The notes below the pieces were generated by a model. It was not told the DNA's origin. It saw nothing but the letters and a program-made list of their open reading frames with translations, and searched no databases. The position numbers and the translations under genes are program-made. Positions 1 to 64,000 of a stretch of DNA of 64,000 bases are shown here, piece after piece; position 1 is the stretch's first letter; each line of letters begins with the position of its first letter. Origin of the DNA: a virus; IMG/VR virus record IMGVR_UViG_3300031705_000001, positions 1-64,000 of that record. One strand, given 5' to 3'.

Positions 1-1307
1 TAAAAGTAAAACAAATTTCTGATTTCGTATCTGCAGTAGCATCTGTACACAACGGCGTTGTCGGAACAACAACAGCAACTGCAATTTCAACAGCTAAGAC
101 TGAAGCAATTTTAGACGCTGCAACTGCAGGTGATTTAGCATATGACACATTAGGTTCTGCTGACGACGCTCAATCTGCTGCTGCTTTAGATGCAACAACT
201 AAAGCTAACGCTGCTAAATCTGAAGCAATTAGTTCATCTAACGGATATTCTGATGGATTAGCTGGTAACTATGACGCTGTAGGTTCTGCTGACGACGCTC
301 AATCTGCTGCTGCTTTAGATGCAACAACTAAAGCTAACGCTGCTAAATCTGAAGCAATTAGTTCATCTAACGGATATTCTGATGGATTAGCTGGTAACTA
401 TGACGCTGTAGGTTCTGCTGACGACGCTCAATCTGCTGCTGCTTTAGATGCAACAACTAAAGCTAACGCTGCTAAATCTGAAGCAATTAGTTCATCTAAC
501 GGATATTCTGATGGATTAGCTGGTAACTATGACGCTGCAGGTTCTGCTGGCACCGCTAAATCTGAAGCGATTGCTGCTGCTGCAGAAACTGCTGAATCTA
601 AGGATGTAGCGAGAGCTTTAACAACAAAAGCTGACATTAAAGTTCAAAAAGATAGAATCGATGCAATTTTAAATGCAGTTGATGCTAATCCAGATTCATT
701 CGCAGATGTTGTTACATTAATCAACAATGTTGATACTGTAAATGATAATGCGCTTGCTACTGTTATCTTAAACTTAAACAATGAAATTTCTACAACAAAC
801 AGCGATATTACTAGAATCGAAGCTGCATTAGCTGCTGAAGTTTCAGCAACAAACGGTGATGTTACTAGAATTGAAAATGCGTTAGCCGCTGAAGTATCTT
901 CTACAAACGGTGATGTTACTAGAATTGACAATGCGTTAGCTGCTGAAATAGCTGACACAGATGCTGATGTTACTAGACTTGAAGGTTTAATAAGCGCTGT
1001 CGCAGGTACTGCAAAAATAGAACAAATTGCTACTTTCATTAATGCAACTCAATTCTATCTTGCTAAAGCTGTAAATGATGCTAACAATGACGTTTTAGTT
1101 TATGTTAACGGATTACAAATTCATAGAAGTTCTGTAGGTGTTGACGGTTTCTCTATTACAAACGGAGGTTTCAACTTCCAAGTTTCAAACTTAGGTTACT
1201 CTTTAGAAGCAAATGATCACATTGTTGTGATTGGTATCGAACATTCTAACCAAGATCCAATTGATCCAATTGGAAATCCTAAAGATTTAACTGAACTTCC
1301 TGTATAA
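1..1307 (+). CDS. Ala-rich coiled-coil surface/tail-fibre-like protein (5' truncated)
   Basis: The reading frame is open from the window edge to TAA at 1305-1307, so the start lies outside. The visible 434 residues have three parts: three identical 43-residue repeats (GSADDAQSAAALDATTKAN...), then four 18-residue repeats of the type ExSxTNxDVTRIExALAA that look like coiled coil, then a compact C-terminal domain of about 85 residues (DVLVYVNGLQIHRSSVG...) without repeats. Ala/Ser/Asp-rich repeats, a trimeric-looking coiled coil and a beta-rich tip are usual for phage fibre or whisker proteins. That role is inferred; no family is recognised with confidence. A strong terminator follows directly, so this is probably the last gene of a late transcript. 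Confidence 0.75.
   Translation, partial: KVKQISDFVSAVASVHNGVVGTTTATAISTAKTEAILDAATAGDLAYDTLGSADDAQSAAALDATTKANAAKSEAISSSNGYSDGLAGNYDAVGSADDAQSAAALDATTKANAAKSEAISSSNGYSDGLAGNYDAVGSADDAQSAAALDATTKANAAKSEAISSSNGYSDGLAGNYDAAGSAGTAKSEAIAAAAETAESKDVARALTTKADIKVQKDRIDAILNAVDANPDSFADVVTLINNVDTVNDNALATVILNLNNEISTTNSDITRIEAALAAEVSATNGDVTRIENALAAEVSSTNGDVTRIDNALAAEIADTDADVTRLEGLISAVAGTAKIEQIATFINATQFYLAKAVNDANNDVLVYVNGLQIHRSSVGVDGFSITNGGFNFQVSNLGYSLEANDHIVVIGIEHSNQDPIDPIGNPKDLTELPV
153..539 (+). repeat. Three tandem 129-bp direct repeats inside a coding region
   Basis: Copies start at 153, 282 and 411 and differ at almost no position. A fourth copy begins at 540 but diverges after about ten bases. The unit is 43 codons, so the frame is preserved. 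Near-identity including third codon positions indicates very recent duplication or ongoing gene conversion. Confidence 0.95.
783..998 (+). repeat. Four 54-bp repeats encoding an 18-residue coiled-coil unit
   Basis: Each 18-codon unit reads approximately ExSxTNxDVTRIExALAA. The copies have drifted at the DNA level, unlike the upstream 129-bp repeats, so they are older. The spacing of hydrophobic residues suits a coiled coil. Confidence 0.85.
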
Positions 1308-1333
1308 TCAGTTAGTTAATCTTTAATTTAACT

Positions 1334-1363
1334 AAAGGCCCACTCAAAAGGTGGGCCTTTTTT
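1334..1363 (+). terminator. Rho-independent terminator
   Basis: A perfect 10-bp stem, AAAGGCCCAC (1334-1343) with GTGGGCCTTT (1351-1360), has a 7-base loop and is followed by a T tract. It closes the left-edge fibre gene. Confidence 0.93.
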
Positions 1364-1366
1364 ATT

Positions 1367-1380
1367 GAATATATAATAAA
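1367..1380 (+). promoter_or_regulatory. Late-promoter-like element GAATATATAATAAA
   Basis: This AT-only motif lies just after the terminator and 22 bases before the next ATG. It belongs to a set of GATATATAATA-like motifs found before other genes in the window. It resembles the T4 late promoter TATAAATA. Confidence 0.45.
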
Positions 1381-1402
1381 ACAGATAAATTAATTTCTAT
1401 AA

Positions 1403-2008
1403 ATGACAACTAAAGCTAATAAACTAATTTTCAAAAGGCTCGTAAGAGAGTATGAGTTTTTACTAGAAGATTTAAAGGATATTGAATCAGCGAATTCTGA
1501 AATCAAAGATTCATTTATGCAATCGCTTTCAGATATTGATACTGACGGTGTTTTAGAGACTGAAGAAATGGACAACATGTCAGATACATGGGTTCAGAAT
1601 AACAAAGAAGCTGCTGATGCAGAAAAAGAATCTAATAAACATCCTGAATTTAAAAGCTTATTTAGAAAGGTTGTATTAAGATGTCATCCAGATAAATTAT
1701 CATCTGAGTTAACAGAATCAGAATTCAATGAATATAAAGAGATTTATGAGAATTCAGTGAATGCTAACGAAACTGAGGATTGGGCTAAATTAATTAGATG
1801 TGCTTTGAAACTAGAATTAGAAATTCCTGAATCAGCGTATGATCAAATAGAAGCTATTGAAAAAAGTATAAACAAATTAAAACAAAAACAAGAAAACATA
1901 TTAAATTCTACAGCATGGTCGTGGTATAAGACAAATGACAATGCAGCTAAATCAGATATTTTAAAACAGCATTTAGATTTTATGGCTCTTTTGACCAAGA
2001 AAAAGTAA
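1403..2008 (+). CDS. J-domain-like protein with HPDK motif
   Basis: The 201-residue protein carries FRKVVLRCHPDKLSSE, with HPDK at residues 95-98. This is the hallmark tripeptide of DnaJ J-domains, in the usual context of a basic helix before it and a second helix (EFNEYKEIYENSVNA) after it. The N-terminal 80 residues are acidic and helical, and the C-terminus is a lysine-rich helix. J-domains stimulate Hsp70 (DnaK) ATPase; here the domain is degenerate outside the HPD loop, so binding to host DnaK is inferred. It stands alone between fibre genes, downstream of a late-promoter-like element, so it could assist folding of the giant fibres. It is unrelated in architecture to the full DnaJ at 15.4 kb. 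Confidence 0.65.
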   Translation: MTTKANKLIFKRLVREYEFLLEDLKDIESANSEIKDSFMQSLSDIDTDGVLETEEMDNMSDTWVQNNKEAADAEKESNKHPEFKSLFRKVVLRCHPDKLSSELTESEFNEYKEIYENSVNANETEDWAKLIRCALKLELEIPESAYDQIEAIEKSINKLKQKQENILNSTAWSWYKTNDNAAKSDILKQHLDFMALLTKKK

Positions 2009-2068
2009 TACACTTAAAGATTAATTTCTTTTATTTTATCCCAATAAGAGGTGTAAGTCATAAAAATA

Positions 2069-2080
2069 GGATATATAATA
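2069..2080 (+). promoter_or_regulatory. Late-promoter-like element GGATATATAATA
   Basis: The motif lies 28 bases before the ATG at 2109 and belongs to the GATATATAATA set. Confidence 0.5.
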
Positions 2081-2108
2081 ATATAAACGTAAAAAAGAAT
2101 ACTCATCC

Positions 2109-2588
2109 ATGTCTCAATTAAAAATAAAACAAATACTTGAATTTATATCAGCTGCGCCATCGAATGGCAATTTACTGGCGTATAACAAAGATTCTGGGAA
2201 ATACGAAAATACAAGTGATCTAGTACTGAATGATTTAAAAGTAACAGGTGCACTAAAAAGAAACATACTAGGTGTTACTGAAGACCGTGGTCTGTTTGAT
2301 ATTAAACCAAATGATGGAGATGCATTCCTAATAGCAATCAAAGGTGCTGAAGTACCAACGACAATAAGAATGAGCGGTATTACAGCAGACAATGCTGGAC
2401 AATCTGGGACAATCTTAATAATTAATGCGTTAGATGGTGCCAAATTTGATGCATTACCAGTTTACATGAAAACGCCATCAGGTGCAGCAATTAATTTTGC
2501 TACTGAAGCCAACGTAGTATCAATTATATCTTACTTTATAATTGATGCAAATAACGTCCTTTGTAATTATGTAGGAGATTTTTCATAA
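2109..2588 (+). CDS. Small fibre-associated structural protein
   Basis: This 159-residue protein has an N-terminal helix (MSQLKIKQILEFISAAPSNG), a short linker and a beta-rich C-terminal domain (AGQSGTILIINALDGAKF...). The C-terminal pattern, in which a short GQ-containing strand pair is followed by an aromatic ending, resembles the tips of many phage fibre proteins. It also resembles the protein at 50007 (DGQEVTIINTANVAKIV). It is probably a fibre tip or attachment protein, inferred from this resemblance and from its position just before the giant repeat fibres. No enzyme motif is visible. Confidence 0.55.
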   Translation: MSQLKIKQILEFISAAPSNGNLLAYNKDSGKYENTSDLVLNDLKVTGALKRNILGVTEDRGLFDIKPNDGDAFLIAIKGAEVPTTIRMSGITADNAGQSGTILIINALDGAKFDALPVYMKTPSGAAINFATEANVVSIISYFIIDANNVLCNYVGDFS

Positions 2589-2622
2589 TAACAATTTATA
2601 ATTAAAACGAGACAATGACAAT

Positions 2623-5600
2623 ATGAAAAATATAGGATTTACTAGAGTTGATTTTTGGAGTACAGGAAGTGCGAAATCAACACAGAAGGTTACGAATCAA
2701 AATACTACTACAACTTGGGCAACATCTGTGCCGACCATAGTACAAAAAAACACATCGCAATCAACTGCTACATCATGGAGTACTAGTCAATCAACTGCTA
2801 CCACATTTGGAACTACTTGGGCAACATCACATGCAACAACAACAACATGGACAACTAACAAATCTACTACAACCACGTGGTCAACAAGCAAGTCTACTAC
2901 ATCGACTTGGACCACAACGTTCAATACATCACAATCAACTAGTAGATCTACTAATCATTCAACGACTACTACATGGAGTACAAGTATCGTAACATCAAGA
3001 TCAACCAATAAGCCAACTTCAACGACATGGACAACTTCGTGGACTACATCTCAAGGTACTTTAATACCTGTATCAACTTCATTAGGAACTAGTCAATCGA
3101 CTAGCAAATCAACAACTACAGCATATAATACTTCGTGGAGTACTGCTTGGAATACAAGTCAATCGACCACAACCACATTTACAACAACATACAATACTGC
3201 TTGGAATACAAGTTTAAAAACGTCTAAATCCACAACAACTGTATTTAATACGACATGGACTACGGCTTGGAATACTAGTCAATCAACGACGACGGCATAT
3301 ACAACAAATTGGACTACTTCTTATAGCACAAGTTTAGGAACATCTAAATCCACAACAACTACATGGACTACAGCTTGGACTACTGTGTGGTCAACGAGTA
3401 GAGCAACATCAACAGCATATACTACATTTTGGAAAACAGCCTGGAATACTAGTAGATCAACAAATCATGCGACTACTACTGTTTATACGACGACATGGCA
3501 AACTGCATTAAGTACTACAACTGCATATACGACAAATTGGACTTCTGTTTGGAATACAAGTAAGTCTACTAGCCATTCAACTACTACTACGTATAATACA
3601 ACATGGTCAACGAGTAAAGCAACAAGTATTTCAACAAATAAATCGACTACTACGACATTTAATACTAGTCATTCGACCAACCATTCAACTACTACTACAT
3701 ATACGACGACATGGTCAACGAGTATCGGAACAAATAGATCAACAAATAAGAATACGACTACGACATGGAATACAAGTAAGTCTACTAGTCATTCCACAAC
3801 TACTACGTATACGACTACGTGGTCAACGAGTAGAGCAACAAGTATTTCAACAAATAAGAATACGACTACGTCATGGAATACTAGTCATTCGACCAACCAT
3901 TCAACTACTACTACATATACGACGACATGGTCAACGAGTAGAGGAACAAATAGATCAACAAATAAGAATACGACTACATCATGGAATACTAGTCATTCGA
4001 CTAGTCATTCCACAACTACTACGTATAATACAACATGGTCAACGAGTAGAGCAACAAGTATACCAACAAGTAGAAATACTACAACTGTATGGAATACCAG
4101 TTATTCAACTAACCATTCAACAACTACTACATATAATACAACTTGGTCAACAAGTACAGGAACTAGTAAATCGACTAGTAAATCGACTACTACCACTTGG
4201 AATACTAGCATATCAACCAACCATTCCACAACTACTACGTATACTACCACTTGGGCAACAAGTATAGGAACGTCTAGAGGAACTAGCAAGAATACGACGA
4301 CAACTTGGAATACTAGACATTCGACTAGTAAGTCAACTACTACAACTTATACGACAACTTGGTCAACGAGTAGAGGAACATTCATAGGAACTAGTAAGAA
4401 CACAACTACAACTTGGAATACAAGCAGATCGACCAGTCATGGTACAACTACAACATACGCAACAACTTGGTCAACGAGTAGAGGAACAAGCAGAGGAACT
4501 AATAGAAATACAACTACAACTTGGAATACAAGTCATTCGACTAGTAAATCTACTACAACTACATATGCAACCACATGGAAAACGAGCATAGGAACAAGTA
4601 GAGGAACTAATAGAAATACAACTACAGCTTGGAATACAAGTCATTCGACTAGTAAATCTACAACAACTACATTTAACACAACATTTAGTACTAGTAAATC
4701 TACAACGACAACTTGGACTACATCTTGGAACACTTCATGGAACACAACGCGCGGAACTAATAGAAATACAACAACTGTATGGCAAACGAGTAGATCTACA
4801 AATAAATCTACAACTACGTCATATACTACATATTTCAATACTAGTAAATCCACGACAACATCATGGACTACATCTTGGAACACTTCATGGAACACAACAC
4901 GCGGAACTAATAGAAACACAACAACTATATGGCAAACGAGTAGAGGAACTAGTCGTTCAACAACAACTGTATATAATACAACATGGTCAACGCTTGGCGG
5001 CTCACCTAAAAGAACAACAAGTAGATCAACTACAACAACATTCAATACATCGTGGAATACAACACGTGCTACGACAACATCATGGACAACAACATGGGGA
5101 ACAGTATATCCTATGATGAAATCACGAAACACAACTTACTCATATTCTAGAGGAACAAGCAAATCCACCACTACATCATGGACTACAACTTGGAATACTT
5201 CTAGATCAACATATACTGGAGTAATAGGCACATTAAGATCAACTGCATATAGTTACAATTCATATTGGAACACTAGTCAAACAACCGATGACTGTATAAT
5301 TGAAGGTACAGAAATACATATTTCTACAAATACAACAGTACCAGTTGAGACATTACTTATAAATGATACAGTGTTAACAAAAGACGGACCATTCAATATT
5401 GAAAATGAAACATCATTATTTTCTATTTCTACAACAGCAATAACAGGTGCATTATCAACAGATGATTATTTATCAGGTGCAAGAAAAAGTGAAGTCATAG
5501 GTGTTGTAGATATAAATAATGGCTTATTGAAGACTACTGCTGGACATTTACATATAATAAAAAGAGGTGGATTTTGGATTATAAGTCGAGGTGGAGACAT

Positions 5601-5883
5601 AGTAGTTGGTGATATATTGTATCATATTACAAATGGTGAAATTTTAATAACATCAGCAGTATATGATGGAACTAATACATATACTGTATATAAATTAGAC
5701 ATTGAACCAAATGACGTATTTTTTGCTAACGGAATATTAACACATAATAGAAAAGGTGAGGCTGGATTATGTCCAACTGTAAACTTCAGAGAACGCTACA
5801 ACGCATACATGTCACGTTGTATGAAATATACAGGCGATGAAAGAGGATGTGACATGTGTTTTAACGTTGGAGGAATGAAATAA
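2623..5883 (+). CDS. Giant Thr/Ser/Trp tetrad-repeat protein with C-terminal Hint (intein-like) domain
   Basis: Residues of about 40-885 are almost entirely tetrads of the form x-(S/N/T/G)-T-(S/T/N), where x is Trp, Tyr, Phe, Lys, Arg, His or Ile. Examples are WNTS, KSTS and HSTT, punctuated by TTTT runs. Residues 891-1042 form a Hint domain: Cys891 in CIIEGTEI (block A), TTAGHLHI (block B, TxxH) and FFANGILTHN ending in His1041-Asn1042. The residue after HN is Arg, not Cys, Ser or Thr, so classical splicing is unlikely; cleavage at either end, as in bacterial intein-like or Hedgehog-type domains, is more plausible. A 44-residue Cys-rich tail (four Cys, including CDMC) follows. The repeat part is probably a long beta-structured fibre, and its OH-rich faces are possible glycosylation sites. 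A second repeat protein without Hint follows 23 bases downstream. Confidence 0.8.
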   Translation: MKNIGFTRVDFWSTGSAKSTQKVTNQNTTTTWATSVPTIVQKNTSQSTATSWSTSQSTATTFGTTWATSHATTTTWTTNKSTTTTWSTSKSTTSTWTTTFNTSQSTSRSTNHSTTTTWSTSIVTSRSTNKPTSTTWTTSWTTSQGTLIPVSTSLGTSQSTSKSTTTAYNTSWSTAWNTSQSTTTTFTTTYNTAWNTSLKTSKSTTTVFNTTWTTAWNTSQSTTTAYTTNWTTSYSTSLGTSKSTTTTWTTAWTTVWSTSRATSTAYTTFWKTAWNTSRSTNHATTTVYTTTWQTALSTTTAYTTNWTSVWNTSKSTSHSTTTTYNTTWSTSKATSISTNKSTTTTFNTSHSTNHSTTTTYTTTWSTSIGTNRSTNKNTTTTWNTSKSTSHSTTTTYTTTWSTSRATSISTNKNTTTSWNTSHSTNHSTTTTYTTTWSTSRGTNRSTNKNTTTSWNTSHSTSHSTTTTYNTTWSTSRATSIPTSRNTTTVWNTSYSTNHSTTTTYNTTWSTSTGTSKSTSKSTTTTWNTSISTNHSTTTTYTTTWATSIGTSRGTSKNTTTTWNTRHSTSKSTTTTYTTTWSTSRGTFIGTSKNTTTTWNTSRSTSHGTTTTYATTWSTSRGTSRGTNRNTTTTWNTSHSTSKSTTTTYATTWKTSIGTSRGTNRNTTTAWNTSHSTSKSTTTTFNTTFSTSKSTTTTWTTSWNTSWNTTRGTNRNTTTVWQTSRSTNKSTTTSYTTYFNTSKSTTTSWTTSWNTSWNTTRGTNRNTTTIWQTSRGTSRSTTTVYNTTWSTLGGSPKRTTSRSTTTTFNTSWNTTRATTTSWTTTWGTVYPMMKSRNTTYSYSRGTSKSTTTSWTTTWNTSRSTYTGVIGTLRSTAYSYNSYWNTSQTTDDCIIEGTEIHISTNTTVPVETLLINDTVLTKDGPFNIENETSLFSISTTAITGALSTDDYLSGARKSEVIGVVDINNGLLKTTAGHLHIIKRGGFWIISRGGDIVVGDILYHITNGEILITSAVYDGTNTYTVYKLDIEPNDVFFANGILTHNRKGEAGLCPTVNFRERYNAYMSRCMKYTGDERGCDMCFNVGGMK

Positions 5884-5906
5884 AATAAATAAGATAATTA
5901 AGGTAT

Positions 5907-8636
5907 ATGGCACTTATTACAACATCATGGGGAACAAGCAGATTGACAAGCGGAACTAGGGGGACGATTTGGAATACTGCTGCTTATAGAAATACAACTT
6001 GGAGTACAAGTAAATCTACCAGTAAACTTACTACTACTTCATTTAATACTGGATGGACAGAAACCAAGAGTACTGGTTGGAGCTCAAGTATAGTGTTAAA
6101 TACAAGCAGAACAACTAGTAAGTCCACTACAACGACATTCGCTACAAGTAGAGCTACTAATAAAGCAACAACTACATCATGGTCAACACAATGGAATTCA
6201 TATATCAATACCAGTAGATCTACCAGTAAAGCAACAACTACATCATTTACTACGTATTTTAATACCAGTAAAGCAACAACTACATCATGGACAACGACAT
6301 TTGCAACAAGTAGAGGAACGAGCAGAGGAACGAGCAAAGCTACAACGTCTGTATGGCAGACCAGTAGAGGAACTAGTCATGCAACAACAACCACATGGAC
6401 TACATATTTTAATACTAGCAAATCGACGTTAACATCTTGGACGACTACATTTGGAACGAGCAGAACTACAAGTAGATCAACTAATAAGAGTACGACATCT
6501 GTATGGAATACAAGTAGATCAACTAGTAGAGTAACAACTACAACGTTCAATACATCATACGCCACTAGCAAATCGACGTTAACTTCATGGACAACTTCAT
6601 GGACTTCAACCTGGAATACCAGTAAATCAACAAGTCATTCAACAACTACAACGTTCAATACGTCATACGCCACTAGCAAATCGACGTTAACTTCATGGAC
6701 AACTCTATGGACAACTTCATGGAATACTAGTCAAACAACTAGTCATGAAACAACTACTGTTTATAATACAACATGGGCAACTAGTAAATTGACGTTAACT
6801 TCTTGGACTTCACATTTCACAACATCTTGGAATACTAGCAAATCGACAAGTCATTCAACAACTACAACGTTCAATACATCATATGCCACTAGCAAATCGA
6901 CATTAACTTCATGGACTACGAATTGGACTTCAACATGGAATACTAGTAGATCAACTAATCATGTAACGAGTACTGTTTATAATACGACATGGGCAACTAA
7001 TAAATCAACTACTACAGCTTGGACTACTTTCTTTAAATCATCTTGGAATACTAGTAAATCAACAAGCCGTGCGACGTCTACTGTTTATAATACAACATGG
7101 GCAACTAGTAGATCAACACTGACTTCGTGGACTTCAAATTGGACAACTTCATGGAATACTAGTCAAACAACAAGTCATGCGACTACTACTGTATATAATA
7201 CAACGTATGCAACTAGTAAAGCAACAAATACAATCTGGACAACTAAGTGGACAACTACATGGAATACTAGTCAAACAACCAGTCATGGGACATCTACTGT
7301 GTATAATACAACGTATGCAACTAGTAAAGCAACAATTACTACATGGGTATCAAATTGGACAACTTCATGGAATACTAGTCAAACAACAAGTCATGCGACG
7401 TCTACTGTTTATAATACAACATGGGCAACTAGTAAAGCAACAAATACAATCTGGACAACTAAGTGGACAACTACATGGAATACTAGTCAAACAACCAGTC
7501 ACGGGACATCTACTGTGTATAATACAACGTATGCAACTAGTAAAGCAACAATTACTACATGGGTATCTAATTGGACAACTTCATGGAATACTAGTAGATC
7601 AACCAATCATGCAACAACAACCGTATATACAACGACTTGGTCAACAAGTATTGGAACGAGCAGAGGAACAAGCCATTCAACTACCACTAGATTTAATACT
7701 AGTAGATCGACAAGTCATTCAACAACGACAACTTATAATACGACGTGGTCAACGAGTCTTGAAACGAGTAGAGGAACAAGTCATTCAACTGCAACGACTT
7801 TTAATACAAGCCAAGGAACTAGTAAATCGACTTCGAAATCTACAACGACATCATGGGTAACTACATGGTCAACTAGTCATTCAACTAATAAATCGACTAG
7901 TCATTCAACTACAACGACATGGGGAACTACACTAGCAACGACTGTTTCTACGTCACGTGCTACGACGACATTATGGACAACGACGTGGTCAACTAGTCAA
8001 TCTACTAACCACAGTACAACTCGTTCTACAACGACAACTTGGTCAACTAGTAAATCAACTAGTCAATCGACTACACATGGAACTACAACAACATGGAGCA
8101 CATTGTGGACCACATCATGGAATACTAACTATCCACATACTACATCATGGACAACGAGTCAATCAACTAGTAAATCTACAACGACAACTTGGACAACGAA
8201 ATGGACAACAACATTCAATACCAGTCAATCGACTACGACTACGTATAATACGTCATGGGCAACAACGTGGGCAACAAGTAATTCTACCACGAAATCTACC
8301 ACGACCACTTATAATACTAGCAAATCTACGACAACCTCGTGGAATACTAGTAAATCGACTACTACGACATATAATACATCAGTGAATACGACTAGATCTA
8401 CTACAACGACATGGTCAACAACTAGATCTACTACTACAACGTGGGCAACATCAGTTGGTACATTCCATTCAAGAAATACAACATGGACGACAAGCACATC
8501 ATGGACAACATCATGGAGTACTGACGTTGAAGTTAAGAAAACATGGTATAATACCAATGAGCCGTTGAATAAGTATAGTACTAATCGTCAATGGAGACAA
8601 AACAGATACAGAGGTAGAGGACATAGAAATAATTAA
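5907..8636 (+). CDS. Giant Thr/Ser/Trp tetrad-repeat protein without Hint domain
   Basis: The 909-residue protein is a paralogue of the preceding one and uses the same tetrads (WNTS, KSTS, HATT, VYNTT). Repeats occupy nearly the whole chain from about residue 5 to 870. The C-terminus is short, basic and non-repetitive (KYSTNRQWRQNRYRGRGHRNN) and could be an attachment or nucleic-acid or glycan contact. Synonymous Thr and Ser codons are heavily shuffled between units, so selection acts on the amino-acid pattern, except in one recent 216-bp duplication. Several open frames on the opposite strand (runs of V, L and D) are by-products of the ACA/ACT/TCA codons. I infer a fibre or surface-coat role. 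Confidence 0.75.
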   Translation: MALITTSWGTSRLTSGTRGTIWNTAAYRNTTWSTSKSTSKLTTTSFNTGWTETKSTGWSSSIVLNTSRTTSKSTTTTFATSRATNKATTTSWSTQWNSYINTSRSTSKATTTSFTTYFNTSKATTTSWTTTFATSRGTSRGTSKATTSVWQTSRGTSHATTTTWTTYFNTSKSTLTSWTTTFGTSRTTSRSTNKSTTSVWNTSRSTSRVTTTTFNTSYATSKSTLTSWTTSWTSTWNTSKSTSHSTTTTFNTSYATSKSTLTSWTTLWTTSWNTSQTTSHETTTVYNTTWATSKLTLTSWTSHFTTSWNTSKSTSHSTTTTFNTSYATSKSTLTSWTTNWTSTWNTSRSTNHVTSTVYNTTWATNKSTTTAWTTFFKSSWNTSKSTSRATSTVYNTTWATSRSTLTSWTSNWTTSWNTSQTTSHATTTVYNTTYATSKATNTIWTTKWTTTWNTSQTTSHGTSTVYNTTYATSKATITTWVSNWTTSWNTSQTTSHATSTVYNTTWATSKATNTIWTTKWTTTWNTSQTTSHGTSTVYNTTYATSKATITTWVSNWTTSWNTSRSTNHATTTVYTTTWSTSIGTSRGTSHSTTTRFNTSRSTSHSTTTTYNTTWSTSLETSRGTSHSTATTFNTSQGTSKSTSKSTTTSWVTTWSTSHSTNKSTSHSTTTTWGTTLATTVSTSRATTTLWTTTWSTSQSTNHSTTRSTTTTWSTSKSTSQSTTHGTTTTWSTLWTTSWNTNYPHTTSWTTSQSTSKSTTTTWTTKWTTTFNTSQSTTTTYNTSWATTWATSNSTTKSTTTTYNTSKSTTTSWNTSKSTTTTYNTSVNTTRSTTTTWSTTRSTTTTWATSVGTFHSRNTTWTTSTSWTTSWSTDVEVKKTWYNTNEPLNKYSTNRQWRQNRYRGRGHRNN
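7148..7579 (+). repeat. Recent 216-bp tandem duplication in the repeat-protein gene
   Basis: Copies 7148-7363 and 7364-7579 are nearly identical, including silent positions, whereas other units in the gene differ at most third positions. The unit is 72 codons and keeps the frame, so the protein is being lengthened by in-frame duplication. Confidence 0.88.
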
Positions 8637-8693
8637 GATAAATAATTAAACAAATAGTGTTTTGTTTGTATAACTATTAAATTATTTTACTAT

Positions 8694-9599
8694 ATGGAAA
8701 TGTTTAACAAAAAGGTTCTAGCCGAAAGGATAGGACCTTTGAAAAAGAATGAGAAGATATCTAACCTTGAACAAGTTGAAAGATATGTAATTAGAAAGTG
8801 TAAAGAATTAGGTTTAGAACACAGTTACGATGTCATAGCAGAAGAAATGCCATACTTCAAAACAATGGGATATACTGAATATGCAACTAATTTCATGATG
8901 CAACCCTTAAATCTTAAGATGAGAGTTGAGCAAATTTCAGATGCTTATCACGATAATGTAGAAGATGTATCAGATTGGTCTTCTTACTTCAAAGCTAACA
9001 TCGAAAACAAACAAGCTAACAAATATCAGAAGCGTAAAGAAGATTTTGACAGATATGAACACAAATCTGTTTTAGTCGTTCTTCCTGGATCTAATAAGAT
9101 CAAGGCCAATTGCTGTTTAAACAAATTAATCTCTATTGCTAAAAAGCACAAAGGTGATGTATGGTTTAAACCACATCCTATCACAACACATGCAGTAATC
9201 GGAGAAATCAAAGATTTATTTGGAGAAGAGTCTATTCTACCAAGAGATATTGACATGTATCACTTCATGCAGAAAGCTGACACAGTTTACACAACGCATA
9301 TCAGTGAATCTGCATTATACGCAATTGTATTAGGCAAACAAGTAGAACCAATTGATGTATGGAATAACGTACATCAAGGATCATTCTATAGTGTTAACTC
9401 ACCGTTATTTGATAATAAAGAAAATGGTAAAGAATGGATCAATAGAACTTTCTCTAGTCCAAAATCAGGTATAGTTAATCCTGATATTGACAAAGACTGG
9501 AAAGCAAAGGTTGATGCATATATGGAATACATTTTTAATAAACGAGAATATTACAAAGGGTGGTTTTTAGATGCACCTAAGAAAAACAAAAACAAGTAA
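8694..9599 (+). CDS. Glycosyltransferase-like protein (GT-B-like, KPHP motif)
   Basis: The 301-residue protein has a Rossmann-like strand VLVVLPGSNK (about 126-135), KPHP at residues 159-162, and HISESALYAIVLGKQVEP (202-219). The combination of KPHP and an S-E-(S/A)-x-x-A-x-x-x-GK motif is typical of the nucleotide-sugar half of capsule-polysaccharide and teichoic-acid-type GT-B transferases. Only one Rossmann half is obvious, and the N-terminal 120 residues are helical and unfamiliar, so donor and acceptor are unknown. It overlaps the next gene by one base (TAATG), and a methyltransferase and a HAD phosphatase follow. I infer glycan modification, perhaps of the Thr/Ser-rich fibres immediately upstream. 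Confidence 0.6.
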   Translation: MEMFNKKVLAERIGPLKKNEKISNLEQVERYVIRKCKELGLEHSYDVIAEEMPYFKTMGYTEYATNFMMQPLNLKMRVEQISDAYHDNVEDVSDWSSYFKANIENKQANKYQKRKEDFDRYEHKSVLVVLPGSNKIKANCCLNKLISIAKKHKGDVWFKPHPITTHAVIGEIKDLFGEESILPRDIDMYHFMQKADTVYTTHISESALYAIVLGKQVEPIDVWNNVHQGSFYSVNSPLFDNKENGKEWINRTFSSPKSGIVNPDIDKDWKAKVDAYMEYIFNKREYYKGWFLDAPKKNKNK

Positions 9600-10129
9600 T
9601 GGAGAACATAATTAGCCCAGAATACAAAGCACAAATTACAGCATATACTAAGACGAGACCTTGGGGTGGAGCAGTAGTTGGTAAAGTACCAGAAATACAC
9701 ATGATAATGCAATTAACAGGATCTAAATCTATATTAGATTATGGTTCTGGTAAAAGTGATTATCTTAATCAAATGAATGCATATAATATGGAATTACCAT
9801 ATACTATTCATGAATACGAGCCCGCAAGAGAAGAAAAGGCAGGAGATCCTCCAGTAAGTGATTTCACATTATGTTTTGATGTGTTAGAACATGTCGAACC
9901 ATCAAAGATAGATATCACACTTGCACATATCGCTAGTAAAACTAGAAACTTTGCATACATAACAATATGTCTTGTTCCTGCACATGGTAGTTTTCCTGAT
10001 GGAACTAACTTGCATTTGTCAGTTCATCCAGCAGATTGGTGGTTAAAGAAATTAGAAGCTGATTGGGAAATTCTTAAGAATCACACAGATCCTAAGATGC
10101 TAACATTAATACTTAAACGTAAAGTTTAA
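9599..10129 (+). CDS. SAM-dependent methyltransferase (class I)
   Basis: The 176-residue protein has motif I SILDYGSGKSDY (residues 44-55), an acidic HEYEP (71-75) at the end of the second strand, and CFDVLEHVEP (92-101), the usual post-motif region of methyltransferase-11/12 type enzymes. The substrate is not evident. The start overlaps the stop of the glycosyltransferase-like gene, so the two are translationally coupled. The partner genes suggest methylation of a sugar or surface molecule rather than DNA; no DNA-methyltransferase catalytic motif (DPPY or PC) is visible. Confidence 0.78.
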   Translation: MENIISPEYKAQITAYTKTRPWGGAVVGKVPEIHMIMQLTGSKSILDYGSGKSDYLNQMNAYNMELPYTIHEYEPAREEKAGDPPVSDFTLCFDVLEHVEPSKIDITLAHIASKTRNFAYITICLVPAHGSFPDGTNLHLSVHPADWWLKKLEADWEILKNHTDPKMLTLILKRKV

Positions 10130-10135
10130 CAATAT

Positions 10136-10534
10136 ATGAAAGATAACAAACATACTGTTTCTCCAGTTTTAAAAGGAGATAAAAAGAATTACCTAATAGA
10201 TATTGACGGTACAGTTACTGATGATGTACCTAACGAAGAACCAGAAAGAATGGTAAATGTATTGCCGTATGAAGGTTCATTAGAAACTTTAAATAAATGG
10301 TTTGACGAAGGACATATAATAACTTTTTTTACATCAAGAACCGAGGACACTAGAGATATTACAGAAACGTGGTTAAACAAACATGGATTTAAATACCATG
10401 GTTTATTAATGGGTAAACCTCGTGGTGGAAATTATCATTGGATTGATAATCATATCGTGAGAGGTACTAGATATAATGGAGTTTGGTCAGATCTGGTAGA
10501 AAAGAAGGTTACGATAGAAGTGTTTCAAGATTAA
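10136..10534 (+). CDS. HAD-superfamily phosphatase
   Basis: The 132-residue protein has the HAD motif I NYLIDIDGTVTDD with Asp22 and Asp24, and motif II IITFFTSR. Its length and lack of a cap domain match small HAD phosphatases acting on sugar phosphates or nucleotides. It is the third gene of a tight unit with the glycosyltransferase-like protein and the methyltransferase, so a sugar-phosphate substrate is a reasonable guess. The ending GTRYNGVWSDLVEKKVTIEVF follows the pattern of small HADs annotated near carbohydrate genes. Confidence 0.75.
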   Translation: MKDNKHTVSPVLKGDKKNYLIDIDGTVTDDVPNEEPERMVNVLPYEGSLETLNKWFDEGHIITFFTSRTEDTRDITETWLNKHGFKYHGLLMGKPRGGNYHWIDNHIVRGTRYNGVWSDLVEKKVTIEVFQD

Positions 10535-10537
10535 ATC

Positions 10538-10550
10538 GATATATAAATAA
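10538..10550 (+). promoter_or_regulatory. Late-promoter-like element GATATATAAATAA
   Basis: The motif contains TATAAATA, the exact T4 late-promoter core, just after the stop of the HAD gene and 49 bases before the ATP-grasp ATG. A hairpin at 10553-10573 lies between them. Confidence 0.55.
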
Positions 10551-10552
10551 AC

Positions 10553-10573
10553 TATATGCAATTACTGCATATA
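10553..10573 (+). promoter_or_regulatory. 5'-UTR inverted repeat before the ATP-grasp gene
   Basis: TATATGCA (10553-10560) pairs with TGCATATA (10566-10573) across a 5-base loop. No T tract follows, so it is not a typical terminator. If transcription starts at the upstream element, the hairpin would lie at the 5' end of the leader. Confidence 0.45.
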
Positions 10574-10599
10574 ACTTATATTAAATATACACGACTGTA

Positions 10600-11553
10600 A
10601 TGAAACGAATTAAATTCTTTGAAGATTTTCTAAATGAAGCGGAAGAACCCCAAGATTTAAATAAAATATACTTAGCGTATAATCCAGATTTAGGCCATAG
10701 ATTTTGGTCTTATAAGGATTTCGCTGCTGATAAGTTTTTCATTAGACTTACACCTGAAAATTATAAGGATATTGATATTGACAAGAACTTTCCAGTCTTA
10801 ACATATAATAGTGATGTTGTACAAACATTATTAGACAAGAAGTTAATCAAAGCAGAAAATGTATATAATAGACCAGAATTCATTAAGAGTTCGGGATCTA
10901 AAGCAGAATTTCACAAAATAGTTGATGGTGATGAAAACATCCCAAAGACTATTCATAAATCAGAAGATGCAGTTAAAGAAATTGGATTTCCAATGATTGC
11001 TAAACCATCTGAAGGACATTCTGGTTTGGGTATTACAGTAATTAAAAATCAAGAAGACTTTGACGCGGCAGATCATTCTAAATTAGATGTATATTCGCAG
11101 TACATTGATAAGAAGAGTGAACATAGGTTTTTTACATTTAAAGGAAAGCCTTTCTTTTGGCAAGAGAGACAGCCTACAAATGACAAAGCTAAAACTGGCG
11201 ATGGTGACGACAAAGAGAAGATGATGTTTAATTACATTAAAAAAGATGTATCAAAAACTCCAGATAAATTTAACAAATTAATGGCTAAATTCGGAAAAAT
11301 GTTTTCGGATTTACCTTATATATGTTTCGATGTTATGGAAGATCAAAAAGGAAAGCTGTATATCATTGAGTCGAACTCGATGCCAGGTGTACCATTTGAT
11401 TCTACTGTAGATATCTATAGAACATTGTTTGAAGATTTTTATGGAAGAGTGGTGGATGCAAAAACAGATGCTAAATTGAAAGAGCTTGCTGATTTTATGC
11501 TTGAGAAATCAATTAAATTAGACGGTGGCGATAGATTTAGTGTAGAAAAATAA
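10600..11553 (+). CDS. ATP-grasp ligase-like enzyme with N-terminal capsid-targeting-like tag
   Basis: Residues 1-13 are MKRIKFFEDFLNE, a tag shared with other genes here; cleavage after E13 would fit the T4 prohead-protease rule (L/I)xE. The rest is an ATP-grasp fold: Lys135 in GFPMIAKPSEGHSGLGI (129-145), with its Gly-rich loop binding ATP, and Asp244, Glu257 and Asn259 in FDVMEDQKGKLYIIESNSMPG as likely Mg ligands. The closest type is RimK/D-Ala-D-Ala-ligase-like carboxylate-amine ligase; the substrate is unknown. A phage enzyme with a head-targeting tag could act on host peptides or peptidoglycan precursors after injection (inference). Confidence 0.72.
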   Translation: MKRIKFFEDFLNEAEEPQDLNKIYLAYNPDLGHRFWSYKDFAADKFFIRLTPENYKDIDIDKNFPVLTYNSDVVQTLLDKKLIKAENVYNRPEFIKSSGSKAEFHKIVDGDENIPKTIHKSEDAVKEIGFPMIAKPSEGHSGLGITVIKNQEDFDAADHSKLDVYSQYIDKKSEHRFFTFKGKPFFWQERQPTNDKAKTGDGDDKEKMMFNYIKKDVSKTPDKFNKLMAKFGKMFSDLPYICFDVMEDQKGKLYIIESNSMPGVPFDSTVDIYRTLFEDFYGRVVDAKTDAKLKELADFMLEKSIKLDGGDRFSVEK

Positions 11554-11610
11554 TAAACTTGGATAAATTCCATTTTAATTAAAGATAAATAGAACTTAAT
11601 AATAAAAATT

Positions 11611-11853
11611 ATGGCAGAAGCTAATATGAATTGTATGATTATAAATGTGTGGGTTCACCATATGCAAGTTGATGAGTTATTCGACTTCTTAAATATGAGG
11701 ATCAACGCTGCACCATATTACTGGCTTAACGAAGCATCAGTACCCACTTCAATTACTGGTGGATACGTAATGATTTCATTGACATATGACTCTTATTCTC
11801 ATTTATCTTCTAATCGAAATTGGGACGAAGCTCCAGGTTGGATAAATCAATAA
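11611..11853 (+). CDS. Hypothetical protein
   Basis: The 80-residue protein is not recognised. It is rich in aromatic residues and contains a His pair early on (VWVHHMQVDELFDFLNMRI). The leader AATAATAAAAATT before the ATG is typical of this genome. It is followed after two bases by a 40-codon gene. Confidence 0.55.
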   Translation: MAEANMNCMIINVWVHHMQVDELFDFLNMRINAAPYYWLNEASVPTSITGGYVMISLTYDSYSHLSSNRNWDEAPGWINQ

Positions 11854-11855
11854 TT

Positions 11856-11978
11856 ATGAAAAAACAACAAACATTAAAAGCATTTCTTTTAAATCATAAA
11901 GGAACTAAGTACAGATCAGACACCTTTTTAGGTATAGTCGGTCAATTTATTAAAGCGTTTATTACTAGAAAGAAATAA
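11856..11978 (+). CDS. Small basic protein (40 aa)
   Basis: The ATG lies two bases after the previous stop, and the frame runs 40 codons to TAA at 11976-11978, ending just before a terminator. The product is basic, with a central hydrophobic stretch (TFLGIVGQFIKAFI) and an RKK ending, so it could be an amphipathic or membrane-associated peptide. Position and coupling support it being real; the function is unknown. Confidence 0.5.
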   Translation: MKKQQTLKAFLLNHKGTKYRSDTFLGIVGQFIKAFITRKK

Positions 11979-12004
11979 ACAATTTTAAAAAATCACATAT
12001 AAAG

Positions 12005-12034
12005 AACGTCTAATCTAACCATTAGACGTTTTTT
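12005..12034 (+). terminator. Rho-independent terminator
   Basis: AACGTCTAAT (12005-12014) pairs perfectly with ATTAGACGTT (12021-12030) over a 6-base loop, followed by TTTT. It separates the small genes above from the exonuclease gene. Confidence 0.92.
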
Positions 12035-12060
12035 AGGTTTAAAGGATTAAAGGATAATAT

Positions 12061-12801
12061 ATGTATACATTAAGCGAATTACAACAGATGATCTTCGTAG
12101 ACATCGAAACAAGCACACAGAAAGAAACATTTCAAGAAGTGATTGATGAAAACCCAGCGCTCGAAGAGTATTGGAATTTAAAGACTAGTCAATTAATGGA
12201 AGCACAGCCGGAAACACTTAAAGGTTTCGATGATCCGCATAAAATGTGGTCACGTATGGCAGGACTATATCCAGAATGGGGTAGAATTGTTTGTATTTCT
12301 ATGGGACAATTAAAGTTTGATGAAACAGGATTTCCAGTTGCATTTAAAGCTGCGTCTTACCACGGGACAGATGAGAGTAAACTACTTAAGGATTTTTCTC
12401 AGACAGCGACCAAGATCATGCAGAAGTATCCTAGAATGAAATGGGTTGGTCATAACATAAAAGGTTTTGATTTGCCATATATTATCAAAAGATCACTAAT
12501 AAACGGCAACACAGTTCCGACTGCATTTCATTTACATAAACAAAAACCATGGGAGAATTGTCTATTAGATACACAAGACGTTTGGAAGTTTGGTGGTTGG
12601 AATTCTGCTAAATTAGGATTGATATCAGAACTATTAGGGATTCCTTCACCTAAGGATGCAATGTCAGGTCCAGAAGTAAATGAATATTATTGGAATGACA
12701 GACTTGAAGAGATTAAAACATACTGCGAAAAAGATATTCAAGCTACCGCAAACATTATGCTAAAAATATCTAATATGAATATAATTGAAAATAATAGCTA
12801 A
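12061..12801 (+). CDS. DnaQ/PolB-type 3'-5' exonuclease
   Basis: The 246-residue protein has the three exonuclease motifs of the DEDDy class: Exo I FVDIETS (Asp14, Glu16), Exo II GHNIKGFDLPYI (Asp137) and Exo III YCEKDIQAT (Tyr221, Asp225). The layout matches the stand-alone exonucleases related to the proofreading domain of family B polymerases. There is no polymerase domain in the chain. Likely roles are DNA repair, end processing or host DNA degradation; the sequence does not decide between them. It has its own transcription unit start after a terminator. Confidence 0.83.
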   Translation: MYTLSELQQMIFVDIETSTQKETFQEVIDENPALEEYWNLKTSQLMEAQPETLKGFDDPHKMWSRMAGLYPEWGRIVCISMGQLKFDETGFPVAFKAASYHGTDESKLLKDFSQTATKIMQKYPRMKWVGHNIKGFDLPYIIKRSLINGNTVPTAFHLHKQKPWENCLLDTQDVWKFGGWNSAKLGLISELLGIPSPKDAMSGPEVNEYYWNDRLEEIKTYCEKDIQATANIMLKISNMNIIENNS

Positions 12802-12845
12802 AAAGCTTTTTTATGTCAAATATTAGTGGTATATTAGTAGAATAA
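12797..12845 (+). promoter_or_regulatory. Repeated ~45-bp promoter-like element, copy 1
   Basis: The element contains TTTTTTATGTCAAAT and, 8 bases on, TGGTATATTAGTAG, conserved in five copies in this window. TATATTAG resembles the Bacteroidetes -7 box TAnnTTTG. The copy starts with a weak AGCT-AAAA-AGCT stem plus T tract, which may terminate the exonuclease transcript. ATG follows at 12855. Confidence 0.65.
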
Positions 12846-12854
12846 ATAAAAGAT

Positions 12855-13184
12855 ATGGAATATACAAACGACGATGAAGACTTTGACTTTGATGAGTTCA
12901 TGGAAAATAGTGATTCTAATTTTAAAATTAAATTAGAAGAGCACAAAGAAAGGATGATATCCATGGCGATAGAATCTAATTATGATCAAATATCCATAAA
13001 CGGTATCAGTGCGTGGCATCTTAGAATGTTAGATGATGATAAACTTACCGATCTCAAGAAAACGTTCGATACCATGTTGGACTACTTCATAGAGTTAGAA
13101 GAATATGAAAAATGTACAGTGATACGAGATCAGCTTATGATCATTTATAGTATTGAAAAAAACAGATCTACAGAAAGAATTTAA
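12855..13184 (+). CDS. Small acidic protein of a three-member paralogous family (EEYEKC motif)
   Basis: The 109-residue protein has a very acidic N-terminus and a C-terminal helical motif MLDYFIELEEYEKCTVIRDQL. The same motif closes two other small proteins at 16219 and 16792. It resembles the UVR helical hairpin (as in UvrB/UvrC and McsA: ...EEAAxLRDxI), but the match is short. Its own promoter-like element lies directly upstream and a terminator follows, so it is a single-gene unit. The function is unknown; a protein-interaction role is the safest inference. Confidence 0.6.
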   Translation: MEYTNDDEDFDFDEFMENSDSNFKIKLEEHKERMISMAIESNYDQISINGISAWHLRMLDDDKLTDLKKTFDTMLDYFIELEEYEKCTVIRDQLMIIYSIEKNRSTERI

Positions 13185-13210
13185 ATATTACAAATTAGTG
13201 AAAATTAATT

Positions 13211-13240
13211 AGCCCATATGGAAACGTATGGGCTTTTTTA
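13211..13240 (+). terminator. Rho-independent terminator
   Basis: AGCCCATA (13211-13218) pairs with TATGGGCT (13227-13234) over an 8-base loop, followed by a T tract. Confidence 0.9.
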
Positions 13241-13780
13241 TTGATAAATATAAAGCCGATAGATAAACAAAAAAACAGATTCAAAAAGGTGAAAAAACTA
13301 GGTCTATTATTCAATTTAATATGTTCTTCACTGACGGTTTTATTACCATTGGCGTTGTATCTTAAAACAGGTACAATGGAACACTCATTCAGCTCGTATC
13401 ACGGCACTGCCGCCACGGACATATTAACATATAGCCTATTAATAATATCTTTAAGTTTTATATTAAGTGAAAATATAATTACTGGTTTATTTTTGATTGG
13501 TGTCGCAATATTCGACACACATGAATATATGATATTACACAATTTGTTTGCATACGGATTCTTTTTATCTGCAACGTATAGTATTGTTAATGATAAACGA
13601 TACAGATATATTGGAATTCCAATAATATTTTGTGCAGCTTTAATACCAATAATAACACTCTTTTGGTATGAGGTAATTGCATTACTTTGTTTAGCGATAC
13701 ATGGGTTTCTGTATTCACTTAAGAGATTAAAACTAGAGATTAAGAAAGAAAATAACCTAAAATCGCATAGCGATCTTTAA
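13241..13780 (+). CDS. Multi-pass membrane protein, unknown
   Basis: The frame runs from a TTG at 13241 to TAA, 179 codons. About five hydrophobic segments are visible (for example LLFNLICSSLTVLLPLALYL, ILTYSLLIISLSFIL, IGIPIIFCAALIPIITLFW). The start is uncertain: no ATG occurs in frame until Met46, and TTG 13241 abuts the terminator T tract; GTG at 13289 is an alternative. The C-terminus is basic and cytoplasm-like. No family is recognised. Confidence 0.55.
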   Translation: MINIKPIDKQKNRFKKVKKLGLLFNLICSSLTVLLPLALYLKTGTMEHSFSSYHGTAATDILTYSLLIISLSFILSENIITGLFLIGVAIFDTHEYMILHNLFAYGFFLSATYSIVNDKRYRYIGIPIIFCAALIPIITLFWYEVIALLCLAIHGFLYSLKRLKLEIKKENNLKSHSDL

Positions 13781-13783
13781 TTA

Positions 13784-13794
13784 GATATATAATA
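13784..13794 (+). promoter_or_regulatory. GATATATAATA motif abutting an ATG
   Basis: It matches the late-promoter-like set but ends one base before the ATG at 13796. Transcription from it would give a leaderless or internally starting mRNA, so here it may be only an AT-rich leader. Confidence 0.3.
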
Positions 13795-13795
13795 T

Positions 13796-14389
13796 ATGAA
13801 ACACATTAAATTATTTGAAGAATTTACCAATGAGAAATCAAGTGGTGAACTCTTTAATCCTAAAAGAGGTAAGATTACAAAGTTTGATCATACGAAACAT
13901 CCTGAATTGTCTGGAGAATTCTATGACTTAATAGCAACTGCATATGCAGAAATCGGAGGACATGCAAAAATCAAATCACCAGATGATGTATTCGCAGATC
14001 CTGATTGGAATTACTGGGAAGGATTAGACATACACGGAGATGAAGATTTTGATATGGTAATGTTTGGAAAGAAAACTAAATTCGGAGTTAAGTATTCTGG
14101 AGTTGGTCACGATGGATCAAAACCTGCAAAGAGAGCTTATATAACAGCAAGAGGCAGGGATCTTAATAGACCAGGATTCTATATAGAAGTTTCTGGTAAA
14201 ATCGCAGACATTTTAATTGGTAAATATAATGTGCCAGTTGTTTCAGATCATGCTGCAGTGGAAAAGGTTCTAGGCAAAAAGATTGAGTGGTTAGGAAATA
14301 TAGAAGGTGAATTAGGAAATGGTTGGTATTCTAGAAAACTAGGAGGATCATATCACAATAAAGTACTTATAGGTAGACCTAAAGTTTAA
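13796..14389 (+). CDS. Putative packaged internal protein with capsid-targeting-like tag
   Basis: Residues 1-13 MKHIKLFEEFTNE match the shared tag. The remaining 184 residues form a soluble, mixed alpha/beta domain that I cannot assign to a family; notable segments are NYWEGLDIHGDEDFDMVMFGKKTKFG, KPAKRAYITARGR, and the Tyr/Gly-rich ending GWYSRKLGGSYHNKVLIGRPKV. The tag suggests packaging into the head and injection. The protease site would read TNE, a weaker match than INE or LNE. Confidence 0.6.
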   Translation: MKHIKLFEEFTNEKSSGELFNPKRGKITKFDHTKHPELSGEFYDLIATAYAEIGGHAKIKSPDDVFADPDWNYWEGLDIHGDEDFDMVMFGKKTKFGVKYSGVGHDGSKPAKRAYITARGRDLNRPGFYIEVSGKIADILIGKYNVPVVSDHAAVEKVLGKKIEWLGNIEGELGNGWYSRKLGGSYHNKVLIGRPKV

Positions 14390-14399
14390 ACTAATTCAG

Positions 14400-14447
14400 C
14401 AAATGTTTTTTTATGTCAAACATTAGTTGTACATTAGTATTATAATA
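14400..14447 (+). promoter_or_regulatory. Repeated ~45-bp promoter-like element, copy 2
   Basis: It carries TTTTTTTATGTCAAAC and TTGTACATTAGTAT with the same spacing as the other copies; the -7-like box is TACATTAG. The ATG of the esterase gene follows at 14461. Confidence 0.62.
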
Positions 14448-14460
14448 ATAAAGATTAGAA

Positions 14461-15225
14461 ATGAAGATAGCATATTTACACGGTTTAGAATCTAGCATAG
14501 ACGAAAAAGACCCTAAGATCATATTCTTAAGAGAAACGTTTGATGAAGTATTTGCTCCATCAATTGCATATAGAAATAAAAAAACATTTGATAAATTATA
14601 TTCATCAATTAAACAACTAAAACCAGATTTAATCGTAGGATCATCTATGGGTGGATATGTTGCGTATTTGATTGGGAGTAAGCTTGGAATAGAAACTCTT
14701 CTATTTAACCCAGCAGTTGTTGATAGGACGTTTGACCCCGTAGTAGATGATACAAGATTAAATTTCGGTACTACTCACAATGTATACCTAGGGAAAAGCG
14801 ATACTGTTATAAATGGTGAACAAGTAATGAGATACTTTGGGCACATCGGTTCAGGTAGTTTTTATCACACAAAATACAATGGTGGACATAGAGTACCAGA
14901 ATCAGTATTCATAGATGCTATCAAATCCGTATTAAATATTAAAGAATCCCACCAAAACAAAATGAAGTACATTAAATTGTATGAGGATTTTGCTAGTGAG
15001 AATTCAGATCTAGAAAGAATCAGACACTTTAACGGAAAGTTAGAAGATATGCATTCTTGGTTGAGTCGTAAACTAAAAGAACAGGGCCTAGACGGTGAAA
15101 CAAATCCGTATAAAGACACTATAATGGTAAACGGCCCACACGCTGGCCAAAAAGATAAATCATTGCCTTACCAAGATTTTCAAAACGGTGAGTCAGACTT
15201 AGTAAAGAATAGACATGGAAGATAA
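14461..15225 (+). CDS. YqiA-like alpha/beta-hydrolase fused in frame to a tagged C-terminal domain
   Basis: Residues 1-160 are a small alpha/beta hydrolase like YqiA esterases: YLHGLESS (5-12), nucleophile Ser62 in GSSMGG (60-65), acid Asp114 in LGKSD, and His143 in NGGHRVP. At Met168 the chain reads MKYIKLYEDFASE, the tag that begins other proteins here, followed by about 75 charged helical residues (LERIRHFNGKLEDMHSWLSRKLKEQ). Either the ancestral stop between two genes was lost, or translation also starts at ATG 14962 in the same frame to give a tagged 87-residue protein. The gene overlaps the next by 11 bases. Confidence 0.72.
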   Translation: MKIAYLHGLESSIDEKDPKIIFLRETFDEVFAPSIAYRNKKTFDKLYSSIKQLKPDLIVGSSMGGYVAYLIGSKLGIETLLFNPAVVDRTFDPVVDDTRLNFGTTHNVYLGKSDTVINGEQVMRYFGHIGSGSFYHTKYNGGHRVPESVFIDAIKSVLNIKESHQNKMKYIKLYEDFASENSDLERIRHFNGKLEDMHSWLSRKLKEQGLDGETNPYKDTIMVNGPHAGQKDKSLPYQDFQNGESDLVKNRHGR

Positions 15226-15421
15226 AATTACAAAAGAGTTAGTTGTTCAATTAAAAAGAATAGCAGATGCTCTAGAAAAATCTAATAAGAATAGCGAAGT
15301 TGCTGAAAAAAGAACTGCTGTTTTAGAAAAACTACAAGAAAAGAATCTTAGAGCTGATCTTAGAGAAAAGGTATCTATAGATCCAGAAAAAGTAACACAC
15401 GTTTCACCCAACTTAGACTAA
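15215..15421 (+). CDS. Small coiled-coil protein
   Basis: The 68-residue protein is mostly one amphipathic helix (ELVVQLKRIADALEKSNKNSEVAEKRTAVLEKLQEKN) and so probably oligomerises. It overlaps the esterase fusion by 11 bases and precedes dnaJ by six, suggesting a coupled operon. The function is unknown. Confidence 0.6.
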   Translation: MEDKITKELVVQLKRIADALEKSNKNSEVAEKRTAVLEKLQEKNLRADLREKVSIDPEKVTHVSPNLD

Positions 15422-15427
15422 ATTTTT

Positions 15428-16222
15428 ATGGATCCGTATAACGTATTAGGTGTAGATAAAAGTTCTACTCAAAACGATATAAAGAAAGCGTACCGTAAAC
15501 TAGCTAAGGAGCATCATCCAGATAAGAACGATGGCGCTGATGCTAAATTCAAAGAGATTGCTGAAGCATATGAAAAGATAGGATCCGAGTCTTCTAGGGA
15601 AGAATATGACAACGTCGGTAATTATCAGAACTTCTCAGGATTTGATGCCAATTTTAATATGGCAGACATGTTTGATCAAGTTTTCGGCAATGCTTTCAAC
15701 CCACAACGAGCACCTAAAGGATTAGACGTTCGATTAGATTTACATATCAGTTTCGACGAAGCGTATTCTGGTACCTCAAAACAATTTCCTATTAATGGCC
15801 AAGAGATTAAAATAGATTTTAAACCTGGTCTAAAAACAGGCATGAAGCTAAGAGTTCCTGGTAAAGGTCAACCTCATCAATATAATAGCACTCTTCCTAA
15901 TGGCGATCTAATCATAAATGTACATGTCATTCATAATTCAGAATGGATTTTACAAGACAATGATATTTGGATAGAATTGAATATGGATTGGTATGATATA
16001 TTCTTAGGAACTAAAGTGAATGTAAATACACCGGATGGTGAGATCTCTATTAACATTCCTAAAAACAGTTACCCTGGTAAATCACTTAGAATTAAAGATA
16101 GAGGCTATCCAATATATGGTACTGGTAAAAAAGGTGCTCTTTTATGCAAATTAAATTCTAGATATTCTGAACTTAATGACGAACAACTGGAATATATAGA
16201 GAAAGTAAAGAACACAATATGA
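15428..16222 (+). CDS. dnaJ: DnaJ/CbpA-type co-chaperone (class II J-protein)
   Basis: The J-domain is at residues 1-65 (DPYNVLGVDKSSTQNDIKKAYRKLAKEHHPDK, HPD at 30-32), followed by a short Gly/Phe/Asn-rich linker (FSGFDANFNMADMFDQVFGNAF) and a DnaJ C-terminal substrate-binding region (about 95-260). The Cys-rich zinc finger is absent, so it resembles CbpA or DnaJ class B. It would recruit host DnaK to phage proteins; no DnaK is encoded in the window. The length of 264 residues is slightly short for the family because one C-terminal domain is compact. It overlaps the next gene (ATGA). Confidence 0.88.
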   Translation: MDPYNVLGVDKSSTQNDIKKAYRKLAKEHHPDKNDGADAKFKEIAEAYEKIGSESSREEYDNVGNYQNFSGFDANFNMADMFDQVFGNAFNPQRAPKGLDVRLDLHISFDEAYSGTSKQFPINGQEIKIDFKPGLKTGMKLRVPGKGQPHQYNSTLPNGDLIINVHVIHNSEWILQDNDIWIELNMDWYDIFLGTKVNVNTPDGEISINIPKNSYPGKSLRIKDRGYPIYGTGKKGALLCKLNSRYSELNDEQLEYIEKVKNTI

Positions 16223-16485
16223 AAGACTATTTCTCCAGTGATATTAATGATAAACCATGGTTTCCTATAATCGATGGAATTATAGTTAATGATGAAGACT
16301 TATTTTTTAATGCGTTATATATGGCAATGACAAGTCACCCTACATATGTAATAGCATCTGACTTAGCAACTGATCGCAAAAACGTAATATTAGGCGCAAT
16401 GTTAGATTATTTCGAAACCAAAGAAGAATTCGAAAAGTGTACTAAAATTTTAAATATAAAAAAACAAATAAAACTCGTATGTTAA
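16219..16485 (+). CDS. Small protein, second member of the EEYEKC-motif family
   Basis: The 88-residue protein ends in MLDYFETKEEFEKCTKILNIKKQI, matching the motif in the proteins at 12855 and 16792. The N-terminus is different and aromatic-rich (DYFSSDINDKPWFPIIDG). It overlaps dnaJ by four bases and the bS21 gene by seven. No function is assigned. Confidence 0.6.
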   Translation: MKDYFSSDINDKPWFPIIDGIIVNDEDLFFNALYMAMTSHPTYVIASDLATDRKNVILGAMLDYFETKEEFEKCTKILNIKKQIKLVC

Positions 16486-16661
16486 TAATTGAAGTTAATA
16501 AAGGTAATATAGACAAAGCATTAAAGCAATATAAAAGAAAAGTTATTAAAACTAAACAATTAAAAAAACTAAGAGAACTAAAGAATTTTATCAAGCCATC
16601 GGCTAAAAATCGCCTAAAGCATCAAAAGGCTAAATATTTACAAACCAAAGAACATTCTTAA
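16479..16661 (+). CDS. rpsU: Ribosomal protein bS21 homologue
   Basis: The 60-residue basic protein matches bS21 along its whole length: MLIIEV at the start, then NIDKALKQYKRKVIKT, LKKLRELKNFIKPS and KAKYLQ. Family signature positions (ID-ALK-YKRK, F-KPS, A-Y-Q) are kept and the length is normal. bS21 binds the 30S platform beside the anti-Shine-Dalgarno end of 16S rRNA, where in Bacteroidetes it helps hide that sequence. A phage copy could replace the host protein and bias initiation to phage mRNAs (inference). The gene overlaps its upstream neighbour by seven bases and has no Shine-Dalgarno motif. Confidence 0.9.
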   Translation: MLIIEVNKGNIDKALKQYKRKVIKTKQLKKLRELKNFIKPSAKNRLKHQKAKYLQTKEHS

Positions 16662-16791
16662 TAACATATTAATAAAATATCCTAATATTACATACTTAAA
16701 ATTGTGATTTAGATAAATATTTTAATTAATATATACAAATGAGAACGAGTAGTATTAAACTACAAGTTCCCCAAAATATACCAATATTAAG

Positions 16792-17052
16792 ATGGCAGGG
16801 TTTATTTCCAACTCAGACAAAGATAGCTTGATGAGAGCTAGTTATTATCAAATAACTAGAAACTTCACCAAAACAGTAAATCGCTTCATAGCATTTAAAG
16901 ACAGTGATCGTATCGTTGAGATACCTCATGGTATTAAACAGCGCAGTAAATTTATTGACCTAATGGTTAAGTATTTTGAATCGCTAGAAGAATACGAGAA
17001 ATGTACAAAGTTAATGAAGCTAAAAGAACTTGTCATAATGGCAGGTGACTAA
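16792..17052 (+). CDS. Small protein, third member of the EEYEKC-motif family
   Basis: The 86-residue protein has the C-terminal motif LMVKYFESLEEYEKCTKLMKLKEL. Upstream, a 30-codon frame starting at ATG 16739 overlaps in another frame; I see no reason to join them. It precedes phoH by 27 bases. The function is unknown. Confidence 0.58.
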   Translation: MAGFISNSDKDSLMRASYYQITRNFTKTVNRFIAFKDSDRIVEIPHGIKQRSKFIDLMVKYFESLEEYEKCTKLMKLKELVIMAGD

Positions 17053-17079
17053 ACACAGTATAACTTAAATTTATAATAT

Positions 17080-17778
17080 ATGACAAAAGGAAACGGAAGA
17101 AAAGAAAAGGCGGGTACAATTGAAACTAGCTTAAAGCGAGTTACTCTTAGACAATCCCAACAACAATATGTAAGACAAATAGAAGAAAACGAAATAACAT
17201 TTTGTTATGGACCAGCAGGAACTTCTAAAACATTTACAGCATGTTTCGTAGCACTTAAATTATTACAACAAAAAAAGATCAAAGAAATCATTCTTTGTAA
17301 ACCAATACAAGAAGCTGGTGAGAAATTAGGTTTTTTACCAGGAACTAAGGAAGAAAAGATGGATCCATATATGAATTCATATATTTCCAATATTACTAAA
17401 ATTATCGGAGTTACTCAAGCAAAACTTTTATTCGATAGTAAAACAATTAGATTTGAACCATTAGCATATATGAGAGGTGATACATTTGACAACTCATTAA
17501 TGATTTTAGATGAAGCACAAAATGCATCGTTTAAACAACTTATGTTATTCACAACAAGAATGGGTAGAGATAGTAAGGTATTAATCACAGGAGATGTAAG
17601 CCAACACGATATTACTAGAAAGCATGTTAGTTTACCTAATTTTATAGGTATATTAGATGGTGTTAAAGGCGTAGGTGTACACATATTCGGTAACAAAGAT
17701 ATTGTACGTGCTAAGATTTTACAAGAAGTTGTAGAAAGATATGACGTATGGAAATCTGAAAACGAATCTAAATTTTAG
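17080..17778 (+). CDS. phoH: PhoH-like ATPase
   Basis: The 232-residue protein has Walker A GPAGTSKT (44-51), the PhoH signature KPIQEAGEKLGFLPGT and MRGDTF, and Walker B LDEAQN (Asp144-Glu145). This is the compact PhoH ATPase common in aquatic phages; bacterial relatives are linked to RNA metabolism, and the phage role is unsettled. The flanking genes (bS21 upstream, RNase HII downstream) fit a nucleic-acid or RNA setting. The N-terminus is basic and disordered-like. Confidence 0.92.
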   Translation: MTKGNGRKEKAGTIETSLKRVTLRQSQQQYVRQIEENEITFCYGPAGTSKTFTACFVALKLLQQKKIKEIILCKPIQEAGEKLGFLPGTKEEKMDPYMNSYISNITKIIGVTQAKLLFDSKTIRFEPLAYMRGDTFDNSLMILDEAQNASFKQLMLFTTRMGRDSKVLITGDVSQHDITRKHVSLPNFIGILDGVKGVGVHIFGNKDIVRAKILQEVVERYDVWKSENESKF

Positions 17779-17787
17779 AAACAATTC

Positions 17788-17833
17788 ATTGGATTCATGT
17801 ATAACTATTAAATTAGAAATACATGAATCCAAT
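17788..17833 (+). promoter_or_regulatory. 15-bp perfect inverted repeat covering the rnhB start codon
   Basis: ATTGGATTCATGTAT (17788-17802) pairs perfectly with ATACATGAATCCAAT (17819-17833) across a 16-base loop. The right arm contains the ATG (17823-17825). The hairpin would bury the start codon in the mRNA. No T tract follows, so simple termination is unlikely. Confidence 0.75.
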
Positions 17834-18455
17834 TCACATTTTATTAAAACACAGTCATAGCGGTAATCCTAGTATTACCGAAATTGGACTAGATGAAGCT
17901 GGCCGAGGCGCACTCGCAGGACCAGTAACTGTAGCGGCATGTATCATGCCCTTTGGTTTTCAACACGAACTTATTAAGGATAGTAAATTATTATCTGAAC
18001 CTATGAGAGCTGAAGCTCGCAAAATGGTACTGGAAAATGCACTCGCATGGTCAGTTGTCCATATTCCTGTTGAAGAAATAGAAAACACAAACATTTTAAA
18101 AGCCACATTACATGGTATGAAACTTTGCTTAGATGAAGTTTCTAAAACCCATAAGTTTGATTTCATATTAGTAGATGGAGATCAATTCCATGGATATGAT
18201 GGTGTTCCCTTTGAAACAGTAGTTGGTGGAGATAACATATACACTAATATTGCAGCAGCTTCAATTCTTGCAAAAACTGAAAGAGATCTTCTTATGAAAT
18301 CTCTTAGTAAAGAAAATGAAGCATATGGTTGGGGATCAAATAAAGGATATGGTACTAAACAACATAGAGATGCTATCGTTGAAGCGGGTACAACTAAACA
18401 CCACAGGTATTCTTTCATAAGCCACATGCTAACTAAAACCAGTACGTTGTTTTGA
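17823..18455 (+). CDS. rnhB: Ribonuclease HII
   Basis: The 210-residue protein has the family signature IGLDEAGRGALAGP with Asp24-Glu25, then Asp118 (ILVDGDQ) and Asp137 (VGGDNIYTNIAAASILAKTERD), a complete metal-binding set. It cleaves RNA in RNA-DNA hybrids, for example primers or misincorporated ribonucleotides. T4 uses an RNase H of a different type (Rnh), so this is a functional substitute. The start codon lies inside a 15-bp hairpin arm. The TGA stop overlaps a TTG that begins the next frame. Confidence 0.92.
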   Translation: MNPIHILLKHSHSGNPSITEIGLDEAGRGALAGPVTVAACIMPFGFQHELIKDSKLLSEPMRAEARKMVLENALAWSVVHIPVEEIENTNILKATLHGMKLCLDEVSKTHKFDFILVDGDQFHGYDGVPFETVVGGDNIYTNIAAASILAKTERDLLMKSLSKENEAYGWGSNKGYGTKQHRDAIVEAGTTKHHRYSFISHMLTKTSTLF

Positions 18456-18796
18456 GAGGATTAATTACTGGAATGTTATTGTTCTTGACAGGACAAACAC
18501 TTATTTGGTTTCAAACAAATAGCCAATTTCTATATCCATGGGCAAAAAGAAATCCATTATTGATTGCAGCTGTTGGAGGAACTATTATTAGTTATATGTT
18601 TATTAGAGCTACTGCATATATTGCAATATATTATGATGGAGCAATTTGGCCAGGTAGATTTATAGGATTTTCAATGGGCATTACATCCTTTGCATTTCTT
18701 ACATGGTATTTTATGGGCGAAGGTGTTAATATGAAAACATTTGTTTCACTAGGATTAGCAACAGCATTGATATTAGTACAACTATTATGGAAATAA
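18452..18796 (+). CDS. Small membrane protein
   Basis: The frame begins at TTG 18452 inside the rnhB stop; ATG 18473 is the alternative start. The 114-residue product has about four transmembrane segments (GMLLFLTGQTLIWF, LLIAAVGGTIISYMFI, FIGFSMGITSFAFLTWYF, VSLGLATALILVQLLW). No family is recognised. It overlaps the next gene by 10 bases. Confidence 0.55.
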   Translation: MRGLITGMLLFLTGQTLIWFQTNSQFLYPWAKRNPLLIAAVGGTIISYMFIRATAYIAIYYDGAIWPGRFIGFSMGITSFAFLTWYFMGEGVNMKTFVSLGLATALILVQLLWK

Positions 18797-19032
18797 AGAA
18801 AATAAAAGCATTTGATAAACCGGTTACTGTAGCTGTTTATAAAAAGAATCTTAGAAGTAAAACACATTACATGCTAGTTACACTAAAACATGTTGATATC
18901 GTAAATAATGGTAGAGCTACTAAACCGCTCATTGATCATAAGCACGAAATCATAGAACTTGGCGTGGGTTTATCTTTCATTGAATCATGGATGAAGAAAT
19001 ATAAAATAAAAAAATACATATTTGTGGAATAA
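18787..19032 (+). CDS. Hypothetical protein
   Basis: This 81-residue basic, beta-rich protein (KPVTVAVYKKNLRSKTHYMLVTLKHVDIV) is not recognised. It overlaps the preceding membrane protein by 10 bases and is followed by a copy of the repeated promoter-like element. Confidence 0.5.
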   Translation: MEIKKIKAFDKPVTVAVYKKNLRSKTHYMLVTLKHVDIVNNGRATKPLIDHKHEIIELGVGLSFIESWMKKYKIKKYIFVE

Positions 19033-19039
19033 AAGTCCG

Positions 19040-19088
19040 CAAATATTTTTTTATGTCAAATAAAAGTTGTATATTAGCAGTATAATAA
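19040..19088 (+). promoter_or_regulatory. Repeated ~45-bp promoter-like element, copy 3
   Basis: It contains TTTTTTTATGTCAAAT and GTTGTATATTAGCAG, followed by TATAAT. ATG follows at 19105. It matches copy 5 over most of its length. Confidence 0.68.
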
Positions 19089-19104
19089 AAACAAAACAAT
19101 AATT

Positions 19105-19314
19105 ATGAAAGAAACATTCGCAGCATTCGCACTAGGAATTTTAGGTATTACAATACTAGCAGTATTTATGGCTTGGCCAACACAGTGGCTTTGGAATAAC
19201 TGTTTAGTATCGGCAATTGACGGTGTAAACTCAATAGGATTTTGGCAAGCATTAGGTATTAATGTCTTATCTTCAGTTCTTTTTAAATCATCAAACTCAA
19301 AAACTACAAAATAA
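19105..19314 (+). CDS. Small membrane protein
   Basis: The 69-residue protein has one clear N-terminal transmembrane segment (FAAFALGILGITILAVFMAWPTQ would span it) and a second weaker one (IGFWQALGINVLSSVLF). It is the first gene behind promoter-like element 3 and ends one base before the nucleotidase gene. Confidence 0.55.
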   Translation: MKETFAAFALGILGITILAVFMAWPTQWLWNNCLVSAIDGVNSIGFWQALGINVLSSVLFKSSNSKTTK

Positions 19315-19315
19315 T

Positions 19316-19768
19316 ATGGCAAAAAAGATAATGTACTTAGATATGGATGGTGTCCTCGTAGACATATTCAAAGCATGTACCGATAAATATGGACCTGAAT
19401 CAGTTTCAAGTATTGGTGATTTGTTGGATGAAGATCCTGAATTATTTTATGAAGCTGTACCGATGCCCGGTGCAATTGAAGCTTTCAATAAATTAGTTAA
19501 GGTGTTTGATGTATATCTATTAACCTCTGCACCTTGGAAGAGCATCGGCGCTGTCAAAGCAAAAAAACAATGGGTACAAAAGTATTTAGGTAAACCTGCT
19601 TACAAGCGTTTAATCACAAGCCACCACAAAAATCTTATGATTGGAGAATATCTAATTGATGATAGAACAGCAAACGGTGCAGGTGAATTTAAAGGTGAAC
19701 TTATTCAATTCGGTACTGAAGCACATCCAAACTGGGAAAGTGTACTTAAATATTTAAACGTTAATTAA
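19316..19768 (+). CDS. 5'(3')-deoxyribonucleotidase-like HAD phosphatase
   Basis: I start at ATG 19316 (MAKKIMYLDMDGVLVD), one base after the previous stop; a longer frame from 19262 lies inside the preceding gene. The 150-residue product has motif I LDMDGVLVD (Asp9, Asp11), motif II LLTSAPW and a late LIDDRTANG, as in NT5C-type nucleotidases. It would dephosphorylate dNMPs or NMPs. In phages such enzymes accompany nucleotide metabolism genes; dCMP deaminase is encoded 7 kb downstream. Confidence 0.82.
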   Translation: MAKKIMYLDMDGVLVDIFKACTDKYGPESVSSIGDLLDEDPELFYEAVPMPGAIEAFNKLVKVFDVYLLTSAPWKSIGAVKAKKQWVQKYLGKPAYKRLITSHHKNLMIGEYLIDDRTANGAGEFKGELIQFGTEAHPNWESVLKYLNVN

Positions 19769-19769
19769 T

Positions 19770-20003
19770 ATGGACTTCAAAGAAAACACATCATCGATTT
19801 TTGATAATTACAAGAAAGCTGGCAGAGTGATTTCATCATGTACAAATCTAATACAACTTAGAGGTGCAAAAGAATATATTAAAAACTTGAAAAGATTCAA
19901 TAGCACAATATCATGTGCAAACGAAATACAGTCAGATTATTTAAAGACAAGTCAACTAGAATTAGAAACGACACTTAATTTAAAGATAGAATCATTACAG
20001 TAA
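19770..20003 (+). CDS. Hypothetical small helical protein
   Basis: The 77-residue protein is mostly helical and of mixed charge, with two central Cys residues (SSCTNLIQLRG, STISCANEI). It starts one base after the nucleotidase stop and a terminator follows. It is not recognised. Confidence 0.55.
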   Translation: MDFKENTSSIFDNYKKAGRVISSCTNLIQLRGAKEYIKNLKRFNSTISCANEIQSDYLKTSQLELETTLNLKIESLQ

Positions 20004-20028
20004 TGAAATCTAATTATTACAATATTAT

Positions 20029-20074
20029 AAATCCTAGTGAAATTGTTCGTAACTTTTTTAGCTAGGATTTTTTT
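20029..20074 (+). terminator. Rho-independent terminator
   Basis: AATCCTAG (20030-20037) pairs with CTAGGATT (20062-20069), followed by a T tract. The loop is long (24 bases). Its T tract is also the start of promoter-like element copy 4. Confidence 0.7.
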
Positions 20075-20109
20075 ATATCAATAAATTGTTGTATATTAGT
20101 AGTATAACT
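20067..20109 (+). promoter_or_regulatory. Repeated ~45-bp promoter-like element, copy 4
   Basis: It has TTTTTTTATATCAAT and TTGTATATTAGTAG followed by TATAA. It is the most diverged copy in its upstream half, but TTGTATATTAGTAGTATAA is intact. ATG follows at 20123. Confidence 0.65.
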
Positions 20110-20122
20110 AAAAGATAAAGTC

Positions 20123-20323
20123 ATGACAAAAGAAGCATTTAGCACAAAGTACGGAGAAAGATCAGCGGATCTATTAACATCTAACGATGTATTATCAAGA
20201 GTTGCAAGTAATCTTTCAGATCTTCAAATCGAAAAAGGCTTTTTAACTTCTGATGAAATTGACTCAAAGTTAAATGCACTTAAAGGATACATCTTCGATT
20301 TTCAGTCAATCACAAAAAAATAA
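20123..20323 (+). CDS. Small hypothetical protein
   Basis: The 66-residue soluble protein has an N-terminal FSTKYGERSADLLTSNDVLSRV and a helical remainder. It is a single-gene unit between two promoter-like elements. Strong upstream element use suggests early, high expression (inference). No family is recognised. Confidence 0.58.
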   Translation: MTKEAFSTKYGERSADLLTSNDVLSRVASNLSDLQIEKGFLTSDEIDSKLNALKGYIFDFQSITKK

Positions 20324-20331
20324 ACGCATAA

Positions 20332-20375
20332 AAGCTTTTTTATGTCAAATAAAAGTTGTATATTAGTAGTATAAT
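20332..20375 (+). promoter_or_regulatory. Repeated ~45-bp promoter-like element, copy 5
   Basis: It contains CTTTTTTATGTCAAAT and GTTGTATATTAGTAG followed by TATAAT. ATG follows at 20391 after the leader TTAAAGTC, which is shared with copy 4 (ATAAAGTC). Confidence 0.68.
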
Positions 20376-20390
20376 TAAAAACTTAAAGTC

Positions 20391-20618
20391 ATGTCAACAG
20401 AATTAAAAACATTAAAAGGACAATTTCATAGCGAAAGAACTAATGAAATGGAAAACACAACAATGTCACTAACAAGATTTAGTGGTGGTAAAGAAGGTAT
20501 GAAAGTTCAATTAACAATGAGAACTACAGATCAAGGTAAATTCTTTACACACATTGCTCTTAATAAAGAAGAGATCAAAACGTTAATTAAAGAATTACAA
20601 GAAAACTTTGAACTATAA
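20391..20618 (+). CDS. Small hypothetical protein
   Basis: The 75-residue protein has beta-strand-like segments (MKVQLTMRTTDQGKFFTHIAL) and a C-terminal helix (KEEIKTLIKELQENF). It follows promoter-like element 5 directly. It is not recognised. Confidence 0.58.
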   Translation: MSTELKTLKGQFHSERTNEMENTTMSLTRFSGGKEGMKVQLTMRTTDQGKFFTHIALNKEEIKTLIKELQENFEL

Positions 20619-20622
20619 GACT

Positions 20623-20829
20623 ATGAAAATTACAAAACAATCACAATTGTCGGGTAAAACAAATACCATGGAATTAGATATAACGTCTGAGCAATTGGTA
20701 AAATACGATAACGGAGAGTTAGTACAAAATACATTTCCTGATTTAAGTTCAGATGAAAGAGAGTTTTTAATTTCAGGTATTACACCTAAAGAATGGTTAG
20801 ATGCATTCGGTACAGGAGAAGATGAATAA
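20623..20829 (+). CDS. Small hypothetical protein
   Basis: I choose ATG 20623, four bases after the previous stop; a longer frame would need TTG 20608 inside that gene. The 68-residue product is acidic (EQLVKYDNGELVQNTFPDLSSDEREFLISGITPKEW), and its SSDEREFLISGITPKEWLD pattern suggests a small structured domain. The function is unknown. Confidence 0.55.
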   Translation: MKITKQSQLSGKTNTMELDITSEQLVKYDNGELVQNTFPDLSSDEREFLISGITPKEWLDAFGTGEDE

Positions 20830-20843
20830 TTTAAAAAATAAAA

Positions 20844-21311
20844 ATGAACAATAAAAAATCAGTAATTTTTGATCTAGATGGAACTCTAGCAATAATTGAT
20901 AAAAGACGAGTATTGGCAACTAAGCCAGATGGTAAAATTAACTGGGACATTTTCTTTGATCCTAAGAACATTAGCTTAGATGTACCAAATCACTCAGTAA
21001 TTAAAATGGCCCAATTGTTAAAAGCAGATGGACATAGAATTGTTATTTTTAGTGGTAGAAGTAAAGCGACTAAAGATGCTACTAGAGATTGGTTAGATAA
21101 ATTTGATGTACCATTTGATGTACTTAAAATGAGGCCGACTGGTAACGAATTCGGATTTATGCCAGATGACAAGTTAAAACAAGGATGGTTAGACGATTTG
21201 TTCCCTGATAAAACAGATATCTTATGTGTATTTGATGACAGAGATAAAGTCGTTAAGATGTGGAGAGATAATGGATTGACTTGTATGCAAGTTGCACCGG
21301 GTAATTTTTAA
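20844..21311 (+). CDS. PNK-type 3'-phosphatase domain, stand-alone
   Basis: The 155-residue HAD protein has VIFDLDGTLA (Asp10, Asp12), FSGR (Ser70) and VFDDRDKVVKMWRDNGLTCMQVAPGNF (Asp131, Asp132). The ending is the signature of the phosphatase half of T4 polynucleotide kinase (PseT; ...DDRTQVVEMWR...C.QVA.GDF). The kinase half is missing, so it may remove 3'-phosphates from nucleic-acid ends or have been retuned to nucleotides. I see no partner kinase or RNA ligase in the window. Confidence 0.82.
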   Translation: MNNKKSVIFDLDGTLAIIDKRRVLATKPDGKINWDIFFDPKNISLDVPNHSVIKMAQLLKADGHRIVIFSGRSKATKDATRDWLDKFDVPFDVLKMRPTGNEFGFMPDDKLKQGWLDDLFPDKTDILCVFDDRDKVVKMWRDNGLTCMQVAPGNF

Positions 21312-21321
21312 AATATAAATT

Positions 21322-21741
21322 ATGAAACACTTAAAAATAATAAAAGCAATTAATAAAGCTGAATTTAATCTAGAGGAACTAGAACAAATCAGTTTAGCAA
21401 TAGCTAACATAAATCATCAAGAGAGCGCAGAACTAGAAGTTACATCATATGATGGTAGAACTTATGAAACAGATGATTATGCATTCGAAGCTACTCGTAT
21501 TTTACAAGAAGATGGTACACCGTATGATGATCAGTGCTCGATTGAAGTCACTGATAAACGTACTAAACCATGGAAAGAAGAATACTTAGATAATGCACGT
21601 TGGATGATTGGCGTTTTAGAAAATGATAGCGAATCAATGGTTGAAGCAAATACTATGTTTAATAAACAGGGCATTGCAGAATTCAGGGCTGTTGTCAGAG
21701 ACCTTATTAACGTGGAATGGTTACCACAACAAAAAACATAA
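21322..21741 (+). CDS. Hypothetical protein
   Basis: The 139-residue acidic protein starts MKHLKIIKAINKAE, which superficially resembles the tag of other proteins but lacks its Phe-Glu core. The body contains a beta-rich segment (SAELEVTSYDGRTYETDDYAFEATRILQEDG) and a helical end (MVEANTMFNKQGIAEFRAVVRDLI). It is not recognised. Confidence 0.55.
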   Translation: MKHLKIIKAINKAEFNLEELEQISLAIANINHQESAELEVTSYDGRTYETDDYAFEATRILQEDGTPYDDQCSIEVTDKRTKPWKEEYLDNARWMIGVLENDSESMVEANTMFNKQGIAEFRAVVRDLINVEWLPQQKT

Positions 21742-21744
21742 ATT

Positions 21745-22125
21745 ATGATAGGCGGAGTACAAAAAAAGATATTAGTCGACATAAATGACGACGGTAATCT
21801 TGTAATCAACGCAGATTTTGCAGAACTTTTTTATAAAGAAAAAGAGCAGAACTGGAAATTAGTCAGAGAACGTGATAACTTAACGAAGATCTCGCGTGCT
21901 GTTATTTGGATAGAATGGAACAAGGACAGTACATTTAAAGATCAGTTTGAAGAAATTGGATTGAATCGTAGCTTGGTCATGTCACCGTTTGATGATAGTT
22001 TTACATGGCAAACAACTCCAGTAACGGAAATCCTAGAGCAACGTGAGGACTATTTTAAATTCAAAACAGGGAATAGTAATTATGAGTTGTTTAAAATAAA
22101 ACAAGAAACAGTTTCTGATTCTTAA
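21745..22125 (+). CDS. Hypothetical protein ending in QETVSDS
   Basis: The 126-residue protein is unrecognised. It begins three bases after the previous stop. Its last seven residues and stop (QETVSDS) are encoded by a 32-bp segment repeated exactly at the end of the next gene. The 39-base gap to uvsE is AT-rich without a clear promoter. Confidence 0.6.
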   Translation: MIGGVQKKILVDINDDGNLVINADFAELFYKEKEQNWKLVRERDNLTKISRAVIWIEWNKDSTFKDQFEEIGLNRSLVMSPFDDSFTWQTTPVTEILEQREDYFKFKTGNSNYELFKIKQETVSDS

Positions 22126-22131
22126 GTATAA
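22100..22131 (+). repeat. 32-bp direct repeat, copy 1 (flanks uvsE)
   Basis: It is identical to 23078-23109. It encodes QETVSDS plus the stop and TATAA beyond it. Confidence 0.92.
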
Positions 22132-22164
22132 CATTTATTTATAAATATTTAAAAACTAAATTCA

Positions 22165-23103
22165 ATGGAAACCAATAATTACGGGTATTGTTGCATTAAT
22201 ACTACTCTTCAAAAAGCTGACAAGATTACTACTAATAGAGGTATGATCAAACGAACGTTCGCAAGTAAGGGTATAGATTATGTTTCTGAATTAGCATTAT
22301 TAAATGTTAAGGATTTAGTTAAAATAGTTTCATGGAATAATGCTAACGATATTAAACTTTTTCGCATAAGTTCTGATATGTTTCCATGGATGAGCGAATA
22401 CAATTTATGTGATTTGCCAGATTATAAAAAAATAAAGAATATATTAAAAGGTGCTGGAAAAATAGCAATGGATAACGGTCAACGTTTGACATTTCATCCT
22501 GGACCATTCGATGTATTGGCATCTCTTACACAGCGAGTTGTAGACAAATGTATTATAGATCTTAATAAACATGGTGAAATCATGGATCTTTTGGAATTAC
22601 CAAGAGATCACTCTGCACCTATTAACATACATGTCAATACTACACAAGGTGGAAAAGACGAAGCAATGCAACGCTTCTGTGATGCATTTGAATTACTAGA
22701 CGAATCTGTTCGTAAAAGATTAGTAGTAGAAAACGATGACAAAGAAAGCCAATACACAACAGAGGATCTTTATCAAGGTATTTGGAATAAAATAGGAGTT
22801 CCTGTTACATTTGACTATCATCACCATTGGTGTCATTCAGGTGAATTAACACAGGAAGAAGCACTTAAATTAGCAAGCCTGACATGGCCAGTTGGTATTA
22901 AACAACTTGTACATTATTCTAGTTGTCAAATGATTCACGAGAACGAAGAGCAAACAAATAAACGTGCACATTCAGATTACATATATGAATATATTGACAC
23001 TTATGGTTTATTTCTAGATATTGAATTGGAAGCTAAAGCTAAAGAGTTAGCACTTAAAAAATATTTGAAACAGTTTGAACAAGAAACAGTTTCTGATTCT
23101 TAA
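22165..23103 (+). CDS. uvsE: UV DNA damage endonuclease (UvsE/UVDE family)
   Basis: The 312-residue TIM-barrel protein has the family start YGYCCINTTLQ, then RISSDMFPWMSEYN, LTFHPGPFDVL, NIHVNTTQGGKD, VVENDDKE and FDYHHHWCHSG, which supply the metal-binding His, Glu and Asp residues. It nicks DNA 5' of UV photoproducts. It replaces the T4 DenV glycosylase in this phage type. The last seven codons are identical at DNA level to the end of the upstream gene, so the gene sits between two 32-bp direct repeats. Confidence 0.9.
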   Translation: METNNYGYCCINTTLQKADKITTNRGMIKRTFASKGIDYVSELALLNVKDLVKIVSWNNANDIKLFRISSDMFPWMSEYNLCDLPDYKKIKNILKGAGKIAMDNGQRLTFHPGPFDVLASLTQRVVDKCIIDLNKHGEIMDLLELPRDHSAPINIHVNTTQGGKDEAMQRFCDAFELLDESVRKRLVVENDDKESQYTTEDLYQGIWNKIGVPVTFDYHHHWCHSGELTQEEALKLASLTWPVGIKQLVHYSSCQMIHENEEQTNKRAHSDYIYEYIDTYGLFLDIELEAKAKELALKKYLKQFEQETVSDS

Positions 23104-23109
23104 GTATAA
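23078..23109 (+). repeat. 32-bp direct repeat, copy 2 (end of uvsE)
   Basis: It is identical to 22100-22131, offset by 978 bp (326 codons). Confidence 0.92.
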
Positions 23110-23114
23110 TATAC

Positions 23115-23318
23115 ATGATGAATTTATTTTATTACTTATCGTTAGGCATATTATTTAATGCCATTTATGATGGTGTTGTTTCTTATATAAAAAAAGAAGA
23201 GCTTAGGCTTGATATGGCTCAGCGTGTTTTGTTTGCTATATTATGGCCTCTTTATTGTGCTGCATTTATTTTTAATTATATAAGTGCAATGATACGTAAA
23301 CTAAAGGACGAAGATTGA
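23115..23318 (+). CDS. Small membrane protein
   Basis: The 67-residue protein has two hydrophobic segments (LFYYLSLGILFNAIYDGVV, VLFAILWPLYCAAFIFNYI) and a charged C-terminus. Two consecutive ATGs (23115 and 23118) are possible starts. It follows uvsE by 11 bases. No family is recognised. Confidence 0.55.
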   Translation: MMNLFYYLSLGILFNAIYDGVVSYIKKEELRLDMAQRVLFAILWPLYCAAFIFNYISAMIRKLKDED

Positions 23319-23366
23319 TATTTGAAACATTTAAAAAAATTAATGTATAATAATAAATTACAAAAT

Positions 23367-23570
23367 ATGTTTAAAACAATTAAAAGAGTAGCAAAGAAAA
23401 TATTGGCACATTGTGATCAACACGTAATGGGGATGAATTCTAATTTGTTTTGGCTATTTGCAGTATTAAATTGGAGTACAAAGGACTTTTGGTTTTTTGC
23501 AATGGCCGCAATTGCATTTAGAGGATTACAAGAAATCATAGATGAATTAAGAAAAAACAATAAACAATAA
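23367..23570 (+). CDS. Small membrane-associated protein
   Basis: I start at ATG 23367 (MFKTIKRVAKKILAHCD), which has the usual A-rich leader; in-frame upstream starts are TTG 23322 and ATG 23343. The 67-residue protein has a basic helix, a hydrophobic segment (SNLFWLFAVLNW) and another (FWFFAMAAIAF). The function is unknown. Confidence 0.5.
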   Translation: MFKTIKRVAKKILAHCDQHVMGMNSNLFWLFAVLNWSTKDFWFFAMAAIAFRGLQEIIDELRKNNKQ

Positions 23571-23579
23571 ACGATAATT

Positions 23580-23825
23580 ATGAGTTTGAAATTAGATGCG
23601 CTACGCGCAAAGTATATCGCAATGAGATTAGAAGCTGTTGCAACATTAGAAGTTTATTCTAAAAATGCAATAGGTATTGGAGAACATCCACAGATCATTG
23701 ACGAAATGGACAAATTAATTAGAACGATATCAGATGCAAATGGATATTTAGCCACATTAGATTCTATTTTTGTAACAGCAGATGACAAAGAAGCTGTTGG
23801 ACCATCTGGTCCGCTTAACGAATAA
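23580..23825 (+). CDS. Small helical protein
   Basis: The 81-residue protein consists of two or three helices (LDALRAKYIAMRLEAVATLEVY, QIIDEMDKLIRTISDANGYLATLDSIF), possibly a helical bundle. It ends just before a terminator. It is not recognised. Confidence 0.55.
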   Translation: MSLKLDALRAKYIAMRLEAVATLEVYSKNAIGIGEHPQIIDEMDKLIRTISDANGYLATLDSIFVTADDKEAVGPSGPLNE

Positions 23826-23843
23826 TTAACCTACAAATACTAA

Positions 23844-23877
23844 CCAAAGGGGACTGAGAAATCATTCCCCTTTTTTT
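23844..23877 (+). terminator. Rho-independent terminator
   Basis: AAAGGGGA (23846-23853) pairs with TCCCCTTT, followed by a T tract, with a loop of about 12 bases. It ends the operon of small proteins before the tagged-protein cluster. Confidence 0.88.
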
Positions 23878-23879
23878 AT

Positions 23880-23891
23880 GATATATAATAC
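23880..23891 (+). promoter_or_regulatory. GATATATAATAC motif abutting an ATG
   Basis: It is a member of the late-promoter-like set, directly after a terminator and directly before ATG 23892. As in the case at 13784, transcription would start at or inside the start codon. Confidence 0.35.
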
Positions 23892-24587
23892 ATGAAACAC
23901 ATAAAAACATATAACTTATTTTTGAACGAGAGTCGAAGTAAATGGGATTCACTAGCATCCAAATTAACAAGCGTGGTATTCAAAGCGTGGATTAAAGGAC
24001 ATGCCAATGGAATGACAACCATAGATTACTCTGATCAAATTGAGGATAAATTAGAATTTGATCTTACAGCTACACTTCATATTACTAAAAAGACCAAAGG
24101 ATTTGAAATAGCTAATTCAACAGGTGCAGATGGTAGAGATGAAGATGACGATGGAGATTTTCAAACACCATTTATCAATATAGATTTTGTTATTAATCCA
24201 GATTGGTTACCAGGAGAATGGTCAGAGGTTTACATGTATTTAGCAGATGTTATTCGACATGAAATGGAACACATTACACAAGACGGAAAAGACACCGGTA
24301 ATTATAGAAAGGGTAAACCGAATGAAGATGACTCTGAATTAAGAGCGCTGATAGAATTAGGAGTTATGCCGAAGGCACAATACTTAATGTTACCTAAAGA
24401 AGTTGATGCAAATTTACAAGGACTTAGATTTGAATCTAAGAAAAGAAAGGAATCAATGATCGACGCAGTCACCAGGTATTTAGACACACAAGAACAAAGT
24501 GGTACGATTGATGGAACTTCACGTGAGGAAGTATTAACATTATGGAGACGAAGAGCTAAAAAAATAGGTGGTATACCTAAATTCTAA
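23892..24587 (+). CDS. Putative zinc metallopeptidase with capsid-targeting-like tag
   Basis: Residues 1-13 are MKHIKTYNLFLNE, ending in the protease-like LNE. The body has VIRHEMEHITQ with HExxH at His123-Glu124-His127, and PKEVDANLQG with Glu170 as a plausible third zinc ligand. The N-terminal half is a beta-rich domain with an acidic loop (GRDEDDDGDFQTP). Family assignment beyond zincin-like is not possible by eye. It opens a run of four tagged genes. An injected protease acting on host proteins, or on the cell wall during entry, is inferred from the tag. Confidence 0.72.
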   Translation: MKHIKTYNLFLNESRSKWDSLASKLTSVVFKAWIKGHANGMTTIDYSDQIEDKLEFDLTATLHITKKTKGFEIANSTGADGRDEDDDGDFQTPFINIDFVINPDWLPGEWSEVYMYLADVIRHEMEHITQDGKDTGNYRKGKPNEDDSELRALIELGVMPKAQYLMLPKEVDANLQGLRFESKKRKESMIDAVTRYLDTQEQSGTIDGTSREEVLTLWRRRAKKIGGIPKF

Positions 24588-24588
24588 T

Positions 24589-25005
24589 ATGAAGCACATT
24601 AAAGTATTCAACGATTTTATAAATGAGAAGATAACATTACCAACGTCTGGTGGTTATACTGAGGATTGGCTTTTCAAACAAGTGATGGATGGTAAAAAAG
24701 ATATTCATTTTCTTGTTACTAAACATCCTATGGTTAACAGTGAAGACGATATACGAATCTTACAAACATATAGAGATATGGGCTGGGGCGTATTGACAGT
24801 TGATAAAGAGGACGGAGATGCATATATTGCATATAGACCAAACTCGACTGGTAAAAAGAAAGCAAAACGATTAAAAGAAATTGCAGATTCACATGGTGGA
24901 TATTTAGCAGATAAGACTGCTGAAGAAGCAAGAGAGATTGGTGAATTATTGGATTATAGTAATGCAGATATTAAAAGATTCGTAAAAAGAATATACGGTG
25001 AATAA
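24589..25005 (+). CDS. Putative packaged internal protein with capsid-targeting-like tag
   Basis: I start at ATG 24589, one base after the previous stop, because the tag MKHIKVFNDFINE then begins the protein; a longer frame from 24568 lies inside the upstream gene. The 138-residue product has a mixed N-terminal domain (DWLFKQVMDGKKDIHFLVTKHPMVNSEDDIRIL would span it) and a helical C-terminus. It is unrecognised. INE at residues 11-13 is a good prohead-protease-type site. Confidence 0.65.
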   Translation: MKHIKVFNDFINEKITLPTSGGYTEDWLFKQVMDGKKDIHFLVTKHPMVNSEDDIRILQTYRDMGWGVLTVDKEDGDAYIAYRPNSTGKKKAKRLKEIADSHGGYLADKTAEEAREIGELLDYSNADIKRFVKRIYGE

Positions 25006-25006
25006 C

Positions 25007-25354
25007 ATGAGACATATTAAAGTATTTGAAGATTTTATAAATGAAGGTATGATTCTTCAGGAATTAGAAACTGAATTCAATATAAAATTAGACCTTTATG
25101 ATAATGGTAAATGGTTAGCGCTTTCGCGCATTGTAGTTCCTAAAGAACTGAGAGGTTCTGGAATTGGTTCTAAAGTAATGGAAAGAATTGTTGATTTTGC
25201 TGATAATGCAAATAAAAAGATTTATCTAACACCTTCTAAAGATTTTGGAGCGACTTCAGTAAATAGACTTAAAACATTTTATAAAGAATTCGGGTTTGTT
25301 AAGAATACATTTAAGAATGAAACTAAAGAAACAATGGTAAGATTACCAAAATAA
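25007..25354 (+). CDS. GNAT acetyltransferase with capsid-targeting-like tag
   Basis: I start at ATG 25007 so that MRHIKVFEDFINE is N-terminal. The remaining 102 residues are a compact GNAT fold with the acetyl-CoA motif A IVVPKELRGSGIGSKVM (Arg49-Gly-Ser-Gly-Ile-Gly54) and FYKEFGFV as the motif B equivalent. The acceptor is unknown. If packaged and injected, it could acetylate host targets early, a strategy comparable to T4 Alt ADP-ribosylation (analogy, not homology). Confidence 0.8.
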   Translation: MRHIKVFEDFINEGMILQELETEFNIKLDLYDNGKWLALSRIVVPKELRGSGIGSKVMERIVDFADNANKKIYLTPSKDFGATSVNRLKTFYKEFGFVKNTFKNETKETMVRLPK

Positions 25355-25355
25355 T

Positions 25356-26036
25356 ATGAAAAGAATTAAACTATTCGAAGAATTCTTATTAAGTAGAATT
25401 AATGAAGCTGAAGATTCACATAGTGACTATCCTCAAGCTGCTAAAAAGAATGCACAAAAAGCAATAGACTGGAAAGAGAAATATGGCAGAGAAGAAGTTG
25501 AAGCTGGTACTGCAGTCGGATGGGCAAGAGCACATCAATTGGCTAATGGAGAAAACATATCTAGCGATACTGTAAAAAGAATGTCTTCATTTAATAGACA
25601 TAGAAAAAATGCAACTATTGCACCTGAATTTAAAGAAACACCATGGTTAGATAAAGGTTTTGTTTCATGGCTAATTTGGGGAGGAGATGCAGGAGTTGAT
25701 TGGGCAATGGCTAGATCAAAAGAAATAGATACATTAGAAGAAGGTATAATAGAAGAAAAGAAAAAGAGCAAACCTAAATCTGACAAACAAAAGATAAAGG
25801 CTTTGACTAAAAAACAAAAGAGTCTTTCTTCAAAATCAAAAGATATTAAAGGAGACATAGCTGCACTTTCTAAAGATAAAGAAAAGGATCCTACTGATAA
25901 ATTACAAGGTTTATTGTTAAAGTCTCAACTACAGCAAGCATCGGCAGATGGTATGAAAGCTGCAGTTCAAAAACAACAAATCGGTTTAAAATCTAAACTG
26001 AAAACAGCCAAGAAAAAACAAAAGGCTACAAAATAA
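25356..26036 (+). CDS. Tagged internal protein with basic helical C-terminus
   Basis: The 226-residue protein starts MKRIKLFEEFLLSRINE, the shared tag with a four-residue insertion that still ends in INE. Residues of about 30-125 form a conserved-looking domain (VGWARAHQLANGENISSDTVKRMSSF and GFVSWLIWGGDAGVDWA) of a kind I associate with phage head proteins but cannot name. Residues 135-226 are Lys-rich coiled coil, suitable for contact with packaged DNA. It is the last of four adjacent tagged genes. Confidence 0.62.
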   Translation: MKRIKLFEEFLLSRINEAEDSHSDYPQAAKKNAQKAIDWKEKYGREEVEAGTAVGWARAHQLANGENISSDTVKRMSSFNRHRKNATIAPEFKETPWLDKGFVSWLIWGGDAGVDWAMARSKEIDTLEEGIIEEKKKSKPKSDKQKIKALTKKQKSLSSKSKDIKGDIAALSKDKEKDPTDKLQGLLLKSQLQQASADGMKAAVQKQQIGLKSKLKTAKKKQKATK

Positions 26037-26050
26037 GATATATAAATAAA
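26037..26050 (+). promoter_or_regulatory. Late-promoter-like element GATATATAAATAAA
   Basis: It contains TATAAATA and lies 17 bases before the ATG at 26068. It is a member of the set. Confidence 0.5.
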
Positions 26051-26067
26051 ATAATAATAAAAACATT

Positions 26068-26577
26068 ATGGCAAAACCAATATTATCATTCGAAGAGTAC
26101 GCAGCAAATAAGAAACTTGCAAGTACTGATGCGATTACGGAAACCGACGATGACAAAGTGTTAGGTATTTCTGACGAGGATTCAGAATCAGAAGAACATG
26201 AAAAAATAGAAGGCGAAGAAGAAGAAAAAGAAGAGGATGCTGAAGAGTCTGAATCTGAAGAAGAATCTGAGGAAGAAGATGAAGATAAAGAAACATTAAC
26301 GGTTTCTGCACGTTTAATAGAAGGTTATGAATCTGCTATTAAAGAAGCATGTGACTATGACGGGGATGATTATCCTGATCACACATTAGAATCTTATCTT
26401 AAAGAAAATGCTGCATTAATTGCAACATTAGCTGCTTCTACATTAGAACAAGCACACGCTGAGATTAAAGGTGAAGAAGAACTTACTATTGAAACATATG
26501 ACGCAATACTTAATGGTATGAAAGAATCTTATAATAAGAAGATCGACGAGTTAAAAGACGTCTGGTCAGCTAAGTAA
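26068..26577 (+). CDS. Acidic protein, possible prohead-core component
   Basis: The 169-residue protein has an N-terminal MAKPILSFEEYAANKK, an extremely acidic region (residues about 40-80, mostly Glu, Asp and Ser) and a helical C-terminus (TLESYLKENAALIATLAASTLEQAHAEIKG would span part of it). Low complexity and acidity, plus its place directly after the tagged internal proteins and behind a late-type promoter, recall the small acidic prohead core proteins of T4 (gp67/gp68). This is inference only. Confidence 0.5.
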   Translation: MAKPILSFEEYAANKKLASTDAITETDDDKVLGISDEDSESEEHEKIEGEEEEKEEDAEESESEEESEEEDEDKETLTVSARLIEGYESAIKEACDYDGDDYPDHTLESYLKENAALIATLAASTLEQAHAEIKGEEELTIETYDAILNGMKESYNKKIDELKDVWSAK

Positions 26578-26618
26578 CATATTTAGTTTAAAACGAGTAT
26601 CATCTAATTAAACTTTTT

Positions 26619-26650
26619 AAAAGGTCCGTATATAATATATGGACCTTTTT
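26619..26650 (+). terminator. Rho-independent terminator
   Basis: AAAAGGTCC (26619-26627) pairs with GGACCTTTT (26641-26649), followed by T. The 13-base loop GTATATAATATAT itself looks like a late-promoter element. Confidence 0.85.
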
Positions 26651-26664
26651 ACATTTAGAATACT

Positions 26665-27186
26665 ATGCCAAGAATACCAGTAGATTTAGTTTATATGCAG
26701 ATGGCTTATCAGATAGCTAAGCTTAGTTATGCAAAACGCCGTAGGGTTGGTTGTATTATCGTGAAAGATAAACAAGTGATTTCTACAGGATATAACGGAA
26801 CGCCACATGGTTTTAATAACGATTGTGAGGAAATAGAAATAACACGTCAGTATTATGAAAATCCTGACATGGCACAAACTCTCGTAGAAGATCATGGATT
26901 TACATGTGAAAATGGATGTTGTACTAAAGAAACTACTAAAACAAAACGAGAAGTTTTACACGCAGAATCTAATGCATTAGCAAAAGTAAGTAAATCAACA
27001 TTGAGTTCAGAAGGTGCAGATCTTTACACGACAACTTGTCCATGTTTTGATTGTGCAAAATTAATAATCCAATCAGGTATTAAAAAAGTATTTTACTCTG
27101 AAACATATAGAGATATGTCAGGTGTTGAATTATTAAATAAAGCTGGAATTGAAGTAAAAGAAGTTATATGCTGGAACGCGGAGTAG
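26665..27186 (+). CDS. dCMP deaminase
   Basis: The 173-residue zinc deaminase has VLHAESNA (His99, Glu101) and TTCPCFDC (Cys127, Cys130). The long insert with three further Cys (CENGCC, 81-86) is typical of the dCMP/ComEB-type family, where it can bind a second zinc. It converts dCMP to dUMP to supply dTTP synthesis. Its end overlaps the helicase start by 19 bases. Confidence 0.88.
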   Translation: MPRIPVDLVYMQMAYQIAKLSYAKRRRVGCIIVKDKQVISTGYNGTPHGFNNDCEEIEITRQYYENPDMAQTLVEDHGFTCENGCCTKETTKTKREVLHAESNALAKVSKSTLSSEGADLYTTTCPCFDCAKLIIQSGIKKVFYSETYRDMSGVELLNKAGIEVKEVICWNAE

Positions 27187-28907
27187 AGAAGATAAACAAA
27201 ATTATAAACGATTCAATAGAGTCCAATACATTTGGGAAAGGATTTGAATTCAGAAGAGGTCAAAGAGAAATCATAGTTAAGATTTGCGAATCTTATCTGG
27301 AAGATTCTAAAGCAACTATCGTTATTGATGCTCCGACTGGTTCTGGTAAATCACTGATAGCTATGTGGTCTGCTCATATATTAAAAGAATTAGGTAATAA
27401 GGGTTACATGATCACTAGTGACCTGAGTCTTCAGGATCAATATGAATCAGATTTTTATAAATATGGTTTGCGATGGCCATCAATTAAAGGTGCAGACAAT
27501 TATGAATGTAATGTTAACGGATTGCCATTTTCATTAGGAGATTGTAGATTGAAGGGTATGGGATATGAACAAACTGAAAAGCTTTCATGTTACGCAACCT
27601 GTGATTATCTTCAAAATAGAAAAAGGGCAATAGATCAACCTATCTCATTATTGAATTATGCATTTTGGTTGATTCAACGTAATTATGTTGCAGCTAAGAT
27701 GGAACAAGATGATCGTAAGGTTCCATTTGAACAAAGAGACTTTGTGTTTTTTGATGAAGCACATAGAATTGATGATATTGTACAGAGTCATTTCAGCCCT
27801 CGTATTGAACCTAATATTGTAGATAAGATTATGACTAGTCTTAGATTTGCAAATAAACATGGATTTCAAACAGTAGCGCATACTCGTAACAAAATAGAAA
27901 CATTAGTTAATGATTTAATGACAGGTAATAAATCAGAGGTATATGATGCGATGGTCGAGTTCGAAGTAATCTTACGTAATTTTGGTAAGGTAAGGCAATT
28001 GGCTAATAAACAAGTTAAAAAAAGATATGGTAATATTGGTGCACCGAAAGATTGGCAAACCGCATTTACCAATTTTGATAGAATAAAAGATGTACATTGT
28101 AAGATTGAAGATTATCTTGCATTGATCAACGAAGTTGGTATTAGTAAAATGGTATTAGATCAAAACGAATATGAATCTAAATTCATGTGTGTTGAGGAAT
28201 CTCTTATGATTAACAAATACTTACACGACAAAGCAGACTTTAAAGTATTCATGAGTGCAACGATTGGAGATCCTAGATCTTTTGTTAAAATCATGGGAAT
28301 TAAGAATGCTAAATTTATTAGAATGGACAACATGTTCAATTATGATAAATCACCAGTAGTTTTTATTAATCGCCACAAACTTTCATACAGAGAACGCGAA
28401 CAGAGTTTGCCTAAAGTGGTTGAAATACTAGATCAAATTATAAGTAAGCATAAAGGACAACGAGGGGTAGTTCACACAGGATCATACGCATTTACTAATT
28501 ACATAAAGCAACATTCTAAACATACATTTAGATTGATAGATTATGAGAACTCTAAACAAAAAGCAAACATGTTAGAGTTGTTCAAAAAGAAAGAAGGATC
28601 AGTTTTAATGGGACCGTCATTATTAGAGGGTTTAGATTTAAAAGACGAGACAAGTAGATTTCAGATATTCTTTAAAGTACCATATCCATCATTAGGCGAT
28701 CCTTTGATTAAAGCTAAAATGCAGACATCAAATGAATGGTATGATTGGAAAACTGGAATTTCGATTCTTCAAGGTGTTGGAAGATCAGTAAGAAGTGAAG
28801 ATGATTGGGCCGTAACATATGTACTGGATGCTTGCTTTAGAAGTCTGATAAATAAGAAGGGATTCTTCCCTCCTAGCTTTACTGATAGGGTTAAAACTAT
28901 AAAATAA
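27168..28907 (+). CDS. DinG/XPD-type superfamily 2 DNA helicase with Fe-S cluster
   Basis: The 579-residue protein has Walker A DAPTGSGKS (54-62), four spaced Cys (114, 126, 141, 145) as in the XPD/DinG 4Fe-4S domain, DEAH (196-199), FMSATIGDP (motif III-like) and a C-terminal half with GPSLLEGLDLKD, VPYPSLGDP and QGVGRSVRSEDD (motifs V-VI). It is a 5'-3' helicase candidate for repair or recombination, perhaps replacing T4 Dda or UvsW. It is the largest enzyme in the metabolic region and starts inside the deaminase gene. Confidence 0.88.
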   Translation: MLERGVEKINKIINDSIESNTFGKGFEFRRGQREIIVKICESYLEDSKATIVIDAPTGSGKSLIAMWSAHILKELGNKGYMITSDLSLQDQYESDFYKYGLRWPSIKGADNYECNVNGLPFSLGDCRLKGMGYEQTEKLSCYATCDYLQNRKRAIDQPISLLNYAFWLIQRNYVAAKMEQDDRKVPFEQRDFVFFDEAHRIDDIVQSHFSPRIEPNIVDKIMTSLRFANKHGFQTVAHTRNKIETLVNDLMTGNKSEVYDAMVEFEVILRNFGKVRQLANKQVKKRYGNIGAPKDWQTAFTNFDRIKDVHCKIEDYLALINEVGISKMVLDQNEYESKFMCVEESLMINKYLHDKADFKVFMSATIGDPRSFVKIMGIKNAKFIRMDNMFNYDKSPVVFINRHKLSYREREQSLPKVVEILDQIISKHKGQRGVVHTGSYAFTNYIKQHSKHTFRLIDYENSKQKANMLELFKKKEGSVLMGPSLLEGLDLKDETSRFQIFFKVPYPSLGDPLIKAKMQTSNEWYDWKTGISILQGVGRSVRSEDDWAVTYVLDACFRSLINKKGFFPPSFTDRVKTIK

Positions 28908-28912
28908 ATATT

Positions 28913-29623
28913 ATGAAAAAGTTACTTATTATCGCGATGCTGTTTTTAACTAGTTGTAGCAGTTTAAATTTTCAATACAGTTCTGCTAGAGATCTCACAC
29001 CATCCGTTGTAATAAGCAAACGGGTTTCATATACACAATCAAATGATTGGAATATTGGATTACAACGAACATCACCTGTAAGTTGTAGAAGGCATGGCTT
29101 TCATGATTTGTATGGATTTGATCCCACATATAATGCATGGTATTGTAGACCTTTTAATAATTATCAGCATATTTCAAATTGGAACGTCTATTATTATCAA
29201 TATAATAATTGGAATACATGGACTTCTATACCACATTGGAATAATATGGGCAATGTCTATCATGGTTACAATTGGGATTGGCATTCATGGAACAATACAT
29301 ATTACAGGTGGAATCGAAATTATAATTTAAATTATAGTAGACGTTCTTCAATTCGTAATAATGGAAGAAGATTATATGTTCAGCCTACTTCTACAAGAAC
29401 TACACCAAGAAGAACCACACCGACAAGAACAATTAGAACTACACCGACAAGAACAATTAGAACTACACCAACAAGACGTAATACTCCAAACAGAGTTATT
29501 AGACCTACAAGAAGGACTAATGTGAATACTCCAATAAGACGTAGCACAACACCACGTGTAATTAAACGTACACCTGTTAAAAGATCTAATAGTACTACAC
29601 GAAGAAAAAGAAACAACAACTAA
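28913..29623 (+). CDS. Putative lipoprotein with Trp/Tyr/Asn-rich and Thr/Arg-rich regions
   Basis: The N-terminus MKKLLIIAMLFLTSC is a lipoprotein signal peptide with lipobox LTSC (Cys15). Residues of about 60-135 are loaded with Trp, Tyr, Asn and His (NWNVYYYQYNNWNTW). Residues 155-236 are Arg/Thr/Pro repeats (RTTPTRTI) with a very basic ending. A phage-encoded lipoprotein displayed in the host envelope suggests superinfection exclusion or receptor masking (inference). It follows the helicase by five bases. Confidence 0.65.
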   Translation: MKKLLIIAMLFLTSCSSLNFQYSSARDLTPSVVISKRVSYTQSNDWNIGLQRTSPVSCRRHGFHDLYGFDPTYNAWYCRPFNNYQHISNWNVYYYQYNNWNTWTSIPHWNNMGNVYHGYNWDWHSWNNTYYRWNRNYNLNYSRRSSIRNNGRRLYVQPTSTRTTPRRTTPTRTIRTTPTRTIRTTPTRRNTPNRVIRPTRRTNVNTPIRRSTTPRVIKRTPVKRSNSTTRRKRNNN

Positions 29624-29633
29624 ACAATAATAA

Positions 29634-29864
29634 ATGGGATTTAATAAATTGATTTTACCAGAGGTAAAATCACTGAAGGAACAACTAGAAACAATGGGCG
29701 AAGAAACCTTTGGAGAACACTGGTTAAAGAGAATGCAGAACGCAGATGCTGTCATGGGACCTAGTGATTCACATGACTTTATTAAACCTTTTGCAGATTT
29801 CGCATATAATAAGAGTAAACAAATATTTGTAGGAAATGAAATGGATACGGATATTAAAAAATAA
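29634..29864 (+). CDS. Hypothetical protein
   Basis: This 76-residue acidic helical protein (LKEQLETMGEETFGEHWLKRMQNADAVMG would span its centre) is not recognised. It starts ten bases after the lipoprotein stop and ends four bases before the next gene. Confidence 0.55.
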   Translation: MGFNKLILPEVKSLKEQLETMGEETFGEHWLKRMQNADAVMGPSDSHDFIKPFADFAYNKSKQIFVGNEMDTDIKK

Positions 29865-29868
29865 AATC

Positions 29869-30525
29869 ATGGCTAAAAACAAAGAGGCAGAAAATAGACA
29901 ATTTTACGTTTGGATTAAATCTGAGAGGATAGGACAAATAGTAGAGGTCGATAATACTAAACCTGTTGAAAAGGAATGGGTAGAATTTACCGATGGAACT
30001 AAATGTAATTCAACGTTAATTTCAGAATTTTTATTACCGGCATCATCTGAAGATCAGGCTAATTTAATAGCAAAAGACTTTGGTGGAATTACAACTTATA
30101 TAAATCCACAAGATGCAACGCCAGTTAGGCCACGTAGAGATCCAATAGAAGATGCAACACCGGTTAGACCGCGCAGAGACATAGAGGATGCAACACCAGT
30201 TAGACCGCGTAGAGATATTGAACAATCAGTAGAAGTAAATGTAATGCGTGAAATGCTTAAGAAGATGAGTGTTAAGAATAAAGCTGATCTGCCTATTCAA
30301 GTAAATATTCCATCTAAGGAAATATATGCATTACTTAAAGATCAGATGGACATCACTAAAAAAGATCTAAACGGCCAGATTTCAGCGCTCGTAGAAGATC
30401 AGATAGATAACCTAAGAACGGAACTAAAAGAACAAATCGAATCATTTATTAATAACTATTACAATGGAAGAACAAACACAATCACAAGAAGTGACTCAGG
30501 AAACGACGAACCAGGAAATTCCTAA
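29869..30525 (+). CDS. Protein with DATPVRPRRD repeats and C-terminal coiled coil
   Basis: I start at ATG 29869 (MAKNKEAENRQFYVW); a longer frame from 29836 lies inside the previous gene. The 218-residue product has an N-terminal beta-rich domain (residues 8-75), three copies of DATPVRPRRD followed by a short I/E linker (82-118), and a long helical region (about 125-200) likely to oligomerise. The basic, proline-containing repeats could be a flexible linker or nucleic-acid contact. It overlaps the next gene by 62 bases. Confidence 0.62.
   Translation: MAKNKEAENRQFYVWIKSERIGQIVEVDNTKPVEKEWVEFTDGTKCNSTLISEFLLPASSEDQANLIAKDFGGITTYINPQDATPVRPRRDPIEDATPVRPRRDIEDATPVRPRRDIEQSVEVNVMREMLKKMSVKNKADLPIQVNIPSKEIYALLKDQMDITKKDLNGQISALVEDQIDNLRTELKEQIESFINNYYNGRTNTITRSDSGNDEPGNS
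30112..30222 (+). repeat. Three tandem 36-39-bp repeats (DATPVRPRRD)
   Basis: The units start at 30112, 30151 and 30187. The first has three extra bases. Silent differences show they are not brand-new. Confidence 0.9.
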
Positions 30526-30889
30526 TCGTAGAGAAAGAAGAGCAAGATTAAAACAACAAGGTATTTTAAAGTATCTTAGTAAATTGAATTTTCTTAATCC
30601 TATCAGAGCGAACTTTCGTGCAGAGACCATGAAGAATGGTAAAAGAATTCAAGAAGTAAGACGTGCTAATATTGAAAAAAAATGGGAGGAAACTCTTGGC
30701 GACAAATTAGAAGGTATGAAAGAAACTTGGTATGATATTGGTTATAACGCAGACGAAATAGCAATGCTAGAAGAAGCAGCAACTATTGGCTTTGTTAAGA
30801 ACAAAGAAACATACCGCGAAGATAAAATTGAGGCTAAATCACTAATGAGAAAGGCTAAAGAATCGTTATTATCTAGAAAAACAAAATAA
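30464..30889 (+). CDS. Basic helical hypothetical protein
   Basis: The 141-residue protein has an N-terminal Gln/Glu/Thr-rich stretch, then NRRERRARLKQQG and a helical body with many Lys and Arg. The start lies 62 bases inside the previous gene, where the two frames overlap. That is a long overlap but both frames look coding. The function is unknown. Confidence 0.58.
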   Translation: MEEQTQSQEVTQETTNQEIPNRRERRARLKQQGILKYLSKLNFLNPIRANFRAETMKNGKRIQEVRRANIEKKWEETLGDKLEGMKETWYDIGYNADEIAMLEEAATIGFVKNKETYREDKIEAKSLMRKAKESLLSRKTK

Positions 30890-30892
30890 TAT

Positions 30893-31216
30893 ATGTTAAC
30901 TATCGGTATTGAGCCAGCAGATAATGGTGTTATAAAAACACTAGTCGACGATAACGTAAATGGAGGTGGCGAAGAATTCGAATCTAGACAAGTCTATGAA
31001 TTCGAAGGACCGATGAAAAGAGCTAATCAAATAAAATTCTTTAAGGATTTAGTATTTGACTTAGGACTTGATATTGGAACTGAACTAGATCCAGATCGTA
31101 TACGTATTGCATTGGACTGGGGTTCTCAATATGAACCAACAGACAGTGAAATTAAAAAAAAGATTCAGACTTTAGAAAGAGAAATTAAAAGACTGAATTC
31201 TATATTAGACATATGA
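30893..31216 (+). CDS. Hypothetical protein with C-terminal coiled coil
   Basis: The 107-residue acidic protein has a globular part of about 80 residues (MLTIGIEPADNGVIKTLVDD) and a terminal helix KKKIQTLEREIKRLNSIL. It overlaps the next gene by four bases (ATGA), so translation is coupled. It is not recognised. Confidence 0.58.
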   Translation: MLTIGIEPADNGVIKTLVDDNVNGGGEEFESRQVYEFEGPMKRANQIKFFKDLVFDLGLDIGTELDPDRIRIALDWGSQYEPTDSEIKKKIQTLEREIKRLNSILDI

Positions 31217-31614
31217 ATATAAAAATAGAAGGTGTTTGGTGCAAGACAAGAACAGAATTCGATAAGTTATCCAAATCGGGTGACTATGATCTTTCAGTTT
31301 CGTATTACGATATTTTTAATCGTTTGGTTAAAAGTGATCCAGATAATACAGAGCCATCGAATATAATCATTTCTATTTATATTAGAAAAATAATCCAAAA
31401 AGTATTATTGAATCTTGGCGAACAAGAAGACGTCAAGATTCTTTATATGTTTAAATCTTTGAGTGCTGATACCGTTGGTGGTTTCAGGGACTTCATTAAT
31501 GACATGTCAGACGAAGTTTGCGAGTTAGATCTATTAGTAGTTAATAGATGTGACTTTCCGAAAACCGGAGTTTTAAGCAAATTTGACAATGTTAGGTTTA
31601 TAGACAATGATTAA
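31213..31614 (+). CDS. Hypothetical protein
   Basis: The 133-residue alpha/beta protein (SVSYYDIFNRLVKS, ISIYIRKIIQKVLLNLGEQED) is unrecognised. It overlaps both neighbours by a few bases and belongs to a run of five coupled genes leading up to the baseplate block. Confidence 0.55.
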   Translation: MNIKIEGVWCKTRTEFDKLSKSGDYDLSVSYYDIFNRLVKSDPDNTEPSNIIISIYIRKIIQKVLLNLGEQEDVKILYMFKSLSADTVGGFRDFINDMSDEVCELDLLVVNRCDFPKTGVLSKFDNVRFIDND

Positions 31615-32206
31615 ACACAAACTATTTTCTAAGGGTGATCAAATTCACGCCCTTATTTCTACTACACAACAGCCTAACTTATTAATCCCAGTTAGAGCAA
31701 CTATCTATGACGTTAAGTTTGAAGACGTCAATCCACAATATCAAATTAGAATTAAAAAGTTTTACGATCAGGTTTATTTTCTGAAAAAGAATATATTTGG
31801 CGGTAGATTTATAAAAGATTTTGATGGTAGAGATACTAAGTTGAATCTTAAAAGAGCATTGTATCCAACTGTCATAGATATTGAAAATAATATATTTAAT
31901 GGTGCTAAGTGGAAACAGTATCTAATTGTTGTTGACTCTGTGTTCTGTACAAGAACTCGGGCTGAACAAGAAACTCTATTTAATAATATCCAAACGTTTC
32001 ATATAGAGATGAAACTGAAAGAGCTATATGAGCTTGTCAATAGATCAGTATACCGAGATGGTGAATTTTATTGGCATACTAAAGGTGAATATGTAAAATC
32101 TTTACAAAAATTCTTAGGTAATAAATACCCAAAAGATTCTAAATGGTCTGATAATCTACTATATAGACCTGAAACCGACGAAATGGACAACACCGAGTGG
32201 GTTTAA
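31607..32206 (+). CDS. Hypothetical protein preceding the baseplate block
   Basis: The 199-residue protein has a beta-rich N-terminus (KGDQIHALISTTQQPNLLIPVRATIYDVKFE would cover it) that looks like a small SH3/Tudor-type barrel, and a helical remainder. It is the last gene of the accessory operon; a small hairpin and a late-type motif follow. No family is recognised. Confidence 0.55.
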   Translation: MIKHKLFSKGDQIHALISTTQQPNLLIPVRATIYDVKFEDVNPQYQIRIKKFYDQVYFLKKNIFGGRFIKDFDGRDTKLNLKRALYPTVIDIENNIFNGAKWKQYLIVVDSVFCTRTRAEQETLFNNIQTFHIEMKLKELYELVNRSVYRDGEFYWHTKGEYVKSLQKFLGNKYPKDSKWSDNLLYRPETDEMDNTEWV

Positions 32207-32230
32207 TATATTATCCTACCATATAAGGTA

Positions 32231-32242
32231 GATATATATAAA
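32231..32242 (+). promoter_or_regulatory. Late-promoter-like element GATATATATAAA
   Basis: The motif lies 17 bases before ATG 32260, at the start of the baseplate block. A small hairpin CTACC/GGTAG (32216-32231) precedes it. Confidence 0.45.
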
Positions 32243-32259
32243 AAAGAAAATTCACCCAT

Positions 32260-34122
32260 ATGTCAGGAATAACCGACGATTTAAATTTCATTTTCAAAAA
32301 ATCATTAACTGTAGCTGATGCAACAACAGGCGTTGATGTAACTCATTTCTTTTACACAGACGTTAAATCTGGTAGAGAAGTAAAGACAACTAGTCCAAAG
32401 GTTGGTGCATTGAGTGGAGAATCAAAAACACCTACAGATACTACAGGTACAGGAAAAAACACATTAAATGTAGCTACCATTACAGGTAAAAATGCTAAAA
32501 CAGAATCTTTATATCCTAATAATCCTGTAGAGTCTAAAGTATATTCTGTAAAGACTACTGTTAGTGGTGAGAATGGCGATACGTATGAAGATAAAGGCGA
32601 GACGATACATTTAGGTAAAGCACCTAGAAGTTTGTTTAATGCGTGGACACTTCATAGATTTGCTAATAGAACAGGTCAAGCTAATTTTACTAATGGACCA
32701 ACTACTGGTAATGATTATAATAAGCCAGTAATGTTTGATGGCGGCGAGAATTCAAGCGCTGGTAATAATAATAAATTAAATCCAACTGCTAACAATATAG
32801 TAGAATATGCTAAAGTTACTGGTAAAGAATGTTTCTCATATAGTTACAGTGATTTTATTCAGATGGAACATTATGGTCAAATATCTAACGATTATTTAAT
32901 TACTCTTAGGCGATTTGCTTATCCAGTACCTGATGATTTATTAACACCAATACAACATGGTACAGATGCAAAAGAGATTGATACAAGTCAGCCTGATTTA
33001 GCACGAGCAGTAACATGGCTATCACCAGCATTAGGTAATAATTTAGAAGAAATACTTAAATTCAAAACAGCTTTCAAATGGACAGTAGCAGAATCTAGTA
33101 TACAAGACGCACAATCACAAACAGCTGATAGGGGTAAAGCTGGTAAAGCAATTGAGGGTAGTCCACTTGCATCAGCAGTTGAATCTGGTTTAAATGGATT
33201 CAATTCAGTACAAGCACAAAATATTAAAAAAAGAGGTGCTAATGTTGATTATAATAAAGCAACATATCCAAACAAGGTATTTGGACCTCTTAATATTATA
33301 GATAACGTATTAGCTAGAGATAAAGGTTTAATATTTGAACAAGATTTTAAAATATCATTTCATTATGATCTTAAAGCATATCCTGGAACGAGCCCAAAGG
33401 TTGCGTTTATGGATACATTATCAAATGTCTTAGCACTTACATTCAACAATGCACCATTTTGGGGAGGAGCTACTAGATTTAGTGGTACTGGTAATACTGG
33501 TAAACCATTCGGTGATTCTGCTATGTTAGCAAAGGGTGATTATGCTGGTTATATAGGTTCTATTGCTGATACACTTGCTGGTATGGGTGGAAACTTTATG
33601 GATCAATTAAAAAAGACAGCTTCTAATGTTACTAGCGGTGCTGGTATAAATAAAATATTAGGTGATTCTTCTATTCTAGAAAACATAGTAGGTGGAGGAC
33701 TTATGAAAATGCTAGGTGGACCTGGAGGTGGGGATATAATTAAAGCATTCTTAACAGGTGATCCAACTGGACAATGGCATTTAACTATTGGTAATCCAAT
33801 GAATCCTATTATAGTTTGCGGAAATTTAGCACTACAAGAAAGCAACGTTTCGTTTGAAGGACCTTTAGGTTTTGAAGGTTTTCCTACTAAAATGAAAGTT
33901 GAAATAACACTAAAACCTGGTAGACCTAGAGATAAAACTGAAATTGAATCTATGTTTAATGCAGGTCGAGGTAGAATGTATTTACAACCAGAATGGATGG
34001 ATGAAGGCGAAGGATTAGATGTTGATTCAATGATCAATGTTAATGCATATGGAGGTAAATCAGGAGATAATATTAAGAATGCGCCATATATGAGTAAGTT
34101 ATCAGATATGTCAGCAGGATAA
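32260..34122 (+). CDS. Virion structural protein, probable baseplate/tail-tube-associated
   Basis: The 620-residue protein is mostly beta-type with Gly/Ser/Asn-rich linkers. The C-terminal part (about 495-590: PTGQWHLTIGNPMNPIIVCGNL, ALQESNVSFEGPLGFEGFPTK, VEITLKPGRPRDKTEIESMFN) reads like a tube or baseplate beta-sandwich that adopts a defined orientation in a ring. The N-terminal region is low-complexity Thr/Lys. Its place directly before gp53-, hub- and spike-like genes supports a baseplate role. The exact T4 counterpart is unclear. Confidence 0.62.
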   Translation: MSGITDDLNFIFKKSLTVADATTGVDVTHFFYTDVKSGREVKTTSPKVGALSGESKTPTDTTGTGKNTLNVATITGKNAKTESLYPNNPVESKVYSVKTTVSGENGDTYEDKGETIHLGKAPRSLFNAWTLHRFANRTGQANFTNGPTTGNDYNKPVMFDGGENSSAGNNNKLNPTANNIVEYAKVTGKECFSYSYSDFIQMEHYGQISNDYLITLRRFAYPVPDDLLTPIQHGTDAKEIDTSQPDLARAVTWLSPALGNNLEEILKFKTAFKWTVAESSIQDAQSQTADRGKAGKAIEGSPLASAVESGLNGFNSVQAQNIKKRGANVDYNKATYPNKVFGPLNIIDNVLARDKGLIFEQDFKISFHYDLKAYPGTSPKVAFMDTLSNVLALTFNNAPFWGGATRFSGTGNTGKPFGDSAMLAKGDYAGYIGSIADTLAGMGGNFMDQLKKTASNVTSGAGINKILGDSSILENIVGGGLMKMLGGPGGGDIIKAFLTGDPTGQWHLTIGNPMNPIIVCGNLALQESNVSFEGPLGFEGFPTKMKVEITLKPGRPRDKTEIESMFNAGRGRMYLQPEWMDEGEGLDVDSMINVNAYGGKSGDNIKNAPYMSKLSDMSAG

Positions 34123-34136
34123 AATAATAAAATAAG

Positions 34137-34958
34137 ATGGATTTTAAAATATTTAGAAATAAAACATTAAGTACTAGTAAAGATAAAATGTTACTAGCCC
34201 AACCGACTATGCTTTTTAGAACATTAGATCCTAATGAGTATGCGATGGTAGCTAAACACATTGTAACTAAAGATGACGTTGTACGACCCGATTTGATTTC
34301 TGTAAAACACTACGGAGGCACAGATGGTTTAGATATTATTTTAAAATTCAATGGTATATCAGATCCTTTTTCTATTATGCCAGGCGAAACCATTTATGTT
34401 CCTGTAGATACTATTCCTTATTATAGACTAGAGACTCCGGACATGTATGAAGATAATCCAATTAAGAATCAATTCTTAAAGACAAAACGATTAAGTAAGA
34501 CTGATCAACGGAGAATAGAAGCACTTAAGAAAAAATACAACAAAGAATCTTTATTGCCACCTAATGTGATTCCAGTTGGTAGAAAAAACTATGAATTTGA
34601 TGGAACTGATGTTAGATTGGGCATGGGACCTCAAACAGATCCTGTTGTTAATTCTATTTTAAGTGAGATGAAGAAAGCGGCTACATCTGACAATGACAAC
34701 TTAACCGATATACACAATACACCTGACATTATTTCACAAAATGAAAATAACATAAGCGATGATAATTCATATGAAGATGACTTAATCAATAATGCAAATG
34801 GCAATGGAGGTGATAGAGATAATAATGGAATAGAAACAATTGAAATTGAAAATAACGATATTGCAGATGAATTAGGAGGTGAAATACCTGATGGTGATGC
34901 GCCTGCATCTACTGATGATCCTTCAATTGATGAAGCAGATTCACCTTGCGCTAAATAA
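34137..34958 (+). CDS. Baseplate wedge protein gp53-like (LysM-like fold)
   Basis: Residues 50-90 (RPDLISVKHYGGTDGLDIILKFNGISDPF..MPGETIYVPV) follow the pattern of T4 gp53 and LysM-like baseplate proteins: DLIS-x-K-x-YG, a central helix and a final PGE-x-IYVP strand. The C-terminal 120 residues are acidic, Asn/Asp-rich and probably disordered. The length of 273 residues is longer than T4 gp53 because of this tail. Confidence 0.75.
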   Translation: MDFKIFRNKTLSTSKDKMLLAQPTMLFRTLDPNEYAMVAKHIVTKDDVVRPDLISVKHYGGTDGLDIILKFNGISDPFSIMPGETIYVPVDTIPYYRLETPDMYEDNPIKNQFLKTKRLSKTDQRRIEALKKKYNKESLLPPNVIPVGRKNYEFDGTDVRLGMGPQTDPVVNSILSEMKKAATSDNDNLTDIHNTPDIISQNENNISDDNSYEDDLINNANGNGGDRDNNGIETIEIENNDIADELGGEIPDGDAPASTDDPSIDEADSPCAK

Positions 34959-34966
34959 CAATACAT

Positions 34967-36940
34967 ATGGAATTATCTAACAATATATTAGCAGTAGTTG
35001 AGCCTGAAATCAGGCCAACTGAAATAAAGATCGATGCGCTTGCTGAAGAAAAACCAGATGAGGCAGAGTATAAACAGACAAGTGTCATTGCTACATTAAA
35101 ACCGATGATACTTATTAATGGATATCAATTTAGGCCTGATGACGTTACTTATTTTGAATTAAACTTAACTCAAATTTTACCTACCTGTAAATTAACACTC
35201 AAAGACAGCGCAGGTAAATTTGCAGTTGGTAGTTATCCAAGAGACGGCGACTTCTTTACAGTACTTATAAATTCTAAAAACCAAGAGACGTTCAAATCAA
35301 TTCATATGGATTTTGATATAAGTTCATGTAAAGCACCTAAGGAAGGTAATGTTGGTCCCGCAACTTTTAGTATAAGCGGTTATTGTAAAATTCCTAAAAT
35401 ATATGCAGAATCATGTGTGAGCTTTGATAATGGTGGATCATTAGATCATATGGAAGAAGTAGCACGAGATTTAAAATTAGGATTAGCAACTAACATAGAC
35501 ACAACAGACGATTCTCAATCTAGAATCATGGCATACACGTCATATATGGATTTTATAAAATCAATAGTAAACGAAAGTTATATTGGTGAAGAATCATTTC
35601 AAAAATGGTGGATCGATTCATATTACTATATGAATTATGTAGATGTTAATGCATTGTTTAATTCGCCTAACCCTCCAATTGAGGAATTTGCAGAATCTTT
35701 GGCTTCTGCTGCGGAATCTATGACGCCTTCAGGTGACTCAGCTGAAAAGGCCAAAACAGGTAATGATATTGAAGTACCTTTATTACTAACTAATCATATT
35801 GCATTCATGGGAAACAGTGCATTTATTGAATCTAATAAAATGATCAATAATGCAAATGCTATTAGTACAACTGCTGGATATGCAAGAGAAGTTACAATAT
35901 ATGATAACAATGGTGATAATAAGAAGCAAGAGTTTAGAATTGAGCCGCTCGGTGGCAAAGATCTAAAAGAATTAGAAGAACCACTCAGAGGTAATAGAAA
36001 CGACAAGAGACACTTGGAGCAAATTAAGTATAAATACATTGGAAGACAAGAAGCAGGTGATGATGGTTTAGGAAACGTACATCCAAATGCTAGTTTTTCA
36101 AAGTTGCACAATAAACAAAATGCAATGGAAACTCAAAAAATGAAAATCGAAGTTACTTTGAATTCATTTAATCCATCATTATATAAATACCAAAAGATTC
36201 CTGTGTTAATGTATATTGTAAACGAACAGGCAATTGAACAGAATGAAAGAATTAAAGGTGATAAGAAAGAACTTAGCATGGATAAAGATGAACCTTTTAA
36301 TTTAGGAGAATTCTCTGACGATATAGAAGAAGGTAGAAGTCCAAACCAAGCATTAGATTCATTTTTATCGGGATATTATCTTATAGAAGATATAGTATAC
36401 AGAACTACTGATGGCGAGACTAAACAAATAGTTACATTATTGAGAAGAGAATGGCCAACTAGAACTGAAAACTTAATTAATCCTCCGGGATTAGAATCTG
36501 CAACAGATGAAGAGAAAGCTGAAAATGTTGCGGAAAATAGTCCGGAACCAACACCAGCACCAACGCCAGTGCCGACACCGGAAACAACACCATCACCGAC
36601 GCCTGTTCCTGAAGATTTAGAAATAACTTTAGGATTTGATAATGCAGGATCTACTTTTGTGCAAGATGTCATGTCTCCTTTCCCATCAAGTAATACATAT
36701 TTCACAACGTCAGGTACATGGACTAAAAACAGAGAGTTTGAAGGCGTTGAGGCATTTGAAATAGAAATGGATGATACGTCATGGAGTTGGGGATATAATC
36801 TTTCGCTTAAAACAAACGGTACTTGGACATTCAATGCTGAATCAGATTTTGATATAGGATCATATGATTTAACAGTATCTATGAGAGCCGAGGGTAAATT
36901 ATTTGAAAGTGTTGCAGCCTTTACAATTGAAGATAAATAA
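34967..36940 (+). CDS. Baseplate hub protein (gp27/gpD-like) with Pro-Thr linker and C-terminal domain
   Basis: The 657-residue protein has an N-terminal beta-domain with LNLTQILPTCKLTLKDSAGKF, DGDFFTVLINSK and a central region with the hub-like ending SGYYLIEDIVYRTTDGETKQIVTLLRREW (written here in parts: SGYYLIEDIVYR, TKQIVTLLRREW). This pattern is known from late-control gpD/gp27 hubs. Residues of about 525-548 are a Pro-Thr-rich linker (PTPAPTPVPTPE), followed by a beta-sandwich of about 100 residues, an appendage not usual in hubs. The spike gene follows two genes later. Confidence 0.68.
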   Translation: MELSNNILAVVEPEIRPTEIKIDALAEEKPDEAEYKQTSVIATLKPMILINGYQFRPDDVTYFELNLTQILPTCKLTLKDSAGKFAVGSYPRDGDFFTVLINSKNQETFKSIHMDFDISSCKAPKEGNVGPATFSISGYCKIPKIYAESCVSFDNGGSLDHMEEVARDLKLGLATNIDTTDDSQSRIMAYTSYMDFIKSIVNESYIGEESFQKWWIDSYYYMNYVDVNALFNSPNPPIEEFAESLASAAESMTPSGDSAEKAKTGNDIEVPLLLTNHIAFMGNSAFIESNKMINNANAISTTAGYAREVTIYDNNGDNKKQEFRIEPLGGKDLKELEEPLRGNRNDKRHLEQIKYKYIGRQEAGDDGLGNVHPNASFSKLHNKQNAMETQKMKIEVTLNSFNPSLYKYQKIPVLMYIVNEQAIEQNERIKGDKKELSMDKDEPFNLGEFSDDIEEGRSPNQALDSFLSGYYLIEDIVYRTTDGETKQIVTLLRREWPTRTENLINPPGLESATDEEKAENVAENSPEPTPAPTPVPTPETTPSPTPVPEDLEITLGFDNAGSTFVQDVMSPFPSSNTYFTTSGTWTKNREFEGVEAFEIEMDDTSWSWGYNLSLKTNGTWTFNAESDFDIGSYDLTVSMRAEGKLFESVAAFTIEDK

Positions 36941-36945
36941 AAACA

Positions 36946-36958
36946 GAATATATAACAC
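36946..36958 (+). promoter_or_regulatory. Late-promoter-like motif GAATATATAACAC abutting an ATG
   Basis: It matches the set but touches ATG 36959, so its use as a promoter is doubtful. Confidence 0.28.
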
Positions 36959-38386
36959 ATGTCAGACTTTAAACATATTAATGAATTTAGAAAAGGTTCT
37001 ATTTCAAGAAAGATCAGCGAAGATCCAACTTATCTTAGTTTCTTTTTCATGTTTGATACAGTAGATAGACAACATTCACCATTGTTCTCGGGACCTGCTG
37101 AAGAATATCTTAGAGATTTCGTAGATGCACATTTAGGCACAACATATGCTTTAAAACTAGTAGCATTCAAAAAAGTTTTACTTAAGATTAACACCGAGAT
37201 GCCTTGGTTTTGGCAAAAAGTATCAGGACTTGAAGCTACTCAAATGCACACTGATATGAAGGAACCTTGGTTGGGTGAGGGAAAACTAAAGATCGAAATA
37301 GAATGTTTAGAAGAAAATGTAGAATTAACAGCAATCGCTTTAATGACACTTTATAAACAAGCAGTTTATGATTATGACAGGTATGTTGAAATTCTTCCTA
37401 AAAATCTAAGACACTTTAGAGTGTGGACCGTTCTTTCAGAGGTTAGAACATTTCAACAAGACAAAGGTGCCAGAGATTTAGATCAGTATGGTACACCGAT
37501 GCCAAGTGATAATGGAAGTAAATCTGTTAATATTATTCCAAGAGCAAAAGGATATGAAACTTCGGTTTATAAAAGCATGGGAGAATTTGATGGAACATTA
37601 GTTGGAAATTATACAGCAGATGCTAAGCCATTTGTTATGTTTGAATTAGGACATTGTGAATGGATTCAAGATTCAATAGCAGATATGTTTGCAGACGCAG
37701 GTAAAAACCCGGAATTGAAAAAACCTAAAATAAGTTTTATTTGGGGTACTTCATCAATGTCTAGGCAAAAGTTTGGACCAAACATCACAGCAAAAGAAGA
37801 AGATCTTATACCTAGTGCAAAGCCAGATGATGGTTTATATCCTAATCAACCATTTAATCCATTGGCTAATGTTCAAAATGCAATCAGTGATAAAGTAAAT
37901 GGAATTGCAGGTTCACTTGTAAACCGATTCAATAATTTAAAGAATAGTTTACCAGGTTTCGGTAATAATCCAATGGGTGCAGTATATCCTGAAAGATTAA
38001 CAGGAGCTGCTGCAAGTTTAGCAAACGCTGGCATGGATAAATTAAAATCATTGATACTTGATAATGTACATGGAGCTGCAGGCGCTTTGAGTACAGCAAG
38101 CGACATCAATACTGCGCTTGAAGCTGGAAGTATTAATGGAATTAGAAATTTAACCGGACAATTATTTAAGAAAAAAACAACGAAACCTGTTAATGGTACT
38201 ATTTCACCTATTACTGTTTACGACGAACCAACCGTTGATAGTAGTCCAGATAATAATCTCAACGAACGAGTTTATGAACCTATTGCAAAAGAACAAACTA
38301 CGAGGCATATTACACCTGGTAGAATTCACGATAAAGGGGTAGACAGTAGCCCAGATGAAAATATTAACGATAATGTATACGAATAA
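36959..38386 (+). CDS. Tail/baseplate structural protein with SSPD tail repeats
   Basis: The 475-residue protein has an N-terminal domain (YLSFFFMFDTVDRQHSPLFSGPAEEYL) and a middle region with GHCEWIQDSIADMFADAG that resembles tube-associated proteins of Bacteroidetes phages. The C-terminus carries two copies of VDSSPD-x-N-x-N-x-x-VYE, possibly short peptide docking sites. It lies between hub and spike genes and overlaps the spike start by one base (TAATG). The exact T4 counterpart (perhaps gp48 or gp54) is not settled. Confidence 0.6.
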   Translation: MSDFKHINEFRKGSISRKISEDPTYLSFFFMFDTVDRQHSPLFSGPAEEYLRDFVDAHLGTTYALKLVAFKKVLLKINTEMPWFWQKVSGLEATQMHTDMKEPWLGEGKLKIEIECLEENVELTAIALMTLYKQAVYDYDRYVEILPKNLRHFRVWTVLSEVRTFQQDKGARDLDQYGTPMPSDNGSKSVNIIPRAKGYETSVYKSMGEFDGTLVGNYTADAKPFVMFELGHCEWIQDSIADMFADAGKNPELKKPKISFIWGTSSMSRQKFGPNITAKEEDLIPSAKPDDGLYPNQPFNPLANVQNAISDKVNGIAGSLVNRFNNLKNSLPGFGNNPMGAVYPERLTGAAASLANAGMDKLKSLILDNVHGAAGALSTASDINTALEAGSINGIRNLTGQLFKKKTTKPVNGTISPITVYDEPTVDSSPDNNLNERVYEPIAKEQTTRHITPGRIHDKGVDSSPDENINDNVYE

Positions 38387-39099
38387 TGGCAGATGAACTT
38401 TTTCAAGATAATTTAAGGGAGACACATTGGTTAGGTGAAGTCGTTGTAAACGAAGATCCGCTTTTGAATGGAAGATGCAGAGTAAAGGTTTATGGTAAAT
38501 TCGATAAACTAACAGACGACGCAATTCCATGGGCAACTCCTATGAATAGGGATCAGGTTGGTGCACATGCTGTACCAAGAGTTGGCGATATTGTTGCTGT
38601 ACGTTTTGATAACGGTAACATTTATCACCCTGAATATTGGTTTCAAATAGATCAAAATACAGAATTAAAATCAGATATATTGGAAGCGAGCGATGCTCCT
38701 CATGATGTGATTAGTTTAGTATATGATGCTGTAAGGAATGTTAGAATATATCATTCTCCTGAAGACGGCTTAGTTATTACTAGAGGATCAGGTGCAAAAG
38801 AACGCCCTATGATTCAAATAGACGAGGAAGGATTCATTAAGATAAGCACAGACGCAAAGATGTTCTTAGACTGTGGTGATATATTCGTTTCAAATACAGG
38901 TGAACCAGGTGCAGATGAAACAGAACCAGCAGTGAGAGGTCAATCTCTTCAAGATTGGTTGCAAATGTGGTTAGACGATTACAATGCACATATTCACCCA
39001 ACAGGCGTTGGTCCTTCTGGACCTCCGATGCCTCCGACACCAGTCGTTGTTGGACAATTATCACAGACTCATATTAACTATCAACAAAAAGGTAAATAA
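38386..39099 (+). CDS. Central spike protein with gp5-like OB domain
   Basis: The 237-residue protein has residues 13-110 as an OB-fold of the gp5/VgrG kind (THWLGEVVVNEDPLLNGRCRVKVYG, IPWATPMN, PRVGDIVAVRF), then a beta-helix-like region (DEEGFIKISTDAKMFLD) and an ending HIHPTGVGPSGPP of the type found at the tip of phage spikes. No lysozyme domain is present, unlike T4 gp5. It pierces the outer membrane during contraction. Confidence 0.82.
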   Translation: MADELFQDNLRETHWLGEVVVNEDPLLNGRCRVKVYGKFDKLTDDAIPWATPMNRDQVGAHAVPRVGDIVAVRFDNGNIYHPEYWFQIDQNTELKSDILEASDAPHDVISLVYDAVRNVRIYHSPEDGLVITRGSGAKERPMIQIDEEGFIKISTDAKMFLDCGDIFVSNTGEPGADETEPAVRGQSLQDWLQMWLDDYNAHIHPTGVGPSGPPMPPTPVVVGQLSQTHINYQQKGK

Positions 39100-39101
39100 T
39101 T

Positions 39102-41042
39102 ATGCCTGCACTTTGGCCCACATTTATTCCTACACTAGCCTCAGACTTGTCTGGACAATCGTTTACGAAACCAGGTGGAGCAATGTTATCTTACGACTTA
39201 CCAAAGGTAGGAAAGGATCAAGTGCCTATTTTTCCGCCATCAGCTGAGTTAGTAGAATCGTTAAAACCTGGAAATCCAGCAAATACTATGTTAGTAACAG
39301 ATCCAACTACAATGGTAAATGCTATTAATTTAGCGCCATTAAGTGGTAGATATGATTTTGGTGTAAACGTAGCAGAACGTTATTTAGAAGCGGTGAAAGG
39401 TTTAGCTATGACACCATTCGGTGCAACACATTCTAATAACCCAGCAGCTGAACTTATTCTTAAACAAGGATATGGATTAATATTTGAACAGATATTAAAA
39501 GAGGGCGATATTCCATTACAAGACCAGAAAGATGCAGATGGCAATATAACTACGATGGGTAAAGAGTCTCATCCTGATTATGCTGATTTTTGCCCAGGTC
39601 CTATAGAAGAACCAGATCCAGTTGAACTAGAAAAGAAACGTCAGAAGAAATTTAATAAATTCATAGAAGATTTTAAAGATGATTCAGTAATGGATCTTAA
39701 AAAGTTTAAGTTCTTTGAATTTCATTGTTTAGATGGTGATGAAACTGAATTAGATTTTATATACCTTATTGTTAATAGAATGTTACAGCAATTTGAAACG
39801 ATAACAAACACTGCAGATAAATTGGATTATGCAATGTGGGCTACAAGCTTAGGTAAGATCAATTACCAGAATATGAATGATAATGACAAACAAAGAGGTG
39901 ACACTACTTTCAGAAATTTATGGCCATATCCAAATGTTCCTAATAGTGTTAGGACTAGATTAACATCAGTAGGCTATGATTGGGAAATAGTAGTTAACAC
40001 AATCAGCAGTAAATTTAAGTTGGCTATTCAACGTGCGTATTACGACGACACTGTAGTTGAAGTAAGCAGATCTAGTGAAACGAACAACGTAATTAATTTG
40101 GGATCTTCTTTTACTAATATTACGACATATACGAATCCACGTGACAATATGTCTGCTACATTTGATGTTGGACAATTTAGTCCTATTATTAGACCATGGC
40201 CATATGACACTAAAGAAAAACCGGAATGCATGTTGTCTGTAAATAAAATTCAGGTATCTTATGATAGAGAGAATGATTTACCGGATAATGAAAGCAAACG
40301 CCCTAAAGTTTTAAGTGATGAAGTTGTTGCATTCTTTTCATATGATAATAGTTCACAAGTTTCTAAATCATTTACACTTAGTATATTTGCAACTGGTTTT
40401 GATAGTAGTAGTGACCCTGAAGGTACAGTTTATTGGTGGAAAAAAAGCGATGCTTATATAAACACACAATACGTTATCTCTGAATGGGAAATAGGTTGGA
40501 ATAAAATACCAGCAAATATAAATACTGTAAGAAGTCCTGAAGATATTATTGCAATGAACCCTAATACTGGTGGAACTCAATTTAAATTTACAAGACAACA
40601 AGTAATAGATGCAATAGAAGGTGCTGCCATATGCGATGAAGCAGAGCCTGATGCAAATATAGATTATGATTGGCCAGGAGGCGATCCATGGATAAAAATG
40701 GGACAAGTTACAATTGCGTACTGGTACGCATGTTTAATTCAACCGTTTGCAGCTTCGCCATCTGCAATGCCAGCTATGATACCGCCACCATTAACAGGAA
40801 TTTACATTCCAATATACTATGGTAGTGCAAAGAGATTAGGCAATAATTTAAGAAAGGCATGGGCCACCGGGAAAACATTCAGTGTGATTCCTGCACCGCA
40901 ACCACCTGCAATGGCAGTATCAGTTGCAGTTGCAGCAGCATATGCATTACATTTACTAGAATTTAAACTATTATATTTGGGTGGAATACCAACGCCTGCT
41001 GGGCCAATACCAATGATCGGCATGGTACCGGTTGTTTTTTAG
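39102..41042 (+). CDS. Large virion protein, unknown baseplate component
   Basis: The 646-residue protein begins with a Pro/Gly-rich segment like that of spike-associated proteins (MPALWPTFIPTLASDLSGQ). The centre contains a long helical stretch and an aromatic beta region. The last 100 residues are hydrophobic, Pro/Ala/Gly-rich (QPPAMAVSVAVAAAYALHLL, GGIPTPAGPIPMIGMVPVVF) and could insert into membrane. No family is recognised; its position two bases after the spike gene suggests association with it. Confidence 0.58.
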   Translation: MPALWPTFIPTLASDLSGQSFTKPGGAMLSYDLPKVGKDQVPIFPPSAELVESLKPGNPANTMLVTDPTTMVNAINLAPLSGRYDFGVNVAERYLEAVKGLAMTPFGATHSNNPAAELILKQGYGLIFEQILKEGDIPLQDQKDADGNITTMGKESHPDYADFCPGPIEEPDPVELEKKRQKKFNKFIEDFKDDSVMDLKKFKFFEFHCLDGDETELDFIYLIVNRMLQQFETITNTADKLDYAMWATSLGKINYQNMNDNDKQRGDTTFRNLWPYPNVPNSVRTRLTSVGYDWEIVVNTISSKFKLAIQRAYYDDTVVEVSRSSETNNVINLGSSFTNITTYTNPRDNMSATFDVGQFSPIIRPWPYDTKEKPECMLSVNKIQVSYDRENDLPDNESKRPKVLSDEVVAFFSYDNSSQVSKSFTLSIFATGFDSSSDPEGTVYWWKKSDAYINTQYVISEWEIGWNKIPANINTVRSPEDIIAMNPNTGGTQFKFTRQQVIDAIEGAAICDEAEPDANIDYDWPGGDPWIKMGQVTIAYWYACLIQPFAASPSAMPAMIPPPLTGIYIPIYYGSAKRLGNNLRKAWATGKTFSVIPAPQPPAMAVSVAVAAAYALHLLEFKLLYLGGIPTPAGPIPMIGMVPVVF

Positions 41043-41053
41043 CAAATAAAATA

Positions 41054-41067
41054 GGATATATAATATG
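41054..41067 (+). promoter_or_regulatory. Late-promoter-like element GGATATATAATATG
   Basis: It lies 22 bases before ATG 41090 of the S1-domain gene. It is the best-matching copy of the set at a plausible distance. Confidence 0.55.
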
Positions 41068-41089
41068 TTACACCTTTAATATAAAATAA

Positions 41090-42373
41090 ATGAACAACGA
41101 AAAAAACAAAAGAGTTAGAATTAGCGAAGTAAAAAATGATCAGGTTCCATTTCAAGAACCATCAAACGCAATCGAAAACTTTAAACCAATAGTACCAGAA
41201 GAACAATTTTACGATGAATCTGGTGAATTTATGTGGGACGCTTACGAAGCTACTTGCCCATCTAAAACAAGAAAACACAACCCACACATCAAAACAAAAA
41301 ACGGTGATAGGGTTTTCTCTAGAGAATCATATGCACAGGAAATGTATGATATGCTAGAAGACTTCAACGAAAGTAATGGAGAATTAGTTACAGTATTAAA
41401 TTTAGGTGAAATACACGAAGGTACAATCTACGCGGTCGACTCTGACTTCTTTAGTGTTGACATCGGGTACAGAGAACACGTTTACGTTAAGTATGCTAAA
41501 GAACCAGCAGACATTCAAGCATTAAAACCGGGAGAACCAACATCTGTATTAATTACACAAGTACCTAACAATTCACATGCGCTTGGATCAATTAGCGGTG
41601 GTATTAAACATAGAGTATTTATGGATCTTAGAGAAGCTGTCGAAGAAGGCAACACTGCATGGATCGGTAAAGTAACACATATGATTGAAAATGGTGGTTA
41701 CATGCTAAATGTACAAGGCGTTGATTGTTTCATGCCAGGATCATTAGCAGGTATTAATAAACTACATGATTTTTCTTCTATTATAGGAACTGAAATGTAT
41801 GTTGTCCCTGTAAGTTTCTCACCAGAAAGAGGTACGTTAGTTGTTTCACATAGAAAATACTTACAAGCTTTAATTCCAGGAGAACTAGAGAAATTAAAAG
41901 AAAATCAAGGAGAGACACTTACTGGAAACGTAACTGGATCTGCAAAATATGGAGTATTTGTTGAATTTAAAGGTTGCTTAACTGGAATGATTCACAATAA
42001 CGATTTAGATGAGGAAACTTTAGTTAAATTCAAGGCAAGACAAATTATACCTGGTGATGAAATTACATTTATTGTTAAAGACATCATTAGTAATACTAAA
42101 ATCACACTTACTCAAAAGGCAAATGCTGTGATTAATCCATGGAATGATATAATTTCAAGATATCAAATGCCATGTACTATTGAAGCGACTGTTAAGACTA
42201 AAAAGGATTACGGCTTATTCATTACAATAGAAGAAGGCGTAACTGGACTGTTACACGTCAGTGAAGTTGGTGAAGATCTTATGGATGTATTTTCAAGCGG
42301 TGACAAAATTACCGTTCAGATCACCCGAATTGATGTTGACGCAATGAAAGTATTCTTAAAAATGCCTCAATAA
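41090..42373 (+). CDS. S1-domain protein (ribosomal protein S1-like), four repeats
   Basis: After an N-terminal 90 residues rich in acidic and Lys residues, four S1/OB repeats are visible: about 95-165 (GEIHEGTIYAVDSDFFSVDIG), 175-255 (AWIGKVTHMIENGGYMLNVQG), 270-345 (GETLTGNVTGSAKYGVFVEF) and 355-427 (CTIEATVKTKKDYGLFITIEEGVTGLLHVSE). S1 domains bind single-stranded RNA; in bS1 they deliver mRNA to the 30S platform. Cellular bS1 usually has up to six repeats, so this is a shorter version. It is flanked by baseplate genes, with its own late-type promoter. Either a translation factor or an RNA-binding structural protein is possible; I favour the first. Confidence 0.82.
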   Translation: MNNEKNKRVRISEVKNDQVPFQEPSNAIENFKPIVPEEQFYDESGEFMWDAYEATCPSKTRKHNPHIKTKNGDRVFSRESYAQEMYDMLEDFNESNGELVTVLNLGEIHEGTIYAVDSDFFSVDIGYREHVYVKYAKEPADIQALKPGEPTSVLITQVPNNSHALGSISGGIKHRVFMDLREAVEEGNTAWIGKVTHMIENGGYMLNVQGVDCFMPGSLAGINKLHDFSSIIGTEMYVVPVSFSPERGTLVVSHRKYLQALIPGELEKLKENQGETLTGNVTGSAKYGVFVEFKGCLTGMIHNNDLDEETLVKFKARQIIPGDEITFIVKDIISNTKITLTQKANAVINPWNDIISRYQMPCTIEATVKTKKDYGLFITIEEGVTGLLHVSEVGEDLMDVFSSGDKITVQITRIDVDAMKVFLKMPQ

Positions 42374-42391
42374 CTATTGCAACGAGAGTGT

Positions 42392-42405
42392 GATATATAT
42401 TGAAA
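42392..42405 (+). promoter_or_regulatory. Late-promoter-like element GATATATATTGAAA
   Basis: This partial match of the set lies 20 bases before ATG 42426. Confidence 0.35.
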
Positions 42406-42425
42406 CGATAATATCATAATCTAAT

Positions 42426-43733
42426 ATGCAAAAACTATCTATAGATTCTTCAAGAGAATCAATTCTTAACTCATCACTGATGGGATTAGAGTTTGAATTC
42501 TATTCTAATATCGATCTAGAAGCTACCCAAAAATCTTTGGCTAAACTTCTAGATCGAAAAATTAGGTTAGAAATCAAAGCTCATTCAGATTTTGTACCGT
42601 CTGCTGATGAATTTAAAATGGAGCCAGATATGTCTGGCGGTAAAGGACTAATTGAATTAGTTACTGGTCCGATTCCATATAGAAATGCCAGATTAGTAGT
42701 TATTCAAATGCTTAATTGGATAGCCGAAAACGGGTATACCAATGATAGAGCATCAATTCACATTAACTTATCATTTGATAAAAAATACTTAGAAGATCCT
42801 GCAATGGTTTCTAAAATGAATATTCTTAAATTCATATTAGAATTCGACGAAGCACAGGTTTATAAGTTTTTTCCAGACAGAGAACATTCGGCTTACGCTA
42901 AAAGTGTAAAATGGATTATGCCTAAATGGGAATCATTCCACTTCGATGCAAATCAAATAGCATCAAATCAATATAAATTCGCAGACACCAAATATTACGG
43001 TATAAACTTTTCTAAGAGTGAAAAGAATTACTTAGAATTTAGATATATTGGCGGGGAAGGTTATGAAAAGAGAGTAGACGATATTCTTTATTTAACTGAG
43101 AGGTTCTTACAACGTATGTGGAAATCTTGCAATGATCCTAGATTTACTGCAGAAAACAAAATTGAACTACAAAGAATTTTAAATAAAAATAAGCCAATCT
43201 CAGATATGTTGAAAGACTACACTAAAGTGTCTGAGAATTGGCCAGATATTAAAATATTGGCAGATTTACAAGATAATCCTGCTATTGTTAAGGTGCACTG
43301 GGAGAGATTTAAAACCAGGGTGATGGATCTTATAGTAAATGGATCAATGACTGCTGGGATTATTAATTATGACTCTGATTACGGTGCTGTACAAGTCAAG
43401 GGCGGTAAATTCCCAACAGTATATATGTTAGAGAACTTTGAATTCATTGATTGTGAACTTGCAGGGAATATTGAAAATTGTAGTTTTTATAATTGTAAAA
43501 TAGATGGATCTGCTGTAAAGTTTGGTAGTTTATATCAAGGAACTAAAGCAAAGGATTCTAAAGTTGAATCTTCTTATACACATGGTAGTTGTACATTAAC
43601 AAACTGTTATGTTGCAGGAAGAGATACAATGTTTAAAGGTAAAATGATTGGTGGTATATTTAGAGAAGGCTTCATGACAAAGGATGCTAGATTTGAAGAT
43701 ACTGAAATAGTAGTTAGTAAAAAAATAAAGTAA
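42426..43733 (+). CDS. Amidoligase-like protein with C-terminal beta-helix-like region
   Basis: The N-terminal 250 residues fit the amidoligase (COOH-NH2 ligase) pattern: GLEFEF (20-25, Glu22 and Glu24), LIELVTGPIPY (Glu77), ASIHINLSF (His112, Asn114) and YGINFSKSEKNYLEFRYIGG. This ATP-dependent family forms amide bonds on peptides or amino acids. From about residue 340 the chain switches to short strands with regular Cys, Asn and Gly turns (FEFIDCELAGNIENCSFYNC), like a pentapeptide-type beta-helix. The fusion is unusual. It lies inside the virion-gene block, so it may be a virion enzyme or may modify virion or host peptides (inference). Confidence 0.68.
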   Translation: MQKLSIDSSRESILNSSLMGLEFEFYSNIDLEATQKSLAKLLDRKIRLEIKAHSDFVPSADEFKMEPDMSGGKGLIELVTGPIPYRNARLVVIQMLNWIAENGYTNDRASIHINLSFDKKYLEDPAMVSKMNILKFILEFDEAQVYKFFPDREHSAYAKSVKWIMPKWESFHFDANQIASNQYKFADTKYYGINFSKSEKNYLEFRYIGGEGYEKRVDDILYLTERFLQRMWKSCNDPRFTAENKIELQRILNKNKPISDMLKDYTKVSENWPDIKILADLQDNPAIVKVHWERFKTRVMDLIVNGSMTAGIINYDSDYGAVQVKGGKFPTVYMLENFEFIDCELAGNIENCSFYNCKIDGSAVKFGSLYQGTKAKDSKVESSYTHGSCTLTNCYVAGRDTMFKGKMIGGIFREGFMTKDARFEDTEIVVSKKIK

Positions 43734-43739
43734 GACAAA

Positions 43740-44576
43740 ATGAGTGAAATTAGAAGCGGATCAAATAACGATTTAACAACTGGAAGGTCGTTTGATGCAA
43801 ATTGTTTAAATGCATTCTTAGATGAATTAGGCGATGAAATTACTGGAGCATGTATGGTTCCTATTAACTTGCCACAAAAAGAAATTATTAATATAATTAA
43901 AAGAGCTAAGAAATGGTTCTATAAAAAATATGAGTATTCTGTAAGAGAGAATTATTATCATATACCAAACTCTGTGTTTTCAACAGCGTATTTCAAGAGT
44001 AATAGAACTCTTAATTTACCAGGCGCAAGTGCCGATGGTGGTGGTGGAGTTTACTCTGTATATGGTTTATATGATTTAAAGAATTCATTTAGCGGTGGAG
44101 GTTTAGATGTTAGATTTCAAAGTGGTGGAGATTTCTCTATGGAACGAATGTTATTTAGAGGAATGTACGAAGGATCAGGAATGGCAGAAGCTGCTGAAGA
44201 ATTACAATATTATGTATTGAATGCTTCTATGGCTGATTTGTCTAGACAGATTTTAGAAAATCCTATTTCTTATGATTATTCTAGATTAACTGGAGGATTG
44301 AAATTTATGGGAGACACACCCAAGGGTGATGTTATTTTACAAGTATATGAAACGATACCAGATTGTGCATTATACGATGATGAAATATTCTTTAGATATG
44401 TTAGCGCTAAAGTAAAACAATCAATTGGTACTAAACTTGGTATTTTTAAGTTTGCATTACCTGGTAATGTTGAATTTGATTATGAGAGTATTAAATCAAT
44501 GGGAGATGATGAGCTATCTGCAATTGAAGAAGAGATTAACGATGACGAAGGTGTCGATTGGATGATGCACTCATAA
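43740..44576 (+). CDS. Virion structural protein (neck/tail region)
   Basis: The 278-residue protein has a basic N-terminal helix (EIINIIKRAKKWFYKKYEYSV), a Gly-rich loop (GASADGGGGVYSVYG), a central region with many Met and aromatics, and an acidic C-terminus. The pattern FFRYVSAKVKQSIGTKLG is typical of connector or neck-type proteins rather than enzymes. Its place immediately before the gp25- and gp6-like genes suggests baseplate or neck. No firm family. Confidence 0.52.
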   Translation: MSEIRSGSNNDLTTGRSFDANCLNAFLDELGDEITGACMVPINLPQKEIINIIKRAKKWFYKKYEYSVRENYYHIPNSVFSTAYFKSNRTLNLPGASADGGGGVYSVYGLYDLKNSFSGGGLDVRFQSGGDFSMERMLFRGMYEGSGMAEAAEELQYYVLNASMADLSRQILENPISYDYSRLTGGLKFMGDTPKGDVILQVYETIPDCALYDDEIFFRYVSAKVKQSIGTKLGIFKFALPGNVEFDYESIKSMGDDELSAIEEEINDDEGVDWMMHS

Positions 44577-44596
44577 TAAATAAGATACATACTTAG

Positions 44597-44953
44597 ATGG
44601 AATTATATATAAAATACCCAAGTGATCCTAATTACGATGGGACACAGATTCAAACTAATAGTGAAATAGAAATGTTGATCACACAGATTCAAACAATATT
44701 ATTCACTAATAAAGGCGAAGTAATGGGAGATAGTAACTTTGGTTGCAATCTGGAAGACCTTATATATAGTTTCAATGCAAATGAGCATGATATACGCGCG
44801 ACTATTGGTCAGCAGCTTACGGCGTATTGTCCATTAGCAAACAAGTACCATGTAGATGTTAAAGTTGACTTCATGAAAGGTGAAGTTAGAGATATAGCAT
44901 TCATAGATATTACAATAGACGGCAAATATGCTATTAAAATAAGCATGCTATAA
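44597..44953 (+). CDS. Baseplate wedge protein gp25-like
   Basis: The 118-residue protein has the gp25/GpW pattern: EIEMLITQIQTILFTNKGEVMGDSNFGCNLE (shown here in parts EIEMLITQIQTIL, KGEVMGDSNFGCNLE), then a helix and beta ending VDVKVDFMKGEVRDIAFIDI. gp25 joins the sheath to the wedge and is one of the most conserved baseplate proteins of contractile tails. The length matches the family. Confidence 0.9.
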   Translation: MELYIKYPSDPNYDGTQIQTNSEIEMLITQIQTILFTNKGEVMGDSNFGCNLEDLIYSFNANEHDIRATIGQQLTAYCPLANKYHVDVKVDFMKGEVRDIAFIDITIDGKYAIKISML

Positions 44954-44970
44954 AAAAGTAAATAATAATA

Positions 44971-46800
44971 ATGGCAGAATTAAAATTTTTAAGTACAATT
45001 AGAGCTAGCGCAGATGCTATAAAGGGCGATGCTAGAACATATATCTCTAGGGTTTATAATAGAGCAAATGCTCTGTTTACTGTTGCATCTCCGTTTGCGC
45101 AAATAATAAGTGTATTATCGGAAATGGTTGATCTTATAATGTTTTATATAGAGGATTCTGTTGTAGAACAAAACATATATACCGCACAACAGCCTGAATC
45201 AATATATGGAATGTCTAGATTGACAGGACATGATGCAACTAGAGGATTTGCTGCAACTGGAGAAATTCAATTTAGATGGAAACCAGGTGCTGATATGGTT
45301 AAGATTGCTGGAAATACTTTAAACATGGACAGTAGAGCACAGCTCAAGTTTGATGCAAACGGATTAACATATACTCTTTTGAATTCGGTTGATAAATTTA
45401 AATTAGAAAAATCAAACTTTAACTCTATTAATACTGCAATCATTCAAGGTAAATTTGAATCACAAACAGTAACGTCTAATGGTACTAAATTACAATCATT
45501 CAGTATCAATACTGGCGGAATAACTGATCATAGCAAAGTTAGCGTAAGCGTTAACGGAGAACTTTGGACAAAGCACGAATCTTTATATGATTTAGGTGCA
45601 AATGAAAAAGCATATTTAATTAAAACTGGAATTAGTGGAGGTTTAGATCTTTATTTCGGTAATAATAGTTTTGGACTTGTACCGGCTGATGGTGCGTCAA
45701 TTGCTATAGAATATGTAAAGCATGCTGGATTATCTGGAAATTTAGATGACTCGCCAGATTTAACTATCAAATGGGATGCTAAAGGTACTGATTCAAATGG
45801 AGCTGAACACGATTTAAACGATTTCTTGGATGTGACTATTTCATCATCACCTAAAATGGGTAGTGATAGAGAAAGTACACAGTTTACAAAGATAATGACG
45901 CCAATGGCTAGTAAGTCGTTCGTGTTAGCTACACCCGATAACTATGAGTACTTCTTATCAAGATATAATATGTTTTCTTATATAGATGCATATAACACTA
46001 CAGATGATCAGTATTTAGATGATGATAATGTAATTTATATTTTCGCTGTTCCAGATATTAATAAGAAATTAGCAAAGACACAAGATTATTTTAATATTCC
46101 ACAAGAGGAAATGTTTTTAGATCAAGGTGAATATGATGCAATGCACAGAGTATTAGAAGATAGCGGACAACAAATGGTAACAACTGAAGTTGTATTTGTT
46201 AAACCCAAGATTAGATATTATAGTATGGATATTAATATTAGATATTTTGAAGGTTATACTAAAGATGAAATTTTCACAGCAGTTAGAGGTAAAGTGTCTG
46301 ATTATTTATTGAATATCACTAGAAGAGATAAATTACCAAAATCCGATATTGTTTATATATTGGAAGAAGTGGCTGGTATTGATTCAGTTAATATTAGATT
46401 CATTTCTGAAACTGAAGAAAAAGCTAGAAGATTAGGTTACTATGAATCTGTTAATGTTAATGTTGTTCCACAAGAACCAGTGGTATTGGAAACGATTGGC
46501 AATGGTAAACAAAAACATATATTCTTTAAAAAGATAGAAACTGTTAAAATGATACCAGTATCTGCAACCACTAATATACCATATGATGTAAAAGGTTTAG
46601 ATCAATGGGGTGACATTGTTATGGATAAAGAAGAAGTTGCTGTATTTAGAGGTGGATGGTTAGACAGAGACGGTGATAACATTGAAGATGATGTGAAGCT
46701 AAATGCGGAAGCTGCAGTTAGTATAAACTTCGATAGTACACCTGTACCGAAGACAATATATACTAGAGTACAAGCAGGAAACAGAAGAGCACTTAAATAA
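44971..46800 (+). CDS. Baseplate wedge protein gp6/gpJ-like
   Basis: The 609-residue protein directly follows gp25, as in T4 and P2-like gene orders. The N-terminus (SADAIKGDARTYISRVYNRANALFTVASPF) and the C-terminal core (VTTEVVFVKPKIRYYSMDINIRYFEGYT, KVSDYLLNITRRDKLPKSDIVYILEEVAGIDSVNIRF, read in parts) resemble baseplate J/gp6 proteins, which form the inner ring of wedge dimers. It overlaps the next gene by one base. Confidence 0.82.
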   Translation: MAELKFLSTIRASADAIKGDARTYISRVYNRANALFTVASPFAQIISVLSEMVDLIMFYIEDSVVEQNIYTAQQPESIYGMSRLTGHDATRGFAATGEIQFRWKPGADMVKIAGNTLNMDSRAQLKFDANGLTYTLLNSVDKFKLEKSNFNSINTAIIQGKFESQTVTSNGTKLQSFSINTGGITDHSKVSVSVNGELWTKHESLYDLGANEKAYLIKTGISGGLDLYFGNNSFGLVPADGASIAIEYVKHAGLSGNLDDSPDLTIKWDAKGTDSNGAEHDLNDFLDVTISSSPKMGSDRESTQFTKIMTPMASKSFVLATPDNYEYFLSRYNMFSYIDAYNTTDDQYLDDDNVIYIFAVPDINKKLAKTQDYFNIPQEEMFLDQGEYDAMHRVLEDSGQQMVTTEVVFVKPKIRYYSMDINIRYFEGYTKDEIFTAVRGKVSDYLLNITRRDKLPKSDIVYILEEVAGIDSVNIRFISETEEKARRLGYYESVNVNVVPQEPVVLETIGNGKQKHIFFKKIETVKMIPVSATTNIPYDVKGLDQWGDIVMDKEEVAVFRGGWLDRDGDNIEDDVKLNAEAAVSINFDSTPVPKTIYTRVQAGNRRALK

Positions 46801-47081
46801 TGGGATTATTCACAAACTTATTTGGATACAAGAGAAGCAATCGATATGACTTTTCCAAAACTAGAAAGGACGCAAGGCTACATGTCGGTTACGATTATGA
46901 AAACTTACCACCTAGTGAATTTATGGGTAGATCATTATCTGGACATATTCAAAGAAACGAAACAATGCAACATTTTTTAATATTCTTAGACGATAGTTTA
47001 AAAAACTTATTAAAAGGTGTAAGACATTTAAAGAACTATAAAAATTACACCGTCAAAGAAGACGATAAAGGAACAAGATAA
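46800..47081 (+). CDS. Small protein between gp6- and gp7-like genes
   Basis: The 93-residue basic protein starts MGLFTNLFGYKRSNRYDF and contains a helical C-terminus. It overlaps both neighbours by one base (TAATG), so it is tightly coupled to the two wedge genes and probably a structural partner. It is not recognised. Confidence 0.6.
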   Translation: MGLFTNLFGYKRSNRYDFSKTRKDARLHVGYDYENLPPSEFMGRSLSGHIQRNETMQHFLIFLDDSLKNLLKGVRHLKNYKNYTVKEDDKGTR

Positions 47082-49993
47082 TGTATAATAATTTAAGATT
47101 TTTCAAGGGATTAGAATACGACTTAAACTTCGAGAAGGATCTTTTCGGTGTATATAAGGGTACTGTTTACTTACCTGAGGTTTCAGCAGGTTTATATGAA
47201 ACTATTAATTTATTCATTCTTGAAGAATGTATTCACAATGGTGATGTAACTATAAACTTTCCAATTGCAGAAACAGCAGATGACACTAAGTTCTCATTTG
47301 AATGGGAAGAAACAAACAAATTTGATAGTAAATCTATCATTTTATATGACATTGATAATACTGGTAATATTCCAGTAGTTAAAGAATTAAAATCACAATC
47401 AGTTGTTTTGTTTGATAATACTAATATTGATAGTATTGTATCAGGTGTAAAACATTTAAATACACAGGACAATACAGCAATTCAACTTAATATAACGTTA
47501 AACTCTACAATCGCTGGACCACATGTACGAAACTTAAATGTATACAGTGTAACAAATAACATTAAAACATTAGTTGCTATAATAGAGGTTTATGGTGAAG
47601 TAGTTCCTGAAGATGAAAGACTTAAAGTTTTATTATCTAATTTTGGTGCTACATTAGCGGAATCAGATTTTCTATTATTTAAAGATCATGACATTAGTGA
47701 AATGTCACCTGATTATATTCTATTAAATAGAAAAAGAAAGGAACTTCTTTTAGAGCTTCACAATATTAAACCATTCGTAGGAACTTATAAAGCAGTTTTA
47801 AATGCAATAGATTTCTTTGGTTACGATAAGATTACATTAAAAGAATATTGGTTAAACATCGATAATTCGGTTAAGAATTTCGGTAAATTATTTGCAGTTC
47901 CTGTACCTAAGTCATCAGTAAGAGGTGAAGCTACTAGAAAGAAATTAAAATTCAAGTTGCCATCGAGCACTATGAAAAAGACTAGTAAGTTTAGTCTTGT
48001 TTATAGATTAAATGAACCTAACGGTACGTTTGATCAATGGGATATTCCTAATGTAACTGAAACCTTTGATTATACTCCGCAAGAAGTTTTAATTAAATTA
48101 TATGGTTTAAAATCTAAATTACAAAAAGAGTACTTACCATTACAGGCTAAGATCATTGACATCACAGCTGAAGGTGATTATTTTACACAAAGAAACATAA
48201 ACATTTGGCATAATCAAAACCCGATTGGTTATTTCAGCGAGGGCCATGCTATTAAATTTAAGGTTACGCCTGAAAGGAGAGAACTTTTTATAGAGGATTT
48301 ATCAATGGTATTAAAGCCATCATTAGATCATAACAATGACGCAACTAATTATAATTTGTTTTTAAATTTAGGAACCGGGAACGAAGATATTTTAACCGGA
48401 GATATTAGAGATCATGTACATGGAAACGTATTTGACGGAGACACATATGAAGTGCTTTCCAATAACACATACTGGACTTGGAATAACGAAAACAACTGGG
48501 TAGCAAACCCTACATTTACTGGAAACACTAAAGGACAAGTGTTAACATTTGCTTTATTACCAATCAAGGGTACATTGACAGAATTAAAAGATGTGATTAG
48601 TAAATTTTATGACACATATCATAATCAAGAATTACATTCTTACAATCCTAATATTCCAATCGGATGTCCTGTATTATTAGACGGAACAGAATCATTTGAT
48701 GATATATGGGACGAGGCTAAATTTACATGGGAAGATGCTGAAGATCCAAACTCTAGTTTAAAAGTAACTTGGGCGAATTGGTGGAAAGCATGGGTTTATG
48801 AAATAGAATGGGTAATTACTGGTAAAACAAGAGGTTACAGCCAGACATATAGAGGAGCTATAGATGACTACTTAATACTTCCATTGATATTACCGCACAA
48901 TGACAAGTACGACGTAGAGATGAGAACATATGATCTATTTGGACACAGGTCTCATTATAAAATGAAGGATATTATAGATGTTAAATTAAAACAACTAGAA
49001 CTTTATGGAATTTATAAATGGCTGGAAGATCAATCATGGGATAACAAAGATCTTACATGGTCAAAATCTGGTGGTTATTGGAATTCTCCTCAAGATAATA
49101 AAACTACAATAGACGAAAATATAGCTACATTGTATTTGACGTTGGATAGAGCGAATTACGTACACATGGAATCGGATCAAGGCGTTAGATTTTCTACAGT
49201 TAGAAGATATGTTGATACTTATTCAGATACTGGTTTTAGCGAAACAACTGGACCATATCAATGGAGCGAGTCTACCTTTAAGTGGAGCGATACTGAACAT
49301 TTAGCATGGGATTACATGAGAGTTGGACCTGATTTAACAGCTAGTTTCAAAATAAATGATATACGACAAGGTGAGAAATTGAGCATTACATATAAAGATC
49401 CTAAAACAGGTGTAGAATCAATAGGTGAACATATAATCGCTAGTTTGACTCCGATATCCATGAGCGATATCGCTGGTTGGAAAGCTATTATGAATGAATT
49501 GAATGCGAGCAATGATACAATTATTAGTAAATTTAATTTTAATGCTGTATTTGAAGATACAGATAATGATGACACTGTTGATGTGTTTAGATTTATGATG
49601 GTAGTAGGTTGGGAATATTCTAGGAATTATGATTTTGAATCTATTAGTATTCTAAATACTACAAGGGATACATCTGAGAGTATTTCTGGAGAAACACACG
49701 TACAACACTTTAATCCAACATGGGATGATACAAGAGTGTTCAGTGACTATGCTGAAGTAGAAAGATCTACACATGTTACAATTTCTACTGATATTTCTAA
49801 GTTCCCTGGTAAGAAAAAGGCCAAATGGACTATAACTAATATAACTAACCCAGAAATCACTGATATATACTATAATAATATGTGGCTTACGTATGTCTTT
49901 AAAGAACCTGGATACTATTCAATTCAATTAGAAGCGGAAGACACACACGGCAATAAGAACATTGTAAAAAGAAATATGTTAAAAGTAAAATAA
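47081..49993 (+). CDS. Large baseplate wedge protein (gp7/gpI-like)
   Basis: The 970-residue protein has a central segment (ISEMSPDYILLNRKRKELLLELHNIKPFVGTYKAVLNAIDFFG, read in parts) of the kind that typifies P2 gpI/T4 gp7-region wedge proteins. It is flanked by beta domains with many Trp residues, and PKD- or Ig-like segments (WVITGKTRGYSQTYRG, SKFPGKKKAKWTITNI) are visible in the C-terminal half. Gene order (gp25, gp6, small protein, this) supports gp7. Counterparts in T4 are similar in length (about 1,030 residues). Confidence 0.68.
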   Translation: MYNNLRFFKGLEYDLNFEKDLFGVYKGTVYLPEVSAGLYETINLFILEECIHNGDVTINFPIAETADDTKFSFEWEETNKFDSKSIILYDIDNTGNIPVVKELKSQSVVLFDNTNIDSIVSGVKHLNTQDNTAIQLNITLNSTIAGPHVRNLNVYSVTNNIKTLVAIIEVYGEVVPEDERLKVLLSNFGATLAESDFLLFKDHDISEMSPDYILLNRKRKELLLELHNIKPFVGTYKAVLNAIDFFGYDKITLKEYWLNIDNSVKNFGKLFAVPVPKSSVRGEATRKKLKFKLPSSTMKKTSKFSLVYRLNEPNGTFDQWDIPNVTETFDYTPQEVLIKLYGLKSKLQKEYLPLQAKIIDITAEGDYFTQRNINIWHNQNPIGYFSEGHAIKFKVTPERRELFIEDLSMVLKPSLDHNNDATNYNLFLNLGTGNEDILTGDIRDHVHGNVFDGDTYEVLSNNTYWTWNNENNWVANPTFTGNTKGQVLTFALLPIKGTLTELKDVISKFYDTYHNQELHSYNPNIPIGCPVLLDGTESFDDIWDEAKFTWEDAEDPNSSLKVTWANWWKAWVYEIEWVITGKTRGYSQTYRGAIDDYLILPLILPHNDKYDVEMRTYDLFGHRSHYKMKDIIDVKLKQLELYGIYKWLEDQSWDNKDLTWSKSGGYWNSPQDNKTTIDENIATLYLTLDRANYVHMESDQGVRFSTVRRYVDTYSDTGFSETTGPYQWSESTFKWSDTEHLAWDYMRVGPDLTASFKINDIRQGEKLSITYKDPKTGVESIGEHIIASLTPISMSDIAGWKAIMNELNASNDTIISKFNFNAVFEDTDNDDTVDVFRFMMVVGWEYSRNYDFESISILNTTRDTSESISGETHVQHFNPTWDDTRVFSDYAEVERSTHVTISTDISKFPGKKKAKWTITNITNPEITDIYYNNMWLTYVFKEPGYYSIQLEAEDTHGNKNIVKRNMLKVK

Positions 49994-50006
49994 TAAAACA
50001 AATAAA

Positions 50007-50573
50007 ATGGCAAACATTACTGAAATTTTAGGAACTGACTCAGTTTCTTCATCGAGACCAATCATCAATAGTAACTTTGAGTTATTAAACGATGCGTTAG
50101 CATCTGTTACGGCTCTATTAAACCCAACCACATTAACACTAAGCGGATTAGCTAGTATTTCTACTGCATCATTAGCAGTTGTATACAATGGTACAAACTT
50201 ATTGTCTGTTAACAATTCAGGTGCAGAATTCACAACTGATGTTGTGTTTAATGGTACTACTAAAATTGGAGGAACATTAGAAAAAAGCGGAGTATTAGGT
50301 ACGAAGGCTATACCAACTACACAAGTTACTGGAGCTATCACAGCATCAGCATACTTTGTTGGAAGTGATTTTACTTTACCAGCATCTAATGACGGTCAAG
50401 AAGTAACAATTATTAATACAGCAAATGTTGCGAAAATAGTTAAACACGAAGCAAGTGCTTCAACTTTAGCTGCAGCTTCAATTACATTAGATGGATTGAA
50501 CTCAACAGTTACATTAAGATGTTTTGAAAACGTATGGTACGTTATTTCATCACATAACACAACAATAGTATAA
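50007..50573 (+). CDS. Fibre-associated structural protein
   Basis: The 188-residue protein starts MANITEILGTDSVSSSRPIINSNFELLNDAL, a form common at the start of short-fibre attachment proteins. It then has a beta-rich middle and the ending GQEVTIINTANVAKIV..FENVWYVISSHNTTIV. The ending resembles that of the protein at 2109. It is probably part of a fibre or its baseplate socket. Confidence 0.58.
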   Translation: MANITEILGTDSVSSSRPIINSNFELLNDALASVTALLNPTTLTLSGLASISTASLAVVYNGTNLLSVNNSGAEFTTDVVFNGTTKIGGTLEKSGVLGTKAIPTTQVTGAITASAYFVGSDFTLPASNDGQEVTIINTANVAKIVKHEASASTLAAASITLDGLNSTVTLRCFENVWYVISSHNTTIV

Positions 50574-50591
50574 AACAAAACTTAATAATAG

Positions 50592-52529
50592 ATGGCAACT
50601 CCTCTAGTTAGAATACCGCAGCCCATGGGAGGCACAATGTATGCTTTTGCTTCTTCAGCAAGAGACATGACTAGAGCTTTTAACAGTTCAGATTTAAATT
50701 TTGAGTTTAGTAAATACGCTTTATTAGATCTTCCAGATTTTACTGATTCAGTTAACGGTTCTAACGTAATAGATTTTGAATCAAATCTTAAACAACCTTC
50801 GGGCCAAGCATATGTTGCTGGGATGCCTAATGTTGATTTTGCACAGACATTTCAAAATTACGTACTAAACTTGGAAGAATTATTATTGAAAGATGATGAT
50901 TACGATCCAATACTTTTACAATCAGATTCAGAGAAAATATTCTTTAAATGGTTATCTTCTTTAGGTGCTATTGATTTTATAGCTGCTGATTCTAATCAAA
51001 CACTTTTGGGTAATTATACCGAGAAGATCAACGGAACATTCGCTAGTGAAAATTATGACCGAGTTGTAAAATACTTAGGGACAATTGATGTAGAGAATGA
51101 TGTTGCATATCAAGGTAACACATATCACGAAGTTTATATAAACGTTCCTACATCAGTTGGTTACACACCTACTGTATTGTTTAAAACTAACGATTATAAT
51201 ACAACTGCAACTAAATTATATGCTTCAGATTACATTGAAGGTCGAGTGGGTCAAACGCACCCAGATCCTAATATTAATATTGATTCTGTAGTTGATGCAT
51301 ACACAGTAAACAGCGGTGGACATTACGATATTCAAACTAATGCAACTAATAGTGTTGGAATTCAGTTTGAAGCAAACGCATATGAAGAAATAAACAACAA
51401 CTCAGATGTACAGTCTTTGTTGGATTTTGCTAAAAAAGGACAAAAGTTTAAATTCAATGCTGTTCTTGTTTATTATGATCTTTATAGTGAATCAATTGCT
51501 GGTAATAGAGCAACTAACTTATATGGTATTTTAATTCTTGATGATATTCAAGATGCATATGGTCCAGGTTCTAAAATTAATGAGCAGATCAAATATAAGC
51601 CGAACGAGATTACAGGGTTAAACGGTAATGCGTTCTCTTTAAAGTTAAATTTAAAATTCAATTCTTCATTAGATAATGTTGGAGTTGAAACAAGCATAAA
51701 TGATTTCACTACGTTTGGTATGGATTTATTTATGGATACAACAACTGCAATAGAAAATGCAACACAGCTCCTAATACAAGCAAATGCTAGATATGGCTCA
51801 ATTGCTAAGAGAGTTGATAGTGTAGAAAGATTAGTTACGTCAGGTGATGATTCTGTTGCAATTATCAATAGATTAACTAGTTTAGAAGACAGTTTCAAAA
51901 ACGCTTCTATTCAATTAGCTAATTCAAATTCATTATTGGAATTAATTACAAAGGCACATACTAAAATAAATTCTTTAATTGATGGGACAATACCAGTTGA
52001 ATTGCAATACAACACTGATGTGATATTTGCAGGAAAGGGTACGTCGGTTGACAAAACAATTCCTAATAAAATTAAAATAGACAATAACATTGATGGATAC
52101 ATTCTAAATGAAGTATTCGTATATAATATATATGCTAAGGCAATCGCAGATCAATTATCAACGAATTTAATGTTTGATGCCGGTGCAAGTGGTAATGGTT
52201 CATCAAAGTTTGCTATTTGGGCTAGACTTAAATCATTCACTAATAGATTAAGTCTTAAAGGTTTGATATCATCAGATCCTGAAAGTAATCTTAATATATA
52301 TATTGACGACAGTGTAATCGCATGGAAAAGCGGTCAAACATTTAAAATTACATTTGACGAAATCAATATGACAGGAAATAACATTAAAATTTGGAGTAAA
52401 TCTACTACAGGCTTTGATAAGTTAATAGCTGACATAGATGGAACTCAATTAATAACTAACAAACCATATATTGAATTAGTATGCATTGACGCTGCTAACT
52501 ATCAATTTGAAGCAGATATTTTAAGATAA
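50592..52529 (+). CDS. Virion structural protein, fibre/baseplate periphery
   Basis: The 645-residue protein consists of beta-type domains with a helical segment at about residues 375-470 (NATQLLIQANARYGSIAKRVDSVERLV, read in parts) that looks like a coiled coil. No enzyme motif. Position between wedge and adhesin genes suggests a fibre-connecting protein. It is followed by the next gene after one base. Confidence 0.55.
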   Translation: MATPLVRIPQPMGGTMYAFASSARDMTRAFNSSDLNFEFSKYALLDLPDFTDSVNGSNVIDFESNLKQPSGQAYVAGMPNVDFAQTFQNYVLNLEELLLKDDDYDPILLQSDSEKIFFKWLSSLGAIDFIAADSNQTLLGNYTEKINGTFASENYDRVVKYLGTIDVENDVAYQGNTYHEVYINVPTSVGYTPTVLFKTNDYNTTATKLYASDYIEGRVGQTHPDPNINIDSVVDAYTVNSGGHYDIQTNATNSVGIQFEANAYEEINNNSDVQSLLDFAKKGQKFKFNAVLVYYDLYSESIAGNRATNLYGILILDDIQDAYGPGSKINEQIKYKPNEITGLNGNAFSLKLNLKFNSSLDNVGVETSINDFTTFGMDLFMDTTTAIENATQLLIQANARYGSIAKRVDSVERLVTSGDDSVAIINRLTSLEDSFKNASIQLANSNSLLELITKAHTKINSLIDGTIPVELQYNTDVIFAGKGTSVDKTIPNKIKIDNNIDGYILNEVFVYNIYAKAIADQLSTNLMFDAGASGNGSSKFAIWARLKSFTNRLSLKGLISSDPESNLNIYIDDSVIAWKSGQTFKITFDEINMTGNNIKIWSKSTTGFDKLIADIDGTQLITNKPYIELVCIDAANYQFEADILR

Positions 52530-52530
52530 T

Positions 52531-55500
52531 ATGAATACTAACAACTCTATTTCTAACTCGCTCAAGAAACTACTTGAAATCAACGCAAATTCTTTAACAA
52601 TATTTGAGAGAATTAATGAGGCGATGACTACCAATAATCAAGATATTTCTCTTGAGATATTAACACCTGATGGAACTGAAACCGTCTCTGTGCCGTCATT
52701 TCATTACATGAAAAACGAATTAGGACGATTAGATACAAATTTAAAAGCATTATCAGGGTTAGGTACTGGCGACACTAATATTAGATTAGCCGACGGTACA
52801 TATCGAAATATCATTACATCTAGATTAAAATCTCCGGCAAAAGATATCACTAGTTTTAGTAGACCAATTAATTTTGCAACTAAAGCTAATTATTTCTTCG
52901 AAGATTTTTTAAACCCATTGCTTACAATGAGCGTCGATGTTAGCGGACAAATTCCAAATAATACTGAGAGAGTTTTAGTTAAAAGGATTTTGTTTAATTC
53001 TTCAAATGCAACGACAGTTGATTATTTTAATAGTAACTATAAGAATAAAGGAAACTTAAAATATTCTACTGTAATTCAAGAAATATCTAATAACAAATTA
53101 GCATATACACTGGATGAAGACACACGTGACATGCCATACAGAAACGTACAGTATACTGGTAAGTTTGATGTAGTGAACATCAGTACAGGGACAAGAGACA
53201 TCGTAAAGGGTGAAGTTACAGTTAAGCAGTCTATAGATTTATACGAATTGGATCAATTGACATATAGCGATTCTTCTAAAGGCGTTAAACAGACTGAAGT
53301 ACTACAAGTTGGAGATGAGCTTATATTAAACGGAGGTTCTAATAACACTAGGTATAAAATTACAACAATTAATGGTTCATTAAAACAAGTAGAGCTATTA
53401 AGAGTTGAAGGATACGAACCTATCACACCTAATATTGGAATTAATCAACTTGGCATATATAAAATTGATGATGCAGATTTAAAGGTAAACATTAATGTAG
53501 GATTTAACGAGAGAGTTTTAGTTTTTGTTAAAGCAATAGATCCTGATTCTAAAATATTAGCAGAAAACTGGTCACCTGGTATCGGCTTATATACAAATGA
53601 ATTAACACTTATACAGGCTGACGGTGCTATAAAAAGATTAGATGATTATTATAATTCTGAAGTTGCAGATTTTGGTAAATATATCAAAGCACTTAAGGAA
53701 GATTCTATACCACCAGCAACAGAGGGTATCACTCCTGATGCTCCAACAATTAACTCTAATAACTTTGCGGTAGTACAAATCAATTCACACCTAACTATTA
53801 ATGATAGTGCTGATAAGATCAAGAAATTATCTGCTGATAAAGTTAATGTAGAAGAGAAGATTAAAAAGTTAGATGAAACTATATCTAATACACGAGAGAG
53901 TATTTCTACCAAGAAATATGAATCTGTTATTCAAAAGGATGTAGATAAAAATGAATTAAATTCTCTTATCACGGAGAGAACAAGCGAAACTAGTTTATAT
54001 ACAAGTATTGTAAATCAAATTCAATCGCTTGCTGCAGGAACTAATGCAACTGCTATTTCACCTAAATACAGAGTTAGAGGTTTTTGGCAAGTACCAACTC
54101 CTAAGAAACTTGCAAACACGGTTGAGCAACATGTTGTTCAATTTATTATACAATACAGATATTTGTCAACCAGTGGAAAGGCAAGTGAAGTTACTCAACT
54201 GCCATTCACTGAAGGTACAAGAGAGAAAACAGCAGTATTCTCAAACTGGAACGAACAAAAAACTAAATCTAGAGACAGATTTAGAAATGCAAAAACAAGA
54301 AAATTTGAATGGCAAGCTAGTTTAGTAGAAGATGCACAGGCAGTTAACTTCAATCAATTAGATCTTTCAATCAATGAAGGTGAACTAGTGGAAATTAGAG
54401 TGAAATCTGTTTCAGAAGCTGGTTATCCGGCAAACCCAATATATTCAGATTGGTCAAAATCAATTACAATTGATTTCCCAATTACTGAGATCGATACTAC
54501 TAATGTAGATGCTTTATTATTAGTTAACGCTGCTGAAACTGCAGCTGTTAAAATTGCAGAACAACTTACGTCAAGAGGTGTATATAATCATATTAGCGAT
54601 TCATTTAGTGCAAATGAGAAATATTATGCACATACAGCTACGGGCATTGCATCGGGATTTCTATCTGCTGAACAAAAACCAATTTCAGTATACGATAAGA
54701 TCGCACAATTAGAAGCGCAGATCGCTGGACTTAAAGATGCAGTTGAAGTTGAAATAGGAGAATTAGTTGTTAAAGTAATGGATGAAGACGGTACAGTTAC
54801 TGTTATAAATAACGGAACTAAGAATCAAATATTCGCAGGTTATTATACTGACGAAGTTGCCAGTTTAACTGTCAAGAAAGGTCATATTGTTACTAAGACA
54901 TTTAAATTATTATTGGAAAACACTAAAGCTACTAAATTAGAATTAATTTCTAGATTGGTTGGTGATAGAAATTTACCAGCATATAGATCTAGCGCGGCTG
55001 GTTCTGTAATTGGTGATAACGGATTTGGTGTAATTGACAATGATAATGGTATTAAAGATACTGATGTTAAAATCAGTTCTGATAATTATTATACATCTGA
55101 AGGTAAATATGATTTAGCTCCAATACAATATCAAAACATTGATGGTACATCTTTATCGTCATATGACATGTTAGCTGAAGCACCATATCAATCTGCACAG
55201 AGACGTGGACAATTTGTTTACTCTAGATTCATGGATGTATCTAATCAAAATCCATTATATGTAACTGAATCACTATTATCTGCAAACACTAGCGAATTTA
55301 CTAATTACGAGTACGCTCTTAGTTATGCTGATTTTCAAACAGTGGACACAATTACATTAATAACACCAACAGGTGACGGAGATTCAGCTGATTTTATATG
55401 GACAGGAACATTTGGTAGAAACAATCTTGCTAATAATGCCAACGCTAATATAAGTTCTGTATTTTCTCAATCTACTGTCGATGTAACAAGTACTTCAATT

Positions 55501-56265
55501 GTTGGAATTTCGAACTACAATAATGGATTATATATGCACAAACATCATCCAGATTTAGAGCACTTGTATATAGATTTCAAAGAAGACGGATCTGTAAACG
55601 ACAGCAGTGTTACAGTAACTGAACAACAAGAACATGTTAAAACACTTGTCAATAATGCATTATATACAATGCCTATTACATCTACATATGCAACGGGTAC
55701 ATCATTCATATACAGTGGTAGATATTCTAGTATTGGTGCATCTTTTGCAACATCACCAGTTGATTCTGTTAAAGCAACCAAACAATTAGCATTTCAAAAA
55801 ACAAGTGGTTTAATTAACGCAGGTGATAGAACATTTAAGATGTCATTCGATGCAAACGATCAATACATGCTAGGTGGTCGTTCATGTGGAGCATTCTTAT
55901 TCTTATCTCCAATTAATTTAAATACATTAAGAGTTGCTGGTGATGCTAAACAAAGTAGAAAGCAAATTAAAGCAAAGGTTGGAACTCTTGCTAATTCTAA
56001 TGCAGTTTCAGTTGATATTATATTTCAATACAGAATGACTGATTACTTTGGTAATGATGCATCTAGTGATATTGGTAGAATTGGAGGTCAAGCTAAACTA
56101 AGATTCCCTAACTTAACATATACCAAAAAAATAGGTTTAGATATATTTGATAAACATGATCAACAGTTTTCATTCGATTTAGAAGTGTTTGCAAAATACA
56201 GTCCACTAGGTAAAAACCTAAACTCTATCAGAGCTGCGAAGTTGACTAGGATGAGCGTGCAATAA
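52531..56265 (+). CDS. Large virion protein with coiled coil, fibre-like
   Basis: The 1,244-residue protein has a beta-rich N-terminus, a coiled coil at about residues 430-495 (ADKIKKLSADKVNVEEKIKKLDETI), an Fn3-like region after it (SEVTQLPFTEGTREKTAVFSNWNEQ..VEIRVKSVSEAGYPANPIYSDWSKSI, split), a second helix with IAQLEAQIAGLKDAVEVEI, and a long beta C-terminus. This alternation is usual for central or long tail-fibre proteins. It is one base after the preceding gene. Confidence 0.6.
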   Translation: MNTNNSISNSLKKLLEINANSLTIFERINEAMTTNNQDISLEILTPDGTETVSVPSFHYMKNELGRLDTNLKALSGLGTGDTNIRLADGTYRNIITSRLKSPAKDITSFSRPINFATKANYFFEDFLNPLLTMSVDVSGQIPNNTERVLVKRILFNSSNATTVDYFNSNYKNKGNLKYSTVIQEISNNKLAYTLDEDTRDMPYRNVQYTGKFDVVNISTGTRDIVKGEVTVKQSIDLYELDQLTYSDSSKGVKQTEVLQVGDELILNGGSNNTRYKITTINGSLKQVELLRVEGYEPITPNIGINQLGIYKIDDADLKVNINVGFNERVLVFVKAIDPDSKILAENWSPGIGLYTNELTLIQADGAIKRLDDYYNSEVADFGKYIKALKEDSIPPATEGITPDAPTINSNNFAVVQINSHLTINDSADKIKKLSADKVNVEEKIKKLDETISNTRESISTKKYESVIQKDVDKNELNSLITERTSETSLYTSIVNQIQSLAAGTNATAISPKYRVRGFWQVPTPKKLANTVEQHVVQFIIQYRYLSTSGKASEVTQLPFTEGTREKTAVFSNWNEQKTKSRDRFRNAKTRKFEWQASLVEDAQAVNFNQLDLSINEGELVEIRVKSVSEAGYPANPIYSDWSKSITIDFPITEIDTTNVDALLLVNAAETAAVKIAEQLTSRGVYNHISDSFSANEKYYAHTATGIASGFLSAEQKPISVYDKIAQLEAQIAGLKDAVEVEIGELVVKVMDEDGTVTVINNGTKNQIFAGYYTDEVASLTVKKGHIVTKTFKLLLENTKATKLELISRLVGDRNLPAYRSSAAGSVIGDNGFGVIDNDNGIKDTDVKISSDNYYTSEGKYDLAPIQYQNIDGTSLSSYDMLAEAPYQSAQRRGQFVYSRFMDVSNQNPLYVTESLLSANTSEFTNYEYALSYADFQTVDTITLITPTGDGDSADFIWTGTFGRNNLANNANANISSVFSQSTVDVTSTSIVGISNYNNGLYMHKHHPDLEHLYIDFKEDGSVNDSSVTVTEQQEHVKTLVNNALYTMPITSTYATGTSFIYSGRYSSIGASFATSPVDSVKATKQLAFQKTSGLINAGDRTFKMSFDANDQYMLGGRSCGAFLFLSPINLNTLRVAGDAKQSRKQIKAKVGTLANSNAVSVDIIFQYRMTDYFGNDASSDIGRIGGQAKLRFPNLTYTKKIGLDIFDKHDQQFSFDLEVFAKYSPLGKNLNSIRAAKLTRMSVQ

Positions 56266-56270
56266 ATCTG

Positions 56271-56283
56271 GATATATAATACA
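56271..56283 (+). promoter_or_regulatory. Late-promoter-like element GATATATAATACA
   Basis: It lies 36 bases before ATG 56320 of the giant adhesin gene. It is an exact match of the core. Confidence 0.55.
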
Positions 56284-56319
56284 GACAGAAGGCCTGTACA
56301 TATAAAAAGATTTAGATTA

Positions 56320-59300
56320 ATGGCATATATAACAATAAAATCAGAACAATTTACAAGTGCAATACTTGCGCTACAAGGTGGATCACTAAGTGGTTCAGCT
56401 GACCTAGTTTTATACTATGACGATACCGTTACTGCTACTTTCGTGGTAGGTACTGTATTATACACAGATGACACATTCAGCAATTTATATAGCCCAACAT
56501 CAACGACAATTGGACAGCATCTTGAATATTTCTTTAGTACAGGATCACCTGATTCAGCTATTGGAATAAACACAAACGCAACTACAAACATAGGCGAGGT
56601 GATTAGCATATACACCGATATCACAATACCTAGTACACCTAATAATTTAACAGAAACACACACATCAACTTCAGTGGACATTTCATGGGACGTAAGTTCT
56701 GATAATGTAGCAGTTGTTTCATATGACATCACATATGGTACTACCACTGTAAATGTGATTGCTACAAGTTCACCGACTGTTAGTATTACTGGATTAAATC
56801 CGGGGCAACTATACGCATTTAATATAGTCGCAAAAGATCAAGCTAATAATACATCAATTGCTGCATTACTTTCAGTAACTACTACTGCAGCGCCAGTGAT
56901 TTTATTGTCAGGTACTGATCCGGTTTCTTTTGAACTTGGCATGACATATGCCGATGCAGGTGCAACTGCAACTGATGGTAACGGCATTGATATCACATCA
57001 ACAATAGTAACTGTAAACCCAGTTGATTTAACTGCAGTTGGTACATATGTAATTACATATAATGTAAACGCAGACGGAATTGACGCAATAGAAGTTACGC
57101 GTAGTGTGATTATAACAACAGCTTCTCTGCCTGTAATTTTATTATTAGGAACTGATCCTGTTTCTTTAGAACTAGGTGCTGTCTATGCAGATGCAGGTGC
57201 AACCGCAACAGACAATACTGGTGTAGATATTACTGGAACTATTGTAACAGTAAACCCAGTAAACACAAGCATTCCGGACGAATATATTATTACGTATAAT
57301 GTCAGCGACGCTGCAGGAAACTCAGCGGTAACTAAAACAAGAACAGTAACAATAACTAATCCTGTACCTGTAATCACAGCAAGCAATCAAAGTGTTTCAC
57401 AGGACGGTACCGTAACATTTGATATTTCTGCAACAGACAGTACTAATGTAACATTTAGTACTTCAACTGCTGTCAGCGATGGTATCATATCGTTTGGACA
57501 ATTATTACACAAAACATATAATGGCGGTATTATATCGACTCAATCAATTACATATTCACCAAACACTGGACATTTCGGGGAAGATAATTGGAAATTTATA
57601 GGAACAGATGCGATGAATGGTGTAACTGCGCAATTCAATATCAAATTTGACATAGCTCAATCACCTTCGTTTGAAATGCAGATTGGTTCATTCGGAAATG
57701 ATTCAAGTGTAATGTGCGTCGCAAACAGAAACAGCATAGCATATGCTAGTACATTAAACGGCGAAAATAATGTTAGTCAATTAGCAATAGGTAGTTTAAT
57801 TTATAGTAGCAATTTAAATAACATATTAACAAATCCGTTAACTACAGGCGGTACAGACATATTTATTCCAGTATCAGATACAAGCGGTACCAGAATCTTA
57901 AAAATAAGTACAACTGGTTTAATTACGCAAATCATAGAATGTGGTATTGTTACAAATCCGACATATAGATGGGTTAATTATGCAGATTCAACATTATCAC
58001 AGTGTGATGGTGAATTTAATAACATGAAAATATGGTACGATCTACCATCTGGTGTTACTAATATACTTACATTAAACGAACTGGTTACAAATAATATTCC
58101 TGTATTTAGTAGCGAATATTATTCAAATTTATATGCCAGTAATGTTGCTAATAATTCAACGGGTGATACTCTTTTAATAGGAACTATTGCTAGTGGAATA
58201 TACAGCGAAACTGATAATACAAATAATGTTCATTACAAGAGATCAACTACAAATGATTGGGTAGAATCGGATTCAAATCAGAATCCACCATTATTGACAT
58301 GGGAATGTGAAGAAACATTACTGTATGATGTGGAATCTATGAATTCAATTGAAACTTCTACCGTATCAGATCCTAATATAAATCAATATTGTGCAGCTAC
58401 AAAAACAAATACTAATTTATTCTACAGAGTACTTAAGAATACAGGTGTAATATCAACGCTAATTGAGCTAGCTAAGTCCAATGTTTTAATTTACAAATCT
58501 GAGATTGGTGCTGAAATTGAAGATGCTGATGATTTGTTTGAATCAAATATATTTTCTGATGGAAATGGATTCTTTACATGGGAAAATTCAGGAGATAATG
58601 TTAATGTAAAATGGTATGGATATGATAATAATAATTTACTAGCATCGGGTATCAATATAACGCATAGTGGAACATGTAGTAATTATAATAAACCAAGTAT
58701 ACCTGTAAACTTAATTGAGGGAAGTGGCATAAATGACATGAATGTTTTTTACGGATTTTATTCTAGTAACCCAGAAATAGAGGGACCTGACAATAGTAAT
58801 AATAATGAAACAGTATTCTGGCCAATATATGTAATAGACGGATTGCACACCAATCAAGGGGGTGATGCTGGTAGTCATATAGAAACATTCATTACTGATA
58901 TATCGTTTGGTAAAATAATAAAGACTACGAGCTTCGATAGCTGTTTGGAATACGCAGTGAAGATCATTGCAGAAGATATGGATACTGCTATTCTTTTATT
59001 AAAAAATACTGGAATAACATCACAGCAACGACCTGTTGTTTCAAGTGGAATAGAAATAGGAATATCTAGTGAATCAGTTGTTAATATTTATAATAATACA
59101 GATTTAAGCCCATGTATTGTGGGTGATACTGCAACAATTACATCAACATATACATTTCCATTAGTAAGTGGATATGATACTGTTAAAGTAGGTCCTAATT
59201 TCAATACGCAATCTAATTACAAGTTAGATAATGTAACCAAACCATTATTAAGAACAAATCCTAAATTATCTGGTAACATTAAAATTGTTACAAGTTCTGA

Positions 59301-62300
59301 TGATTCGGTTTATTTAGAAAGTATAAATGCTTCTAAAGATCTCGCTAGTATAAAATATAAAAAGAATGTAATTAATCCTAATGGTAACTATGCATCTGAC
59401 GTGTCTAATTTCTTTAAATCAAAAGGAACTCCTGCTGCATTAATTTTCGCAACGAAAAGAGCAGAATCTGATTTAAATGTATTGGACTCATATGATAAAC
59501 AAATAGAAGAAGAGTATCAATATGGTACTACTTATAATCATTCTAAGAATTATACAGAAAAATATAGAATGTTTGCGCCAATATGGGCAGATGATAATAT
59601 ACCTAGTAATTTTGTTATATTTAAAGTTAAAAATCCAATAGGTATAAATATCGACGCAGTAGATGAGAATAATGCAAATGTGATTCAAGATATGCTTGAA
59701 AATGCAGAGATTGTTAAATCGTTTGATTTAACAAGTACATCAAATATAGGTACATATATTAGAAATCATGTACAACAAGAAACATTTCCAAAATCACCAA
59801 TCACTGTCTCTTTTGATAAGGGTGAGATGACTAATTATAATGGAATCGATATCAAGTCAGGTGAAATAACAAGCAAAGGTGAATATATTCACAATGATTT
59901 TGTACGTACAGATAAACCTCTTATTGAGGCAAACGATTTTATCACAGACGGATTTAAACGAAACAAGATGATATGTGCTAATTTATTAAACTTAGAATTT
60001 TTGTTTGATGATGACAGTTCAGTTGATTATAGTGTCAATAGGTACTTTGGATTATATGTCGACACAATCGATTCAGGTAATGGTGAAATAGAGTCTATTA
60101 GTAATAATGTTATTAAGTTTAATAAAGTCAAATCTCTTGTAGATGTTGATAAACCAGTAACTGCAATACCATCATATAAACAGATGCAAACTTCACCTAC
60201 ACTTGGTTATGTTTGTGTAAATAAAATATATTATAAAATATCTAATCCTTCTAAGATAGGTCTTTATGATCCTGAACAACTAGAAGTTAAAATAGATGAT
60301 AGTACTGGTGTTATACATAGTAGCATTGGTATATCGCACACTGGTAGATCAATTAACCTAACAAAGAATGATGAGAGAGGTTACGATTTTGTTAAAATGT
60401 CAATTACAGATACACCTGAAACCGGAGATAAAATAGCGGTAGTTGGTTCTAGAGAAGAAGCTTATAAATTTACATTTATTAAACATATTGCGGGTGAAAG
60501 TATTACAATTAACTTAGAAGATTCAACTGGATTAAAGCAATTCTCTTTTAACACGGGTATATTATTTGAAAACAACTCTTTAAATGATACAAAAACAAGT
60601 ATACTAAATGCATGGGCATTATTACCTGATTTAAACAAGTACCTAGATTTAACAGTAGACGATGCAACGAAATCATTTGTTATAACTGAAAGTCAAACAA
60701 ACTTAGGAGATTTAAATATGTATATCTCAAGTGCAATAAGTTCTATTATAAGAGTTGATCAAATACAATCAAACATTAAAATTCAAAATAGAACGTATGT
60801 TGCTTCATATGCATTAGACAAGGGAACGTATCAAGGTAATTTATTTTCTAATCAAGGTAGTGTCAGCGATATTACATTGGCGTTGGCTTCAGCAATACAC
60901 ATGGATGATAGCGAATTAGATGCAGTTAATTCTGGCCAAAATATTTATATTAAAACAAAAATACCAGGTTATAGATTATTACAACATACTGTTTTAGTTA
61001 ATAAATCAAATGTTGTGGATTTCATAAGAGTTGGTAATCACGATACTGGTAATATTTTAAAATTAAGAGAACAATTTAACGGTAATAATACGGTACTTTC
61101 TAATTGGTCTGCACATTATTTAAATGGTGGTAATTCTACATCTAAATCAGTATATGTTGATAACACAACGGTTAGTGAAATATCGATCGGAGATTATTTA
61201 GAAACAAGACATAAGGGAAAATACAATAAGGTATTAGATATAGTGGAAGATGTTAGATCTTTTGATTCTACCAAATCTAAATTAATATTGGAATCAAAAT
61301 CAGATTCTGAAAGCGGAGAAGCAAGAGTATTTAATCAAGATGTTGTTAGGATAGGATTATTTTCTGCGTATGACGTATACGACATGAACTTTGATTTTTA
61401 TGATACATCTAATTCTGATTTAAAAGAACTTAGTTTAGAAACCACAAGTAATATAGCGTACGCACCGTATGATCATGCAATACAGAACATTGAGGAACAC
61501 CTTGATATGCCTGGATCGGAATTATCAGCGAATAATATATTTAACGATAATTATAACATGGCGCCTATAAATTACTTTTCGAATCTTTCTGGAATTTTAA
61601 CAGAGGAATCTGTATATGAGGAATCTACTGAAATTATCACGAGTGAATTTGATAGATTAAAAGAAAATCAATTAAAGGAATTTGCTATTAATTCTAGAAT
61701 AGTACCCAATATTAATAAATGGGTTTTAAAAGATTCATTAACAGTTAGAGATCAACCTTATTATTTAAATACAAACGAAGCTTTTGGTAGAACTAATTTT
61801 TCACCAGATTTAACAGCAACCGGTCGTAGTAAGGATGATATGACACATGAATGGTTTTATATGGACAAAAAACCAAAGTATTTAAAATACGACAATTTAA
61901 ACGACACTTTCTCTTATGTTAATTTCATGGAAGACTTTGATTTAACTGCTAACTTATTTAAAAGTACTAATAATGATTACTTTGACAAGTTCATGATCAC
62001 TGAAGGTTTTGAGAAAAACTTAAGTGAAGCAGATACATCAAGTATATCTACATTGTTTGGAGAATATGACAGCGGTTATTTAAATACTGAAGATATTAAT
62101 AATACATTCTTCAAAACTAATTTAAAAAAGAAATACACCACAATTGACGGCGGAGCTAGCGGATCTTTTGCTAGTACTATTTTTAAAGGTTTGAAAGTTG
62201 TATTAAAAAACAGGAAAGAATTTATTAATAAGACTGCTGTAGATTTTGTAAAAAACAGTGAATTTAACGGATACAAATTTAGTATTTTATTAAAAACAAA

Positions 62301-64000
62301 CACAGATAATAATAAAAACGACATAGAATTTGAAGTTATTCAAAATAAGAAATTCAAATTTGTAATATTCTTTATTAATCTAAACTTAAGTGATTATTGG
62401 ATAGATGGTAATATGAATAGAAAATTATTATATGAATTAAATCATAAAATTATATATGATCAAACAATTGGCGATTATGTATATGCAAATACAGCAATTG
62501 ACGGAGCATTGAAGTGGAACACTGCTGATTTAACTGGAGGTTCACCTTATACAATCGAAGGTATTAATAACTTTGATGGATCTATTCCTGATTTCAACAA
62601 TCAAATACTCAGAGGTGAAAATGGCTTATACGGAGACATATTAATGGATATTTACCCTAATGAGTCTGGTAATAAAATGTACAAAATTTCAATAGCATCT
62701 ATTGAAAGCGATAATGTGATTACTATTAGAAATAGACCAGTGAATGTTATTGATGATACTGACTTCTTAGATATCTCTTATTTACCTAATTTATTACAAA
62801 GTAATATTAAATATTATTATGTAGGTGGTGGAATTGACATATACAAAAACGTACTGGAAAAACTTTCTATTAATGAGGTTGCAGACATAATTAACAAAGA
62901 TGATGACCGTATTACATATACATCAATAGAAGAGGACGGTACAGTAAATAATAACAGATTTACGATCAACTTTGAGGATGGAAATGAAATAATCAAACAA
63001 GCTACTCTTTCAATAGAAGAAGATAACAATAAACCGAAAAGCCATAAATTATCCAAGGGTATTATTGGATATGATTTGGTTTCATCAAAAGATACTTCAT
63101 ATTATCCATTTTTAATAAGACACAATGGATCATATACTGTTGATTTTAAACCAGTAATTACATTTACTGATATGTACACTCATTTCAAATCTAATAGAAT
63201 TCAAGCGAGCGCAGATAACAGGGAAATGGGATTAGAGTCTAAACTTTACAAACATTCATTGTCTGACAGTTATGAATTAACTACTGCTAAATCATATTAT
63301 GAAAGATATAATAGATGTGGAACTACGTTTAATTTAGGATTTATACAGGACGGTGGCTTACATGATAAGAATTGGGGTGTTATTAAAAACCATTTCTATC
63401 ATAAGGTAAATGAAATAAACCCAAGTGGTGTAACCAAATTATCTGAATCTTCTGATAAACTTCCATTGTATCCAGCAATTGATGAAATTGCAATTGCTAA
63501 AAAAGATATTAACGTGTTTAGATCTTCATGGGATTCTGGATATTATACTAGATCATTTCCTGGTGGAAAATCAGAAAGTGTTCCGGGAACGCTAGACAAT
63601 ACTGAAGAAAGATCATACTTTGCTTCAACATTAATGAAAATTAAAAATGAATATAGTATTGTATCGTTTACATATGAAATTGTAGAGGATTATGAAGAAT
63701 TGAATTATATCATGAAGAATTCGATAAACAAATCAGAGGTTTTGTTATTTGAAGACGATAAACAAATTACGGCAGATTTTTATATCACAGATGCTACTAT
63801 TAGGTTATTAAAGGAAGACGGTGTATTAGCTAGAATTCAGAAACACGTTAACGCAGAAAATTCAGCAGGTGATAAAACTACGCTTTCTGATGATGCTGAC
63901 TTTTATATAAATAAAAATATTATTGAACAATTTGTAGTGAATTCTATATCTTTATATACAAGGAGTTTTAAAGGAGCTGCATCTAGCATAGTAGATGTAA
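56320..64000 (+). CDS. Giant adhesin/fibre protein with Fn3 and Ig-like domains (3' truncated)
   Basis: The frame is open from ATG 56320 to the window end, at least 2,560 codons. After about 100 residues there is an Fn3 domain (101-191; SVDISWDVSSDNVAVVSYDI, NPGQLYAFNIVAKD) and two Ig-like repeats of the DUF5011 kind (192-266 and 269-346, each with PVILL-G-TDPVS-ELG and YADAGATATD). Then comes a very long beta-rich region without an enzyme motif that I could recognise. Bacterial surface proteins use such domains for carbohydrate or matrix binding. Probably a receptor-binding or long-fibre protein, by position after fibre genes and behind a late-type promoter. Confidence 0.72.
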   Translation, partial: MAYITIKSEQFTSAILALQGGSLSGSADLVLYYDDTVTATFVVGTVLYTDDTFSNLYSPTSTTIGQHLEYFFSTGSPDSAIGINTNATTNIGEVISIYTDITIPSTPNNLTETHTSTSVDISWDVSSDNVAVVSYDITYGTTTVNVIATSSPTVSITGLNPGQLYAFNIVAKDQANNTSIAALLSVTTTAAPVILLSGTDPVSFELGMTYADAGATATDGNGIDITSTIVTVNPVDLTAVGTYVITYNVNADGIDAIEVTRSVIITTASLPVILLLGTDPVSLELGAVYADAGATATDNTGVDITGTIVTVNPVNTSIPDEYIITYNVSDAAGNSAVTKTRTVTITNPVPVITASNQSVSQDGTVTFDISATDSTNVTFSTSTAVSDGIISFGQLLHKTYNGGIISTQSITYSPNTGHFGEDNWKFIGTDAMNGVTAQFNIKFDIAQSPSFEMQIGSFGNDSSVMCVANRNSIAYASTLNGENNVSQLAIGSLIYSSNLNNILTNPLTTGGTDIFIPVSDTSGTRILKISTTGLITQIIECGIVTNPTYRWVNYADSTLSQCDGEFNNMKIWYDLPSGVTNILTLNELVTNNIPVFSSEYYSNLYASNVANNSTGDTLLIGTIASGIYSETDNTNNVHYKRSTTNDWVESDSNQNPPLLTWECEETLLYDVESMNSIETSTVSDPNINQYCAATKTNTNLFYRVLKNTGVISTLIELAKSNVLIYKSEIGAEIEDADDLFESNIFSDGNGFFTWENSGDNVNVKWYGYDNNNLLASGINITHSGTCSNYNKPSIPVNLIEGSGINDMNVFYGFYSSNPEIEGPDNSNNNETVFWPIYVIDGLHTNQGGDAGSHIETFITDISFGKIIKTTSFDSCLEYAVKIIAEDMDTAILLLKNTGITSQQRPVVSSGIEIGISSESVVNIYNNTDLSPCIVGDTATITSTYTFPLVSGYDTVKVGPNFNTQSNYKLDNVTKPLLRTNPKLSGNIKIVTSSDDSVYLESINASKDLASIKYKKNVINPNGNYASDVSNFFKSKGTPAALIFATKRAESDLNVLDSYDKQIEEEYQYGTTYNHSKNYTEKYRMFAPIWADDNIPSNFVIFKVKNPIGINIDAVDENNANVIQDMLENAEIVKSFDLTSTSNIGTYIRNHVQQETFPKSPITVSFDKGEMTNYNGIDIKSGEITSKGEYIHNDFVRTDKPLIEANDFITDGFKRNKMICANLLNLEFLFDDDSSVDYSVNRYFGLYVDTIDSGNGEIESISNNVIKFNKVKSLVDVDKPVTAIPSYKQMQTSPTLGYVCVNKIYYKISNPSKIGLYDPEQLEVKIDDSTGVIHSSIGISHTGRSINLTKNDERGYDFVKMSITDTPETGDKIAVVGSREEAYKFTFIKHIAGESITINLEDSTGLKQFSFNTGILFENNSLNDTKTSILNAWALLPDLNKYLDLTVDDATKSFVITESQTNLGDLNMYISSAISSIIRVDQIQSNIKIQNRTYVASYALDKGTYQGNLFSNQGSVSDITLALASAIHMDDSELDAVNSGQNIYIKTKIPGYRLLQHTVLVNKSNVVDFIRVGNHDTGNILKLREQFNGNNTVLSNWSAHYLNGGNSTSKSVYVDNTTVSEISIGDYLETRHKGKYNKVLDIVEDVRSFDSTKSKLILESKSDSESGEARVFNQDVVRIGLFSAYDVYDMNFDFYDTSNSDLKELSLETTSNIAYAPYDHAIQNIEEHLDMPGSELSANNIFNDNYNMAPINYFSNLSGILTEESVYEESTEIITSEFDRLKENQLKEFAINSRIVPNINKWVLKDSLTVRDQPYYLNTNEAFGRTNFSPDLTATGRSKDDMTHEWFYMDKKPKYLKYDNLNDTFSYVNFMEDFDLTANLFKSTNNDYFDKFMITEGFEKNLSEADTSSISTLFGEYDSGYLNTEDINNTFFKTNLKKKYTTIDGGASGSFASTIFKGLKVVLKNRKEFINKTAVDFVKNSEFNGYKFSILLKTNTDNNKNDIEFEVIQNKKFKFVIFFINLNLSDYWIDGNMNRKLLYELNHKIIYDQTIGDYVYANTAIDGALKWNTADLTGGSPYTIEGINNFDGSIPDFNNQILRGENGLYGDILMDIYPNESGNKMYKISIASIESDNVITIRNRPVNVIDDTDFLDISYLPNLLQSNIKYYYVGGGIDIYKNVLEKLSINEVADIINKDDDRITYTSIEEDGTVNNNRFTINFEDGNEIIKQATLSIEEDNNKPKSHKLSKGIIGYDLVSSKDTSYYPFLIRHNGSYTVDFKPVITFTDMYTHFKSNRIQASADNREMGLESKLYKHSLSDSYELTTAKSYYERYNRCGTTFNLGFIQDGGLHDKNWGVIKNHFYHKVNEINPSGVTKLSESSDKLPLYPAIDEIAIAKKDINVFRSSWDSGYYTRSFPGGKSESVPGTLDNTEERSYFASTLMKIKNEYSIVSFTYEIVEDYEELNYIMKNSINKSEVLLFEDDKQITADFYITDATIRLLKEDGVLARIQKHVNAENSAGDKTTLSDDADFYINKNIIEQFVVNSISLYTRSFKGAASSIVDV

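What the first reader, a model, noticed from the sequence alone, without database searches (positions are those of the whole stretch)
10600..26036. Seven proteins share a T4-like capsid targeting tag: a packaged enzyme set?
Seen: M(K/R)xIK(L/V/F/T)(F/Y)(E/N)xF(L/I/T/A)xE occurs at the N-terminus of proteins at 10600, 13796, 23892, 24589, 25007 and 25356, and inside the fusion at 14461 (ATG 14962). Five of seven end in LNE or INE. Known: T4 internal proteins IPI-IPIII begin MKTYQEFIAE, which targets them to the prohead core and is cut by gp21 protease after (L/I)xE. Inferred: these proteins are packaged and ejected. The cargo is enzymatic and diverse (ATP-grasp, HExxH peptidase, GNAT, esterase fusion), unlike the small T4 internal proteins, so this could be a toolkit of injected effectors.
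Basis: partly seen in the sequence, partly recalled or inferred. Interest (0 to 1): 0.92.

Follow-up and report, generated by a model that had tools for sequence, protein, structure and literature searches.

The report
Phage head-loading tag on many enzymes
A family of large bacterial viruses appears to put the same 13-letter address label on 5 to 20 unrelated proteins per virus, including known immune-suppressing enzymes, so that they are loaded into the virus head and could be delivered with the DNA; reading the label would list a virus's packaged proteins directly from its genome.

Summary
All seven tags are real, and they undercount: the 150-kb contig holds about 18-20. The tag (MKHIKLFExF[IL]NE) matches the T4 capsid-targeting sequence: IPII/IPIII Y4, F7, I8, E10 align with F7, F10, I11, E13. 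Evidence for the same role: (1) T4-like gene order portal / acidic core protein / S77 protease-scaffold / capsid, with the tag starting the core protein in nearly all of 80 relatives; (2) Glu at position 13 in 50 of 64 tags not selected on that position; (3) the next residue is Ala/Ser/Gly in 65% versus 19% background (p=2e-33); (4) the scaffold of these phages is built from heptads like the tag core (YSEYLAE, 14-residue spacing; 307 observed, 6 expected), lacking in three comparison phages without this tag. The tag sits on about 150 unrelated cargo families, including ADP-ribosyltransferase, Acb1-like anti-CBASS and Tad3 anti-Thoeris proteins; Tad3 is tagged in two phages but untagged here. 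The esterase "fusion" carries the tag C-terminally or internally in relatives, often without the cleavage half. Head targeting and cleavage are strongly inferred. Ejection and function in the host are inferred only; no virion was examined.

The parts
10600..11553 (+). Tagged ATP-grasp protein, 317 aa; tag MKRIKFFEDFLNE|A (10600-10638)
   Evidence: ATP-grasp models, phrog_2599 8e-9; relatives (four of five align from residue 1, tag included)
13796..14389 (+). Tagged probable GNAT-fold acetyltransferase, 197 aa; tag MKHIKLFEEFTNE|K
   Evidence: AlphaFold pLDDT 80; best PDB matches aminoglycoside acetyltransferases, E=1.2e-4, TM about 0.4; tag kept in form in 35 relatives
14461..15225 (+). UPF0227 esterase (1-160), internal tag MKYIKLYEDFASE|N (ATG 14962), then a small mobile module
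   Evidence: UPF0227 3e-10; esterase relatives carry the tag C-terminally or internally; the last module occurs under other tags
23892..24587 (+). Tagged HExxH protein, 231 aa; tag MKHIKTYNLFLNE|S; first of a four-gene tagged array
   Evidence: HExxH invariant in 18 sequences, tag positions 10 and 13 invariant; C-terminal domain of a 907-aa multidomain protein in Flavobacterium phage immuto; no PDB fold match
24589..25005 (+). Tagged protein of unknown fold, 138 aa; tag MKHIKVFNDFINE|K
   Evidence: relatives fused to the 14962 module under one tag
25007..25354 (+). Tagged GNAT acetyltransferase, 115 aa; tag MRHIKVFEDFINE|G
   Evidence: Acetyltransf_7 1.6e-7, phrog_10691 1.8e-19; tagged, E-less-tag and untagged relatives
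25356..26036 (+). Tagged protein with a head-protein-associated domain, 226 aa; tag MKRIKLFEEFLLSRINE|A (four-residue insertion)
   Evidence: phrog_2859 3e-14; domain lies in portal, capsid or prohead-protease genes of other viruses
26068..26577 (+). Acidic 169-aa protein after the array, N-terminus MAKPILSFEEYAANKK: degenerate tag; relatives read KLKTFTQYVAEM, KLKSFEEYVADI
10538..10545 (+). GATATATA element upstream of 10600 (same element at 13784, 23880, 26037)
   Evidence: also upstream of head and tail genes; co-regulation suggestive only

Best explanation
The shared N-terminus is a capsid-targeting propeptide that works like that of T4 internal proteins. The helix IKLFExF[IL]NE resembles one heptad of the prohead scaffold (Y-x-E-Y-[IL]-A-E repeats), so a tagged protein joins the scaffold core while the head assembles. 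The S77 (gp21-type) protease then cuts after the Glu, freeing the cargo inside the head before DNA packaging; the cargo is probably ejected with the DNA to act early against host defences and metabolism. Shown by sequence: the tag, its recurrence on unrelated cargo, S77 protease, T4-like gene order, tag on the core protein, scaffold heptads, cleavage-site-like residues at 13 and 14, known anti-defence families among tagged cargo of relatives. Inferred: core recruitment by scaffold mimicry, actual cleavage, ejection, function in the host.
For: Enrichment 11 vs 1.25. S77 protease in the same genome and in 18 of 22 tag-bearing records of 100 kb or more. Tagged acidic core protein directly upstream of the protease in nearly all of 80 relatives, the position of T4 gp67/68. 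Scaffold heptads 307 vs 6.2, at 14/21/28-residue spacing, and repeats above expectation in all 14 tag-bearing phages whose protease-scaffold was read, up to 482 kb. Residue 13 is Glu in 50 of 64 tags not selected on it. Residue 14 is A/S/G in 93 of 144 vs 18.8%, p=2.4e-33, back to background at residue 15. T4 sites have the same form: YQEFIAE|A, FGSFLTE|A. T4 genetics assigns targeting to residues 4 and 7 and processing to 8 and 10 (PMC9026906), the positions conserved here. About 150 cargo families share only the tag. Tagged ART-PolyVal and Acb1, tagged Tad3. Near-identical tags on unrelated cargo use different codons for 32% of shared residues.
Against: No virion proteomics for any tag-bearing phage; no tag-bearing isolate was found among the named phages checked. 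Mature cargo is not basic as T4 IPs are (median net charge -1.2 per 100 aa, 37.5% positive). A GATATATA element shared with head genes precedes many tagged genes here but almost none in relative G008. The scaffold heptads carry AE where tags mostly carry NE. Four of 22 tag-bearing contigs showed no S77 match (they may be fragments).
Confidence: 0.85

Rival explanations
1. The tagged proteins enter the prohead core and are cut there but act in assembly or genome condensation and are not delivered as effectors.
For: The tag is also on the core protein (110912) and on a large protein after the capsid gene (114992), probable morphogenesis proteins; T4 IPIII affects head assembly (PMC9026906).
Against: Cargo is highly diverse and varies between phages, and includes ART, Nudix, NMNAT-like, Acb1-like and Tad3 families, which make little sense as assembly factors.
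Confidence: 0.1
2. The N-terminus is a localisation or docking signal used in the infected cell (membrane, replication compartment or host protein), unrelated to the head.
For: Short amphipathic helices can serve many docking roles; no virion data.
Against: It does not explain Glu at 13 with A/S/G next, the tag on the core protein beside the protease, or the matching scaffold heptads.
Confidence: 0.04
3. The repeats are a recent duplication of a 5' gene cassette without function at the protein level.
For: Tagged genes lie in tandem arrays, and tag sequences are near identical within one genome.
Against: Codons differ for 32% of shared residues in this contig; in the HExxH family the tag letters drift while positions 10 and 13 stay invariant over 18 sequences.
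Confidence: 0.01

Closest known systems
T4 internal proteins IPI-IPIII and their capsid targeting sequence
   Same: Short N-terminal propeptide with aromatic-x-x-aromatic-hydrophobic-x-Glu, small residue after it, S77 protease and core protein in the same gene order
   Different: 13 residues instead of 10; 5-20 tags per genome instead of 3; cargo mostly not basic and often enzyme families; C-terminal and cleavage-less versions; scaffold made of tag-like heptads
T4 Alt (packaged ADP-ribosyltransferase)
   Same: Enzyme packaged in the head, ejected, processed at both ends (PMC9026906; PMC5512222); an ART-PolyVal protein carries the tag in a relative
   Different: Different ART family; not in this genome
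Polyvalent proteins (Iyer et al. 2017, PMC5512222)
   Same: Same kinds of domains (ART-PolyVal, zincin-like, GNAT) proposed to be injected with phage DNA
   Different: Here mostly single-domain proteins, each with its own tag, instead of giant multidomain chains
SPN3US / phiKZ head ejection proteins
   Same: Many head proteins with propeptides removed by a prohead protease (PMC5694885)
   Different: Those propeptides are mostly over 100 residues and are cut after AxE or SxE

Membership tests
T4-type capsid targeting sequence | Aromatic/hydrophobic pair and hydrophobic-x-Glu at the spacing of IPIII residues 4, 7, 8 and 10 | tested here: met
   F7, F10, I11, E13 with the same spacing
T4-type capsid targeting sequence | S77 (gp21-type) protease encoded by the same phage | tested here: met
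   (E=1.5e-13), 11 of 11 long relatives
T4-type capsid targeting sequence | Cleavage-site signature: Glu then a small residue | tested here: met
   (p=2.4e-33)
T4-type capsid targeting sequence | Portal / small acidic core protein / protease / scaffold / capsid gene order | tested here: met
   here protease and scaffold are one chain
T4-type capsid targeting sequence | Protein present in virions, cut after Glu | not testable with these tools
   no virion proteomics available
T4-type capsid targeting sequence | Ejected into the host | not testable with these tools
   needs experiment
T4 internal proteins IPI-III | Small, basic cargo | tested here: not met
   median length 149, median net charge -1.2 per 100 aa; hence 'works like', not 'is an' IP homologue
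Polyvalent proteins | Two or more disparate domains in one chain | tested here: not met
   cargo mostly matches one domain each; a few two-module chains
UPF0227 esterases | Match above the curated Pfam score | tested here: met
   40.7 bits, cut-off 21
Zincin-like metallopeptidase (23892) | Invariant HExxH | tested here: met
Zincin-like metallopeptidase (23892) | Zincin fold | tested here: inconclusive
   model pLDDT 80, no PDB match better than E=0.25

The most novel reading that the evidence does not exclude
The tag is a copy of one scaffold heptad: cargo enters the head by passing as a scaffold repeat, and the two motifs co-evolve, so each phage lineage has its own address code. The code works at the N-terminus (with a cut site), inside a chain, or at the C-terminus without a cut site, and huge phages use it to carry a swappable payload that includes anti-CBASS and anti-Thoeris proteins present at the moment of infection.
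Probability: 0.55. Interest if true: 0.87.

Novelty: new variant of a known kind. Interest (0 to 1): 0.77.

Why it matters
What phages inject besides DNA is known for few model phages. If right, the tag lets one list the packaged proteins of many uncultured large phages from sequence, assigns over a hundred unknown families to the packaged class, and predicts that some anti-defence proteins (Acb1-like, Tad3) arrive with the virion instead of being made after infection. The scaffold-heptad match gives a testable mechanism for how such tags are read, and a possible modular address system for loading proteins into phage heads.

Tried and rejected
Nucleotide similarity to named phages: none. A search of named phages with a two-tag peptide found nothing, probably too short for tblastn. 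Enrichment of second [ILV]NE sites just after the tag: only weak (15 of 144 proteins), not used. GATATATA as a shared late promoter: strongly one-stranded (32:0 here, similar in nine other records, two of which are near-duplicates) and in front of many head and tail genes, but direct association with tagged genes is p=0.024 here and absent in G008, so only suggestive. Tenacibaculum phage PTm1 as a tag-bearing isolate: no tag in the 49 kb read. Flavobacterium phage immuto has the HExxH domain without this tag and shows its own recurring N-termini. PDB fold search for the HExxH protein: no match. The scrambled control pattern gave 0 hits against at least 119 for the tag, but it was one codon longer, so it is a weak control. 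Reading the esterase fusion as an ordinary gene fusion was rejected: relatives end in a tag, or continue after one.

Full report
What is there. The window is the first 64 kb of a 149,989-base virus record. Whole-contig reading adds tags at 69918, 75543, 77149, 81834, 82859, 83916, 84397, 95512, 96267, 96605, 110912 and 114992, some of them degenerate. The heptad motif in the first 22 residues occurs in 11 of 165 genes; shuffling gives 1.25.

The head-assembly neighbourhood. The contig has an S77 (gp21-type) protease domain at 111382 inside a 686-residue chain. Order: portal-like 109292, tagged acidic 112-residue protein 110912, protease-scaffold 111307, capsid protein 113482, tagged 522-residue protein 114992. 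T4 has 20-67-68-21-22-23. In 80 IMG/VR relatives found by the capsid protein, the small acidic protein had 78 matches, and nearly all start with a form of the tag, with spacing variants (MKIIKTFEDFISE, MKYVKLFEQFIKE, FEDFISTRVQE, FESFIKKVNE) placed before a conserved stretch such as DALKAGEES in one large group. The protease itself starts with LLIVE or LLILE in all those listed, like LIE-9 of T4 gp21 (PMC9026906).

Cleavage-site signature. Among 144 cargo representatives the residue after the tag Glu is Ala, Ser or Gly in 65% against 18.8% in the same proteins, p=2.4e-33, and the next position is back at background. In N-termini chosen only on positions 1, 2, 4, 7 and 10 from ten records not picked by the tag pattern, residue 13 is Glu in 50 of 64; Ala/Ser/Gly follows in 23 of 50. 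T4 IPII, IPIII and gp23 have the same form. T4 genetics puts targeting on IPIII residues 4 and 7 and processing on 8 and 10, with Asp at 10 blocking the cut but not targeting (PMC9026906); these are the aligned conserved positions here.

Scaffold heptads. The chain after the protease domain repeats Y-x-E-[YH]-[ILV]-A-E at spacings of 14, 21 or 28 residues: 307 occurrences in 55 distinct relatives, 6.2 expected after shuffling. In tag-bearing records found with the tag pattern, all 14 protease-scaffold chains that could be read have 3 to 14 such heptads (0.2-0.6 expected), 14 at one spacing in a 319-kb phage and 12-14 in two of 385 and 482 kb. T4 gp22 and the PTm1 protease-scaffold show none, nor does the immuto scaffold by eye; PTm1 shows no tags in the part read, and immuto has other recurring N-termini. 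I infer that the tag core mimics a scaffold heptad. Three comparison phages are too few to prove co-evolution.

Cargo. Collected tagged proteins fall into 174 clusters, about 156 credible; 147 representatives share the tag and nothing else (consensus MKHIKLFExFxNE, mean column identity 5%; the set was chosen by the tag). Arrays reach about ten consecutive tagged genes (L167). Pfam matches include GNAT, Nudix, cytidylyltransferase-like, HD and ATP-grasp, Acb1 (29.4 bits, cut-off 27) and ART-PolyVal (63.7 bits, cut-off 31.2). Tad3 occurs in three of 67 records: tagged in G023 and G024, untagged in this contig at 139203-139799. Acb1-like proteins occur in 13 of 67 records; of the ten read, at least six begin with a canonical tag, three of these being near-identical records.

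Tags elsewhere in the chain. UPF0227 esterase relatives: of 25 distinct frames, 12 end in a C-terminal tag (EMQRIKMFEEFNSLD, KLQRFKIFEEFINDALN) and 9, counting the one here that my pattern missed, have the tag inside with further cargo behind it; 4 have none; shuffling gives about 1. The C-terminal forms lack the Glu cut site, the pattern expected if only the targeting half is needed there. Whether the internal ATG is also a start codon was not tested.

Individual window proteins. 13796: model pLDDT 80, best PDB matches GNAT acetyltransferases at E=1.2e-4 but TM only about 0.4. 23892: HExxH invariant in 18 relatives, no PDB fold match; its homologue is the C-terminal part of a 907-residue multidomain protein in Flavobacterium phage immuto. 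25356: its domain lies in genes annotated as portal, capsid or prohead protease in haloarchaeal, Roseobacter and other viruses. 25007: GNAT. 10600: ATP-grasp.

Limits. No virion data were found for these phages; presence in heads, cleavage and ejection are inferred. S77 in 18 of 22 tag-bearing records has no matched background rate. Many cargo loci were collected by the tag itself; only and the relatives found by capsid or cargo sequence avoid that bias.

Noticed in passing
contig 111307-113367 and L363-L378: Protease and scaffold are one chain whose scaffold part repeats a Y-x-E-Y-x-A-E heptad at 14-residue spacing, up to 14 times in 319-482 kb phages.
   Followed up: yes
window 2070, 10538, 13784, 23880, 26037, 32231, 41055, 42392, 56271 and others: GATATATA occurs 32:0 on the gene strand of this contig and similarly in nine related records, in front of many head, tail and tagged genes: possible late promoter.
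   Followed up: partly
contig 139203-139799: Untagged Tad3 (Thoeris inhibitor) homologue, 76 bits, cut-off 27.
   Followed up: partly
L287 (Flavobacterium phage immuto): Recurring N-termini MKKSxLxxIIKEEL and MxxxFxLxxFLxENKLT: perhaps that phage's own targeting tags.
   Followed up: partly
window 2623-5883 and 5907-8636: Two long Thr/Ser-rich repetitive proteins; the first ends in what looks like a Hint/intein-like domain (CIIEGTEI...FFANGILTHN), as does contig 64157-65815.
   Followed up: no
window 29836-30525: Short in-frame repeat DATPVRPRRDIE.
   Followed up: no
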